A stretch of 64,000 nt of DNA from an uncultured Opitutia bacterium (GTDB lineage Bacteria > Verrucomicrobiota > Verrucomicrobiia > Opitutales > UBA953): NCBI GenBank assembly GCA_903855995.1, contig CAIOAN010000010.1:1-64000 (forward strand), read 5' to 3'. Both the position numbers and the translations under genes were made by a program. The notes under the pieces are model-generated. The model saw only the letters and a list, made by a program, of their open reading frames with translations. It was not told the origin of the DNA and did no database searches. Below are positions 1-64,000 of the stretch, in pieces (position 1 is the first letter of the stretch; each line of letters opens with the position of its first letter).

Positions 1-76
1 CCAGCAGATCCCCCACGCGACGTAGTCGCGCCTGCTTCGCAGCAGTTCACCATGCCAGCAGTTCCCCCGCGCAAGC
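1..76. repeat. 3' flank of the giant gene with two hairpins
   Basis: CGCGAC-GTA-GTCGCG (16-30) and CTGCT-TCGC-AGCAG (32-45) lie just after the giant gene's stop on the minus strand. CCAGCAGATCCCCC (1-14) recurs as CCAGCAGTTCCCCC (54-67). No T run is present, so these may be class III repeats, not a terminator. Confidence 0.5.
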
Positions 77-3000
77 TCAGGCCTTGGCCTGAATCTTGCG
101 CCGGCGCCGCACCGCGGCGACAGCGAGCGCGAGCGCCCCGATACCAAGGCCGTAGGTGGAAGGCTCGGGCACGGCGGTCAGCGTAATCGCCCCGTTGGCG
201 GCGTTGTAATCGAGCGACCAGAGGCCAGCGATATTAGGCGCACCGTTGGTGTAGGTGAACTGACTCAGATCGATGCTGAAATAATCGTTGATGTTCGTGC
301 TGCTGCCAAAGTTCAGGCCACCGGAGCCGATGACACCGAGGTTGAAGGTGTGGATGCCCACCGTGCCCCAGGAGAAGTCCATGTTGGTGGCGGCGCCGGC
401 GTGCGTGCTGGTGTCATACGAGATGACCCTGAGCACAGCCTTGTTCGCGGAGTTGATCGAGCTGACGTCGAGTCCGTTGAAGGAGAAGAAGTCGTAACCC
501 GTACCCGCGGCCTGGGTCTTGTCCCAGATCTTGAATTCCACGATCGCACCGCTGTTGAGCGTGGTGGTGCTGTTGATCGTGACCGTGCCGATCGTGGCGC
601 CGTGCGTGAGCGTGGCGTGGTCACCGATGGTGATATTACCGACCGAACCCTGCACTTCCAGCGTACCGCCGGTGGTACCGTTGCCGGTGACATTGATATT
701 ATTAGTCACGCCCGTGGCCGTGATGACGACGCGACTTGTGTTGGCCACGGTGGTCACACCAGACCCGAGGGCGCCGGCGTTAGAGACGATGACCGTGCCG
801 GCGTTGACCGTGAGGCCGCCCGTGAAGATATTCTTCGCGGCGAGATTGAGCGTGCCCGCCCCTTCCTTAATCATCGACCCGGAGCCGAAGTTCATCGCGG
901 AGGCGAAGGTCGTGGTGGCCGTGGTGTTCTGGAAGCTCAGCGTATTGACCGCGGACGCGGTGCTAGCCAGATGCAGGCGACTGGAGATGTCCTGGTTGTT
1001 ATTGGACTCCCAGCGCAGCGTGGTGCTATCGGCCAGATTGATCTGACCGGCATTCGTCGCCAGACCCAGGGCACCGAGGGTGAAGCCGAGGAGACCCGCG
1101 TTGACGTTCACATCCGCGTCGGTGTTCAGCAGGTTGCCCGAACCGCCGATGACCCAGGTGCCGACGCCGTTCTTGATGAGCTGGCTGAAGGCCTTGCCGG
1201 CGGCCGGCGTGCCGAGAGCTCCGGGCGCGAAGGCATTATCGAGGACGCTGTTGCCGCCGAGGGTGAGCGTGCGGCCCGAGGCCGTACCGCCCGCGAAGGC
1301 AATTTGGGCGGAACCGTCGACCACGAAGGCGTTACCACTGGCGGCGTCGGAGTTGAGCGCGAGCCCGCCGTTGGCGACCGTGAAGGCGCGGGTCAGGTGG
1401 GCCGAGCCGGAGTAGTTCAACGTGCCGCCGCCGATGACGAACTTGGTCGCATCCGTGGGGTCGGCCGCGCCGAGTTCCGTGACGTCGCTGAAGATCAGCT
1501 TGCCGGCCGAGACCGTGGTCACGCCCGTGAAGGTATTGGCACCCGTGAGGGTGACGCCCGCCGGCCCGGTGTAATTGAGACTACCGGAACCAGAGACCGC
1601 ATTGGTGAACGAGTAATCTGGCGTGACGTTCATCGTCAGCGAGGTGCCGGCACCGATCGACACCGGACCTGAGCCGAGCGCGCCACCATCGGTGACGATC
1701 ACCTTGCCGCCGGAGATCGTAAGGCCGCCGGAGAAGGTGTTCGCGACGGTGAGGTCGAGCTCACCCGCACCGCTCTTATTGAGGGCGCCCGTGCCGAAGT
1801 TCATCGATGAGGCGAAGACCGTGGCCGTCGCAAAGTTGTCCATGATCAGGTTCGCCGAAGCGCCGTTGGCGACCTTCAGGCGGGCCGAGATGTCATCGAA
1901 GTTGCCGGTTTCCCAGCGCAGCGAGGAGCCATTGCCGAGGATGATATCGCCCGTATAGGTATTATCGCCGAGCGCACCTGCCGTGAAGGCCAGCAGACCG
2001 GCGTTCACATGGGCGGTAGCATCGGCATTCAAGAGGCTGCCGGAGCCGTTGATGATCCAGGTGCCGACGCCGTTCTTGATCAAGTCGGTGAAGGCCCGGC
2101 CCGTGGCCGGCGAGCCAATTGCGGTCGGGTTGAACGTGTTGTTCAGCAGATTGTCGCCGCCAAGCATGAGCGGACGGGTCGTCACGACTGCCGCCGGGTC
2201 GAAGGACACCTGTGGGGTGCCATCGATGAGGAACGGCGCGGTGTTGGTGGCGTTAGCGTAGAAGCCGGCGCCACCATCCTTGACCGTAAACTTACGCGTG
2301 AAGTGGGCCGCACCGGTGTATTCCAGCGAGCCGCCGGCGAAGACGAATTTAGATAAATCCGTCTGGTCGGCGCCGCCGAAGGAGCCGAGCTCAGTGGCGA
2401 GCGGCACGCCGAGGCGGCTGATGATCGCCCGGCCACCCGCGAGGATGGTCGCGCCGGTGAAACCGGCGTTGTCGGAATTCATCGTCACCGCGCCCGGTCC
2501 TTCGATCGTGAAGGTGCCGTCGCCGAGGTTGCCGCTGGAAACCGTATTCGAGAATTGGTAGTTACCCGTGAAGGCCAAGGCCAGCGTCGCGCCGTTATCA
2601 ATCATGACCTGCGCGTTGCCGACGCCGGTGTAATCTCCGAGCGCGTGCCAATTCGTGAGCGAACCCGTGTAGCTAAGGTCATCGACGCGGAGAGTGCCGC
2701 CGACGATTTCCATGCTACCCGTGAACTCATTGGCCGTGGTGCTCGTCAGGCGCATCGTGCCGGCGCCGGTCTTAACGAAGGAAGTCGAACCGTAGCCCAG
2801 ATCGTCCACCAGAGCGCCCGTGACCTTGAGGGTCTTGCCAAGGGCAACGTCGAATTGGCGGGCGCCGCCGCCAGTGCTCACGTTGAGAGCCGAGATTTCA
2901 GAATCCTGCGTCACCGTGACATCACCCAACAAGGTCACGAGGCCGTTCGCCGTACCGGCGATGCGACCGCCACCCATCTGGACGGCGCCCAGGAAGGCCT

Positions 3001-6000
3001 GGCCGTTGTCGCGAACATCGAGCAGACCGTTGATCGTGGCAGTCAGCGGAGAGCTGGACTGGCCAATGTTGCTGGCGAAGCCGCCGACCGAGAGCGTCAC
3101 GGTGCCGGCGGACGCGATCGTCAGATTCGTCGGGGACAGAAGGCCGTCCGTCGTCTCGATGCGCAGCGTGCCCGCATTGACCGCCACATTGCCGGTGAAG
3201 CCAGCCGGAGAGTAGAGCAGCATCTCGCCGTTACCGGACTTCGTGAAACCCGTGCGCTGGCCAGCCATGGTATCGACGAGCGTACCCGTGACCCAGAGGT
3301 GCTTGCCCGCGGCGACATTGAAGTCGCGCGGAGCACCGTTGGTGCTGACGTTGAGGGCCGAAATATTGGAGTCCTGCGGGACGGAGACATCGCCGAGGAG
3401 CACCCAGGAAGGAAGCGCGGGAGCACCTGCATCGCTCTTCAGATCGCCGCCGTTGAGGGTCACGCCGGCAAGGTAGCCCGTGTAAGTCGTGGCGTCGGCA
3501 ATGCCGCCGTTGAGCGTCAGCGCCACACCATGGCTGACCAGACCGACGGCATCGCTGCCGGTGACCTGGAAGAGCGCACCGTTCTCAACCTGGATCGAGG
3601 TGGCCGCCGTGAACGAATGGTAGCCCTGGGCGGCCATCGTGCCCTGGTTCACGAAGGCACGGCCGGTGAAGGCCGAACCATCCTGACCCATGACGAGGAG
3701 ACTGGAACTCTGCTGGACGATGTCGCCAGCGCCTTCGATGCGGACGTAGTTATCGTATTCCTGCAGCACGTTGAATTTCAGCGTCGCACCGGAGGCGATG
3801 ACGACGCGATCCGCGCCACCCAGATTACCGAAGGTGCCCGCGAAGGTGCCGTCGCCGACCTGCAGCGTACCCGCATCGACGTAGAAGCGACCCGAGAAGC
3901 CGCCGTTATCGCGGACGAGGGAGGTCGTGCTCGTGCCTGCCTGGCGGAAGTAACCGGAGTCGGCGAGGCCATTGGTGAAGCGGAGGTCCGCGGTGCGATT
4001 GATCCGGAGCGTGGCGCCCAGGGAGATGTCGACCATGCTGGTGCCCAGCGAACCATTAGACGTCAGCTCGAGGATACCCGCCATGATGGAAGTCTGGCCG
4101 GCTTCATAGCTCTGCGCGGTGAGGGTCAGTTTGCCGCTGCCGACCTTCGTGAGGCCAAGGCTGCCGTAACCGACGCCCGTGTTGTCGCCGAAGGAGCCGC
4201 TAAAGGTGAAGTCCGTACCATTACCGACCGTCAAGACGGACGGGATGCCTGCCGAGGAATTCGTGAAGAAGCCACCGCCGCCGATGACATCGCTCGCCTG
4301 GTTGTTGCCGTTAAGGTCGAAGCCAGCGCCGGCATTGACCGTCAGAAGACTGGAAGAAGGCACCGCGTTATTCACGCCCGAGCGTAGCATGCCGGAGGCG
4401 ACAGTGACGCCCGCACCGCCGAGGGAAGCGTTGGTGGTCGCGCCGGTGAGGACGAGGATGCCGTTGCCGGCCTTCGTCAGACCCGTAGCGCTGGCGCCGG
4501 CGGTGGAAGTCAGCACGCCGTTGAGCGTGGCGGTGACCGCCGGGCTCGCGACGGTGATCGTGCGGGCCGCGGAACCGAGATTGATCGGTGCGGAGAGCGT
4601 GAGGTTGGCGCCGGAGAGGCGGCCACCGAACGTGAAGTTACCGGCCACCGTGACCGCATTGTTCAACGTGCGGGCCGTGCCGTCGGTGGTGAGCGCGGTG
4701 CCATCGCCGATGACGAGGGTGCCGAGGCCGAGCGGGCCGCTCGTGATGGCGGTGCCGTTGAGATTCGTGTTGGCCGCGATCATCAACGTACCGCCGTTGA
4801 GCATGAACGGCGCCGTGAAGGTGCTCATGCCGCTAAGGGCAAGGATGCCGCCGCCGGACTTCGTCAGCGAAGCCATCGAATTCTGCGTGATCGGGGCCGA
4901 AATCAGGAGGCCTGCCTCGGTGAGACCGGCGTTGACCGTGATGACCGGGTTGGCGTGCAGGAACTGGACCGAGCCCGCATTGAAGGTCTGGGCCGTGCCC
5001 GCCGCATAGGCCGCGGCGCTGAGCTGCAGCACCGTGGTGCTGACGACGGTGGTAATGGTCGTGCCAGCCGGGATGCCTGGTCCGCTGATGGCCATGCCGA
5101 TGGCCATGCCAGTCGTGCTCGCGACCGTGATCTGGTTGCTGGCGAGGGTCGTTACGCCGCCCGTCAGGACGGACGCGGAAATCAGCGGCGTCGTGACGTA
5201 GCTATTGTTGGTAGCCGTGATCGCATTCTGGGCCGAGAACTGGAGCGCGGAGGCCGCCGTGACGATCGGGTTAGACATCGCGCCATCGTTCTGGAACGTC
5301 AGCGAGTTAAGCACGTTGTTGCCGAACATGTTCAGCGTCGCGCCACCGTTGATGGTCACGTTCGAGGAAGCGGCGATCTGCTGGGCGTAGCCGGCCATCG
5401 TGACGACGACGTTGGTGCCCGAGGCGATACCGCCGATGACGAGGTCATGCGGGATGAGCGTCCAGTTGCCGGAAGACGAGAGGGTCGTCGTGCCGCCGAG
5501 GAGGTAGGTCGTGCCCGTGTAATCGTTATGGGCGGCGGCCGTGGCGTTACCGAAGCCGAAAGCCCCGTTACCGCTGCGGATGACATTCATCGTGCCGGTC
5601 AGCTTCGTGTTGAAGTTGACGGTGCCCTGATTGATATAGAGGAACAGGTCGCCCCCGCCAGCGGTGGTGATCGAGCTCGTGCTGTCCGCGCCCTGGAAGG
5701 TATTCGTCTGATTGCTGTTGCTGATCAGGCCGACCCCAAGGGTGATCGGCGAACCCGTGGCAATATTGAAGACCACCGCGTTGGTGCCGTTGGCGACGCG
5801 CCAAGTGTAGGCGGCATGCGCGCCGGTGATGGTGCGAGGGGTCGTGGTGGTACTGTCGGAATAATTACCCGTGGCGAGCGTGGCCGCCGTGATGTCCGTG
5901 CCCGTGAAGCTCGGCGTCGTGACGCCGTTATACGAGGCCTGCATCTGCGCCAGGCCGTAGGTGTCGGTGTAGGTCGCGAAGGTCGAGCCATCGGCGATCG

Positions 6001-9000
6001 CCCAGCCCCCGATAATATTGTTCGTCATCTGCGAGGCGCGGAACGCCACCCCGTTGATGTTGGTCAGGAAAACCTTGGACTGGGCGGTGAGGCCGGCGCT
6101 GCCGAGCGTATTGATGCCCGCGGAGTAATTGTTATAATCCCAGCCGTTGAAGTTCACCATGCTGCTCGAGGCAGGGGTGCGCACGAAATTATTAATCGTG
6201 ATGATGTTCGTGCTGCCTTCGTTGATATAAGGCGCCGTGTTGAGCTGGTTGCTGCCGAAGGCGGAGGTGACCGTACCGAGGTTCACAATCGTGTCCACGG
6301 AGCCGGAACCGTTGATGGTCAGCGTACCGGCATTCAGATTGACCGGCGCCGTTGCGCCGATGCGCACGGGGCTGTCGATCGGGTTCAGGCCGTAGTTATC
6401 CCAGTTCAAGACACCCTGGTAGAGCGAGATCGAGGACGAATTGGCGATGGAGCCGGCATCGCGCAGCTGGAGCGTGCCGCCGCGGACCGCCGTCGGGCCG
6501 GTGAACGTATTGACCGAGGTGAGGGTCGTGGTGGTGTTACCCGAACGAGCAAAACCCATCGCACCGGCGATCACCCCGCCGAAGGTACTGTTATCCGTGG
6601 TGGTCAGCACCGCGCCGGACAGGCCGGTGACCGTGCCGCCCTGTCCAGGGAGGATATTCGAACTCGCGAGGCCGCGGACGACCTGGCTATTGGCGCCGAG
6701 GTTGACGACCGCCGTCGGGCTGTTGATTGAAAGGAACGTCAGCGTGGCGTTGGAGGTCGTTCCCACGACCGTCAGGGTATTATCCATGCCGGACGCGAGA
6801 TTGAGCGTGCCGCCGTTGACCGAGACCAGCGTGCTGGCTGCGATGACGCCATTCGGCACACCGAAGGAGTAGACCGGAGCGTTCAAGGTCATCACGCCGC
6901 CGTCGGACTTCACGAAGCCCGTGGCGCTGTTGAGGCCGAGGAAGCCGGTGATGTTGAGCGTGGCCCCGGAGAGGACGTGGAAGGTGGGCGCCGCGACCGC
7001 GGTGCCGACGACATTGCCCACGGTGAGGTTCGCGGTGCCATCGGTGACGAGCACTGAAGAGGCACCGGCCAGCGAGAGCGTGAGACGATCCCCGGCGACC
7101 CCGAAGCCGCCGTAGATGGCTGGCGAGAAGGCGCCGCCAAGCGAACTGTTCGTGCCGCTGAACGTGAGCGTGTTGACCGTCGTGGAGACGAGCAGCGACT
7201 GTGCGCCGGTGACTCCGGCATTCTGAATACCAGTCCAGGTGGCGGGAGTGGTATTCAGCTCATTGGCGGCCAAAGCGCGCCAGTTGTTGCTCGTGGTATC
7301 CTTGACGAGGAAGCCCGTGCCGTTGCCGGCGACGCTGGCATCAGCCAGGATATCGCCGCGGACGGACATACTCGTGGTGCCGTTGAGGCCGGCGCCCTGC
7401 CCCGCGGACAGCGAGGCGTTCGTGATACTGAGATTGGCGCCCGCGCCGAGGCCGGCGATGACGAGGGAGCCCGAGTTCGCGTAGAAATTAAGCGCGACGC
7501 TCGAGGCGGATGCCGTCGGATTAGCACTCAGGGTGAACGTGGTCGCACCGGTGATGGCGGTGATGGTCGCCAGCGAAGGGATGCCCGCCCCGCTGACATA
7601 CATGCCGACCGTGAGACCGGCCGTGCTCGGCACGGTGACCGCGGCGTTACCGTTGATCGTCGTGCCGGACGGCGTGGCGGTGCCAACGTAGTTGAGGGTC
7701 GAGATCGCGAGATTCAGCGCGCGACCGGCGCCGGGCGTGAGCTCGATGCGGCCCCCGCCGTTGATCGCGTTCACATTGAGGAACGATTCGGTCGTGTCGG
7801 CCGTGGAAGAACCCAGGACCGAGAAGACGCCGCCCTGGACGTTCAAGGTGCCGCCGAGCGCGCCGCCGAGACGGTTGTTGATATTCGCCGCGGTGTTATC
7901 CGCGACGAGCGTGCCGCCCGCATAGGCGTTGAACGTGGTGTTCGCGGCGGCGGAGGAGACGAAGGCCTGGCCGCTGGCGCCGGCATAGGCGAGACGACCG
8001 CCGCTGACGCTGATCGCGCCATAGGATGCCGTGGCAGGCTGGGCGGCATCGAGCGTGAGCGTGCCCGTGCCGATCTTGTTGATCAGCGCGTAGGCGCTGT
8101 CGTTGAAGCGCATGAACCGACCAGAGAAGGTCGTGTCGAGGTTGTTAAAGCCGACGTTGAGGGTCGGCGTACCGATGACGCTGTTGAAGATGTCGCCGCT
8201 ACCGGACAAGCCACCCCACGAGGTGGAGAGGTTATTGAGGTCGAAACGTCCGGCGGCGCCCAGGTTCAGCGTCGCATAGCGCGAACCGGCGTTGAGCACG
8301 CCGTTCTTGATGCCACCCGCGGCCACCGTGAAGCTGCCCGTGAAGGCGTTCTGTGCGTTGAGCTGGAGGACGCCGTTGCCGGTCTTCGTGATGCCGCCGG
8401 AAGAACCGACGATGGCCTGAATGGAAAGTTCGGCCCGGAGCGGCTCGATGTCCGCCACGCCGTTGGTGGTCAGGCCTGCGACGTTGATCGTGTTCGGCGA
8501 AGCACCGAAGTCGAAGCGTCCTTCGAGGACGGTGAGAGTCGTCGTATTGGAAGCCGTGGCGGTGAGGCCGTGGCCGCCGATCTTGAGGATACCCAGATTG
8601 CCCCCGGCGCTGAAGGTCAGGTTGCTGGCCGTCGTCGCGGCGGGCTGACTGATGAGCAGCGTGACACCGTCCACGATACTGGCAATCGTCGCACCCACGG
8701 GGATACCCGAGCCGACGATGGCCATGCCGGTCATGAGGCCGGTGGTGCTGGCGACGGTGACGCTGTTGCTGCCGGAGCTGACGACGCCGGAGGTCAGATT
8801 CACCGGAGACACCGACGACCAGGAACGGACGAGCGGAGCCGTGGTGCCGCCGTTGTTATTGATGACGACACCCTCCTGGGTGCTGTTGCCGAAGTAGAAA
8901 ATCTGCGAGCCGCCGTTGAGCGTCACGATATTACCCGGGTTGACCTGGTTCGGGGCGTAGGTCGTGAAACCGCTGGTATTATTGATGATCAGCCCCTTGG

Positions 9001-12000
9001 TGATGTCATTGGCCAGCGGGATGGTCGTCCAGCTATTCACCGTGAGGCTTCCCTGATTGAGGACAGTGCCGCCGGTGTAGGTGTTGGTGCCGGCGAGCGT
9101 GGCCGGGCCCGTGCCGCTCTTGATGACGGCGATGTCACCCTTGATGACGGCGTTGATCGTCTCGCCGGTGCTACCCTGTGAGTAGAGGAATAGTTCACTC
9201 GTGCCGGAGGTCAGGAAGCCTTGATTGATGACCGTGCCGATCGTCCAGGCGTTGTTATTGAAGCTGAGGATGCCGCCAGATCCGATGGTCAGCGTGTTAC
9301 CTGCGCCGATGCTGATATTGATGCCTGCGACCACCGTGGTGTTCAGCGAGTTGACCGTGACGTCCTGGGTGATCGTCGAAGTACCCGCGACGAGCTTGAT
9401 GTTCTCGGTCGGCAGGCTCGAATTTGAGATGGAAGTGTTCGCGGAGTAAGCGGCGAAGCCAGTCTGGCCGAGGTAACCGAGACCGAGGGTCGGGGAATAG
9501 GAAGCCCAATCCGAGGGATTGCCCGAAGAGTCAAAGACGGCCCAACCGCCGATGATATCATTCGTGAGGACGTTCGCGACGTTCGCGGTCGAGACGCCGT
9601 TGATCTGACCGATGGTGATCTTGGGCTGCACGCCCACGCTACCGGTCCACTTGTATTCGCGGAAGACCGCCGTGCCCTGCCCCGCCGTGCGGACGAGATT
9701 ACCGATCATGAGGTCCGCCCCGCTGGCCTCGTAGACCGGGACCGTGACGGCAGCCGTGACCGTACCCGAAGCCGTGGCGGCACCCGTCAAGTTGAAGGTC
9801 GTCGGGCCGGTGATGGAGGCGATCCACGTGTTCGTATTCAGACCCGTGCCGGCGATCAACTGGCCGGCCACGAGGCCGGTCGTGGAAGCGACGGTCACGC
9901 CGAGGCTGCCGCTGACGGTGGTGATACTCAGCGGTGCGGTGCCCGCGACGTTGATGAAGTAGCTGCTCCCTTGAGCAAGGTTGAGTGTGCCAATCGTCTC
10001 GGACGAGGGGATGCCCGCGCGGCCGGTATAGGTGAACGTCGCACCGCGGAGGCTGACCGGGGCCGCGTCGTTGATGCGATTCAACACGTTGTGCGTGCCG
10101 ACGTTGTTATCGAGGGTCAACGAGGCGTAGTTCAGGTCCAGATTGGAGGTGCCCGTGAAGGCACCGTCATCCTGCAGGATCGTCGTGCCGGCGTTCAGCA
10201 GCGTGCCGCCGACGTAGGTGTTGTTGCCATAGACCGTGAAGGTGCCGCTATTGGTCTTCGTGAAGTTGACGTTGCCGATGATCGTACCGGAGAAGTTGCG
10301 CGCATCGGTATTGATCACGAGGTTGCCCATACTCGTGAGCGAGCTGCTGGTGATGACCGAGCCCACGCCGGCGATCAGATTGTCGTTCCAGAAACCGTAG
10401 GTCATCTGGGTGCCGCCGTTAAGGTCGAGCGTGCCGCCGACGGCCGCGAAGTAATTGTTCGGGGCGATGCCGTTCTTCAGCCCGCTGGAGAACTTGACCG
10501 TACCGGCGTTGAGCGAGAACTGGCCCGTGAGGCTGTTGGTGCTGACGTTCGTGAGGCCGACGATCGCGCTGGTGGGCGGCGAAAGGAAGAGCGTGCCGTT
10601 GCCCGCCTTGACCATCGAGAAGTTGCTGGTGGACTGGCCGTTGCCGCCCGCGAGGGAGGTGGCGAGCGTGAGGTCGCCGAAGGTCCAGATATTGAAGTTC
10701 GGCAGGTCGTTCGTCTGATAGAGCGTGCCGCCCGTGATGGTGGAACTGGTGCCGGGGCGGACCAGGATGCCACCGCTGTTCAGGCTCAGACGGGCGCCGT
10801 CGGCGAGATTCAGGTTGGAGCTCAGGTCGAAGGTCAGCGAGTTACGCTTGGCGTTCGCGGAGACGGTCGCCGTCGAGCCGTTGTTGAGCAGGATGTTGCT
10901 ATCCAGCACCGAGCCGTTGATGAAGCCCGCGATATTGGTCGGGTTGATTTCGTATTCAGGGGCGACCGGGTCCTCGCTCAGCGGGCGCAGGTAAGAGTTG
11001 ATACCACCGGTGCTCGTGGAGGCGAAGGCGACGCCCGAACCGAGGGTGACGGTGACACCCGTGGCAGTAGCCTGGAGCGGTGCGCTCAAGGTGATGATGC
11101 CAGCGTAGTCGACGGAGGTGATCTTGGTGCCGGGGGCGATGCCCGCACCAGAGACGGAAACACCCGGGACCATGCCCGCGACCGCGGCGACGCCCAGCGT
11201 CAGGTAAGTGCGGCCAGAGACCGTGTCGCCGGTGGCCGTCGTGACGGCGGGACCCGTGGCGGAAAGATCGACGACCGCCCACGGCAGGATGGCACGATTG
11301 AACGTGCCGTTGGCGCCAGCTTCCCCGCTGAAAGTCGGGGCGGCGGCGAGCTGCACGCTCGCACGGGTGTTACCCGGAGCCAGGCCGATGCCGCGGAGCA
11401 GCAACGAGGCACCCGTGGCGGTACCCGTCTGTGCCGGGGCACCGCTACCCCACGCCGCCCCACGGAAGGCGAGGATGGCCTGCTGGAAGAACGCACTCTG
11501 GTCGATGACCGTGATGGTCGAAGCGCCGCGACCGAAGCTGGCGCCGTTGAAATTATCCAGCGTGGCGTGAGCGTCGGTGTTGATGTTGCCGAGCAGCGTG
11601 AAATTGCCGCCGCGGAAGGTGACATTATAAGAAGTACCAGCGAGCCCGAGACGACCGGTGTCGTTGTTGGTGGTCGAGTTATCGACGATGACGGAAGCAC
11701 CGGTATCGATGTAAATCGCCGAGCGCCAGGCGGCGTTCGAATTGAAGACCAGCGAGCCCTGCTTGACCACCAGGCCGCCGCCGGCGGGATCCACGATGGA
11801 ACCCGTGTTCGACGAGGTCATCGTGAAGGTACCGGTACCGTACTTGTTGATGGTGCCGAAGAGGATGCCGGAGCCGACCGTGAGGGCCGGGGAACCGAGG
11901 ACGAAGTCGCCGTTGCCCACGAACGAGAGCGTGGAGAGATTCGTCAGGTTATTATAGATACCCCCGCGGATATTGAGCACGCTGCCGGCGTCGGCGCCGA

Positions 12001-15000
12001 TGACGGCGTTGTAAGGCATCGTGATCAGGCCGGTGATCGTGTTATTGCCGGAGACATTCTCCAGCTGGCCGCCGAAGTTGATGCCGCCAAGGGATTGCGA
12101 AGCAAGGCCCTGGAGGTTGACCGGGTTGGCGAAGCTGTTGCCGCCGGCGAGCTGGAGCGCCGCACCGGTCCACCAGGCATTGGGCGAGACCAGAATCGTG
12201 CCCGTGCCTGCCGCGGTGGCATTGGCCAGACGCACGGCACCGCCGTTGATTTGGATGCCGCCGGTCCAGCCGGTGTTGTTGCCGGCCAGGACGAGCGTGC
12301 CGAGTTCGTTCTTATAAAGAACGTTGGTGGCCGCCGAGAGGCTGAACGGCGAGGTGAGGGTCAGCGAGGAACCCTGCGGCACGGTGATGGAATCCGCGGC
12401 GACGTTGAGGTTGACCGTACGGGCGCTGCTGATTGTGCCGACGGCGCGCAGGCCGACGGCGCTGGTGCCGTTGATCGAGATCGTGACCGTGTTGGCCGGA
12501 TCGCCGAGCGAGGCGTCGGAGCCGATGGTCAGCATACCCGCCTGGATATCGACCGTGTTGCCGGCGCCACCGAAAGTGCTGGTGCCGTTGAGGACGAGCG
12601 TTCCCGTGCCCGTCTTGATCAGACCGACGTTCAAGTCGCCGTCATCGAGCGCGCCGCCGACGGTGAGGGTATTGGCCGAGACGGCGAGCGTCGGGATATC
12701 GCGGAGCGTGACCGCACCCGCACCGAGGTCGAGGGACTGCGTGCCGGTGAAGGTGAAGCCCTGGAACCACTGCATCGGGTTCGCAGCGGTCAGCGCCAGC
12801 GCCGCACCGGAGGTGTTGTTCAGCGTGACGCCGCTGGAGATTTTGAAAGTACCGGCACCGAGGGCAGTGGCACTCGCCAGATTCAAGGTGCCGGCGGCCA
12901 GACTGAGACCACCGACGCCCGTATTGGCACCACTGAGGGTCAGTGAACCCGCGCCCGCCTTGGTGACGGGGCCGGCGAAGTTGACGGCACCGGAAAGGGT
13001 CAGCGAAGAAGCGCCGACCCCCGTGACGGTCCACGTCTGGGCGCCCGTGGCCACGACCGGTGCAGAAATATTGACCGCGCCGCCGTTGTCCTGGACCAGG
13101 ATACCGTTCGTGGAACTACCCGGAGCGATGGTCAGCGTGCCGCCCGTGCCAGGGCGAATATTGAAGGCGAAAACCCCCGCCGGCACCGCCGTGAAGGTCA
13201 GGCTGTCCGCGGACTGGTTGCCATCGAGCGTCAGGTTGAAGGCTGAGCCGGTGACGTTATTCGCACTGAAGAAAATCGAGTCCGTAGCCTGCGGCAGGGC
13301 GCCGAGGTCCGTGGTCCCCGAGATATCGGTGGCCCAGTTGGTGGCACCGCCCACATTGGCCGACCACGAGGCGCTCGTGGTGCCCTTATAGTAGCGGTTC
13401 TGGATCAGACTCGAAGTGATCGTCAGGGTGTTGCCGTTCGTGGAAATCGCGTAGTTCAGACCGGCCGGAGCACTGCCGAGAATCCAAGTGGTGGCGTCGA
13501 GGCCGCCGGCGGCGGACGTCATTAGCGTGTAAGTACCCACCGCCGGGGCGCCGCCGAGGCTGTTCAGGTTGAGCGAAGTCAGCAGCCCTAGGGTCGGGCG
13601 CGCCGAGAGAGCAATCGAGTCATTGACACCGCTGCTGGCGATATTGAGGTCGAAACCGAGGCTGGCTTCGTTGCCGAGCGACAAGGCGACCGAGCTAAGC
13701 GCGACTGCGCTGCTATCGAAGAGATTCAAGGTCGCACCCGCGGCGACATTGATGGCGGACACGCCCGCGGAAGTGAAACCGGCGTTGAGGCGACCGAGCG
13801 AAACCGTAACCGCACCGCCGTTGAGGTTGGCGGTATTGGTGACCGCCAGGGCACCCTGCCCCGTCTTGGTCAGGTTAGCGGCGACGGCGGAGTTGAGATT
13901 CGGAACGGTGAGCACACCGGTCTTCGAGACGAGTTCGACCGTGGCGCCGGCGGCGCCGGGGGCGAGTCCCTGATTAGCACCGAGGCTGACGCTACCCGTG
14001 CCGGTGTAACTCAGCGTACCGCCGCTGACGTTGACGATATCGGTCGCACTGTTGTTGCCGAGATTACCGGCGGTCGCGAAGGAAAGCTTGCCCGCGTTGA
14101 CACTGATTGGGCCGCTAAACGTATTGGTGCCGGAGAGCGTGACCGTACCAGCCGTGGATTTCACCAAGCCGAAGGAGCCCGCCAGGACGCCGGAGATCGT
14201 GCCACTGCGGGCATCGACGTCGGTGAGGGAAGAGAAGGAGCCTGCGCCGCTGCTCGTGATGGTGCCCGAGGAGAGCACCAAGGCGCCGACGGTTTCGGCA
14301 AAGGTGACGGCGTTGAGCGTACCGCCGGCTACTGTGACGGTCGAAGTATCGTCAAAGGCGGTCGCGCTACCCAAGGCCAGGGTGCCCGCGTTGACGGTCG
14401 TGCCGGCCTTGTAAGTGTTGAGGCCCGAGAGCGTCAGCGTACCCGTGCCGTTCTTGATCAGTGAGCCCGTATCGCTGCTGATGGCGCCCGAGATCGCAGT
14501 ATTGGCCGCGCCGGTTACCGTCAGGACATTGCCGGCAAGATTGACCGCTGTGCTATTGGACAGCGTGAGCGTACCGGCGTCGGACTGGACGCTGGCGCTG
14601 GCCGTCAAGGTGATCGGTCCGGCAAAGGTGTTCGTGCCGCTGAGATTGCGGAGCGCACCCGAGGAAGCCGAGCCCGCGCCCGCAAGCGAGAGAGCCTCGG
14701 AAGCCACCGTGATGCCGCCCTGCATTTCCAAGGAGGCACCGGAGTTGACCACCGTGCCGGCGACATTCGTGCCGAGCGCATTGGCATGGCCGACGCTGAG
14801 AATGCCTGAATTGACCGATGTCAGTCCATCGAACGCGTTATTACCCGAAAGCGTGAGCTTGCCATTGCCCGCCTGCGTGAGGGTCGCGGAAGAACCCGTG
14901 ATCGTGCCGGAGACGACGGTGTTACCCGCGCCGGTGAAGGTCAGGGCATTGGTCGCCGCGACGATGGCGGAAGCGTTGTTCAGCGTGAGCGTACCGGCGT

Positions 15001-18000
15001 CGGACTGGATCGTCGTGGCTCCGCCGAGGGTGGCCGTACCACCGAAAGTATTGGTACCGCTGAGATTACGAAGCGCACCATTTGAGGCGGAGCCCGGGCC
15101 GGTGACCGTGAGGGCCTCGGCGCCGACGGAGATCCCGCCCTGAAGTTCGAGCGAAGCGCCGGAGGCCACGGACGTACCGCTGCCCGTCGTGCCGAGCGCG
15201 GTCGCATGACCGATGCTCAGGATGCCCGCGTTGACGTTGGTGACGCCCGTGTAAGTGTTGGCACCGAGCAACGTGATCGTGCCGGCGGCGCTGTTGGTCA
15301 GCGTGCCGGAGCCGGCGATGATACTCGAGGTCGCATAGCTACCCGTGCGATTGAAGACGAGCGCAGCGTTATTGGTGATCGTGCTGGCCGTGGCGCCGAG
15401 CGTACCGGTCGAGGAACCGGCGCCAACCTGCAGCGTGCCGGCGGCGATGGTCAGCGAGCTGGTGAAACTGTTGGTGCCGTCGAGGATTAGCGTATCGCTG
15501 CCGGAACCCGACTTCGTGAGCGTGCCGGAGACAAGGAGGCCGGTGACATTCTTGAGCGTGCCGCTCTGGAGCGTAAGGGTATCCAGCGGGTAGACCGTGC
15601 CGATGGCGTGTCCGGTCATGTCGACCGTGCCGCCGTTAAGGACGAAGTTGGCGGTCGTGAAGACCGTGGAGCCCTTGATGACATTACCCGCCATGGTCAC
15701 CGTGCCGCCGGTGATCGTGACCGTATTGTTCGTCGTGGCCGCGGCGGTCGTGGTGTTCTTACCCAACTGGATGGAGAACGAGCCCGTGTTGCCGATGGTG
15801 ACCGTGCCGCCGGAGATGTTCAGATTGCCGACATAGGCCGTGAAGACGCCGGCGAAGGAGTCCGTGACCGTACCGATGGCGAGAGCCCCGGCCCCGATGG
15901 TCGTCGTGCCGCCGCCGATGTTCCAAGCATAGGTCATCGTCGGCGACGTGACGTAAGCGGAATTACTGCGGGAATCGGCGAAGAGCACCGTCGTCGCATC
16001 GAGGGTGCCTTGGTTGAAGTTGAAGATGACCGGCGTCGCAGCGCCACGGGAGGAGGCACCGAGCGAGAAGGTGCTGAGCAGGAGGTCGGCGTTGTGTCCG
16101 TTCAGATCCAGCGTCTGCGGGCCACCGGCGCCCGTACTGGCGGTGCCATAGGCGAAATTGAAAGCCGCTCGGCTCACGCCGTCATACGCACGCACCTTGA
16201 GTGCGCCATTGGTGGCGGCCGGATTGAAGGTCACCGAAGCCACGTCGCGGCCGCCGGTGCCGATGTTCACCGTGTTGACATTGAGCGTGGTCAGGCCCGA
16301 GCCGAGCAGGACGACGTTGTTTGGCTGCGCCGTACCTGTGTAACCCTGTTGGTTGCCGACGTTGAAGGAAGCACCGCGGATGAAAGTGACCAGCGTCGTC
16401 GGGGTGACGCCCGTCGGGATCGGGAAATACATCGTCGCGAAATTCGTGGCGATGTTCGTCCCCGTCGGGTTCGCGACATTGAAGGCCCCCGAGGCGCCGA
16501 GGTTGGCGCTGATCGAGCCGAGGCCGGTGATGTCAAAGAGCGCGGTGTTGCCATAAGTCGCGCTGGTCGAGCCACCGACCTGGAAGATCGCCCCGGCGCT
16601 ATTGACGACCAAGGCGCCGCCGCCGTTCATGACCAGGCCCGTGAGGCCGGTGGACAACAATGGATTGAAACCGACGGTGAAGTTACCGTTGACCGTCAGC
16701 GTCTTGCCCGTGCCGACGGTGATTGTGCTGGAAAGAGCGTTACTCGCACGGGCCTGGAAGGAACCGAACGTGGCGCTGCCGTTGGTCAGATCCAAAGAGG
16801 CGAGCATCGGCGACCCGATCGAAGGCGCGAGATACAGCGTGCCCGTGGTATTGAACTGACCGTCCGCGGAGGTCGCCACGGTGCCGGTGTTGCCAAGAAT
16901 CACCGAGCCACTTCCCGTCACCGAGGTGCCGACGGGCAGCGTATAAGTATTGGAACGATTAAAGACGAGTGAGCCGGAGTCGGCGATGGCGCCTGATCCG
17001 AGCGTTCCAGTGGTCCCGCCCGCACCAATCTGCAGGGTGGCCGTGGAGGCGATGACGGAATTGCCGGAGTAAGTGTTCGTGCCGGTGAGCGTGAGGGTGC
17101 CGGTACCGTTGACAGTCAGGCCGGTCTTGCGCGTGCCCAGACCGAGGACGTCCTGGATTGTGCCCGCGAAAGTCGTGTTGGCACCCGCGTAGACGAAGGA
17201 ACCGTCCGCGCTCGTGCTGCTATTACCGATGAGCTGGCTCGCCGCGGTGGCGCCAGCGCCGACCGTGAGCGAGGTGACCGTCTGCGTGAAACCGTTGAGG
17301 TCGAGAATCCCGACCGAGCCGGCGCCGCCGAGCGTGAGGGCGCCCAGGGAGAAGGCGTTATTGGCGCCGAGCTGAGCGGTGCCGCTCGTGATGACGGTGC
17401 CGCCGGTGTAGCTGTTTGCCGTGGCGAATTGGAGCGTGCCGCCGCCGGTGAAGGCGATGCCGATCTTGCGGGTGGAGTCAGGCTCCGCGAACACACCCCC
17501 GAAGGTGACGACGCCGGAACCTGCGAAGGTAAGCGTCGAGGTGCCGATCGCCGAATTGGTGACGGTCTGGTTAGCCGCCGTGCCGAGCGTGCTCAGGCTG
17601 GTGAGCGACTTGCTGGTGCCGTTGAGGTCGAGTGTGGCGCTGTTGCCGACACTGCCGAGCACGAGGATCGTGGAATTAGTCCAGGCGGCCACGCTGCTAA
17701 TGGTGAGCGTACCCGACTTGACGGAGGTCATTCCTCCGTAGGCGTTGGAGCCCGCCAGCGTGAGGTTGCCTGATCCCGTCATGGAGCTCACCAAATCGCC
17801 GGCGCCGTTGACCGCCGTAGTCAGGGTGTAGCTGCCGGAGCGATTGATGACCAGGGTGCCGTCGTTGCCGACGGCCAGCGCGCCGCCGAGCGTGCCGGAG
17901 GCGCCGCCGTTGCCGACCTGGAGCGTCGCACCGCTCGCAACCGTGGAGCTGCCGAGGAAACCGTTGGCGCCCGTCAGGATGAGCGTGCCGGCGAGGACCG

Positions 18001-21000
18001 AGAGATTACCGCTGCCATTGATCGCGGAGCCGATCGAAGCCGTGCCCGGGAGATTGACCGAAAGCAGGCCCGCATTGCTGATGGCACCCGCACCGCTGAT
18101 GGAGCCGCCCGTACCGAGCTGCAGGGTTTCGCCGCTGGCGATGACCGTACCACCGGAGTGCGCGAGGTTATTGGTGACGATGAGCGTGCCGCCGCCCTGG
18201 GCAGTGAAGGAGCCCGCGCCCGAAGTGGTGCCAGCGAAGGTGGAGGTATCTCCGCGGGAGAAGACTAAAGCGGCGCCCGAAGCGATCGCCGTGGCTCCGG
18301 GGAGTGCACCGCCGATGCCGATCTGGACGGTGCCGGCCTGGATGGCCGTGCCGCCGGAGAAGGTGTTGTTGCCCGTCAAGGTGAGCGTACCCACCCCGGA
18401 CTTGATGAGCGAAAGAGCGCCCGCAGCGCCATCCGCGAAGACACCGGCGAAAGCATTGGCGCCGGCGAGGTTCAAGGTGAGCGCCGCAGCGGCAGCGCCG
18501 CCGTTCTGGACGACCGGCGAGCCGACCGAAGCGTCGGTGGCGAGACCCACGAGGGTGGCCGCGTTGCCGTTCAAGCTCAGTGAGCCGGTGGAAGCCGGAC
18601 CGAAGGTCAGCGTGTTACCGACATCGATGGCGCCGGCCGAGCCGAGCACGATGGCGCCGTCGTTACGAATCTGCAGGTTACCCGAGAGGGTGTTGGCCGC
18701 ATTAAGGCTGAGCGTGCCGCCGTTGACCACCAGGCCGCCGGTGAAGGTATTGCTCGCATTGAAGACGAGCGCGCCCGCGTTGAGGGTGACGATACCGGAG
18801 AGGTTGTTCGAATTATTGAAGGTCGCGGAGCCCGTACCGGACTTCGTGAGGCTTGCGGAACCCGCGATGCCATAAGAACCGCTGAAGGCGTAGTTCAGGG
18901 TGGAGTTATTGATAACGACACTGATCGGATCGACATTGCCCTCACTGATCACCACCGAGGTGTTGCCGGCACCGGCGCTATCATCGAATCGCACCGCGTC
19001 ATTCGACCAGAAATCAGCGAATGATCCGTCGGAGAGCTTGAAGTTCTGCGCGCCCAGACCGTGGGAGGGCGCGGCGATGTGCCAGACATTATCCGTCGAG
19101 GCGTTGGCGAGGACTCCGGCCCACTTAGGAGAGTCACCGGTGATGGTGAGGGAGATCTGGCTGAGATTGTCATCGACCAGCGTGGCGATCTGACGGGCGC
19201 TGAGTCCCGTGATGGAACCCGCCGCGAGCGTGAACGCGCTATGATCATTGAGCGAAGCGTAGCTCAGCAGATTGAAAGTGCCGTTGCTGAGGACGCCGCC
19301 GAAGGTGGCGTAGACGGCCACCGAGCCCGCGCCGCCGTTGGCCGTGATGGCACCCGCGGCAAACGTCGAGGCGTTCACCCCGAGGTCGACGTTGGCGATA
19401 CGGAGCTTGGCGGTGTCGCCCGACGCGGCGCCGAGCACGAGCGTGCCAACGGAGAGGCTGCCCGACACACCGTCGCCGGCGATGACCGTGCCGCCGCTGG
19501 CGACCGTGACAGTGCCAGCGAGCGCGCCCTTGCCACCGAGCGTGGCGTTAGTGGCGACGGTGGCCGTGACGCTGGCATCCGCCGCGCCGTTGACGATCAT
19601 CCTGCCGCCAGTGATGGAAAGCGCGACAGGTCCGGTGATCGGCCCGCCCAAGGTGAAGGTACCCGTGCCGGCCTTGACGATGCTGCTCGAACCCGAGCCG
19701 CTGACCGAGCCGTCGAAACTGGAATTCGCCCCAGTCGTCAGGACGCCCGTGGAACCGAGGGTGAGCGCGGCCGCCGTGGCGCCGACGCCGTTGAAGGTCG
19801 GAATCGTCTGGGTCGTGCCATTGAGGTCGAGCGTCGCCCCGGCGACGTTGGCGATGGTGACCGTGGAATTAGGTGAGAACGCCCCGTTCGCACCGGCTTG
19901 GAGCGTGCCTCCGTTGATCGCGGTGGCGACCGCGTAGGTGTTGGCGCCCGAGAGGGTCCAGACACCGGCACCCGACTTCGCGACACTGGCCGCGCCCGTG
20001 AGCGCGGTCGTGATAACGCCGTTACCGGCGCCGGAAAGCAGTACCGCCTGATTGGTGGTGTCGGCGCTCTGGGCGTTGACGTTGCCGTTGAGGGTCAGCG
20101 AGCCAGCATCGGACTGCAGCGTGAAGGCACCGCCGTTCTGGGCGGTGAGATTACCCGCCCAGGTGTTGACACCCGAGACATTCCACAGGATCGGCGTGGT
20201 CACCGCGACCGCGGTGACGGACACCCCACCCTGCACCTGCAAGGCGGCGGAAGCATTGATCGAGACGGAAGCAGCCGTGCCGAGAGCCGTGTTATTGCGG
20301 AGGTTCAGGGTGCCCGCGTTGACGAGCACCGCGCCGGAGTAGCTACCCGCGCCCTGGAGGGAAAGCGTGCCGACATCATTCTTGGTGATACCGCCCGTGC
20401 CCAAGGTGAGATTATTACCAATCGAAATCGCGCCCACACCGCTAATGGTGAGGTTGACGTTGGAACCCGTGACGCCGCCCGAGAGGGCCAAGCTGCCCGC
20501 GTCGGCATTGAACCGAGCATCCGTGAGCATCGTGATGAGCCCGCTGACAGTGTTGGCACCCGAGATATTGCGGAGCACGCCTGAGGTGGCCGAGATCCCC
20601 GTCCCGGAAACCGTGATCGGCTCAGGCGAGGAGATGCCGCCCTGCACTTCCAGTGCGGCGCCCGCCGAAACGACCGTCCCGCCAGCGTTCGTGCCGAGGG
20701 CCGCGTTATTCTGAATATTAATGACGCCGGCGTAGAGATTGGTGACGCCGGAGTACGTGCTCGCCCCCGTGAGGGTGAGCTTACCGGAGCCATCCTTGAA
20801 TAGCGCGAGCGGACGATACAGACCGTCGTTGATCGAGCCCGCGAAGCTCGTGGAACTGGTGGAGGCGAGGGAAAGGACCGAGACGCCCAGCAACTGGCCG
20901 GAGTCCGTGATGACGCCGCCCGCACCGGCCAAGGTGCTGATGGCCACATTGGGTGTGCCGTTAAAGTCCAACGTACCCCCGTTGATGACCAGCGCACCGT

Positions 21001-24000
21001 CGTAACCGGTATCGCCGCCCAGAGCGCCGGCGTTACCGATCTTCAGCGTGCCCGCGTTGACGGTCGTGCCGCCGAGGTGCGTATTGGCGCCCGAGAGGGT
21101 CTGCGTGCCCGCGCCGGTCTTCACCAAGGCGAGATTACCGGTCAAGTTGCCGGCGTAAGTAAAGTCACCCGTGTAACCAATGAGGGTGTTCGGTGCGTCG
21201 ATCGAGAGCGTGATCGTCGACAGGGTCGCACTGCTGTTGGTGACCGCGGCCGTCTGGGTCGAGTAACGCGTCAGACCGCCTAGGGTCTGATTGAATCCGC
21301 TGAGGTCGAACGTGGCGGCGGCGCTGGTGCCGACATCCAGCATCGGCCAGGTACCCGCTCCGCGGTTCGTCTGCGTGGCCAGACCACCGCTGGCACCCAG
21401 ATACATGTTACCCTGATAAAGGACGAAGTAATCCATCGTGCCGCCGCCCGAGAAGACGACGTTACCCACACGGGAACTGACCGTCTGCCCGGCCGCGGCA
21501 TTGACCTGACCGTTGAAATACAAAGTCGCACCAGCCGTGCCGAAAATACCGCCCGCGCTCACGGTGTTATTCACCGTGACCGTGCCGTTGATGATGCCGG
21601 AACCCGCGGTCGCCGTCATGTAGAAGGCGCCCGAGCCGCTCACCCCGTAGGAGTTACTGAGGGTGACAGGATTGGAAAGTGTCGTGCCGGGAGCGATGAT
21701 GAGCTGCGCCGCGCTGAACATGTTGACCGAACCGGAGCCAAAGGCGCCGGTCGCACCGTAAGTGACGGCCCCCTGGCCGCCAATATAGGTGTTACCGCTG
21801 TAACTATTGTTCGCATTGTTGAGCGTCAGGGCACCCGAGCCCGTCTTGGTCACCGCGATGCTGCCGGTGATCTGCGAATTGATGATCAGGCCGCCGGAGG
21901 CGTTGTTATCCCACTGGTGGAGAATCAGGTCGGGGCCACCGGAGGTGATCGTACCGTTGTTGATTGTGACCGTGTTCGCGGCCACCGTGGGCGTGACAAG
22001 CAGACCGCCGCTCGCAATCGTAAGACCGGCGGTCGCATCAAGGATGACAGTCGCCGCGCTGTTGAAGCGGAGGGAATTGATGTTGAGCGGGCTGGCGCCG
22101 ATGGTGCTGGCCGTGCCGCTTTCGACATTCGTACCCGCCGAGGAAGCGTAGCCTGGATTGTAGGCCGCCAGCGCGCCAATGACGCCGCCCGTGACCGCCG
22201 CGAAGCCCGCGCCGGTATTGACCGTGGCGTAGCCGCCGAGGATACCGGCGGAGCCAGTGTTCGTCGTGGTCATGGAACCCGTGCCGATATTCGTGGCGCT
22301 GACCTGGAGATCCAAGCCCGAGCCGGGCACCGAGCGGGTGATGCCACCGAGGCTGACGGAGAGCGACGTGCCGCCGTTCAAAGTCCCGGCGACGATTGAG
22401 CTACCCGGCAGCAAGGTCGTGCTCGCGAAGGACTGCGAACGCACGCCCGAAGTGGCATAATTTTTCAAGCCCAACGTGCCGCCGCCGAGGACGAGCGGGC
22501 TGTTGATATTGATGATCGTGCCCGTGGAGTTCACACCGCTCCAGTCGAGGAGGATCGTGCCGCCCAAGATGGTGGTCGCGCCGGTATAATTGGCCGTCTG
22601 GGTACCCGAAAGAATCTGCTGAGCCGGACCGGTCTTGGTCAGGCCGCCGGAGCCGAGGGCACCGACACCGCCGTAAATCCAGCCGGTGAAATTGTAACCC
22701 GTCGCGCCCGAAAGCGTCAGCGTGTAACCGTTGAGGTTGACGATGCCGTTGCTCGGGGAAGTCGTCGTGGTGGTATTCGCACCGCGCAACGCCGGAAGGG
22801 TGACGTTCATCGCGAGCTGGAGGGTCGCGCCGGCGGCGACGTTATCGGGGAAGCCGATGGTCGCCGCGGAGTTCGCGATCAAAGCCGGGGCGGCATAACC
22901 CGCGTTGAACGGATTCGCGTTATTCAGGATGAGCGTGCCGCCGTTGACGAAGACGTTACCCGTCGAAGTGTTGATACCGTTGAGCTGCAGGAAGCCCGTG
23001 CCTTCCTTCTGCAGGACACCCGTGCCGTAATTACCAATGCCCTTCGTGAAGACGACGGGCGTGGCGGTGGTGAGCGTCAGTCCGGTATTCGTAGCGGTGG
23101 CCGGCTGGCTAATCACAAGGTTAGTGCCATCCGTGATGCTCAGAATCTGCGTGCCGTTAGGGATTCCCGTGCCGCTGATGTACATCCCCGCCGCCAGACC
23201 GGTGGTACTCGTGACTGAAACCGTGTTCTGTCCATTGGTCGTAGCGCCGCCGGCGGCGGTACCGACGCCGACGCCGTTGGTGCTGAAATAGTTGGTACCG
23301 CTGAGGAGCGAGACGACGGTCAGGTTGGTCGTGGCCGACAAGTCCGCGTTAGCCGGTAGCACCGTCGGGTCGAGACGGAGGGTCTCATTGCCCATCCAGA
23401 TCAGCGGGCCATTACCGAAAGCGGCGTAGGGCGTCGTACCCGGTGCGGTCTGCACCGCGGAGAAAGAATAGCCGGCCCCCAGCGTCGTACCGCCGGTGTA
23501 GGTGTTGGCGCCCGTCAGAATCGTGGTGCCATAGCTTGTACCGGTCGTGCCGCTGTTGGCGGAACCGCCGGCGAGAACGACGGCAGCGTTACCGGTGATA
23601 GCGTAAGGGTAGGTGAAATTCGCACCGCCTCCGCCGAGGCGATAGGTAGCCTGACCGCTGACCACATTCGGGGTCAGCGTACCGGCATAAGTCAGATTAT
23701 CATTCGAACCCAGGAAGAGTCCCGAAGCGTTCAGCGCCCGGAAGTCGAGATTCTCACTGGCGGTGCTGGTGCGGAGCGCAATCGTGCCCTGCGAGCCGTA
23801 GCCGATCAGCGGGATGAGCGAGCTCTGGATGTTGCCGGCAAACCCGGGGATGATCGAGCCGTACTGACCCAGGTTGACGACCGACGGCGAACCCATGTTC
23901 GCGACGGTATCGAAACGATAGGCCCCCGAACCGACGGTGTAAGAGCCCGCCCAGCCGGTGTTATCGGCCGTGAAGTTGATCGTGCCGTCACCGTAGCCGC

Positions 24001-27000
24001 TGTTCGCGTAGATGGCATAGTTGCCGTAGAGCTTGGCGCTGACAGTACCGATTCCGGTCTGCGAACGGATCGCGGAGTCGCCCATCAAGGTCAGGTTGCC
24101 CGCGAGCGTCGCACCGTTGTCGATGCGGAGCACGCCGTGCGCGACAGTGGCACCGGTACTTTCGGCCCAGCCGCCGCCGATGACATACCAGTTGCGGGTC
24201 AGCGTGATGGCTTGTGCGAACAGGAACTGGCCGCCGTTGTTACCGTAAATATAAACATTGCCGTTCGCTCCCGTGCCAAACGGCTGGGTGACCGCGGTGC
24301 TGGCCAGGTAGACGCGCTCGCCGCTGATATAGGTGTTACCCGTATAGGTGTTATTGGCCCCCAGGAGCACGCTGCTCTTACCCGCGCCGATCGCGAGGCT
24401 GCCACGGTAGGTGACGTCGGTGATACCGCTCGCGCTCTCACCGAGCACCGCGTTGATCGTGAGCGTGTTGCCCGTGTTGAAGATGACGAGTTCCTTGCCG
24501 GCGCCGGGCACGATCGTCCCCTGCCCTGCCGTCGTGCTGAGCGAGGAGGAGGCAGCGGCGCTACCGATGAGGATACCGCCCGTCGAAATGGTGAGCGTAT
24601 TCCCAGCGGTGATGACCAAGTTCGCCGCAGTGGCGGCAACATTGCGGAAACTGGCGATCGTCTGGTTGGTCCAGGCGGTGGTGTTCGTGACCTGGAAGTC
24701 GACGTTCGTACCCGCCAAGGTGGAGGGAACCGTCGCGGCGCTCGAGGCCGTGTAGGCCGCGGTGGTACCGGTCTGGCCGACGCCGACGATGAAATTACCG
24801 GTGGTGCTCTTGGCGGCCCAATCCGTGACCACGGCGCCGGAAGTCGTGCCGGTGATCGCATAAGCGGTACCGTTGGCGTCGGTCAGGATGGTGTTCGCCG
24901 TGCCCGAGGTCGTGATGGCCCCGTTGGTGGCGCTGAGCGTGCCCAGAGGCTGCGAGACGACCAGCGTACCGCCCGCCGTGCGCGTGATCGCGCCCATAGT
25001 CAGCACCATCGCATAGGAGGCGGCACTGTTGTTGAGATTGATGCCTGAACCGCCGGTGCCGATCGTGGTGCTCACCACCGTCTGGGAGTTCCCCGCGGCC
25101 GCGCCGGTCATGGTCAACGCACCGCTGCCGAACGAGCTCGCGATGACCTGGGCACCGGAAAGCAGGGCGTTGGACTGGGGCGCCGAGGCGCCGCCGAAGA
25201 TGAGGGTCGTCGTGGCCGGCAGAATATTCGTCCAGGTCGGCGACGCGGTGCCGAAGGTCAGCGCCAAGATGCTGACGTTGGTGACCGACGTGGCGGACGG
25301 CCCGGGCGAACCCGCGGCGATCGTCGTCGAACCGGTGTAGGTCTGATTAGCGCTAAGCGTGAAAGTATCCGTGCCGAGCTTAACCAGGCTGCCTGCCCCG
25401 CTCATGATTCCGGTATAGGCTGAGCTCACGCCGCCGTTACCCACACGCAGGCTGATCGGATTAGGCGTAGAAGCGTTGTCGGCCAGCGTCAGGTTGGTCG
25501 CGATGTTCAGGCCACCGACATTAAAGATATGAGAGGAGACCGACTGGTCAAAGACCAGCGTGCCGACGAGGGACGTGATCGAACTACGCGACAGCGCGTC
25601 GCTGTTGGACAGGTTGAGGGTGCCGGCCGCGATGGAGGTCGCACCGGTGAAGGTATTGGCTGCACCCAGGGTGAGCGTGCCGAGACCAGCCTTGGTGAAG
25701 GTGCCGCTGATACCGTTACGCGAACCGCCCGCACCGGTGACATTGCCGATCGTGCCGGCGAGCAGGACGTTATTACCGTTGGTATCGAAGGTGAGCGTGC
25801 CGGAAGGCATCGAAATGCCACCGGGGATCGCCCCTGCGCCACTGGTGATATCCGTCGTGGCACCGGTCGCCCAGCGGATCGTGCCGCCGTTGGCGACAAG
25901 GCCGCCCGCGCTGGCACCAAAATTGGCGCTGATCGTACCGGGGAGCACCGTGAGGCCGCCGGTCGAGGTGAGTTGCAGGCCGCCGGTGAACGTATTCGTG
26001 CCGGTGAGGGTCACGTAGTTGCCGACGATGCTGACATTGCTGGTGACGCCGCCCCCGATACTGGTCGCATACGTCAGCGTGCTGCCGCCACCGCCGAGGC
26101 GATAGGCGCCTGCGATGTAAGGCGTGAGCGTACCGGTGTAGGTCAGGTCGGCCGCGCTGGCGCCGAGTGCCATGCTCGGCAGGAACATCGGTCCCGCGTT
26201 GCTGAAGTCGAGATTGGCCGCGGAGGTCGCCGGGGTGAGGGAAATCGTGCCGAGGCTGTTGCCGTTGACAAAGCGCTGGACGCGGGCGAGGGCCGCGAGC
26301 GAATCGATGGACAGCGCGCCGCCGTTGGCGACATACATCTGGCGGCCGATGTTCACGTTGGCGAACGTGCTCGCGAAGAGCGTACCGCCGGAACTGATGG
26401 TGATGTTACCGTTACCGAAGCCGAGGTTCGTGAGACCCGTGAGGACGTTCGCACCGTTGAAGGTCAGCGTACCCAGGCCGAGTTTGGTGAGGGCGCCGGT
26501 CGTATCGTTGAGCGTCGTGAGCGGCGAGGGAATCGTGACGCTCGCGCCGTAACCACCGCCACCTAGGAGCGTGACCGTGGGGATCGTGCCCGAGGCATAG
26601 GTCCCAGGCGAGGTGATGACGATACCCGTGACGGCACCGCCGCTGATGAGCGCGTAACCCGCCGCCGGCGTTCCGCCTGCGAGCATGCCGGTGCTGCTGA
26701 AGACGACGGCGGGGGCCCCGATATAACCGGCACCGCCGGCGACAGTCAGATTGCCCTGCGTGACCCCGTAGCCAGAAGCCGGCGCGAGGTTCGTCAACGT
26801 CACCAAGAAATTGTTCGAATCGACCTTGATACCGCCGCTGAAGGAAGGAGCGGTGGCGACGGCCGAGTTATCAATGGCCCCGAAGACCGTGGTGGCCACG
26901 GTCTGGTACCCGGTGATCGTGACTGGAAGCACGCCCGGCAAGGCGGCGGTGGCCTTGATAGTGCCGCCCGCGAAATTAAAGAACGTCTGCTGGCCCGTAC

Positions 27001-30000
27001 TCGCCCCGTTATTCTGGGTGATGGTCACGCCCGTCAGGTAGGTCCCGGCGTCGAAGTTGATCATCCCGATATTGTTCGTGCCGCCAGCACCGTTACCGAA
27101 AGTGATCTTCTGGGTGGTCGTGATCAAAGTACCACCGGCCAGATTCAGGACGCCATACTGATTGGCGTTGTTCATGTAGATGCCGAAGGGCGAGCTGGCG
27201 CCGGAACGATCGAGCGTGCCGCCCGGCCCGAGGGTCATCGTGCTCGTCTGGCCGCTGCCGCCGTACGCAAGCATCATCCATTCGCCGTTGAAAGTGACCA
27301 CCGGGTTGGCGCTGCCGCCGATATAAGTGACCGCGGTGCCGCCGTTATAGTCGAGATTGACGCGGCCGGGCGCGAGCAACGTGCCACCGGTGACATTGAA
27401 ATATCCGTAGCCGCCGGCGACCGAGTTGATACGGAAGCACAACGCGTCCGTGGCAGTCAACTGATTGAACGTCGCGGAACCGGAAGTCTGATTGTAGACG
27501 GCGACCGCCCCGGCGACCGACGCACCGTAAAGGTTATAATAGTTGGCGATGGTGCCGCTGACATTGACGATGGCGTAACCGGTCGTGCTGCCGATGTTGA
27601 GCAAGCTGCTGGCGGACGAACCGTTGACCGTGCCCGTGATGTTCAGGGTGCCGGCATTGACGGTGATATTACCCGAAAGCGGATTGTAGCCCGACAGCGT
27701 CTGCGCGCCGTAGCCGGTCTTGACGAGCGAGAGGCTGAGTGCCCCGCCGTCGCGCAGCGAGCCGGCGAACGTGCTGTCCGTGTTGTCGGTACCAATGTAG
27801 AGCGACGAGGCGGCCGCACCGTTGTTCTCCACATAACTGTTAGCGCCGCTGCTGGCGAGCGAGCCGACGTAGACCGTGTAACCGTTGGTGCGCAGGATGC
27901 CTCCATTGGTCGGGATGACCCGCGAATTCGGACTGAACGCATTGACCGCCCCGGCGGCCAGCACGGCGCCGTCAATCGTCGTCGTGCCGTAATAACCGGC
28001 ACCAAACCAAGAGTTCGTGGGCGGGAAATAATAATTGGTCTGGAGCGCGTTCGCGAGGGTGCCCGCGATGGTCACGATGCCGCCCGCCGAGCTGCTGATC
28101 GTCACGCCGTTAGTGGCGGAACCGCTAATATTACCTGCGAGGGTGAGCGTGGAGCCGTTGGCACCGGTGCCGGCGATCGACCAGGTCTGCGGGGCTCCCA
28201 GCACGACCGGGGCCGTGATGGAGATATTACCTGCGTTGCTCTGCACGGCGATCCCATCGGTGGAAACCGCCGGGGCGATTGTCAGCGTGTTGATGTCCGG
28301 ACCGCCGCCGCCGATGGAGACGGAGGTCACGCCGGTGGGCGTCGAAGTGAACACCAGGCCGCCGACGGTGAACGGCACGTCGAGCGTCGAAGCGTAGGCG
28401 GTCGCGGCGGAATTGGAGGCGCTGAAGATGACGCGGTTAGCGACACCGGGGAAGCCCTGGGCGTTGACCGTGCCAGCGGCGTCGGTGGTGAAGTTGGTAT
28501 TGAAGGTCGTCTTATTGAAGGTCGACCAGCTGTTATCGCCGCTGATCTTCCAGTAAAGATCCGTGGCCCCACCGGCGAAAGCGGTGGTCGTGAGGGTCAC
28601 CGCCGTATCGGTCGCGGCGAAGGCGAACGCCTGGCCGCCGAAGTTGGCGAGCTTACCCAGCGTGAAAGAGGCGCCGGAAAGGCCGCTCGGCGCCGTGATC
28701 AGATTATAGGTGCCCGCCTGCAGGCCGCCGAGACCGGTCAGGTTGATGAGCACGCGGTTGGCCGTGACGGCTGGGGCGGTGGTCGTGATACTGTCGTAGG
28801 AGGACAGGCCGCCGATGTCGAAGCCGAGGGTCGTGCCCGTGTAGCTGGTGCCCGCCACGACCGTGCCCAATTCGAGTACGCCGCCGCCAAGGTTGATCGC
28901 CTGACCCGCGGTGTTGAAAAGATTGAGCGCGGCCCCCGCGGCCACCTTGATGGCCGACGTGGCGAGCGGAGCGGCAACGCCGCCGGTAAGATTCAGGCGA
29001 CCTCCGAGGACCGTCGTGGAACCCGCGTAGGAAAGCGTCGTACCGGAGACCGTGAGGGTACCGATGCCGTCCTTCACGATATTAAGGTTATTCTCATTAG
29101 TCCCCGCACCGCCGAGGGAGCCAGTGTAAGTGGTGGTATTATCCTGCAGGACGGTGAGCGTCGAATAGGCGGCGTTGCCGCCGACGATGGCGTTCGTATT
29201 GACCGAACCCAAAGCGCGGAGCGTGATCGCGGCACGGGCCCCATAGGTGCCGGCGGGCGTCGCGACCGTGAGGAAGGGAGCGGAGCCAGGCAAGTAACTG
29301 CCGGGATCCGAGATCACGACATCGGTGATCTTCCCCGCGGCCGAGACGACGGCGTAACCTTGCGCCGCCGTGGCACCGAGCTGACTGCCGATTGCATCGA
29401 AGGTGAGGATCGGCAGATTGCCGGGCAGATAAAGGTAGCCGTTGTCGACGATCGTGAGGTCCGCACGCTGCACCCCGGTGAGCGAGGTGAGCGAACTGAC
29501 GGTCTGGTTAAGAGAGCCGCTGGAATTACCGAGCTGCACGATACCGGAAGTACTGCCTGAACCGAGATTCAAGGCGGCATTGACGGAGATACGGTTATCC
29601 GAGCCACCGCCGAGGATGAGGCGGCCATTGGCCGCGGTCGTCGCACCGGCATAGCCCGTGGTCGCGGCCAACGTCAGCGTGCCGGCACCGGCCTTCGTGA
29701 GGCCGCCAGGGCTGGCGCCGCTCGTGATCGCGGCAGGGCCGCTGGCCGTCGCAAAAAGGCTCATGCCGAACGACGTGGAGTCGGGCACATTATTGATGAT
29801 CGTGCCGACGGGTACGCCCGCGCCGCTGACCGTCATGCCGACGAGGAGTCCGGCCGTGCCGCTGGAGACGGTCACGACCTGACTGGCGTTCGTCAGCGTA
29901 GCCGTAGAGAAGTTCACGCCACCGATCGAATTACTCAGCGTGATATTGTTCGTACCCGTATCGAGGGTGCCGCCCGCCGGAGCGAACGTCATGACACGAT

Positions 30001-33000
30001 TGGAAAGATCGCCGGTGAAACCGTTGGCGAGCTGCAACGTGCCGCCCGCGAAGACGATGGCGCCCGTGTTGCCGCCGATATTGCTGGGCGAGGTGATGCT
30101 CAGCGTGCCTTCATTGAGGGTCGTCTGGAAACGACCTGAGCCGCCGCCGGCGGTGTTGGCGGCGGAAAGCACGAGCGTTCCGCGGCCGGCCTTGGTGAGA
30201 TTGGCGTTGGAAACAAGGGGGGAGCTGATGATCGCGGTCAGCTGCGGGCTCACGGCGGCCGAGCTCGGGTTCATCACGCTGATGACATACTCCGTCACGC
30301 CGCTGACCATGATGCCGCTCTCGAAACCGCCGAGCGTGATGGTGTTGACCGGGATGTTGCCAGGCGCCGAAGGCGTCGCCCACGGATTCATCGTGAACAT
30401 CATCGCCCCGCTGCCAATCTGCAGCGCAGCGCCCGCGCCGACGCCGCCGCCGAGTACGCTGAAGGCACCTGAAGTCAGCGTATTACTATGGAGGATGAGC
30501 GAATTGATCGCCGGACTGCCCGCGACGGAAAGGGTGCCGGACGGCAGGGCGCTCGAAAGCAGCTCGCGCACATTCGAACCTCCGCCGGAGGCGGCGAGCG
30601 TCGTATACTCGGTCGTGATGTCGAGGACCCGCAGCGAAATCGCATTCGCATCATAGGTAACAAAAGAGTTACCCATGTTGTATTCGGTCGCCTCAATCGT
30701 GCCGTTCCAGCTTTCGCCGGTGAGCCAGGGGACGATGCTGACGGTCGTGCTGCCCGAGGCACCGGCGGCGCCCGTATTCCAAGGGGTCGACTGGGGCGTG
30801 GTGATCGCCCACTTATAGTAGCCCGCGCCGACGAAATTGCCGATCGGCGAGCCGACGAGCGTCTGGGCCGTGGCGGTGGCAGTCGCGGCGTTGCTCAGGG
30901 TCAGCGTGTTCGGGCCGGTGATCGCGGTGACAATCGTGTTCCCGGCCAGCGCGTTGCCCGAGTAGCTGCCGATCGCGGCGGTGCTGAGCGTGAACGTCGT
31001 GCCGTTGGCGTTGACGTTCGTGACCGTGGTGCCGGTGGCGATACCCATGCCGGAGACCATCATGCCCACCTGGAGGCCGGTGGTGCTCGTGACGGTGACC
31101 ACGTTGGAACCGTAGGTCGTGACCGCCGCGGCGAGCGCGGCGACCGGAAGATTGGCATTCGTGACAATGGAGCCGACGGTGATCAGGCTCGTGTCAGCCA
31201 CGCCGGTGACCGCGGTCGACCCGGAGGTCAGCGCTGCGGTGGTCAGGGAACTCGTCGTCGTGCGATAACCAAGACGGCCGCCGCGCAGATTACCGGTCGA
31301 GTAATTCTGGCGCACCAGGTTCGCAAAGGTCGTCGCAAACGCGGTATTAGTAGTGGCATACTCGGTGATGTAGTTCGTACCGGTCGTGAGCACGAGGGTA
31401 CCGAAGGCCTTGGTCTGGGCGCTGCCGATCGCGGAACGTAGCAGCAAGCCGAGCGGGCGGGTCTCCGGATACACCGAGCCGGCGACCGCATAGACAGACG
31501 GCGGCACGCTACCGGCGGCGGAGTTGAGCTGGATAACTTGAGCGGCCGGCAGCAGCGCGACGTTATTCGCGCTATAGTCAAGATACAGAGCCCCGTAACG
31601 ATTGATGAAGACAATCGGATTCACACCCCCAGCGAGTGAAGTATATAGAAGGCCGGTGTTATTAACCAACTGCACCGAGCCGCGGTCGACAATCAGGTTA
31701 CCGAAACTCGCGTTGGTGTTATTAATGACCAGGTTCGCGTTGCCCTGCATCATCAGGTTACCGTTACCCCGGATTTCACCGTTCCAGTTCGTGCCGACGG
31801 TCTCGGTCAGGACCAGCGTGGTGCCGGTGCCGAGGTTAATGTAATTGAAGTTGGCGTAGGTCTGACGATTACCCCCGGCAATCGAGCCAATGACTTCCGA
31901 GTAGGGCGTCCCCGCAGACAACGCGATGCCGGCACCGGCGCCATAGGCGAGCGTATCGATGGTAAAGTGGATGCCGTCGGGATCCACCGTGGCCACGTGC
32001 GACCCCATCGGGATGTTCGCGCCCGTGATGACCATGCCTGGGACGAGGCCAGCCGTGCCGCCTGTCGCGAAGGTCAGCGCCGCCCCCGTGGCGGTCGCAG
32101 GCTGGCTAATCATCAACGTCGTGCCGTTCTGGATACCGATGATCGTGGAGCCGGCCGGGATACCCACACCGGTGATACCCATGCCAGCGGAAAGGCCAGC
32201 GGTACTGGAGACGGTCACCAACTTGGAACCAGCGTTGGTCGCACCGCTCGCCAAGGTGGACTGCCCCGACAGCGTGATAAGATTAGAAGCCAGCGTGAAA
32301 ACCGCGCCGGAGAGCGCGGGGCCATCGGCCACGACGCTGAAATTACTGCTGTCCTGATTGGTGAAGACCAACTGCGCGTTGTCCCCGATGCCGAAGCCGC
32401 CGCGCCCAGTGCGCGCCACTTCCAGGGTACCGGCCTGGATCTGGACGAGCCCCGAGAAGTCGTTGGAATTCGCACCGCCGATGAGGCGCAAGGTGCCCTC
32501 CCCGGTCTTGGTGATGGCCTGGGAGCCTCCAATATAAGAGGAGACAATCAGATTCTGGCTACCGACGGCGGCCGAACCCAGCGGAGGCTGATCCACCGAA
32601 AAGATGAGTTCGCGCGTCGACGAACCCAGCGAGCCACCCGAGATGACGGAGCTGTTGAGGGAGCCCACGGTCGGGCTGGCTACGCCAGTGGTCTGCAGCA
32701 CGCCGCCCGAGACGAGGCGAAGCAGGATACCGTCCGAAATATTCAGCGTGGAATTACCTTGGGCGTTGAAACGCAGGGAGATGGGTGAAACCGGCGTCGA
32801 GATGATGCCGGTGAAGCCGGTCTGGTCCGAGATATTCTCAGCGTTGTTCCAAGTGGTGACGTCGTCCTTAAGGAGCGTGTTGACCGCGACGATATTGGCG
32901 CCGGTAAGGAAGTTGCCGGTGGCGGTGGCGAAGCTGGTGACCCCGGAACCGTCGGTGACCGTCGTAGCGGCACCCAGCACGCCCACGAGTCCAGAATACA

Positions 33001-36000
33001 CATCGTTCAGGGTCGTCGTCGTGATGCCGTTGACGGAACTCTGGGTGCCGCTCGGGAGCGTCAGGCGAATCGTGCCCGCGAGGCGGGAGACGATCGGTCC
33101 GAGATTCAGGACAATCGGCTGGCTGTTCGTGGCGGTGACGCTGATCGCCGAGTAGGCGCCCGTGTTACCCGTACCGAGCGCCGGCAAGGTGAGGCCACCG
33201 ACGTTCTGCGCGACCGCGGCGGAACTGTTGCCGATGAGCGACAGACTGCCGCCACGGAAATCGAGCAGCGCGGCGGGGTTGAGGCGGTTGGTCGGGGTGA
33301 GATAATTGAGAATCACCAGACCCGCGTCGAAGCGATTGGTCGCGGTGCTCACGCTACCGGACGTCTGATTCTCGCCGCGGAACTCGATCGTGCCGCCGCC
33401 GGTCTTCAGGAAACCGCTGCCTGCGCCGGCCAGAATGGCGTCGATGACAATTTCGGCCTCATTCGGCAGTAGGAGGTTGCTCTTATAGACCGTGAACGTG
33501 CGCTGGGCCGCGGCGCCGAGGCTCAAGACGCCGAGACCGGCGGTGCCGGTAATCGTGGCCTGCTGGGTGCCGCCCGTCGAATTACCTCTAGCTTCTACGA
33601 CAAAATTTCCGTTCAAGGTCAACGTGCCGGCGCCCAGGAGAACCGTCGCCTGAGACGCCGCGGTAGACGCAGTATTATACATCTGCAGCGAACCGACGGT
33701 CTGGTTCGTGCCGTTGATGTCGAAGATCGAAGGGAACGCCGTGTTATTGACGTAGAGCGCGGAACTGGTGCTCAGCTGCTGACCGGCGCCGGTGGCGATT
33801 TTGATCGAGCCACCGTCGAGATAGGTCTGCCCCGTAAAGGTACTCGTCACCGGCATATTGAGCGTCAACACACCTGGCCCGATATGGGTGAAAACATTAC
33901 CGTTGGTACCGGTCTGAATCAGACGACCCGAAAAAACGGTGTTGGTCGTGTAATCGCCGCCCGTTCGGAAGGTTGCCGCGGTGGTGGAGGTATTGATGAT
34001 GATCGGCACCCCGACGGCCGAGACCGTGCCAATCGCGGAGTGGGTGCCGAGGGCGGCCGTGCTCAAGACGAAGGTGGTGCCATTGGTGATGCTAGCGATG
34101 GTGGCATTCGTCGGGATGTCCGCGTGGCCGCTCACGATCATACCCGGCAGGAGGCCCGCGGTGCTCGTGACCGTGACCGTCGTCGTCGAGTTGGTCACCA
34201 GATTGGCCAGCGCCACCGGCGTGCCGTAGAGAGCGGAAATCGAGCCGGCCGTGCCGTTAACCCCCGCCAGATCAAACGTCGTCTGGCCCTTCATGACCAT
34301 GGGGTTATTCTGATAACCCAAGACACCGGAGTTCGTGCCGGCGGCGATGCCATTCACGAGCTGCGAACCTTCATTGAGGATGATCGGTCCGGTGAAAGTA
34401 TTGGCCGCGGTAAGTTTGAGGATACCAGGTCCGTTCACGGTCAGACCGCCGGCTCCGCTAATGACCCCCGCGATCGTCAGGGTGACCCCAGAAGTGGCGA
34501 CGTTGAAGTTAGCGTTGCCGCCCAGAAGGTTGAAAGTGTGGCTGTCGGCCGTGGAACCGGCCGCCAAGGTACCCGTGGCGCCCGTATAATTGAGCGTGGT
34601 GCCATCGCGCATGTTTACGACGGCCGCGATACCCAGGCCGAGTGTGCCCGCACCAGAGATGCCGGTGTTGCTAAAATTCAAGGTGCCGCCGTCGATGGTC
34701 ACGGTCCCCGTGAACAGATTGGTGCCCGACAAAGTCAGGGCCCCGGGGCCAGCCTTCACGAGATTCGTCAGGTTGGTGACGCTGTTGTTGATGATGCCCG
34801 CCGAGACCGTGACCAAGCCCGACGAATACTGCTGCAGGATCAGGTCATAGGCACCGGATGCATTGCCGGATGGCATGATCGTACTGGTGGTCACGCCACC
34901 GAGGGAGTAGGCCGTGGTGCCGGTGAAAAGAATGCCGTCGTTCACCGCGAGCGTGTTGGCGCCCATGGTCAACGCATCAGTCCCGGCGGAACCGATGATT
35001 TTGATCGTACCGGCCGTCAACGCACCCGTGAGCGTGGCGGCACCCGTCTGGATATAGTTGACCGTGCTGACGCCACCGGTGGTCGGCAGCGCGAGGTAAC
35101 TGCTGGCTGTCAGGGTAACCCCCGAGCCGACGGCGGCGGCCGAGCTGAGCGTGAAGGTCGTGCCGTTCGTGATACCGGAGATAATCGTGCCTGCGGTCGG
35201 GATGGAAGTCCCGGTGATGTTCATGCCAGGCAGAAGGCCTGCCGTGCCGCCCGCGGCGAAAGTCAGCGCGGAACCCGTGGAGCTGGCCGGCTGGCTGATT
35301 GTGACCGTGGTGGTGCCGACACTGGTGATCACCGTGCCACCGGGAATGCCGGGCCCGCTGATGCCCATGTTTACCGAGAGACCAGCGACGCTACCCACCG
35401 TGATGGTGTTGCTCCCGACGGTCGTCGCCCCACCGGTGATTGTGGTCTGCGCCGCCAGGGTGATGGTAGTCGTAGCGGTGGTGGTCGTCGCAGGCAGCGA
35501 GACCTGCCCGACGGTCGGCGTCGAGGTGAGTCCCGCCAGCAAGGCGTTACCCAAAATATTGCCCGTGGTCAGCCAATTGAAATTTGTGCCGTCGGTAAAC
35601 ACTGCACGGCCGCCGCCCATGATGCCGTTGGACAGACCGGTGGTCGAATAAATCGCGGTGTTGACCGGAGCCGAAACCAGCAAGGCCGCCCCCGAGGTGG
35701 TCATGGTGATGGCGCCCAAGTTCAGGGTCGTGCCCGAAGTGTCTCCTGCGGTGAGACCGATCGTGCCGCCGCCGAGACCGATCGTGACGGCACCCAGCGT
35801 CTGCGACGCCGCGAGTCCGGCTTTTCCGATGAGATTGAAATTGCCGCCCGAAAGATTGAGCGCGCCGCCCGCCACCGCGCCGGGCGACATCAGCGACTTC
35901 GAAGTCGCGGCGATGCCGCTGACATACGTACCCGCTGCACCCGGATTGGCGCTCGCCACGAAGTGGGTGGCATCGGTCACGCTCACCACATACTGGTTCG

Positions 36001-37198: not shown

Positions 37199-37354
37199 CG
37201 GGGATGTTTCCTAAAAGACACGGGGGCGTCTTAAAGCAATTGGGGGTTCGCCCTATAGTGGGGGATAGACCCTAACTGACAACAAACTTCCCAGAAGAAC
37301 TGTCGAAAAACGGCCTTTATGGCCTTTATTTAAATGCGAACTTACTCACATTTA

Positions 37355-37370
37355 ATGACCATACAGTCAT
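37355..37370. promoter_or_regulatory. Operator-like palindrome ATGAC-N6-GTCAT
   Basis: A perfect 5-bp inverted repeat with a 6-base spacer (ATGACCATACAGTCAT) overlaps the candidate -10 element. Its placement suits a repressor site, but no regulator gene is adjacent and the motif was not matched to a known regulator. Confidence 0.35.
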
Positions 37371-37397
37371 ATAAATAGCCTAAACGAAATATATCAA
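37368..37397 (-). promoter_or_regulatory. Candidate sigma70-type promoter for the giant gene
   Basis: On the minus strand a TTGATA box (37392-37397) is followed after 18 bases by TATATG (37368-37373). These match 5/6 and 4/6 of the -35 and -10 consensus. It sits in the AT-rich island and would give a leader of about 160 nt. Other pairings in the same AT-rich DNA are possible, so the exact site is uncertain. Confidence 0.3.
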
Positions 37398-37477
37398 TCA
37401 ATAGAATCGCAAATTAGTTGTTTTTGACACATTTTTGAAAAATCACCCCCTTCCCGCCCTTGGGCCTGTTGAAAAAT

Positions 37478-37492
37478 TTACCCGGGCCGGGA
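37478..37492 (-). terminator. Weak possible terminator after the SGNH gene
   Basis: Just past the SGNH stop, on the minus strand, the GC-rich inverted repeat CCCGGCCCGGG (37481-37491) is followed by TAAATTTTT. The loop is very short and the T run is broken, so this is a weak call. It could separate the SGNH/glycosidase transcript from the giant gene. Confidence 0.3.
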
Positions 37493-37498
37493 ACAAAC

Positions 37499-38179
37499 TC
37501 ACTTAGCCGGCTTGGGCATCAACCAGGGCCGCAACGCTACAAACCACCGGGTAGCAATTTTCTCCGCGCCGCTGGCCGTGGGATGAACCTTGTCGATGAT
37601 GGTATCTTTCTGCGGATCGAAGCCCGTATACTGATCGACGATCATCACCGGCTGATCAGGGCGATGCAGTTCACGGGCGAGTAACACCAACGCCTGATTG
37701 AGTTCAGGAATATAGGCATACTTGGGCAGCTTGCCGCTGGGAATCACCTGAGCGAGGAGGATGACCATGTGGGGATTATTTTTCCGGCCGGACTCAATCA
37801 TGGAACGCGTCGCGGCGACGATCCCGGGCACGGGCTTCTCCTCGGCGGAATGATTGTGACCCGCGTGGATGAGCAGGATGTCCGCGGAATGCTGCTTGAG
37901 TTTCGCGGGCAGCATCTTCGCGAGATCCTCCGCGGTCTTGCCACCGTAGCCTTCATGCCAGAGTGGCCCGCCGGGTCCTTCCGATTGCTGCGAGCCGACG
38001 AATTCGAAGGGCAATCCCGCCGCCCTGAGTTTCTGCTCCAGCGGCAGGCGATACGTCACGAAAGTCTTCCCGCCCTGGGTGATGGAATCGCCGAGGGCCA
38101 TGATGCGCGGCGGCGTGGACTGCGCGGACGCGACGGCGGCGAGGCCGGCGAGAAGGATGGCGAGAAGTGTTGTTTTCAT
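37499..38179 (-). CDS. Secreted SGNH/GDSL hydrolase
   Basis: A 226-residue exported esterase/acetylhydrolase-type enzyme. Residues 1-19 are a signal peptide ending in ASA-Q. Block I is GDSIT (30-34, nucleophile S32), a GG pair at 79-80 matches block II, block III reads HAGHNH (105-110, with N109), and block V is DKVH (D196, H199). All SGNH catalytic positions are present. The start codon lies in a 4-base ATGA overlap with the upstream glycosidase-like gene, so the two are surely co-transcribed. Deacetylation of a polysaccharide, working with the neighbouring propeller protein, is a plausible role. The substrate is not visible from sequence. Confidence 0.9.
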   Translation of the reverse strand: MKTTLLAILLAGLAAVASAQSTPPRIMALGDSITQGGKTFVTYRLPLEQKLRAAGLPFEFVGSQQSEGPGGPLWHEGYGGKTAEDLAKMLPAKLKQHSADILLIHAGHNHSAEEKPVPGIVAATRSMIESGRKNNPHMVILLAQVIPSGKLPKYAYIPELNQALVLLARELHRPDQPVMIVDQYTGFDPQKDTIIDKVHPTASGAEKIATRWFVALRPWLMPKPAK

Positions 38180-39246
38180 TGATCGGAAAGAGGTATCTGC
38201 ACGTTGCGAGACTCCTTGGTCTGGCTGTAACCATCGGCGGCGCCGAAGAGCGCGACGGGTTCCTCGCCACGGAACAAAAGCGCGGGTCGTTCGATGCGGA
38301 AACCGCTGTCATGCCCGTCCGCCCAGCGGAAAGTCGCGCCCACGACCTTCGGTCTTTCCGCCGCCTGCCAATGCAGGCCGTCGGCGGATTCAAAAAGCGC
38401 GATGCCGCCAGCGGCGCCGCTGAAATCTCCGACGACGTCCCGAGCCACGGCGAAGTAGCGGCCCTGTTTGGCCCCGAACCAAACATACGGATCTTCGGCG
38501 AGCATCCAATGCTTCGCGGCGCCCGGCTTGTCGGATTCGAAAATTTTACCAGGCGTCTTCACATAGACATCCTCGGGGGATTTCGCGAGCGCCGCCCCGT
38601 AACGCACCTTGCCGCCCATGAGTTTTCCGGGGACGATTTCCACGGCCTTGTAGATGAGCAGCACGGAACCATCGGGGCGCAGACAAGCCGCCGGGTTCGT
38701 GGTGCAGAGAGAATCAAAAGCGGCCGGATCGGGGCTGACGTCGATGATGGGATGATCGAGCCGCTTCCAGGGGCCTTCGGGCTTCTCGGCGACCGCCAGG
38801 CCCACGCGCTGATGGTTGCGGTGGGTCGCGTAGACCCCGTCGCCGACATTACCATTGTAGTAGAGGTAGAACTTACCGTTAGCCCTGAAAACATTGGGAT
38901 TATGCGTCACCGAGCCATCCCAGAAACCCGGGCCGCGGGCTGGCAGGGCCACGTTCACCGGGCGAAAGGGCCGGCCCCAGGCCTCGGCCACGGCGTAGCA
39001 GATTTCGGAGTGAATCGCCCAGGCAGGCGCAAACCCATGCTTCGACTCCCAGCGGGAATAAAACAGATGCACGCGACCGTCTTCGGTCATCACCGGCGCC
39101 CCGCACCAGACATGGTAACCAGGCTGCGCGAAACTCGCCTCCAGGGGCACCGGCCGCACCCGGGCGCCGAGATCGAGCGGTTCGGCGGGGGAGGCGGAAG
39201 CGAAAGAGGCGAGCCAAAGGACGGTGAATACAACGGTCGATTTCAT
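38176..39246 (-). CDS. Secreted five-bladed beta-propeller protein, glycoside hydrolase GH43/GH117-like
   Basis: 356 residues with a signal peptide (1-18). The body has the repeated features of the GH43/GH62/GH117 superfamily: GAPVMTEDGRVHLFYSRW (49-66), a WDGSVTHNPNVF block (109-120), GKFYLYYNGN (124-133), RPDGSVLLIYK (190-200) and AEDPYVWFG (about residue 258). These blades carry D, E and H residues of the kind used for catalysis in arabinanase-like propellers. I cannot assign the catalytic triad or the substrate. It overlaps the following SGNH gene by 4 bases. The ATG has no SD and is preceded by a degenerate 12-mer repeat tract. Confidence 0.8.
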   Translation of the reverse strand: MKSTVVFTVLWLASFASASPAEPLDLGARVRPVPLEASFAQPGYHVWCGAPVMTEDGRVHLFYSRWESKHGFAPAWAIHSEICYAVAEAWGRPFRPVNVALPARGPGFWDGSVTHNPNVFRANGKFYLYYNGNVGDGVYATHRNHQRVGLAVAEKPEGPWKRLDHPIIDVSPDPAAFDSLCTTNPAACLRPDGSVLLIYKAVEIVPGKLMGGKVRYGAALAKSPEDVYVKTPGKIFESDKPGAAKHWMLAEDPYVWFGAKQGRYFAVARDVVGDFSGAAGGIALFESADGLHWQAAERPKVVGATFRWADGHDSGFRIERPALLFRGEEPVALFGAADGYSQTKESRNVQIPLSDQ

Positions 39247-39308
39247 TGCAGGGAAATTGAGCTCCGCATCGATGGCTGGATTGAGGACTGCATCGAGCCC
39301 TGAATCGA
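39247..39308 (-). repeat. Degenerate 12-mer tandem repeat upstream of the glycosidase-like gene
   Basis: On the minus strand the leader reads as consecutive 12-base units: ATTCAGGGCTCG, ATGCAGTCCTCA, ATCCAGCCATCG, ATGCGGAGCTCA, then ATTTCCCTGCA and the ATG. They fit the consensus ATTCAGYCCTCN seen in other gaps of this window. No Shine-Dalgarno sequence is present. Confidence 0.65.
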
Positions 39309-39549
39309 TAAGAAAACCCAGGCCTCATCCGTCTCCAGGGTAGGTAAGGCTATCCTCAGCCGTCCGTTCGCCGAGAGACGTGCGCACCCCCAGGTGAAGA
39401 CGTTAGAAGCACAGAGGGCTGAATCGGTGGGAAAAACAGAGAGGGGTTTCAGGTGGCAGCCCCGGGTGGCAGGTGCCGGGGCTTTTCAACTCAGACCTCT
39501 GCTATCTGTCATCTGTCATCCACACTCGACTCAGCCATCACCCCTACCC
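39309..39549. other. Intergenic mosaic between glycosidase and permease genes
   Basis: No gene is seen. The stretch holds a GGTGGCAG...GGTGGCAGGTGCC repeat (39451-39480). It also has a plus-strand run of 12-mer-like units (ACTCAGACCTCT, then repeated CTGTCAT, then GACTCAGCCATC, at 39485-39549) that ends flush with the stop codon of the permease gene. A minus-sense ATTCAGCCCTC unit lies near 39415. Confidence 0.6.
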
Positions 39550-40887
39550 CTATCGAATAAACTTCAACACCTGCTCGGCGAGCATCGCCATGCCCAGGCC
39601 GGAGATACCGATAAGGGTCTCGGTGATCGTCCACGTGCGCAGCGTCTGGCCCACGGTGAGACCGAGACACTCCTTCACCATCCAGAAACCGCTGTCATTG
39701 AGATGCGAGAGGAAGAGCGAACCGCAACCGATGGAAATGACCATCAGTTCGGGGCTCGTGCCTGGATGGGCGGCGAGCACGGGAGCAATGAAGCCCGAGG
39801 CGACGGTGATGGCGACGGTGGCGGAGCCGGTGGCGACGCGGATGAAGGCCGAGACCAGCCAGCCGTAAAGCAAGAGCGGTAGCCCCGCGCTCGCGGCCAA
39901 GGCGGCGAGCTGCTGGTCGACGCCCGCGGTGCGCATCACCAGGGCAAAACCGCCACCGGCCCCGACGAGAATGAGCGTCATGCCGATTCCCGAGACGCTC
40001 TGCTCGGAGAATTTCAGGAGTTCGCCGGCCGAACGACCGCAGCGCTTCCCAAAGGCCCACAACGCGAAAAGCACCGATAAAAGCAGGGCGATCACGGGGT
40101 TGCCGACGAAGATCGCCACCCTGCCCCAGGCGGCTTCCTTGGCGTGCAGGAGTTCGACCAAGGTGCCCGTGAGCAGCAATAAGACGGGCAAGAGCACCGT
40201 GAAAATCGTCAGGCCGAAGGTCGGCAAGGTCTGCCCGGCCGAAACCGACGGTGTGAATTCCGGCGTGGCGACATCGACGCGCTTGACGGCCAGTTTCGCG
40301 AAGAACGGACCGGCGATCGCGGCGACCGGGATACCGAGCACAAGGGCCCAGAGGATTACCTTACCCATGTTGGCATGCAGCGCATCGATCGCGATGACGG
40401 GGCCGGGGTGCGGCGGCATCAGCCCGTGCATGACGGAGAGAAACGAGAGCAGCGGCAGGACGAGGCGGAGAAACGGCTGGCCGGTTTCCTTGGCGAGCGT
40501 GATGACGATCGGCAGGATGAGCAGCAGCCCGACCGCAAACCACGTCGTCATACCCACGCAGAGGGCGAGCAGGATGATGCAAAGGCCGATGCGCGAGGGG
40601 CCGAGAGTGCGGATGAACTGCTTGGCCAGGACGCCGGCGCCGCCGGATTCGGCCAGGAGTTTCCCAAAAATCACGCCGAGCACGATGATCGAACCCGTGC
40701 TGGCCAAGGTGTTTCCGAAGCCGGTCTGAAAGGCCTTCAAGACGTCAGCCATCGTGAGCACGCCGGTGCCGGCAGCCACCATCGCCCCCAGAGCCAACGA
40801 GCTGATCAGCAGCGCAATGAACGGGTTGAGCTTCAGCCAGGTCACCAACAGGACCAGGACGGCGATGGCGAGCAGGGCGAAGATCAT
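39550..40887 (-). CDS. GntP-family gluconate/idonate:H+ symporter
   Basis: 445 residues with a dozen or more hydrophobic segments, the normal size for this family (E. coli GntP/IdnT about 440). The signature HGLMPPHPGP lies at residues 154-163. NPFIALL near the start and a Gly-rich VGAGGGFA-type segment in the second half are also family features. It imports sugar acids such as gluconate or L-idonate across the inner membrane by proton symport. It is the third gene of a tight minus-strand cassette, 9 bases after the SDR gene, and supplies substrate to the two dehydrogenases. No Shine-Dalgarno sequence is seen before its ATG. Confidence 0.93.
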   Translation of the reverse strand: MIFALLAIAVLVLLVTWLKLNPFIALLISSLALGAMVAAGTGVLTMADVLKAFQTGFGNTLASTGSIIVLGVIFGKLLAESGGAGVLAKQFIRTLGPSRIGLCIILLALCVGMTTWFAVGLLLILPIVITLAKETGQPFLRLVLPLLSFLSVMHGLMPPHPGPVIAIDALHANMGKVILWALVLGIPVAAIAGPFFAKLAVKRVDVATPEFTPSVSAGQTLPTFGLTIFTVLLPVLLLLTGTLVELLHAKEAAWGRVAIFVGNPVIALLLSVLFALWAFGKRCGRSAGELLKFSEQSVSGIGMTLILVGAGGGFALVMRTAGVDQQLAALAASAGLPLLLYGWLVSAFIRVATGSATVAITVASGFIAPVLAAHPGTSPELMVISIGCGSLFLSHLNDSGFWMVKECLGLTVGQTLRTWTITETLIGISGLGMAMLAEQVLKFIR

Positions 40888-40896
40888 GGCGGAGAA

Positions 40897-41688
40897 TTAG
40901 GGCTTCGGTGGGGCGACCGTCGCACGAGTAGCACCCGTGCTGATGCCCCCGTCAACCAACAAGGTCTGGCCGGTCACGTAGCGGCTCTCTTCCGAAGCCA
41001 AAAAGACCACCGGGCCGGCGAGGTCATCCGGTGCCCCAGGGCGCTTCAAAGGAATGCGATCGCAAAGGTATTCAACCCACTCGCGGTTCTCATAAAGCAC
41101 GGCGTTCTGCGCGGTCTTGAACCAACCAGGAGCCAGGCAATTGACGGTGACGCCGTGGCGGCCCCAGTCATCGGCAAGACTCATGGTGAGCTGTTTCACG
41201 CCGCCGCGGCTGGCGCCATAGGGTGCAAGACCGGCGTATCCTGCGACGCAGGTGACGGAGCCGATATTGACGATGCGACCGTAGCCGCGGCCGATCATGC
41301 CGGGCGCGACGGCCTGCGACGTGAAGAACGTACCGCGGAGATTCGTGTCGAGGACCATGTTCCAATCCTCCCAAGTGACCTCCAGCGCGGGCTTGCGGGC
41401 GTTGCAACCGGCGTTGTTGACCAAGATATCGATGCGCCCCATCTGCTTCTCCACCGAAGCGACCGCGGCCTTGATGCTGTCGTGGTCGCGGACATCGAGA
41501 TCAACGCCGCACGTGCGGCGACCGAGCGCCTCGATCTCCTTGCGAAACGGGGCGAGTTTGGAAGCATCGCGGCTCGACATCGCGATGTCGGCGCCGGCCT
41601 GCGCAAGCGCGCGGGCGAAATATTGACCGAGGCCGCGGCTGGTGCCGGTGATGAAGGCGACCTTGCCAGTGAGATCGAAGAATGCCAT
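40897..41688 (-). CDS. SDR-family oxidoreductase, gluconate 5-dehydrogenase (IdnO)-like, with Arg at the catalytic Lys position
   Basis: 263 residues, the usual classical SDR size. It has a TGTSRGLG cofactor loop (14-21), DLDVRD (about 63-68), NNAG (91-94), catalytic S144 and Y157. The YxxxK motif reads YGASR, so residue 161 is Arg (codon CGC), not the Lys that lowers the Tyr pKa in this family. PG near 187-188 and the C-terminal DGG are intact. By context it would interconvert 5-ketogluconate and gluconate. The gene lies 12 bases after the zinc dehydrogenase gene and 9 bases before the permease gene. The substitution makes the specific activity uncertain, although the overall fold is clear. 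Confidence 0.88.
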   Translation of the reverse strand: MAFFDLTGKVAFITGTSRGLGQYFARALAQAGADIAMSSRDASKLAPFRKEIEALGRRTCGVDLDVRDHDSIKAAVASVEKQMGRIDILVNNAGCNARKPALEVTWEDWNMVLDTNLRGTFFTSQAVAPGMIGRGYGRIVNIGSVTCVAGYAGLAPYGASRGGVKQLTMSLADDWGRHGVTVNCLAPGWFKTAQNAVLYENREWVEYLCDRIPLKRPGAPDDLAGPVVFLASEESRYVTGQTLLVDGGISTGATRATVAPPKP

Positions 41689-41700
41689 GGATGCCAGGAA

Positions 41701-42741
41701 TTAGACCTTCGGGGCGAGGATGACCTTCATCACGCCGGGGGCGCCGGCGTAGAGTTTCGCAAACCAGTCGGCGCCCTGCTCGAGGGGCGCGACGGCGGAG
41801 ATGATTTTGTCGACCTTGATCTGCTTCGTCGCGAGTAACTCGATGCAGCGCGGGATTTCGCCGGCCGAGGCACACGAGCCTTGCAGGCGGAGCTGGCGGG
41901 TGACGACAACCTGCAAGGGGAGTTCGGTCTTCGGTGAGAGATTGCCAACCAACGTGACGGTGCCGCCTTTGCGCACGGCGTTGATCGCGGAAAGGACCGT
42001 AGCGTTGAGGCCGACGCATTCGAAAGCGGCATCGGCACCCTGCCCCAGCGTGAGCGATTTCACATACTCCGTGAGGTCGCCGCCGGTCTTGGGATTGAAG
42101 CTGTGCGTGGCGCCGAGTTCTTTGGCGAGCGCGAGGCGAGAGTCCTCAGTGTCGACCGCGATGACCTGCGCGAAGCCGGCGATCCTGGCCGCCTGGAGCG
42201 TGAGCAGACCAATCATGCCTGTGCCCACGACGATGGCGGTGTCGCCCGGCGCGACGGGGGTCAGGCGGACGGCGTGCACGCCGACGGAGACAGCCTCGAT
42301 CATCGCGGCTTCGGCAAAACCAAGTTCGGCGGGAAGTTTATGAAGAATGCGGGCGGGGACGGTGACGAATTCGGCGAACGCGCCGTGGCGGCGATAGTCG
42401 CCGCAGGACACGCCGAGCACCTGGCGATTATCGCAGAGGTTCACGTCGCCGCGCTTACAATGCACGCAAGCGCCGCAGAAAACCGTGGAGTCGAAAGTCA
42501 CGCGATCACCGGCGACGAAGCCCTTCACCTGGGCGCCGACGCCCGTGATGACGCCCGCGGCCTCGTGGCCCATGACCAGAGGCGGGATGCGGCGGCCCGT
42601 GGAGCCGTCGAAACCGTGGATATCCGAACCGCAGATGCCGCAGGCGCGGACCTGAATCAGGACATCCTCCGGGCCGCAGACCGGATCGGCCACGTCGACG
42701 TAGGACATCTTCTTATATTCGGTAAGGAGGAGGGCTTTCAC
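41701..42741 (-). CDS. Zinc-dependent medium-chain dehydrogenase, L-idonate 5-dehydrogenase/sorbitol dehydrogenase-like
   Basis: 346 residues (E. coli IdnD has 343). The catalytic zinc site is C37 in CGICGSD (34-40) and H59-E60 in MGHEAAG. The structural zinc lobe has C89, C92, C95 and C103. The NAD(P) Rossmann loop is VGTGMIG (about 172-178). It oxidises a sugar alcohol or sugar acid at a secondary hydroxyl. Standing first in a cassette with an SDR and a GntP permease, it fits the L-idonate to 5-ketogluconate step. The start is GTG (42739-42741): its product MKALLLTEY aligns with the family N-terminus. Its leader is pyrimidine-rich without SD. Confidence 0.9.
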   Translation of the reverse strand: MKALLLTEYKKMSYVDVADPVCGPEDVLIQVRACGICGSDIHGFDGSTGRRIPPLVMGHEAAGVITGVGAQVKGFVAGDRVTFDSTVFCGACVHCKRGDVNLCDNRQVLGVSCGDYRRHGAFAEFVTVPARILHKLPAELGFAEAAMIEAVSVGVHAVRLTPVAPGDTAIVVGTGMIGLLTLQAARIAGFAQVIAVDTEDSRLALAKELGATHSFNPKTGGDLTEYVKSLTLGQGADAAFECVGLNATVLSAINAVRKGGTVTLVGNLSPKTELPLQVVVTRQLRLQGSCASAGEIPRCIELLATKQIKVDKIISAVAPLEQGADWFAKLYAGAPGVMKVILAPKV

Positions 42742-42840
42742 AGTGGATGAGGAAGAAGGGTTTTGGCGGAAGGGGCAAGACTAGGGAGGGTAGAATCAAT
42801 CTCGGAGGACTGAACGGAGGACAGCGTATAGGGCTGAATG
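42742..42840 (-). repeat. Degenerate 12-mer tract upstream of the dehydrogenase cassette
   Basis: On the minus strand the leader begins ATTCAGCCCTAT, ACGCTGTCCTCC, GTTCAGTCCTCC and continues pyrimidine-rich to the GTG start. No clear promoter boxes or SD are visible, so the cassette's promoter may lie within or beyond this tract. Confidence 0.55.
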
Positions 42841-42864
42841 GATAAGTCCCGCCACCCGGGGCAG

Positions 42865-42965
42865 TGCATCGGGTAGGGTTGAGCGCCCTCGCTCAACCGC
42901 GGCTGACCAAGGGTGGTCAGCCCTACCGGCTGGATCGAGGTAGGGTTGACCACCCTTGGTCAACC
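42865..42965. repeat. REP cluster left of the RAYT gene (class I, three hairpins)
   Basis: Three perfect 9-bp hairpins: GGTTGAGCG/CGCTCAACC (42877-42898), GGCTGACCA/TGGTCAGCC (42901-42922) and GGTTGACCA/TGGTCAACC (42944-42965). Each has a CCCT loop (AGGG when inverted). The first two form an inverted pair with outer ends GGTAGGG and CCCTACC, so each hairpin has a GTAG-type head on its 5' side, the architecture that RAYT transposases recognise. Bases 42865-42927 are repeated exactly at 43509-43571. Confidence 0.9.
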
Positions 42966-43020
42966 GTCGGAAACCACTAGGTATTATCTCAAATCGAAAT
43001 CAACATCCGGAAATGCCGTG

Positions 43021-43485
43021 ATGGCATCTATGCAAGAGCCCCCCAAACGAAAGCGTCTGCCGCACATGCTGCCCGCATGGGTTGACCGCTCAGACCCGCT
43101 CTTCGTAACAATTTGCTGCAAGCAACGTGGGCTTAACTCGCTCGCCTACCCAAATGTATTTCAGACAATCCACCAAACCCTTCGAATCTATGAAGAGGCA
43201 GGGAAACTGAAGTTGTTCAGCCTGACCGTCATGCCGGATCACATCCACATGATTGCCAGGTGGAATCATGCGATCGGATTGGGACAAACGATTAAGTCCT
43301 TCAAAGGCATCATCGCCAAACGGCATGATATCGATTGGCAGCAAGGATTCTTCGACCATCGGATACGTTCATCAGGCGAACTTCGCGCCAAGACGGCCTA
43401 TCTGCGAGCGAACCCGATAAGGGCTGGCTTTGTGAAAATAGAAGCCGATTGGCCCTTCGCTTGCCTTTGCGATGACAACGGCTGA
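43021..43485 (+). CDS. REP-associated tyrosine transposase (RAYT, Y1_Tnp/IS200-like)
   Basis: 154 residues. It has the HUH motif in MPDHIHMI (about 68-75), the RAYT start pattern PHMLPAWV..RSDPLFVT, and the C-terminal core FFDHRIRSS..KTAYLRANPIRAGFV, whose YLRANP Tyr is the likely catalytic residue. RAYTs cut single-stranded REP hairpins next to a GTAG head. I start at ATG 43021 because the longer frame begins at a GTG inside the left REP. The stop codon TGA (43483-43485) lies inside the first hairpin of the right REP cluster. The gene is slightly AT-richer than its neighbours. The arrangement REP-RAYT-REP is a REPtron. The reading frame is intact. Confidence 0.9.
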   Translation: MASMQEPPKRKRLPHMLPAWVDRSDPLFVTICCKQRGLNSLAYPNVFQTIHQTLRIYEEAGKLKLFSLTVMPDHIHMIARWNHAIGLGQTIKSFKGIIAKRHDIDWQQGFFDHRIRSSGELRAKTAYLRANPIRAGFVKIEADWPFACLCDDNG

Positions 43486-43571
43486 CCGAGGCGGTCAGCC
43501 CTACCAGCTGCATCGGGTAGGGTTGAGCGCCCTCGCTCAACCGCGGCTGACCAAGGGTGGTCAGCCCTACC
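43480..43571. repeat. REP cluster right of the RAYT gene (class I, three hairpins)
   Basis: Hairpins GGCTGACCG/CGGTCAGCC (43480-43500, loop AGG), GGTTGAGCG/CGCTCAACC (43521-43542, loop CCCT) and GGCTGACCA/TGGTCAGCC (43545-43566, loop AGGG). Each is bordered by CTACC or GGTAGGG. The last two repeat the left cluster base for base over 63 nt. Confidence 0.9.
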
Positions 43572-43613
43572 CTTTGGTTTGCCTCCTCCTAATCAACCCC
43601 TACCCATCTCCCC

Positions 43614-44573
43614 ATGAAGTTCCTCCCCGCCTTCTTCCTCTCCGTCCTGACGACCTTCGCCGCCGAAGGCCCTAAGCAATCCATCGAGAAGCTCGACCCT
43701 GCCCTGGATGCACTCCTGGACAGCGGCGCCAAGATTGAGACGCTCGCAACCGGCTTCACCTGGGCCGAAGGCCCGGTCTGGTATAAAGGTCGCATCGTCT
43801 TCTCCGACGTGCCGAAGAACATCGCCTACCAGTGGAAAGAGGGCGATGCGATGGCCTCGATCTTCCTGCAACCTAGCGGCACGGACGAGGCTTCGGCCAA
43901 CCAAGGCTCCAACGGCCTGAGCGTCGACGCCCAAGGAAACCTGCTTCTCTGCCAGCACGGCACCCGCCGCATCGCCCGCCTCGGCGGTGACGGCAAGTTC
44001 CAGGTACTCGCGGCAAAGAACCAAGACGGCGCCCGCTTCAGCAGCCCCAACGACCTCTGCGTGGCCAAGGACGGCACCGTCTTCTTCACCGACCCGCCCT
44101 ACGGCGTGCCGAAGGGCGAGAAAACTGAGACACCTTATCATGGCGTCTACAAGCTCTCGACCGACGGCAAGGTCTCCCTCGTGACGAAAGAAGTCCAGTG
44201 GCCGAACGGCATCGCGCTGAGCCTCGATCAGAAGTTCCTCTACCTCGCGGTCTCGGACAACAAGAACACCCGTATCGCCGCCTGCGGGCTGGATGGCTCC
44301 GGCCTGCGCGACGTCTTCCTGGCCGCGAAGCTGAAGAGCAAAGAGCGCCAAGGTGGCTGCGACGGCATGAAGCTCGACGTGAACGGCAATATCTGGACCA
44401 CCGGCCCCGGCGGCGTGCTCATCGTGACACCTGAAGGCAAACACCTGGGCTCCATTCTCTGCGGGCAGCCTACGGCGAATCTCGCCTGGGGCGACGACGG
44501 CCACACCCTCTACATCACGTCCAAGGACTGCCTCTTACGCGTGAAGACCAAGGTCAAGGGCGCGGGATTCTGA
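43614..44573 (+). CDS. Secreted SMP-30/gluconolactonase/LRE-like lactonase
   Basis: 319 residues with a signal peptide (1-17). A six-bladed propeller of the SMP-30 family follows, with the four metal-ligand blocks in order: AEGP (E52), SSPND (N146), WPNG (N198) and CDGM (D250). FFTDPPYG (157-164) is also typical of the family. It hydrolyses sugar lactones to aldonic acids with a divalent metal, here in the periplasm because of the signal peptide. It would feed the neighbouring sugar-acid permease and dehydrogenases. The start at 43614 is set by the signal peptide. The leader has CCCCTACCCATCTCCCC and no SD. Confidence 0.92.
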   Translation: MKFLPAFFLSVLTTFAAEGPKQSIEKLDPALDALLDSGAKIETLATGFTWAEGPVWYKGRIVFSDVPKNIAYQWKEGDAMASIFLQPSGTDEASANQGSNGLSVDAQGNLLLCQHGTRRIARLGGDGKFQVLAAKNQDGARFSSPNDLCVAKDGTVFFTDPPYGVPKGEKTETPYHGVYKLSTDGKVSLVTKEVQWPNGIALSLDQKFLYLAVSDNKNTRIAACGLDGSGLRDVFLAAKLKSKERQGGCDGMKLDVNGNIWTTGPGGVLIVTPEGKHLGSILCGQPTANLAWGDDGHTLYITSKDCLLRVKTKVKGAGF

Positions 44574-44588
44574 GGGCAGGCTGACATA

Positions 44589-44647
44589 GGTAGGGACGGC
44601 TCTCCGAGCCGTCCGCACTTCGGCGGGTTCGGAGAACCCGCCGTACC
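44589..44647. repeat. REP doublet (class II) after the lactonase gene
   Basis: Hairpins GGACGGCTC/GAGCCGTCC (44594-44614, loop TCC) and GGCGGGTTC/GAACCCGCC (44622-44642, loop GGA) lie between outer ends GGTAGGG and GTACC. The stem and three-base loop differ from those flanking the RAYT, but the head is the same. The element sits between two convergent genes and may also act as a bidirectional terminator. Confidence 0.85.
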
Positions 44648-44692
44648 AAAGCCCGCCACCTGAAGCGTCTCCCCTTTCTCATCCATTCAGCG

Positions 44693-44774
44693 CTCCATTC
44701 AGCCCTCAACGCAGTCCTCGATTCAGACCTCTGTCATCGACGAAGTCCTCCGTCCTCCCTCCTCTGTCCTCCGC
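44693..44774 (+). repeat. Degenerate 12-mer tract between convergent genes
   Basis: Consecutive units ATTCAGCGCTCC, ATTCAGCCCTCA, ACGCAGTCCTCG and ATTCAGACCTCT are followed by TCCTCC-rich sequence ending exactly at the stop codon of the minus-strand dehydrogenase gene. No gene start follows on this strand. Confidence 0.65.
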
Positions 44775-47700
44775 TCACTTCCTCTCCAACTTAACATAAT
44801 CCAACCCAAACATATTCCGCGGCGTGGCGGCGGGATTGGGTGCGATGATCTTCACCTCAAGCCTGTGCTCACCGGCGTCGAGTTCGAAGCGTCCGGCATC
44901 AAGCTCACCGGAAGTGACGACTTCAGCGGGGTTGTAGAAATCGAAGGGGCCGCCAGCGAAAGGCTTGCCATCGAGGGTGAGCTCAAACTGACCGTAGTCA
45001 TGCGCCTTGGTGCAGACGAATTTAAGTTCGTAGACACCCTTTTCTTTGACCGGCAAAGCCAGTACGAGTTTATCGCCGACCTTACCGCCCGTCCACCAGA
45101 GGTGATCGTTACCGCTCCAGCGGCTGGCCTTAAATCCGCCCATAGGTTGATTTCTGGCCTGACCACCGGACGCAGAGATGACCTTCATCGATTCGCCTTC
45201 AACGGCTCCGTCGATCCGCCAGACGCCGGCCTGCAAGGAAGCCGCGGGTGGGCCGTCGGGTGACTGCAGATAGGCGACGAGATTGATGGCCTGTGTCTGT
45301 GTCAGCGCCTCCAACAAGCCTTCGGGCATCAACGAAACGGTGAGCAGGTCGCGCCTCTCGATCTCGCCCTTGCCGATGGTGAATTTGCTGCCGCCCGGGA
45401 GGGCGACGCGGAAACTCTGCGCGTCCTCGAACTGCACGATCCCGCTGATGGTGCTGCCGTTCTTCAACTTGAAGACATTGAGTTCGTAGCCCTTGCCGAT
45501 GACCGCGTTCGGGTCGAGGACGTTATCGAGCAGGTAGTCGAGCTTGCCGAGATTGGAACCGGCGAGACCAGGGCCGACCTGATTTCCGATATATCCGTAG
45601 GTATGACAGAGACCGCAGGTCTGCAGGAAGAGTTCGCGGCCGGCCTTGTAATCGGCCTTGCGCAGCACATCGGGCTTCAGGATGGCCTGCCACTTGGCCT
45701 TACTCTTGGCGAAGTCGGCTTTGGTTGCGTTGACCACGCCCACGACCTGGCCGAGCAGCGCATCGACGGACTTATCACCGAGGGATTTTAACTGCCGCAC
45801 GGCAACAGGACCGAGCAGCGCACGATTGACGCGACCCGCGGCGGCGGCCTCCATCAGGCTGCGGCCCCCGAGAAGCGTCGCCGAGAGCGAGGAAATCGCG
45901 TCGGCTTTTTCCGCGGGCGAAAACCCGGCGAACTTTTCCAGCAGGAAGGCGGGCGTCTTCTCGTCGCCCATCGTGGCCAGCGCCTGAATGAGCTGACGGC
46001 GGAAGGGGTCGGGGAGTTTTTCGCCGAGTGCGCCGTGCACCATCGGAGCGGCAAGGCGGTCGCGCGATGCGACGAGCACCGCCAGCGCGCGCTGACGGGC
46101 CGGCCCAGAGGCCTTGGCGTCGCCGAGATGCGTGCGGTAGAACGCCCGGCTGGCTTCATCGCCCGCGAGGGCGGCGAGCTCGTTGACATTGGCCACGGCC
46201 TCAGGGGAGGCATCCTGTCGGAGCGTGGCGGCGATTGCCGGCCAACCCGGCGGAGCCTTGAAAGCACCGGCTTGGCGCACACCGTCGACGACCCGGCTGA
46301 CGATCTTCGCCCGACGGGCGAGATCGGCGGACTGCACCGCGAGGGCGAGGACGCGACCGCGCGCCCCTTCATCGCCTGCCAGGCGGCGATAAATGAAATC
46401 CGTGACGGTTTCAATTTTCGAGCCATCGGCGAGGGCGAGGCCCTGATCGGCGTCGGCCCCGACGAGCGGCTCGATGCCATACCAGAGCAGCAGCGGGATG
46501 TTATGATCCTTCGCATCGGTGGCGAGCGCGAGAAGCGGGCGGGCGATGGCGGCGCGCTCCTTCAAGGGCAGCACCGAGAGAGCCGAGGCGAGTTCACGGC
46601 GCACGACCGGCGAGGGTTCGGTGGCGGCGAGCTGGGCGAGCGCCGGCACGGCAGTGGTCCACTGCTGGGCGATCAGACGCACCGTCCAAGCACGCACCGA
46701 AGCATCCGCATCCTTGAGCGCGCCGGCGAGAAGACCGTCATCCAGGAGATTCGCGGACTGCAGCACCCAGAGCGCGCGGAGACGGCGGATCGGGTCCGCG
46801 GAACCGGTCAGCACGTCGCGCAACTTCGTGCGGGATTCGGCGGAAATGCTGACGCCCGACAAACCACGTTCGGCGAGGACCTTGCGGGCCTGACGGATGA
46901 AGTATTCATTGGCGTCGGCCAGCGCGATCTCGACCAGCTCGGCATCGGCGAGCACCGACAGATCGCGGGCGCGCGATACGGGGGTGCCGTAGCTCACGCG
47001 GTAGATGCGGCCGTTGGTGCGGTCCCAGATGTCCATATTGTTGTTATGGCAGACCTGCTTATCCGCCCAATCGCTGAGATAGAGCGCGCCGTCGGGGCCG
47101 ATGCGCTGCGAGACCGGGATGAAGTGCGCGTCGTTGCTGCGCAGGAAATCGTTGCCGTGATGACCGACGTATCCGCTGCCCTCCGGCTCGGTCTGGTCGG
47201 AGACCAGGCGGTGGCCGTGAAGATTACCGAAGATCAGCATCCCGCGGTATGCGGCGGGGAAGTTATCACCGTTATAGATGGCGAGACCCGAGTGGGCGTG
47301 GCCACCGCCGACGCTGTCGGTGCTCTCCGGGATTTTCGAGACCACTGGCTGGTGGATGCGCGAGCCCGCGTAGTGGGCGTGGTCGGCGATGGTCTTGATA
47401 TCGTCGTAGGTGTACGGATTGAAATGCTGGCCGGCCTGACGTTGGTAGCGCGCGCCTGGAAGGATGTGATAGAGGTGCGGGATCACGCAGGCCGTGTTGA
47501 AGAACTCGCCGCGCGCGTCGTAATCCAAGCCCCAGGGATTGCTCGTGCCCTCGGCGAAGACCTCGAAGACATGACGCGTCGGATGGAAGCGCCAGACCCC
47601 GGCGTTGATCTTCACGCGCTGTTCTTCCGGCGTACCCGGCTTACCGACAACCGAATGGGTGAACACCCCATGATTACCGTAGAGCCAGCCATCAGGACCC

Positions 47701-48221
47701 CAGACGAAACTGTTCAAGGTCTCATGGGTGTCGTGCGAACCCCAGCCGTCGAGCAGCACGACCGGCGTGCCCGCCTTGTCGTTGACATCCTTCGGGATGA
47801 ACAGGAATTCCGGCGCCGCGCCGACCCAGACGCCGCCGTGGCCGACTTCGATACCCGAGACAAGATTGAGGCCGTCCTTGAAAATCGTGACCTTATCATA
47901 AGAGCCGTCGTGCTTCGTATCCTCGAGGATCAGGATGCGGTCAGGGCCCTGGCCTTCCGGGCGCTTCTTGGGATACGACAAACCTTCCACGACCCAGAGG
48001 CGGCCGCGTTCGTCGAAGCACATTGCGATCGGCTGCACGATCCGCGGTTCCGCCGCGACGAGCGACACCTGGAAGCCCGGGGCGAGCGACATGGTCTTCA
48101 TCGCCTCGGCCGGAGTCTGACCGGTCTTGTAAGCGGCGGGCGGCACATGCTCGGCGGGACCAGGAGGCACAGCCGGAGCGGCGCCGCAGGTGATGGCGAA
48201 AAATAGTGCGAGGAAGCGCAT
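44775..48221 (-). CDS. Secreted PVC-type dehydrogenase/HEAT/cytochrome c protein
   Basis: 1,148 residues from ATG 48221, chosen because MRFLALFFAITCGAAPA is a signal peptide; a longer frame adds 21 residues that break it. An N-terminal beta-propeller (about 40-440; DERGRLWVVEGLSYP, then RILILEDT, matching TIGR02604) is followed by HEAT-like helical repeats (about 450-800). Next come a class I cytochrome c with CGLCH at 869-873 and a C-terminal lectin-like/CBM-type beta-sandwich (about 1000-1148, ending LDYVKLERK). The family is abundant in Planctomycetes and Verrucomicrobia and is thought to oxidise carbohydrates in the periplasm, passing electrons to the haem. Substrate and partner are unknown. 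Confidence 0.9.
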   Translation of the reverse strand: MRFLALFFAITCGAAPAVPPGPAEHVPPAAYKTGQTPAEAMKTMSLAPGFQVSLVAAEPRIVQPIAMCFDERGRLWVVEGLSYPKKRPEGQGPDRILILEDTKHDGSYDKVTIFKDGLNLVSGIEVGHGGVWVGAAPEFLFIPKDVNDKAGTPVVLLDGWGSHDTHETLNSFVWGPDGWLYGNHGVFTHSVVGKPGTPEEQRVKINAGVWRFHPTRHVFEVFAEGTSNPWGLDYDARGEFFNTACVIPHLYHILPGARYQRQAGQHFNPYTYDDIKTIADHAHYAGSRIHQPVVSKIPESTDSVGGGHAHSGLAIYNGDNFPAAYRGMLIFGNLHGHRLVSDQTEPEGSGYVGHHGNDFLRSNDAHFIPVSQRIGPDGALYLSDWADKQVCHNNNMDIWDRTNGRIYRVSYGTPVSRARDLSVLADAELVEIALADANEYFIRQARKVLAERGLSGVSISAESRTKLRDVLTGSADPIRRLRALWVLQSANLLDDGLLAGALKDADASVRAWTVRLIAQQWTTAVPALAQLAATEPSPVVRRELASALSVLPLKERAAIARPLLALATDAKDHNIPLLLWYGIEPLVGADADQGLALADGSKIETVTDFIYRRLAGDEGARGRVLALAVQSADLARRAKIVSRVVDGVRQAGAFKAPPGWPAIAATLRQDASPEAVANVNELAALAGDEASRAFYRTHLGDAKASGPARQRALAVLVASRDRLAAPMVHGALGEKLPDPFRRQLIQALATMGDEKTPAFLLEKFAGFSPAEKADAISSLSATLLGGRSLMEAAAAGRVNRALLGPVAVRQLKSLGDKSVDALLGQVVGVVNATKADFAKSKAKWQAILKPDVLRKADYKAGRELFLQTCGLCHTYGYIGNQVGPGLAGSNLGKLDYLLDNVLDPNAVIGKGYELNVFKLKNGSTISGIVQFEDAQSFRVALPGGSKFTIGKGEIERRDLLTVSLMPEGLLEALTQTQAINLVAYLQSPDGPPAASLQAGVWRIDGAVEGESMKVISASGGQARNQPMGGFKASRWSGNDHLWWTGGKVGDKLVLALPVKEKGVYELKFVCTKAHDYGQFELTLDGKPFAGGPFDFYNPAEVVTSGELDAGRFELDAGEHRLEVKIIAPNPAATPRNMFGLDYVKLERK

Positions 48222-48361
48222 GACGGGGTGATGCCACGATTGGGCCAGAAGGTGACTTAAGGAAGCCGAAATCCTGATACGCAAACGCCGTTCCTTAGGT
48301 CTTTTAACCCGCTTTCAGGTTGGCAACCTTTGGAGCGGACGTATGTCCTATTGGCTTCCCC
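48222..48361. promoter_or_regulatory. Divergent intergenic region with a perfect palindrome
   Basis: 140 bases between the divergent dehydrogenase and PmoA-like genes. It contains AGGTTG-G-CAACCT (48317-48329), a perfect 13-base palindrome, and a 7-base inverted repeat TAAGGAA (48258-48264) with TTCCTTA (48291-48297). A shared regulator is possible. No confident -35/-10 pair was seen. Confidence 0.4.
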
Positions 48362-49402
<1,041 letters not shown>

Positions 49403-49427
49403 GCGCGTCATCCGCGTGAACGAACAA

Positions 49428-49448
49428 AGGGCCGTCAGGCCCTTTTTT
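49428..49448 (+). terminator. Rho-independent terminator after the PmoA-like gene
   Basis: A perfect 6-bp stem AGGGCC-GTCA-GGCCCT is followed by a run of T, 25 bases after the stop codon. Confidence 0.85.
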
Positions 49449-49464
49449 GTTTATAAAGAATAAG

Positions 49465-49535
49465 TGGTAGCGGTTGGCGGTTGGGAACACTGGCAAGCAA
49501 AGGGAGACCGGAAACCGGATGATTGGCCGGCGTAC
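49465..49535 (+). repeat. Post-stop dispersed repeat, copy 1 (partial)
   Basis: GCGGTTGGCGG, a short spacer, then CAAAGGGAGACCGGAAACCGG match the other copies at 52764, 53851 and 54914. The central GAAGTTTGCTGCGGACATAAG block is missing here and is replaced by ATGATTGGCCGG, which is the reverse complement of part of copy 2. Confidence 0.65.
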
Positions 49536-49864
49536 CCATTTTCAGGTCTCGGGTCTCAGCAATCAGGAGCCAGGTGCGGGTGAGAAGGTTCAGGTTCGGG
49601 TGACGGGACTTTTCCATTCAGCCCTCCGCCACCGATACAGTCATCTGTCATCGACCCTGCCATCGACCCATTTCGGGTGGCAGGTGGCGGGTTTCCATTG
49701 AGTTAGGCCTCTGTCTCCCTTGCCCACTGGTCGACCGGCCAGCTAGTTCTCCCTTCCGGCCAACTGGCCAACCGTTCAACTAATCAACTCGTCACTCAGT
49801 CCATTCAGTCCTCAACTCAGTCCTCGATTCAGCCCTCAATTCTCCCTTCAATGCCCTCAACGCC
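49536..49864 (+). repeat. Intergenic mosaic with 12-mer repeats upstream of the aldo/keto reductase gene
   Basis: No gene is seen in this stretch. It holds GGTGGCAGGTGGCGGG (49677-49692), 12-mer-like units near 49616-49665, a GGCCAGC/CCGGCCAACTGGCC stretch, and a clean tandem run ending at the ATG (about 49792-49864): ATTCAGTCCTCA, ACTCAGTCCTCG, ATTCAGCCCTCA, ATTCTCCCTTCA. The next gene has no Shine-Dalgarno sequence. Confidence 0.65.
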
Positions 49865-50821
49865 ATGAAGACCCGCAAACTCGGCCATTCCCCTATTTAC
49901 CTCACGCCCGTCGGCCTGGGCACTTGGGCGATCGGCGGCGGCGATTGGAAATTCGGCTGGGGCGCGCAGGACGACGCCCTTTCCATCCGCACCATCCATG
50001 AAGCGATGGCCGTCGGCATCAATTGGCTCGACACCGCCGCGGTCTACGGACTCGGTCGCTCAGAAGAAGTCGTCGGCCGTGCCCTGAGGGAGATGAAGGA
50101 GAAGCCGATTATTTCGACGAAGTGCGAACGCTGCTGGGAAGCCGATGGCACGATCGTCCCCCGCCTGAAGCGCGCGAGCGTGAAGCAGGAGTGCGAAGAC
50201 AGTCTCCGCCGCCTGCAGATCGACGTCATCGACATGTACCAGATCCACTGGCCGCAGCCCGACGAGGATATCGAAGAAGGCTGGTCGGCCGTCGCGGAAC
50301 TCGTGCAGGAAGGCAAAGTACGCTACGCTGGCGTCAGCAACTTCAGCGTCGCCCAGCTTAAGCGAATCCAGCCCATCCACCCCGTCACCTTCCTGCAGCC
50401 ACCTTACAGCATGCTCAACCGCAGCATCGAGGCCGAACTACTGCCCTACTGCGAAGAAAACGACATCGGCATCGTGTCCTACAGCCCGATGCAGAAGGGA
50501 CTCCTCAGCGGCAAGGTCACGAAAGAATGGGCCGACGCCCTGCCGACCGACGACCATCGCCGGAACGACCCGCAATTCAACGAGCCGCTGCTCTCCAAGA
50601 ACATCGCGCTCACCAAGGCCCTCGCCGAAATCGCCCATCGCTATGGACGTAATTCCGCCGAGCTGGCCATCGCCTGGGTGCTCCGCCAGCCGCGCGTGAC
50701 CGCCGCCATCGTGGGCGCCCGCAAGCCCGGCCAGATCAAAGAGACTGTTTTCGGCGGAAAGTTCGCCATCAAGCCGGATGATCTCGCCAAGATTGAGGAA
50801 GCCTTGGCCATCCGGGGCTGA
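49865..50821 (+). CDS. Aldo/keto reductase
   Basis: 318 residues, a full-length AKR with the catalytic tetrad D56, Y61, K86 and H128 (GINWLDTAAVYG, STKCE, YQIHWPQ). The C-terminal NADPH-binding elements (SYSPMQKGLLSGK and VGARKPGQIKE) are also present. It reduces aldehydes or ketones, or oxidises sugars, in the cytoplasm; no signal peptide is present. Its neighbours suggest a sugar substrate, which the sequence does not prove. The leader is a pyrimidine-rich 12-mer tract without SD. The following gene starts 73 bases downstream. Confidence 0.93.
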   Translation: MKTRKLGHSPIYLTPVGLGTWAIGGGDWKFGWGAQDDALSIRTIHEAMAVGINWLDTAAVYGLGRSEEVVGRALREMKEKPIISTKCERCWEADGTIVPRLKRASVKQECEDSLRRLQIDVIDMYQIHWPQPDEDIEEGWSAVAELVQEGKVRYAGVSNFSVAQLKRIQPIHPVTFLQPPYSMLNRSIEAELLPYCEENDIGIVSYSPMQKGLLSGKVTKEWADALPTDDHRRNDPQFNEPLLSKNIALTKALAEIAHRYGRNSAELAIAWVLRQPRVTAAIVGARKPGQIKETVFGGKFAIKPDDLAKIEEALAIRG

Positions 50822-50894
50822 TGACGAGGGGAAGACGGGGACTTAACCTGTCCTTAAGGTACCTTGAGGTATCATATTATCCTCACCCTCAGCC

Positions 50895-52757
50895 ATGCGC
50901 CCCCAGTCCTACGCTCTCCTCGTTGCCACGCTTGTCTTCCACGCCGCTGCGCATGCGCATATCCCACCCGTCGATAACCAGTATCGGACATCGTTCGAAG
51001 CACCCGCCATCGTCCAGCCGACCGCGCAGTATTTCCTGACGAGCACCTATCTCGCCGCCGCCAGCGGCACCGCACCGCTCCTCGCCACGCCCTTCCAAGC
51101 GTTCACTAAGAACGTGGCCGTGCGCTGGGATGAGAACTATCTCTATGTAGAGGCCAAGGGCCTGCCTGACCACCCGCTGATGGCTGGCATCAAGTCATGG
51201 CAGCAGCAGGTGCCGATCCCGCAGACCTATGCCGGCGCCTCCGCCTGGCGCATCCCGCTGAGGCCAGTGCCGGCCAAGGAACCGATGTCGGCCAAGACGC
51301 ACTTCATGCGCGGCGCCATCGCGCTCGCGGCCAACGGCGTGCCGATTTTCAACGCACTCAACAACCGCGGCGACGATGCCAAAGCCTTCGGCGAGCTCGA
51401 CAGCTTCGGTGGCCACTGCGGCAAGGCCGATGATTACCATTACCACGACGCTCCCGTGTTCCTCGAGAAGGAGCTGGGCAAGGGCAAGGCCATCGCGGTG
51501 GCCCTCGATGGCTACGCGATCTACGGATACAACGAACCCGACGGCGCCGCGCCTGGCAAACTCGATGAATTCGGCGGCCATGAGACGAAGGCGCTCGGCT
51601 ACCATTACCACGCACAGAAGAAGTATCCGTACATCAACGGCGGGTTCCACGGCGAAGTGACGGAAGTCGACGGACAGGTTGACCCGCAGCCCTCCGCGAG
51701 CCACGTACGCCGCACGGGCTCCAGCTACACGCAAAGCCCCTTGCGCGGGGCGCTGATCAAAGACTTCACCTCCGACGGAAAGAAGTTCGCCCTGAACTAC
51801 ACGCTCAACGGCAAAGCCCTCAGCGTTAAATATACGCTCAACGACGACAAGACCTGGACCTTCATCTATTCCAATCCCGATGGCTCGACCGCCACGGAAA
51901 CCTACACGCCCAGCGAACGCGGGCCCGGCGGCGGCAAAGGCAAAGCCGGCGAAAAGGGCAAGGGCAAGGGCGGCGAGAAGGGCAAGCGCCCTCGGCCCGA
52001 AGACGGCGACGCCAAGCCGAAGGGCGAAGACATCGAGGCCACCCTCGAGGAACCCGCCGGCGACCAAGCCGCGCCTCCTCCCGGCGAGGGCAAGGGCGGC
52101 GAGAAGGGCAAGAAAGGCAAGAAGGGGGGCAAGGGCGACAAGCCCGGCATGATCAAACCCACCATGGCCGACACGATTCAACTCAGTGTCTACGCCGACA
52201 ACTGGTTCATCCTCTACATCAACGGCAAGCTGCGCGTCGTCGACTCAATCGACTACATGCCGCACAACGTCATGAACGTCGACATCTTGCCGGAATACCC
52301 GATGACAATCGCCGTGATGGCGCGCGACAACGCCGACCCGAAGACCGGCCTCGAATATGGCGACCACATCGGCGACGGCGGCTTCATCCTGAAATTCTCC
52401 GACGGCACCGTGACCAACGCCAAGTGGAAGGCGAAGAACTTCTTCAAGGGCCCGCTCGACCGCGACACGAAGAACCCGACCGTGCAGCACATCCCCGTGC
52501 CGGAAAACTGGTTCGCCGTGGATTTTGACGACAGCAAGTGGGCCCAGGCCACGGAGTTCACCGAGGAACGCGTCGGCCCGAAGGAACACTTTTACAAATA
52601 TGAAGAGTCGTTCAAGGGAGCGAAGTTCATCTGGTCCGACGACCTCGACCTCGATAACACCGTGATCTTCCGCACCAAGGTCGAAGCACCCGCGGGCTAC
52701 AAGCAGCGGTGGACCACGAAATCGGAATTCGATATCTCCAAGCCGCTGGGACAGTGA
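50895..52757 (+). CDS. Secreted YHYH-domain protein with Lys/Gly-rich linker and C-terminal sandwich domain
   Basis: 620 residues with a signal peptide (1-21, AHA-H). A YHYH domain (PF14240-like, about 110-290) carries YHYH at 181-184 and 236-239, with GGHCGK and ALDGYAIYG between them; the His pairs look metal-binding. Residues 345-418 are low-complexity, with GKGK/GEKGK blocks on both sides of an acidic patch (EDIEATLEEPAGD). The C-terminal 200 residues form a separate beta-rich domain (IQLSVYADNWFILYINGKLR, FAVDFDDSKWAQA) resembling galactose-binding-like accessory domains. Function is unknown. The linker looks suited to contact an acidic polymer or a surface. A post-stop repeat follows directly. 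Confidence 0.85.
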   Translation: MRPQSYALLVATLVFHAAAHAHIPPVDNQYRTSFEAPAIVQPTAQYFLTSTYLAAASGTAPLLATPFQAFTKNVAVRWDENYLYVEAKGLPDHPLMAGIKSWQQQVPIPQTYAGASAWRIPLRPVPAKEPMSAKTHFMRGAIALAANGVPIFNALNNRGDDAKAFGELDSFGGHCGKADDYHYHDAPVFLEKELGKGKAIAVALDGYAIYGYNEPDGAAPGKLDEFGGHETKALGYHYHAQKKYPYINGGFHGEVTEVDGQVDPQPSASHVRRTGSSYTQSPLRGALIKDFTSDGKKFALNYTLNGKALSVKYTLNDDKTWTFIYSNPDGSTATETYTPSERGPGGGKGKAGEKGKGKGGEKGKRPRPEDGDAKPKGEDIEATLEEPAGDQAAPPPGEGKGGEKGKKGKKGGKGDKPGMIKPTMADTIQLSVYADNWFILYINGKLRVVDSIDYMPHNVMNVDILPEYPMTIAVMARDNADPKTGLEYGDHIGDGGFILKFSDGTVTNAKWKAKNFFKGPLDRDTKNPTVQHIPVPENWFAVDFDDSKWAQATEFTEERVGPKEHFYKYEESFKGAKFIWSDDLDLDNTVIFRTKVEAPAGYKQRWTTKSEFDISKPLGQ

Positions 52758-52763
52758 GCCACT

Positions 52764-52897
52764 CGCGGACCGGTGGGAAATAGGTGAACACCAAGGGAGA
52801 CCGGAAACCGGGAAGTTTGCTGCGGACATAAGCCACCCCAGCCAATCATCCGGCTTCCCTTTTTGGACTTATCCCATCCGCCAACCGCTATCACCTG
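52764..52897 (+). repeat. Post-stop dispersed repeat, copy 2 (full, A-B-A'-B' pairing)
   Basis: It starts 7 bases after the YHYH gene. Arm A, AAGGGAGACCGG (52793-52804), pairs with A' CCGGCTTCCCTT (52850-52861; about 10 of 12). B, ATAAG (52828-52832), lies between them and pairs with B' CTTAT (52868-52872). The conserved core GAAGTTTGCTGCGGACATAAG occupies about 52812-52832. Near the end CCGCCAACCGC is the reverse complement of the GCGGTTGGCGG that begins other copies. Confidence 0.7.
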
Positions 52898-52902
52898 CCG
52901 CG

Positions 52903-53041
52903 GGTAGGGCTGACCACCCTTGGTCAGCCGCGGTAGGGACGGCTCTCCGAGCCGTCCGCTCGTCATCTCATGACGGCGGGCTCGGAGAGCCCGCCCTACC
53001 CAAGGCAGCCCCGCGGTTGAGCGAGGGCGCTCAACCCTACC
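52903..53041. repeat. REP cluster with four hairpins of two classes
   Basis: Hairpins: GGCTGACCA (52908-52929, loop CCCT, class I), GGACGGCTC (52937-52957, loop TCC, class II), GGCGGGCTC (52975-52995, loop GGA, class II) and GGTTGAGCG (53015-53036, loop AGGG, class I). All are perfect 9-bp stems with GGTAGGG or CTACC heads. The order I-II-II-I is symmetrical, as if a class II doublet had been placed inside a class I doublet. Confidence 0.9.
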
Positions 53042-53142
53042 TCGATTCAGGCGACAGCCCTCCATTCAGTCCTCTGTCATCGACTCCGTCATCTGCCCTC
53101 GACTCAGCCATCAACCCGACCCTCAATTCTCCCTACCCCCCC
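53042..53142 (+). repeat. Degenerate 12-mer tract upstream of the first tandem SGNH gene
   Basis: Units such as ATTCAGTCCTCT, GTCATCGACTCC, ACTCAGCCATCA and ACCCGACCCTCA lead into CTCCCTACCCCCCC and the ATG. No SD is present. Confidence 0.6.
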
Positions 53143-53838
53143 ATGAAGACGCTCCCCCTGTTACTGGCCCTGGCCTCCCTTGCCCTGTTCGCTGCCGATA
53201 CGCCGCCCGCGGCCAAGGTCGCCGTCAAGGCGAAGGCCAAGGCGGTCAATCCTGCGATGCTCGAGATCGAGGATGTCGCCGGCCTGCCGCGCGTGCTGCT
53301 CATCGGTGATTCGATTTCCATCGGCTACACCCTGTCCGTGCGCAAAGCGCTGGAAGGAAAAGTCAACGTGCATCGCATCCCAACCAACGGCGGGCCGACC
53401 AAGACCGGCACCGCCAACCTCGCCAAGTGGCTCGGTACCGGAAAATGGGATGTCATCCACTTCAACTTCGGTCTGCATGACCTCCGTCACATGGAAGACG
53501 GCAAGCGCCAGGTCGAGCCCACCGACTACGAAGCCAATCTCCGCTCGCTCGTCGCCGACCTCAAGAAGACTGGCGCGAAGTTAATCTTCGCGACGACCAC
53601 GCCCGTGCCCGAAGGCAAGCTCACGCCTCAGCGCACCTTCGGCGACGTCGCCACCTACAATGACATCGCGCTCAAGGTCATGAAGGAAAATAGTGTCGCC
53701 ATCGATGACCTTAACGCCGCCGTCGCTCCTGATATCGCCAAGCTGCAGAATCCTCACGATGTCCACTATAACGCGCAGGGCTACGAAGTGCTCGGCCAGG
53801 CCGTCGTGAAGTCGCTCAACGCCGCGCTCGCGAAGTAA
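53143..53838 (+). CDS. Secreted SGNH hydrolase, intact copy
   Basis: 231 residues from ATG 53143; a longer frame begins in the preceding REP cluster and is rejected because the signal peptide (1-18) starts here. Block I is GDSIS (55-59, S57), block II NGG (82-84), block III GLHD (110-113) and block V DVHY (D206, H208). The DxH spacing is usual for this PVC-associated branch. A short Lys/Ala-rich segment follows the signal peptide. It is probably a carbohydrate esterase acting in the periplasm. A diverged duplicate lies 300 bases downstream, and both share the same 3' flank. Confidence 0.88.
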   Translation: MKTLPLLLALASLALFAADTPPAAKVAVKAKAKAVNPAMLEIEDVAGLPRVLLIGDSISIGYTLSVRKALEGKVNVHRIPTNGGPTKTGTANLAKWLGTGKWDVIHFNFGLHDLRHMEDGKRQVEPTDYEANLRSLVADLKKTGAKLIFATTTPVPEGKLTPQRTFGDVATYNDIALKVMKENSVAIDDLNAAVAPDIAKLQNPHDVHYNAQGYEVLGQAVVKSLNAALAK

Positions 53839-53850
53839 GGACGGAGATAC

Positions 53851-53930
53851 AAGGTGGTTGCGGTTGGCGGATAGGAAATACCAACGAGCAAAGGGAGACT
53901 GGCGACCGGGAAGTTTACTGCGGACATAAG
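53851..53930 (+). repeat. Post-stop dispersed repeat, copy 3 (half)
   Basis: It has GCGGTTGGCGGATAGG, CAAAGGGAGACTGG and the conserved core GAAGTTTACTGCGGACATAAG, but lacks the A' and B' arms. It follows the SGNH stop by 12 bases, and the DNA from the stop codon onward is nearly identical to that after the second SGNH gene. Confidence 0.7.
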
Positions 53931-54135
53931 TTTGAGACCGCACGTGCGCATCACGGTGTAGCCTACCCGACGCTCCAGCCTCCGACCGCCCAGGGACTCG
54001 ATAGTAATCACGTCCCTACTCCGAAGAGCGTTAGAGGCCTTTAAGCACCCTTGAAGCGATGCCTGCATAGAGCGGATACCTCACCACGATGGGGGTCGCT
54101 AACCCCTTGCAGCAAGTCACCGTAGATTTACCCCG
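53931..54135. other. Intergenic stretch before the second SGNH gene
   Basis: No gene is recognised in these 205 bases. Two small hairpins are visible: AGGGAC/GTCCCT (14-base loop, around 53993-54018) and GGGGT-CGCTA-ACCCC (54093-54107), the latter about 30 bases before the ATG. The composition differs from the surrounding pyrimidine-rich leaders. I could not match it to a known RNA. Confidence 0.4.
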
Positions 54136-54900
54136 ATGAAGTCACTGCCCCTATTGCTGTCCTTGCTTTGCCTTTCCCTTTCGGCTGCGCCCGCCGATAA
54201 GGACGCACTCAAGTACGTAGCCCCAGACGACAAATTATGGATGGGGGGCAAGGGTAAAACGGACTGGCACGGGTTCTCGATGGATGAGATTAGTCCGCGC
54301 TGGAACTTGAAAACTAAGTCCAATGGTCGGCCGTGCATCCTGATAATCGGCGACATGGAGGCGGACTGTTATAGCCAGATTGCCGCTCATGAACTTATCG
54401 GCAAAGCTAACGTATGGAACGGAACCATCTTTGGCCGCGCAATCGGAACCCCCTATGTGTTTAGTCCTGAACGAATTGACCTCCAGGAGGCCGGAAGGGG
54501 AGAATTAGACTATTTCGATGTGATACACTTTAACTGCGGCCTATACCTCCCCGACTTCAAAGAAACGGGCAAGAAACGGCAGCCTAATATTGAACTGGAC
54601 GCATACGAGAAGGACGTGCGGGCGTGCGTGGCCTACCTCAAGAGGAATTGCCATGGGAAACTGATCTTCGCCACGATGACAACCACCATCTCGGAAGGCG
54701 ACGTCGACGCCTATAACGCGATCGCCGTCAAGGTCATGAAGGAAAACGGCATTTCCATCAACGACCTAGCCACCAACGTCGGACCGAAATTGGCCAAGCT
54801 GCAGCGGAGATTCAATGAGCTCCCCTTCTATAAAAACGAGGGCTACGAAGTGCTCGGTAAGGCCGTCGTGAAGTCGATCAGCGCAGCGATCGCGAAGTAA
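54136..54900 (+). CDS. Secreted SGNH-fold paralogue lacking catalytic residues (pseudoenzyme)
   Basis: 254 residues with a signal peptide (1-18). It aligns with the SGNH hydrolase just upstream: RPCILIIGDM vs LPRVLLIGDS, FDVIHFNCGLYL vs WDVIHFNFGLHD, KLIFAT, VKVMKENG and GYEVLGKAVVKS. The nucleophile Ser is Met (M74), the block III HD is YL, and the DVH triad motif has become LPF (F231). It therefore cannot work as a standard SGNH hydrolase. The first two thirds has lower GC and different codon use; the last ~80 codons and the 3' flank closely match the upstream copy. The frame is open, so a binding role is possible. Degeneration is the alternative. Confidence 0.8.
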   Translation: MKSLPLLLSLLCLSLSAAPADKDALKYVAPDDKLWMGGKGKTDWHGFSMDEISPRWNLKTKSNGRPCILIIGDMEADCYSQIAAHELIGKANVWNGTIFGRAIGTPYVFSPERIDLQEAGRGELDYFDVIHFNCGLYLPDFKETGKKRQPNIELDAYEKDVRACVAYLKRNCHGKLIFATMTTTISEGDVDAYNAIAVKVMKENGISINDLATNVGPKLAKLQRRFNELPFYKNEGYEVLGKAVVKSISAAIAK

Positions 54901-54913
54901 GGACGAAGATACA

Positions 54914-55047
54914 AGGTGCTTGCGGTTAGCGGATAGCGGTTGGCACACAGGAAACGCCAACGACCAAAGGGAGACCGGAAAGTTTGCTGCGGGCATAAGA
55001 CACCCCAGCACATCATCCGACCTCCGGCCTCCCTTTGAGTCTTATGA
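54914..55047 (+). repeat. Post-stop dispersed repeat, copy 4 (full, A-B-A'-B' pairing)
   Basis: A is AAAGGGAGACCGG (54966-54978), B CATAAGAC (54994-55001), A' CCGGCCTCCCTTT (55024-55036, 12 of 13 paired) and B' GTCTTATG (55039-55046, 8 of 8). The two stems interleave, so a transcript could form an H-type pseudoknot. The core GAAAGTTTGCTGCGGGCATAAG is shared with copies 2 and 3. Confidence 0.72.
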
Positions 55048-55319
55048 TTTCACTTCGGGTGGCGGGTGGCAGCCCTGGGTGGCAGGTGGCAGGTTTTTCC
55101 AATCAATCCTCCCATAAGCCCTCTTTGCAGTCATCGACCCAGCCCTACCTCTATCCCTACCCCTCTAGCCCTGCAAATGAGCGGCTTTGATGCTGATTTG
55201 CAGGGCCAGGCAGGAACATTCCCCTTGGCAGAATGTTGAAAGAGCGACAGGTTTGCCTTTCCCCGTTCCAGACCATGCCTTCCCGCATGGCCCTCCCCTT
55301 TCTACCAATACCCAAAACC
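55048..55319 (+). other. Intergenic leader before the SGNH/dehydrogenase fusion gene
   Basis: No gene is seen. It has GGTGGCGGGTGGCAG and GGTGGCAGGTGGCAG repeats (55059-55092), then 12-mer-like units (55100-55175) with CCCTACCTCT and CCCTACCCCTCT, then an inverted pair TTTGCAGGGC-like sequence around GCCCTGCAAA (55170-55205). The last 120 bases can be read as open frame, but the signal peptide sets the start at 55320. Confidence 0.5.
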
Positions 55320-58300
55320 ATGCGCAAGTTGCTCACCCTCCTGCTCGCCCTGACCGGCCTCACCTCGGTCGCGGCCGAGAACCTCGCCCTCCAGAAGGGT
55401 GATAACATCGCCTTCATCGGCAGCGGCCTCGCCGATCGCCAGCAACACCATGGCAACTTCGAGGCCCTGATCCATCAGAGTTTCCCCAACCTCGATCTCG
55501 TCGTCCGCAACTTCGGCTTCTCGGGCGATGAAGTCGGCGCGAACCTCGGCCTCGCCGGTGACAAGACCGCCGCCAAGCCCCACCGCTCCGACGAAGTCCC
55601 CACCCTCGACTACTTCCTCAACATGGTGCCTGGCGACAAGACCGAGAAGGTCGGCAAGGCTGAAGTCACCTACCATGCTGGCACCCACTTCCACGCCAAC
55701 GTGATTTTCGCCTACTGGGGTTTTAACGAATCCTTTCAAGGCGAAGCCGGACTCGCCGGATTCAAGGCCGACCTCGATAAGTTCCTAAAAGTCACGCTCG
55801 CCGGAGACTTCGGCAAGGGCAAGCCTCGCGTCGTCCTCTTCTCCCCAATCGCCCACGAAGACCTTAGGTCATCGCTCTTCGACGCCGGCCTGGCCGCCGC
55901 GAACAACAAAGGCCTCGCCCTCTACACCTCCGCCATGGCTGAAGTCGCCAAGAGCAACGGCGTCCAGTTTGTCGACCTGTTCTCGGCTTCCAAGAAACTC
56001 TACGTCGCCGCCAAGTCTCCCCTTACCATCAACGGCATCCATCTGAATGTCGCTGGCGACGCCGCCCTCGCCCCGGTCCAATTCCAGGCCGTCTTCGGTC
56101 AGGCCGCCCCGGCCGTCAATGCCGACGTTCTTTCCGCCGTCCTCGAAAAGAACACCCAGTGGCATCACCGTTACCGCACGGTCGACCAGTTCAACATCTA
56201 CGGTCAGCGCTCCCGCATCAAATACGAAGGCGTGGATAACGCCACCGTGCTTGGCCGCGAACTCGCCGACCGCGACATCAAGACCGCCAATCGCGATGTG
56301 ACGATCTGGGCCGCCGCCAAGGGCCAGAAAGTCGAACCCAAGGACGACAACCTCCTCGCGCAGCTGCCCGTGCCTCCGAACCGCAAGGAACCAGTGCCCT
56401 ATCTTGCCGGCGAAGATCAACTGAAATTCCTCTCCGTCCCGGAAGGCTGCAAAGTTGAGTTCGTCGCCGACGAGACCACCATCCCCGAACTCATCAATCC
56501 GGTGCAGATGAACTTCGACACCAAGGGCCGCCTCTGGCTCGCCTGCTGGCCGAACTATCCCGAGACTTCGCCGACCACCAAGGTCTTCGATAAGCTCCTC
56601 GTCCTCGACCTCGACCCGAAGACCGGCAAGGTCGCCAAGTCGCACGTCTTCCTCGACGGGCTCAACTGCCCGACCGGCTTCCAGTTCTACAAGGACGGCG
56701 TCATCCTGATCCAGTCGCCCGACATCTGGTTCGTCCGCGACTCCTCCGGCAAGATGGAGAAGGCCGACACCCGCGAGCGCCTGCTGACCGGCATGGACGC
56801 CGCCGACTCGCACCACGAGACCAACTCCATCTGCTATGAACCAGGAGGCGCGATGTATTTCTCTGACGGCGTCTTCCACCGCACGCAGGTCGAAACTTTC
56901 AATGGCCCGGTTCGCAACACCAACGGCGGCATCTACCGCTTCGAACCGCAGACCAGCAAGTTCTACCGCCACGTGCCCTTCGGCTTCGCCAACCCGCACG
57001 GCCGCGTCTTCGACTACTGGGGCAACGACATCATCACCGACGCCACCGGCAACGCCAACTACTTCGGCCCCGTCTTCTCTGGACACCTCGACAGCGGAGC
57101 CCACTCCAACCCGGGTACGATCTGGAACCGCCCCTCCCGCCCCTGCCCCGGCACCGCGATCCTGAGCAGCCGCCACTTCCCTGAAGACTGGCAGGGCACG
57201 TTCCTCAACACGAACGTCATCACCGTCCAAGGAATCTTCCGTGCCAAGCTTACCGAAGAAGGCTCCGGACTCAAGGGCACGACCATCGAGCCCAACCTCA
57301 TCGAAACCGACAAGGAAAAGGCCGGCAACTTCCGCCCCTCCGGCGTGGCCGTCGCCCCCGATGGCTCGCTCTACGTCATGGACTGGTCACAGATGCTCAT
57401 CGGCCACCTCCAGCATCACCTGCGCGATCCGAACCGCGATCACCAGCACGGCCGCCTCTACCGCATCACCTTCCCAAGTCGTCCGCTGCTCACGCCGAAG
57501 AAGATCGACGGCGAGTCCATCGAGAATCTCCTCGCGCTCCTCACTGAGCACGAAGACAACGTCCGCCAGCGCGCCAAGATCGAGCTGCATAAGCACGACT
57601 CGGCCCAGGTCATCGCCGCCACCCAGAAGTGGGCCAAGCAGTTCGACCCGACCAAGGTCGAGGATGCGCACCATCTCCTCGAAGCACTCTGGGTCCACCA
57701 GTGGCATGATGCGGTGAATCTCGAACTCCTCGGCCAGCTGCTCAAGTCGCCCGAGCCCCGCGCCCGTGCCCAGGCCGTCCGCGTCGCCATCTACCAGCGT
57801 GACCGCATCCCGAATGCAATCGGCATCATGGAGAACGCCGTCAAGGACGCCAACCTCCGCGTCCAGCTCGAAGGCGTCCGCGGCCTGAGCTTCTTCAACG
57901 GCAAGGACACCGACCGCGCCATTGCCGCCGCCTCCACCCTCAAGGGCAGCAAGGACCACAACATCGCTTACTGTCTCCGCGAGACGATGAAGCAGCTGGC
58001 CTCGCTCCCCGAAGGCAAGGGCATCGACCTCAAGGCCTTCACGCCCCCGAAGGAAGTCTCCTACGGCCCGACCGATAAGAAGCTCTCCAAGGAAGACAGG
58101 AAGATCTACGACCTCGGCAAGGAAGTGTACTTCCGCGAAGCCCATTGCGTGACCTGCCACCAGGCCGACGGTAAGGGCGCCGACATGCCGGCCGAGAAGG
58201 GCAAGCCCACCCGCGGCGCTTACCCGCCCCTCGCCCGCGAAACCGGTTACCCCGGCAGCCCCTGGCTCGAAGGCGACCCCGATCGCGTGATCAAGATGGT

Positions 58301-58604
58301 CCTTAACGGCCTCTACGGGAAGATGAGCCTCAACGGCAAGGAATACGGCGACATTACCACGGGCCAACCCGTGATGACCGGCCTGGGTCAGCTCATGAAG
58401 GACGACGAAGTCGCCGCTGTGATCACCTACGTCCGCCAGTCCTTCGGCAACAACCTCCCAGTGGTGAAGACCTCCGACGTGAAGCGCATCCGCGCCGCCC
58501 TCGCCGCCAAGAACAACCAGATGTTCACGACCGAGGAAATCCTGAAGGAGAATCCGCTGGGCACCCCGGCCAAGGCCGAGCCCGCCGCGAAAAAGAAGAA
58601 GTAA
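55320..58604 (+). CDS. Secreted SGNH + PVC-type dehydrogenase + HEAT + cytochrome c fusion
   Basis: 1,094 residues from ATG 55320, the start of signal peptide MRKLLTLLLALTGLTSVAA. An N-terminal SGNH-like domain (about 20-330; AFIGSGLADRQQHHG with Gly-Ser in the nucleophile region, GIHLN near the end) is followed by a TIGR02604-type propeller (about 365-720; MNFDTKGRLWLACWPNYP, SDGVFHRTQVE, VAVAPDGSLYVMDW). HEAT-like repeats (about 727-900) and a cytochrome c with CVTCH at 943-947 follow; M in VMTGLGQLM is a likely axial ligand. A Lys/Ala tail ends in KKKK. The enzyme probably deacylates and oxidises a carbohydrate in the periplasm. Its partner enzyme at 44775-48221 lacks the SGNH part. A strong terminator follows. 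Confidence 0.9.
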   Translation: MRKLLTLLLALTGLTSVAAENLALQKGDNIAFIGSGLADRQQHHGNFEALIHQSFPNLDLVVRNFGFSGDEVGANLGLAGDKTAAKPHRSDEVPTLDYFLNMVPGDKTEKVGKAEVTYHAGTHFHANVIFAYWGFNESFQGEAGLAGFKADLDKFLKVTLAGDFGKGKPRVVLFSPIAHEDLRSSLFDAGLAAANNKGLALYTSAMAEVAKSNGVQFVDLFSASKKLYVAAKSPLTINGIHLNVAGDAALAPVQFQAVFGQAAPAVNADVLSAVLEKNTQWHHRYRTVDQFNIYGQRSRIKYEGVDNATVLGRELADRDIKTANRDVTIWAAAKGQKVEPKDDNLLAQLPVPPNRKEPVPYLAGEDQLKFLSVPEGCKVEFVADETTIPELINPVQMNFDTKGRLWLACWPNYPETSPTTKVFDKLLVLDLDPKTGKVAKSHVFLDGLNCPTGFQFYKDGVILIQSPDIWFVRDSSGKMEKADTRERLLTGMDAADSHHETNSICYEPGGAMYFSDGVFHRTQVETFNGPVRNTNGGIYRFEPQTSKFYRHVPFGFANPHGRVFDYWGNDIITDATGNANYFGPVFSGHLDSGAHSNPGTIWNRPSRPCPGTAILSSRHFPEDWQGTFLNTNVITVQGIFRAKLTEEGSGLKGTTIEPNLIETDKEKAGNFRPSGVAVAPDGSLYVMDWSQMLIGHLQHHLRDPNRDHQHGRLYRITFPSRPLLTPKKIDGESIENLLALLTEHEDNVRQRAKIELHKHDSAQVIAATQKWAKQFDPTKVEDAHHLLEALWVHQWHDAVNLELLGQLLKSPEPRARAQAVRVAIYQRDRIPNAIGIMENAVKDANLRVQLEGVRGLSFFNGKDTDRAIAAASTLKGSKDHNIAYCLRETMKQLASLPEGKGIDLKAFTPPKEVSYGPTDKKLSKEDRKIYDLGKEVYFREAHCVTCHQADGKGADMPAEKGKPTRGAYPPLARETGYPGSPWLEGDPDRVIKMVLNGLYGKMSLNGKEYGDITTGQPVMTGLGQLMKDDEVAAVITYVRQSFGNNLPVVKTSDVKRIRAALAAKNNQMFTTEEILKENPLGTPAKAEPAAKKKK

Positions 58605-58627
58605 ACCCCCAGGATTTGCTTTGCTCA

Positions 58628-58655
58628 AAGGGCGTGCCATCCGGCACGCCCTTTT
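58628..58655 (+). terminator. Rho-independent terminator after the fusion gene
   Basis: An 11-bp stem AAGGGCGTGCC / GGCACGCCCTT with a 4-base loop is followed by TTT, 24 bases after the stop codon. Confidence 0.88.
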
Positions 58656-58738
58656 TCGTGCCTGTCAATAAGTCGGGCCAATATGACGTGCGGTCCGCTT
58701 GCCTCTGGCCCGACTCCCGCAAGGATACGGACATCACT

Positions 58739-59191
58739 ATGAGACCTGCCCTCTGGAAGGCCGTCGCCGAACACCTTAAGAAAATCGAGCCCGCCTATCG
58801 CCTCACGGCACGGGATGACTTCAACGCCCGCGTAGCATTGAAAGGCTCCACCGCGCTGATCCGCGCCTTCTACCAGCCGCGCGAAGGCGATGTCGCCGGC
58901 GAGGCCACCATCTACCTGACTTTCGACGGCCAGTCCGAGATCGGTGCGATTGCCGCCTTCCTCTCCAACCAGAAGCGCTACGCCAAGAAGCTACCCGCCG
59001 CCCTGAACTTCTCCCAGGAACTCTCGCAGCGAAAACCCGACGGCCTCGGCGAAGCCCGCCTGACCTTCAAGGCCGGCGTGGTCTCCTGGCATGATGAAAA
59101 CCTCATCAAGCGCCTGTCCTCTTTCTATGCCGAATGCGTCCATGCGTTGTTTCAATTGCACGCGGAACTCATGACGGCCGAAGGGGAGTGA
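58739..59191 (+). CDS. Small cytoplasmic protein of unknown function (150 aa)
   Basis: 150 residues from ATG 58739; a longer frame runs back through the terminator and is rejected. AAGGA at 58721-58725 is a distant SD-like site. There is no signal peptide or membrane segment. The sequence alternates strands and helices: ALIRAFYQPREGDVAGEATIYLTF, FDGQSEIGAIAAFLSNQKRY, a Lys/Arg-rich middle, then an amphipathic helix (LIKRLSSFYAECVHALFQLHAELM). I do not recognise a family. It is expressed, if at all, from its own promoter after the terminator. Confidence 0.7.
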   Translation: MRPALWKAVAEHLKKIEPAYRLTARDDFNARVALKGSTALIRAFYQPREGDVAGEATIYLTFDGQSEIGAIAAFLSNQKRYAKKLPAALNFSQELSQRKPDGLGEARLTFKAGVVSWHDENLIKRLSSFYAECVHALFQLHAELMTAEGE

Positions 59192-59193
59192 GC

Positions 59194-59300
59194 GGTCGCG
59201 AAGCGACCAGGGGCGGACGGACATGGGAATGATCGGTGATCCTGCCCGGCTCATAGCACGTGACATTACGAACGGACGCGACGCAGTCGCGCCCCTACCT
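59194..59300. repeat. Two class III hairpins and start of leader
   Basis: GGTCGC-GAA-GCGACC (59194-59208) and CGCGAC-GCA-GTCGCG (59277-59291), the latter followed by CCCCTACC. The second resembles CGCGAC-GTA-GTCGCG at 16-30 of this window. They share the three-base loop size of class II REPs but have shorter stems. Confidence 0.55.
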
Positions 59301-59365
59301 CTATTCAGCCCTCAACCCTACCCTGCCCTCTTGCCTCCGGCCCGCGGGTCCTCCATTCCTCGTTC
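59301..59365 (+). repeat. Short 12-mer-like leader of the esterase gene
   Basis: ATTCAGCCCTCA followed by ACCCTACCCTGC and a pyrimidine-rich run up to the ATG. No SD is visible. Confidence 0.45.
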
Positions 59366-60091
59366 ATGCGCCTCGCCCTCCTCGCCTCTCTTCTCTGCCT
59401 CGGTCTTTCGGCCGCCGAGTTCACGCTCTCACCAGACGTCAAAGCGAAGCCACTGGCTAAGCACTTCGAACAGGCGGGGTTGCCCTATGCACTGGACTAT
59501 CTGACGTACCTGCCTGCCTCCTACGAAAAGGACCTGGGCAAGAAGTGGACGCTGGTGATCTTCCTCCACGGCTCAGGCGAGCGTGGCAATCAATTGAACC
59601 TCGTCCGTAAGAACGGACTACCCTTCGAACTCGATCGTCGCTCCGACACACCTTACATCATGGTCGCACCGCAGTGCCCGGCCAAAGACCGCTGGAACGT
59701 GCAGGTACTCGACGCCCTCCTCACCGATCTACTCAAGAGCTACCGCATCGACGAGCAACGCGTCGTGATCACTGGACTAAGCCTCGGCGGTTTCGGCAGC
59801 TGGGCGTGGTCCTGCGAACACCCCGAGCGTTTCGCCGGCGTCATCCCAGTCTGCGGCGGCATCGAACCTGCGAAGACCATCACATTAAACGGCATGCCGA
59901 TTTGGGCGTTCCACGGCGACGCGGATAAATCAGTCCCGTTCGAGCGCGGGCAAGTCGCCGTCGAGGCCGCCAAGAAGAATGGCGCCAACGTGAAGTTCAC
60001 CGTCTATCCCGGCGTGGGCCACAACTCCTGGGAAAAAGCCTACGCCGAACCCGAACTCGAAGCCTGGATCCTCGCGCGCGTCCGGAAGTAA
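59366..60091 (+). CDS. Secreted alpha/beta-hydrolase esterase (phospholipase/feruloyl esterase-like)
   Basis: 241 residues with a signal peptide (1-17). The oxyanion motif is LHGSGERG (67-74), the nucleophile elbow GLSLGG (137-142, S139), the acid D187 in HGDADKSVP and the base H219 in PGVGHNSW, so the catalytic triad is complete. The layout matches carboxylesterase/phospholipase and feruloyl-esterase-like enzymes often found in PVC polysaccharide loci. It acts outside the cytoplasm on small or polymer-bound esters; the substrate cannot be told from sequence. It stands alone, with hairpin repeats on both sides. Confidence 0.9.
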   Translation: MRLALLASLLCLGLSAAEFTLSPDVKAKPLAKHFEQAGLPYALDYLTYLPASYEKDLGKKWTLVIFLHGSGERGNQLNLVRKNGLPFELDRRSDTPYIMVAPQCPAKDRWNVQVLDALLTDLLKSYRIDEQRVVITGLSLGGFGSWAWSCEHPERFAGVIPVCGGIEPAKTITLNGMPIWAFHGDADKSVPFERGQVAVEAAKKNGANVKFTVYPGVGHNSWEKAYAEPELEAWILARVRK

Positions 60092-60107
60092 GAGGCGGCA
60101 TGCCTTG

Positions 60108-60196
60108 GGTAGGGCGGGCTCTCCGAGCCCGCCGTTGACCCGATTTGTATCCACACCTCCGTCCGCAAACGGACGGCTCGGAGAGCGGTCCCTACC
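60108..60196. repeat. REP doublet (class II) after the esterase gene
   Basis: Hairpins GGCGGGCTC/GAGCCCGCC (60113-60133, loop TCC) and GGACGGCTC/GAGCGGTCC (60171-60191, loop GGA, one mismatch) lie between GGTAGGG and CCCTACC. The single mismatch is the only broken pair among the 16 hairpins I checked. Confidence 0.85.
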
Positions 60197-60234
60197 CACT
60201 GCCAACCGCTTCCGCCTTTCATTTCCCTTCCCTT

Positions 60235-60250
60235 TCCCCCCGACGGGGGC
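60235..60250 (+). promoter_or_regulatory. GC hairpin in the alaS leader
   Basis: CCCCC-CGAC-GGGGG at 60236-60249 is followed by CTTAAAAAGA, 29 bases before the alaS ATG. It could be a weak attenuator or a structured leader. I see no T-box or riboswitch-like pattern. Confidence 0.35.
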
Positions 60251-60278
60251 TTAAAAAGACCCCTTCCCTTTACCGTCC

Positions 60279-62969
60279 ATGACCTCCGCCCAAGTCCGCC
60301 AATCTTTCCTCGATTTCTTCAAGTCGAAGCAGCACTCGATCGTCCAGTCGTCGAGCTTGATGCCAGACTCCCCGAATCTGCTCTTCACGAACGCCGGCAT
60401 GAACCAGTTCGTGCCCATCTTCCTCGGCCAGACGAAGTGCCCGTATACGCCTGGCCGCGCCGCCGACACCCAGAAGTGCATCCGCGCGGGCGGCAAGCAC
60501 AACGACCTGGAGGACGTCGGCCTGGACACCTACCACCACACGTTCTTCGAAATGCTGGGCAACTGGTCCTTCGGCGATTACTTCAAGCGCGAGGCTATCG
60601 ATTACGCCTGGGAGCTGATCACCGAAGTCTGGAAATTCCCGAAGCACCGCCTGTACGCCACCGTCTACCGCCCCGACAAGTCCAAGGGCGACCCTTCCGA
60701 CTTCGACCAGGAAGCGTGGGATGTCTGGGCCGAGAAGTTCCGCGCCGCCGGCCTCGACCCGGCGATCCACATCGTGAACGGTAATAAGAAAGATAATTTC
60801 TGGATGATGGGCGAGACCGGCCCCTGCGGCCCCTGCACCGAACTCCACGTCGACCTCACGCCCGAAGGCGACACGAAGGGCACGCTCGTCAACGGCAGCG
60901 ACGCGCGCTGCATGGAAATCTGGAACCTGGTCTTCATCCAGTTCAACGCCAATCCGGACGGCACCTTCTCCCCGCTCCCGGCCCGCCACGTCGACACGGG
61001 CATGGGCTTCGAACGCGTCAGCGGCATCATGCAATGCACGAAGAATTTCAAGGATTTCTCCGGCATCATCTCCAATTACGAGAGTGACGTGTTTGCACCG
61101 ATCTTCCGTCGCCTCGAGGAACTTTCCGGTAAGAAATACGGCTCCACGCTGCCCGTCGCGGGCTCGACTGGCGACACACAACAGGAGAAGGACGACGTGG
61201 CTTTCCGCGTCATCGCCGATCACATCCGCACGCTCTCCTTCGCAATCGCCGACGGCATCCAGCCCGGCAACTCGGACCGCAACTACGTCCTGCGCCGCAT
61301 CCTGCGCCGCGCCGTCCGCTACGGCCGCACGCTGGGCCTGAAAAACGGCTTCTTCCATCAGCTGGTGGGCGTGCTCGCCGATACGATGGGCGATATCTTT
61401 CCCGAAATCCGCACCCGCCGCTCGGTGGTGGCCGACGTGATCCGCAACGAGGAGGAATCCTTCAACCGCACGCTCGATAAGGGCATCGCGCTCTTCGAAG
61501 ACGAGGCGAACAAACTCAAGGCCGGCGGCGCCATCTCGGGCGCCATCGCCTTCCGCCTCTATGACGAGCAAGGCTTCCCGCTCGACCTCACGCAACTGAT
61601 GGCCCGCGAACGTGGGCTGATGGTCGACAGCGCCGGCTTCGAGAAGCTGATGGAAGAACAGCGCGCCCGCGCCCGCGCCGCCCAGAAGAAGGAAATCATC
61701 ACCCTTTCCGACATCGGCTCCGAACACCCGACCGCCTTCGTCGGCTACGACGCGCTCCAGAGCAAGGCCAAGGTCGCGCAGATCGCCAAGATCAAGGAAC
61801 GCTCCGCAGTAATTCTCGACCAATCCCCCTGCTATGCGGAGATGGGTGGTCAGGTCGGCGACACGGCTATGATCACCCTCGGCGGCCGCCAGTGGCGCGT
61901 CGCCGACACCCAGAAATCTGGTCAGACCTGGCTGCACTTCCTCGATGGTGAAGACGCCCCGGAAATCGGTGCGACGATTGAGATCGCCGTCGACCAGGCC
62001 CGCCGCGACGCCATCCAGCGCCACCACACGGTCACGCACATCCTGCATTGGGCGCTCCACGAAGTCGTCTCCAAGGAAGCCTCGCAGAAGGGCTCCGCGG
62101 TCGACCCGACGAAGCTCACCTTCGACTTCAACGGCGCGGCGCTCACCCCCGGCCAGCTCGCCGACATCGAACGCGTGGTGAATGAACGCATCCTCGCCAA
62201 TGAAGCCGTGACGTGGAGCGAAGTCGCCTACGCCTCCGTCAAAGGCCGCCCGGACATCATGCAATTCTTCGGCGATAAGTACGGCGACTCCGTACGCGTC
62301 GTGCAGGTCGGCGGTAAGGCCGCTTCCCTCAACGGCTGGTCAATGGAACTCTGCGCGGGCACGCACGTCCGCCACACGGGCGAAATCGGCCTCTTCCGCA
62401 TCGTCGGCGAAAACGCCATCGCCGCTGGCGTCCGCCGCATCGAAGCCGTCGCGGGGCTCGCCTCTTATGAACGGGCGAAGTCTGAGGCTGAGTTGCTGAA
62501 GACGCTCGCCTCCTCGACCAATACGCCGGTCGCGGATCTCGCCAAACGCCTCGAGCAGATCATGGAGCAAAGCTCCGCGCTCGAGAAGAAACTCAAAGTC
62601 TACCGCGACAAGGAATCTTCACAGCTTGCCGACGCGCTCGCCGCCAAAGCCAGCGACCGCGCGGGCCTGAAGTATGTCATCGCCCAGGTCAGCGCCGAGA
62701 CCCCGAACGATCTGCGTGATCTCGGTGCCAAGGTGGCTGGCAAGGTCGGCTCCGCCGCCGTCGTCGTCCTCGCCGCGGTCTTTGGCGACAAAGTCTCCCT
62801 CGTGGCCAACTGCGGTCTGGACGCCGTCAAGGCGGGCAAGGCCGCTGGCAAGATCGTCACCGACGCCTGCGGCAAGCTGGGCGGTAAGGGCGGCGGAAAG
62901 CCCGACGCTGCGATGGGCGGCGGCACTGACGTCTCCAAGGTCGCCGAGGCCTTGGGTAGCGTTGCGTAA
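60279..62969 (+). CDS. alaS: Alanyl-tRNA synthetase
   Basis: 896 residues (E. coli 876). The enzyme joins alanine to tRNA-Ala in the cytoplasm. The class II aminoacylation core is at the N-terminus (FFKSKQHSIVQSSSLMP, FTNAGMNQF, KCIRAGGKHNDLEDVG, FFEMLGNWSFGDYFK). The middle helical domain follows. The editing domain has HTVTH near 582-586 and CAGTH (692-696), the four zinc/editing ligands. The C-terminal domain after a coiled-coil-rich linker ends in a Gly-rich stretch GGGKPDAAMGGGTDVSK. All family landmarks are in order, so it should be functional. It has no SD, and a pyrimidine-rich leader precedes it. Confidence 0.98.
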   Translation: MTSAQVRQSFLDFFKSKQHSIVQSSSLMPDSPNLLFTNAGMNQFVPIFLGQTKCPYTPGRAADTQKCIRAGGKHNDLEDVGLDTYHHTFFEMLGNWSFGDYFKREAIDYAWELITEVWKFPKHRLYATVYRPDKSKGDPSDFDQEAWDVWAEKFRAAGLDPAIHIVNGNKKDNFWMMGETGPCGPCTELHVDLTPEGDTKGTLVNGSDARCMEIWNLVFIQFNANPDGTFSPLPARHVDTGMGFERVSGIMQCTKNFKDFSGIISNYESDVFAPIFRRLEELSGKKYGSTLPVAGSTGDTQQEKDDVAFRVIADHIRTLSFAIADGIQPGNSDRNYVLRRILRRAVRYGRTLGLKNGFFHQLVGVLADTMGDIFPEIRTRRSVVADVIRNEEESFNRTLDKGIALFEDEANKLKAGGAISGAIAFRLYDEQGFPLDLTQLMARERGLMVDSAGFEKLMEEQRARARAAQKKEIITLSDIGSEHPTAFVGYDALQSKAKVAQIAKIKERSAVILDQSPCYAEMGGQVGDTAMITLGGRQWRVADTQKSGQTWLHFLDGEDAPEIGATIEIAVDQARRDAIQRHHTVTHILHWALHEVVSKEASQKGSAVDPTKLTFDFNGAALTPGQLADIERVVNERILANEAVTWSEVAYASVKGRPDIMQFFGDKYGDSVRVVQVGGKAASLNGWSMELCAGTHVRHTGEIGLFRIVGENAIAAGVRRIEAVAGLASYERAKSEAELLKTLASSTNTPVADLAKRLEQIMEQSSALEKKLKVYRDKESSQLADALAAKASDRAGLKYVIAQVSAETPNDLRDLGAKVAGKVGSAAVVVLAAVFGDKVSLVANCGLDAVKAGKAAGKIVTDACGKLGGKGGGKPDAAMGGGTDVSKVAEALGSVA

Positions 62970-62990
62970 TAGCCAGGTTTTACTGCTTTA

Positions 62991-63079
62991 GGTAAGGCGG
63001 GCTCTCCGAGCCCGCCGTTGATTCTTTCTGCTTCCGCATTTCACAAGGTGAACGGACGGCTCGGAGAGCCGTCCCTACC
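62991..63079. repeat. REP doublet (class II) after alaS
   Basis: Hairpins GGCGGGCTC/GAGCCCGCC (62996-63016, loop TCC) and GGACGGCTC/GAGCCGTCC (63054-63074, loop GGA) have outer ends GGTAAGG and CCCTACC. The left head carries a single change from GGTAGGG. Confidence 0.85.
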
Positions 63080-63136
63080 CCTATCTTGCTTTATCATTCA
63101 TCTTCTATCGTCCATCCTGACTCTAATCCTCCGCTC

Positions 63137-63826
63137 ATGCGCTTCCTCGCCTTCCTGCTCCTACTCCCGCTGATGCTCAACGCGGCAACCACCGGCACCA
63201 CGCACCACGTACGCATGCAGGTCGACGCCGACCATCTCTTCCTACCGGTGTCCATCATGATCAAGGGCAAGGATCGCGCCGCGGTCGACGCCCGCGTCGA
63301 CGAGATTCGCAAGGTGCTCGAGAAGCGTTTTGCCGACCAGCCAGGCTGGGAACTCCGCGAGATTACCTCCGAGTTCGCGCGGTCCGAAAATTCGAAGTCC
63401 TCTATCAACGTCACCAGCAGCAGTAAATTTTCTGGCGATGATGAAAGCAGGGGCGACGTCACCTACGTGGCCACCGCCCGCTGGGAACTACACACCGAGG
63501 CCGACAAAGGCCTCAAAGGCCTTGAGATCCTGCGCACGAAAGCCTCCGACCTGGTGAAGCCCAAGAGCGACGACGAGAAGCAGGCCGTCGGCAATCCGGA
63601 GTACGCGCTCACCCATCCGGACGACTCGCGCAACGAACTCCTCGATCAGATCAAAAACGATTTTGAAGAAGCCAAGAAGCACTTGCCTGAAGGCCAGTGG
63701 AAACTGGAAGTCTCCGACCTCGCCAGCCCCGTCCAAGTGAAGGCGCTGGGCGGCAAGCGCTTTGAGGTCAGCCTCGACTACCAGATGTCTTTCGTCACGC
63801 CGAAGCCGGAAAAGGCCTCGAAATAA
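63137..63826 (+). CDS. Secreted protein of unknown function (229 aa)
   Basis: 229 residues from ATG 63137, the start of signal peptide MRFLAFLLLLPLMLNAA; an earlier in-frame start falls in the REP/leader DNA. The mature part alternates charged helices with strands: VDARVDEIRKVLEKRF, a Ser-rich stretch NSKSSINVTSSSKFSGDD, TYVATARWELHTEADKGL, then KRFEVSLDYQMSFVT. This resembles SIMPL/DUF541-like or other small periplasmic domains only in outline. I do not recognise the family. It lies between alaS and a probable NAD kinase gene and probably has its own promoter. Confidence 0.72.
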   Translation: MRFLAFLLLLPLMLNAATTGTTHHVRMQVDADHLFLPVSIMIKGKDRAAVDARVDEIRKVLEKRFADQPGWELREITSEFARSENSKSSINVTSSSKFSGDDESRGDVTYVATARWELHTEADKGLKGLEILRTKASDLVKPKSDDEKQAVGNPEYALTHPDDSRNELLDQIKNDFEEAKKHLPEGQWKLEVSDLASPVQVKALGGKRFEVSLDYQMSFVTPKPEKASK

Positions 63827-63860
63827 GGCTTTTCCACACCAACTGCCCCGGCTTGTCCTT

Positions 63861-63877
63861 GCCCTTCCCTGAAGGGC
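63861..63877 (+). terminator. Hairpin between the secreted unknown and the NAD kinase gene
   Basis: GCCCTT-CCCTG-AAGGGC is a perfect 6-bp stem. No T run follows, so this may be a weak terminator or only a leader structure 16 bases before the next ATG. Confidence 0.35.
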
Positions 63878-63892
63878 GCCTAGTCGTCATTC

Positions 63893-64000
63893 ATGGCTAT
63901 CCGCCGCCTCACGCTCGTCGTCAACCGCACCAAGCCCGGGGTGGATGATATCGTGCACGCGGTGCAGGAGGCCGCCCAGAAAGCTGGTGTGACCCTCACC
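63893..64000 (+). CDS. nadK: Probable NAD kinase, N-terminal part (cut by window end)
   Basis: The 36 codons visible read MAIRRLTLVVNRTKPGVDD, then an amphipathic helix (VHAVQEAAQKAGVTLT). LVVNRTKPG is the usual opening strand-loop of bacterial NAD kinases (PF01513), ahead of the GGDGT motif that would lie beyond the window. It phosphorylates NAD to NADP. The call rests on the N-terminus only. Confidence 0.6.
   Translation, partial: MAIRRLTLVVNRTKPGVDDIVHAVQEAAQKAGVTLT

Follow-up and report, generated by a model that had tools for sequence, protein, structure and literature searches.

Giant surface proteins of bacteria resemble endless repeats, which makes them difficult to study. The locus described here raises the question of what a short unit is that recurs within such a repeat array without belonging to it, and which function it could provide. 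The window, that is, the whole stretch of 64,000 nucleotides that was analysed, stems from an uncultured Opitutia bacterium (source genome G000) and carries one giant gene with a sorting motif at its end:

77..37198, minus strand: host gene, a single ORF of 12,373 aa, open throughout, with PATR array, signal sequence and PEP-CTERM
101..175, minus strand: PEP-CTERM sorting motif (PF07589, E 7.7e-5)

By Pfam, the 12,373-aa protein contains about 42 PATR (PF12951) stretches, and its N-terminus is a signal-like sequence. The host genome encodes one exosortase, located outside the window (PF09721, 105 bits); with PF07589 at its C-terminus and an exosortase in the genome, the giant protein qualifies, judged from sequence, as a likely PEP-CTERM/exosortase substrate. 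An autotransporter reading was rejected: Pfam finds no C-terminal β-barrel domain, and the C-terminus is PEP-CTERM. Giant surface proteins of the PATR/PEP-CTERM type are the hosts of the module copies discussed here, whereas the module itself is not PATR.

The original prediction had described the unit as about 50 residues long and present in 15 copies at 12 sites between positions 5020 and 36090, both singly and as doublets. HMM searches recovered 14 complete copies at these 12 sites, and the fifteenth is a split module whose halves flank one complete, nested copy; together, they span positions 4976-36091. The count, the range and the presence of two doublets therefore agree with the prediction, whereas the length has to be revised to about 62-66 residues. 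Only inside the doublets are module centres 48-49 residues apart. An HMM built exclusively from 71 viral-contig sequences recovers all 14 complete copies (28.8-72.5 bits) as well as the C-terminal half-copy, in this search at residues 2080-2115 (12.8 bits), compared to a maximum of 7.2 bits in 50 shuffles of the protein and -3.6 bits for the reversed protein. The scores given below (30.0-75.3 bits for complete copies) come from an HMM run separate from the viral-only profile; the shuffle maximum across both is 7.2-7.5 bits, which also serves as the control for the 10.9-bit half. G004 and G015 are genomes carrying orthologues of the giant gene.

35918..36091, minus strand: module copy 1 (residues 370-427; 47.5 bits; orthologous in G004 and G015)
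35252..35437, minus strand: module copy 2, first member of a doublet (residues 588-649; 53.6 bits)
35105..35254, minus strand: module copy 3, second member of the doublet (residues 649-698; 30.0 bits)
34031..34198, minus strand: module copy 4 (residues 1001-1056; 53.5 bits)
32063..32248, minus strand: module copy 5, first member of a doublet (residues 1651-1712; 63.2 bits)
31913..32065, minus strand: module copy 6, second member of the doublet (residues 1712-1762; 38.6 bits)
31145..31243, minus strand: split module, N-terminal half (residues 1986-2018; 10.9 bits alone)
30944..31129, minus strand: module copy 7, nested in the split module (residues 2024-2085; 54.6 bits)
30854..30943, minus strand: split module, C-terminal half (residues 2086-2115; 28.0 bits alone)
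29723..29905, minus strand: module copy 8 (residues 2432-2492; 46.0 bits; absent in G015)
23066..23251, minus strand: module copy 9, the best match and the copy modelled (residues 4650-4711; 75.3 bits; absent in G015)
11042..11233, minus strand: module copy 10 (residues 8656-8719; 44.7 bits; absent in G015)
9749..9925, minus strand: module copy 11 (residues 9092-9150; 46.0 bits; absent in G015)
8606..8794, minus strand: module copy 12 (residues 9469-9531; 55.9 bits; absent in G015)
7484..7669, minus strand: module copy 13 (residues 9844-9905; 67.8 bits)
4976..5164, minus strand: module copy 14 (residues 10679-10741; 57.7 bits; absent in G004 and G015)

Doublet partners overlap by about one strand, and from this overlap copy 3 appears to have its first strand in common with copy 2. 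Over all module sequences collected, tandem spacing is either 44-51 or 57-83 residues, apart from a single pair at 33. This distribution suggests two forms, a compact one in which neighbours have a strand in common and a full one. The two halves of the split module correspond to model positions 1-33 and 34-62 and, when joined, score 39.5 bits over positions 1-62; copy 7 fills the gap between them exactly, at the GIP/GT loop, and the same nested arrangement (window 30854-31243) is kept in the G004 orthologue. Copy 8 lies 8 residues ahead of a PATR unit. With respect to placement, the module-free spans from 11.3 to 23 kb and from 23.3 to 29.7 kb are as predicted, but the proposed clustering of copies towards both ends of the gene is weak and not significant: the largest gap has P = 0.12, and the scarcity of copies across the middle half has P = 0.07. 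Another giant of the same genus (G004:C70) has module copies in its middle.

Which family does the module belong to? Neither Pfam nor NCBIfam has a family for it, and the copies gave only scattered single chance matches to these collections, none of them in two or more copies, consistent with the expectation that there is no settled family. PHROGs returned only weak matches, to virion structural families, and we found no description of the module in the literature. When one copy was compared with cultured phages by tblastn, nothing matched at 1e-3; short low-complexity queries fail in such searches, and phage relatives did emerge from profile and fold comparisons. A structure model of a single copy (AlphaFold, copy 9, from an 88-row alignment) predicts a compact six-stranded β-domain with a mean pLDDT of 90.9. 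When modelled inside its PATR context, the module reached a pLDDT of 81-98 with sharp confidence borders to low-confidence PATR flanks; PATR segments were left out of the alignment for the second model, as they misaligned onto the module. The conserved columns are glycine turns and the hydrophobic core; part of their apparent conservation is due to the seed pattern, which favoured sequences with the GM..GxGI core. In every column, charged residues are confined to 23% of the sequences or fewer, which makes an enzymatic role seem unlikely.

Among solved structures, the module comes nearest to the capsid decoration protein of Arthrobacter phage Bridgette (8eci, residues 7-83): the two agree in fold along the full module (Z 10.7, rmsd 2.1 Å, TM 0.77, 73 of 76 residues, 26% identity) and have the string GIPAGTTI in common. 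While the phage protein is a free-standing capsid protein, the module occurs in 15 copies within a bacterial giant. The fold likeness is clear and kinship by sequence is probable, the profile match being weak (E 0.017-0.042). Foldseek additionally reported 16 predicted viral proteins at E<1e-3, with up to 45% identity and rmsd down to 1.0; predicted phage proteins nearest in fold (rmsd 1.0) are 42-45% identical. Second among the solved structures, the tail tube insertion domain of phage Mystique (9n71) is a small β-domain of similar topology (Z 8.6), for which homology is at most perhaps the case. For the LKA1 tailspike, the lambda tail tip and the P22 coat I-domain (Z 7.7, 7.1, and 6.5, respectively), a similar topology at Z under 8 may reflect a common arrangement only, not kinship.

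Ig-like domains of tailed phages are promiscuous small β-domains attached to heads, tails, and proteins of the cell surface. The module would work alike as a promiscuous add-on domain, but differs in having six strands and belonging to another sequence family. No Ig entry is present among the best 50 structural matches, an absence from a list that does not amount to exclusion, and Pfam Ig models match none of the copies. Hoc is an example of an Ig-like domain protein of tailed phages (PMC10385173).

Comparison of orthologous giants shows how the module changes. G004, the nearest named relative of the source organism (uncultured Opitutae MAG CAIWNE010000033, scored as same genus), carries a full-length orthologue with 71% identity (G004:C33), and a second orthologue in G015 is 42.5% identical (G015:C37). 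The source gene and G004 have 11 of the 12 module sites in common, whereas the G015 orthologue is without 7 of the 12. Copy 14 (residue 10679) faces a clean empty site of 66 residues in both. Between G000 and G015, 12 indels reach 40 aa or more, and nine of them correspond to a complete or almost complete module; these nine consist of at least 86% module sequence and each covers 77-100% of a module. Although modules make up only 5-7% of giant-protein length, this one recognisable domain explains most mid-sized length changes between the orthologues, and the clean presence or absence of whole modules bears out the notion of a portable coding cassette. Two non-module indels lie near the C-terminus: residues 11300-11539 (240 aa), absent in G015, and residues 11697-11997 (301 aa), absent in G004 and G015.

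The module is present in several phyla and in phages, where homologues are abundant, in line with the phage-like strings initially noted. On viral contigs, it resides in an HK97 capsid protein, a tail sheath, head-closure, and tail collar proteins and T4-type virion proteins, and one viral-contig module protein matches a family named amidase. The viral-only profile, which recognises the window copies, places them in one module family with virion proteins of tailed phages. Bacterial hosts include a protein with a pilin-type (N_methyl) N-terminus and a T9SS-sorted Flavobacterium protein, and 42 of 236 genomes of the same class contain the module at 1e-5, many of them in giants, with ORFs of up to 20,385 aa. 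In a Trichlorobacter flagellin (L106:9551-10636), the module sits between the conserved, Pfam-checked N and C flagellin domains; ORFs of similar size on L107 and L108 carry a module at the same position. A viral tail protein of 2,032 aa (L046:920-7015) consists in part of 16 tandem modules, ~69 residues apart, many with a cysteine pair flanking the first strand.

We consider it most probable (about 0.72) that the module is a portable surface-display domain hung on a long secreted shaft, where it would supply many weak, changeable contacts. The clean empty sites, the module-biased indels (9 of 12) and the nesting of one module in another argue for portability. The module would fold by itself into a six-stranded β-domain of ~65 residues, and exposed loops of extracellular proteins could accept it with the host fold undisturbed. 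About 15 modules would project as side domains from the very long, secreted PATR (β-helix) shaft, a geometry that we infer, the PATR flanks having been modelled at low confidence, and the shaft would be sorted by PEP-CTERM/exosortase. Because the domain is also found on phage heads, phage tails, and bacterial appendages, its most likely job would be to offer, on the outside of the particle or cell, surfaces for changeable contacts with glycans, envelopes or adjacent shafts; by this analogy, the module may be adhesive. The computed comparisons show that gain and loss proceed by whole domains and that purifying selection then maintains the copies.

A different outlook, which we regard as possible but clearly less likely, is that the module is a neutral spacer: a domain tolerated in exposed loops that comes and goes by drift and does no binding. 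The high turnover between orthologues fits such a spacer, as does the restriction of conservation to core and turn residues. The dN/dS ratio is 0.31 for modules and 0.24 for the rest of the giant gene; the copies thus change slightly faster than their flanks, as a spacer might, yet they remain under purifying selection and are kept folded. Drift is also difficult to reconcile with 11 of 12 sites being common to orthologues at 71% identity, and with a domain that has been recruited repeatedly to surface proteins, and not to proteins in general.

Somewhat more doubtful is a role as structural brace or cement, in which modules would pack against adjacent shafts or coat proteins and thereby strengthen the assembly, similar to capsid decoration proteins. 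The nearest solved relative is such a decoration protein, the domain is found inside capsid and sheath proteins, and on contig L047 the gene immediately following a capsid-like gene encodes a module protein of 236 aa (gene names read from sequence). However, the absence of 7 of the 12 sites in the distant orthologue shows that the modules are dispensable there.

It is improbable that the module is selfish mobile DNA that inserts in frame, comparable to the Rickettsia palindromic elements, even though whole units are inserted in frame and leave clean empty sites as counterparts. Such an element would be at odds with the divergence of the copies: nearest non-orthologous copies are mostly about 50-65% identical at the amino acid level, with no recent DNA duplicates, and the phage copy on L047 is as near to the window copies as intragenic paralogues are. 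For the lineage-specific copy at residue 10679, no recent source was found (nearest 37/61 identical), and inspection of five junctions by eye revealed neither an insertion signature nor an obvious target-site duplication. Furthermore, the unit is a protein domain that occurs in several phyla and phages and is under purifying selection here. The tree of 99 copies is poorly resolved (3 of 96 branches starred), and we therefore make no claim regarding a single origin, dating, or the direction of transfer between phages and bacteria; a mode of DNA movement is something that we infer.

Finally, a variant of the PATR repeat is very improbable: both are small G/T/S-rich β units of one protein, but none of the 14 copies matches PF12951 at E<=1, a compact, closed domain rather than a PATR strand variant is predicted, as anticipated from the sequence, and phage proteins without PATR carry the module as single domains or in tandem arrays.

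Through a family that is listed in neither Pfam nor NCBIfam, the module links the giants with phage capsids, phage tails, flagellins, and pilins. We would give even odds to the broader proposal that an uncatalogued 65-residue family circulates between tailed-phage virions and bacterial giant shafts, flagella, and pili as a protein-level cassette, which would be the principal unit by which giant genes change their structure and able to insert into itself. With a family model, many "unknown virion structural proteins" would gain an annotation, and it would become directly testable why phages and bacteria have surface-display domains in common.

Additional module proteins were observed along the way. 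The open frames of 20,385 aa (G267:C2) and 17,232 aa (G133:C2), each with several modules, are among the largest bacterial frames encountered here. A protein conserved in the genus (L016, G000:C6:80923-81078, as well as L027, L028, L030, and L037) carries one to three diverged module copies in ORFs of 521-714 aa with a hydrophobic segment near the N-terminus, and L029:1123-2346 encodes what by eye resembles a FecR-type secreted protein with one module toward its C-terminal side. Near the giant gene, the window contains two large DUF7133/HEAT proteins (44775-48284 and 55233-58604), one of them with cytochrome c.
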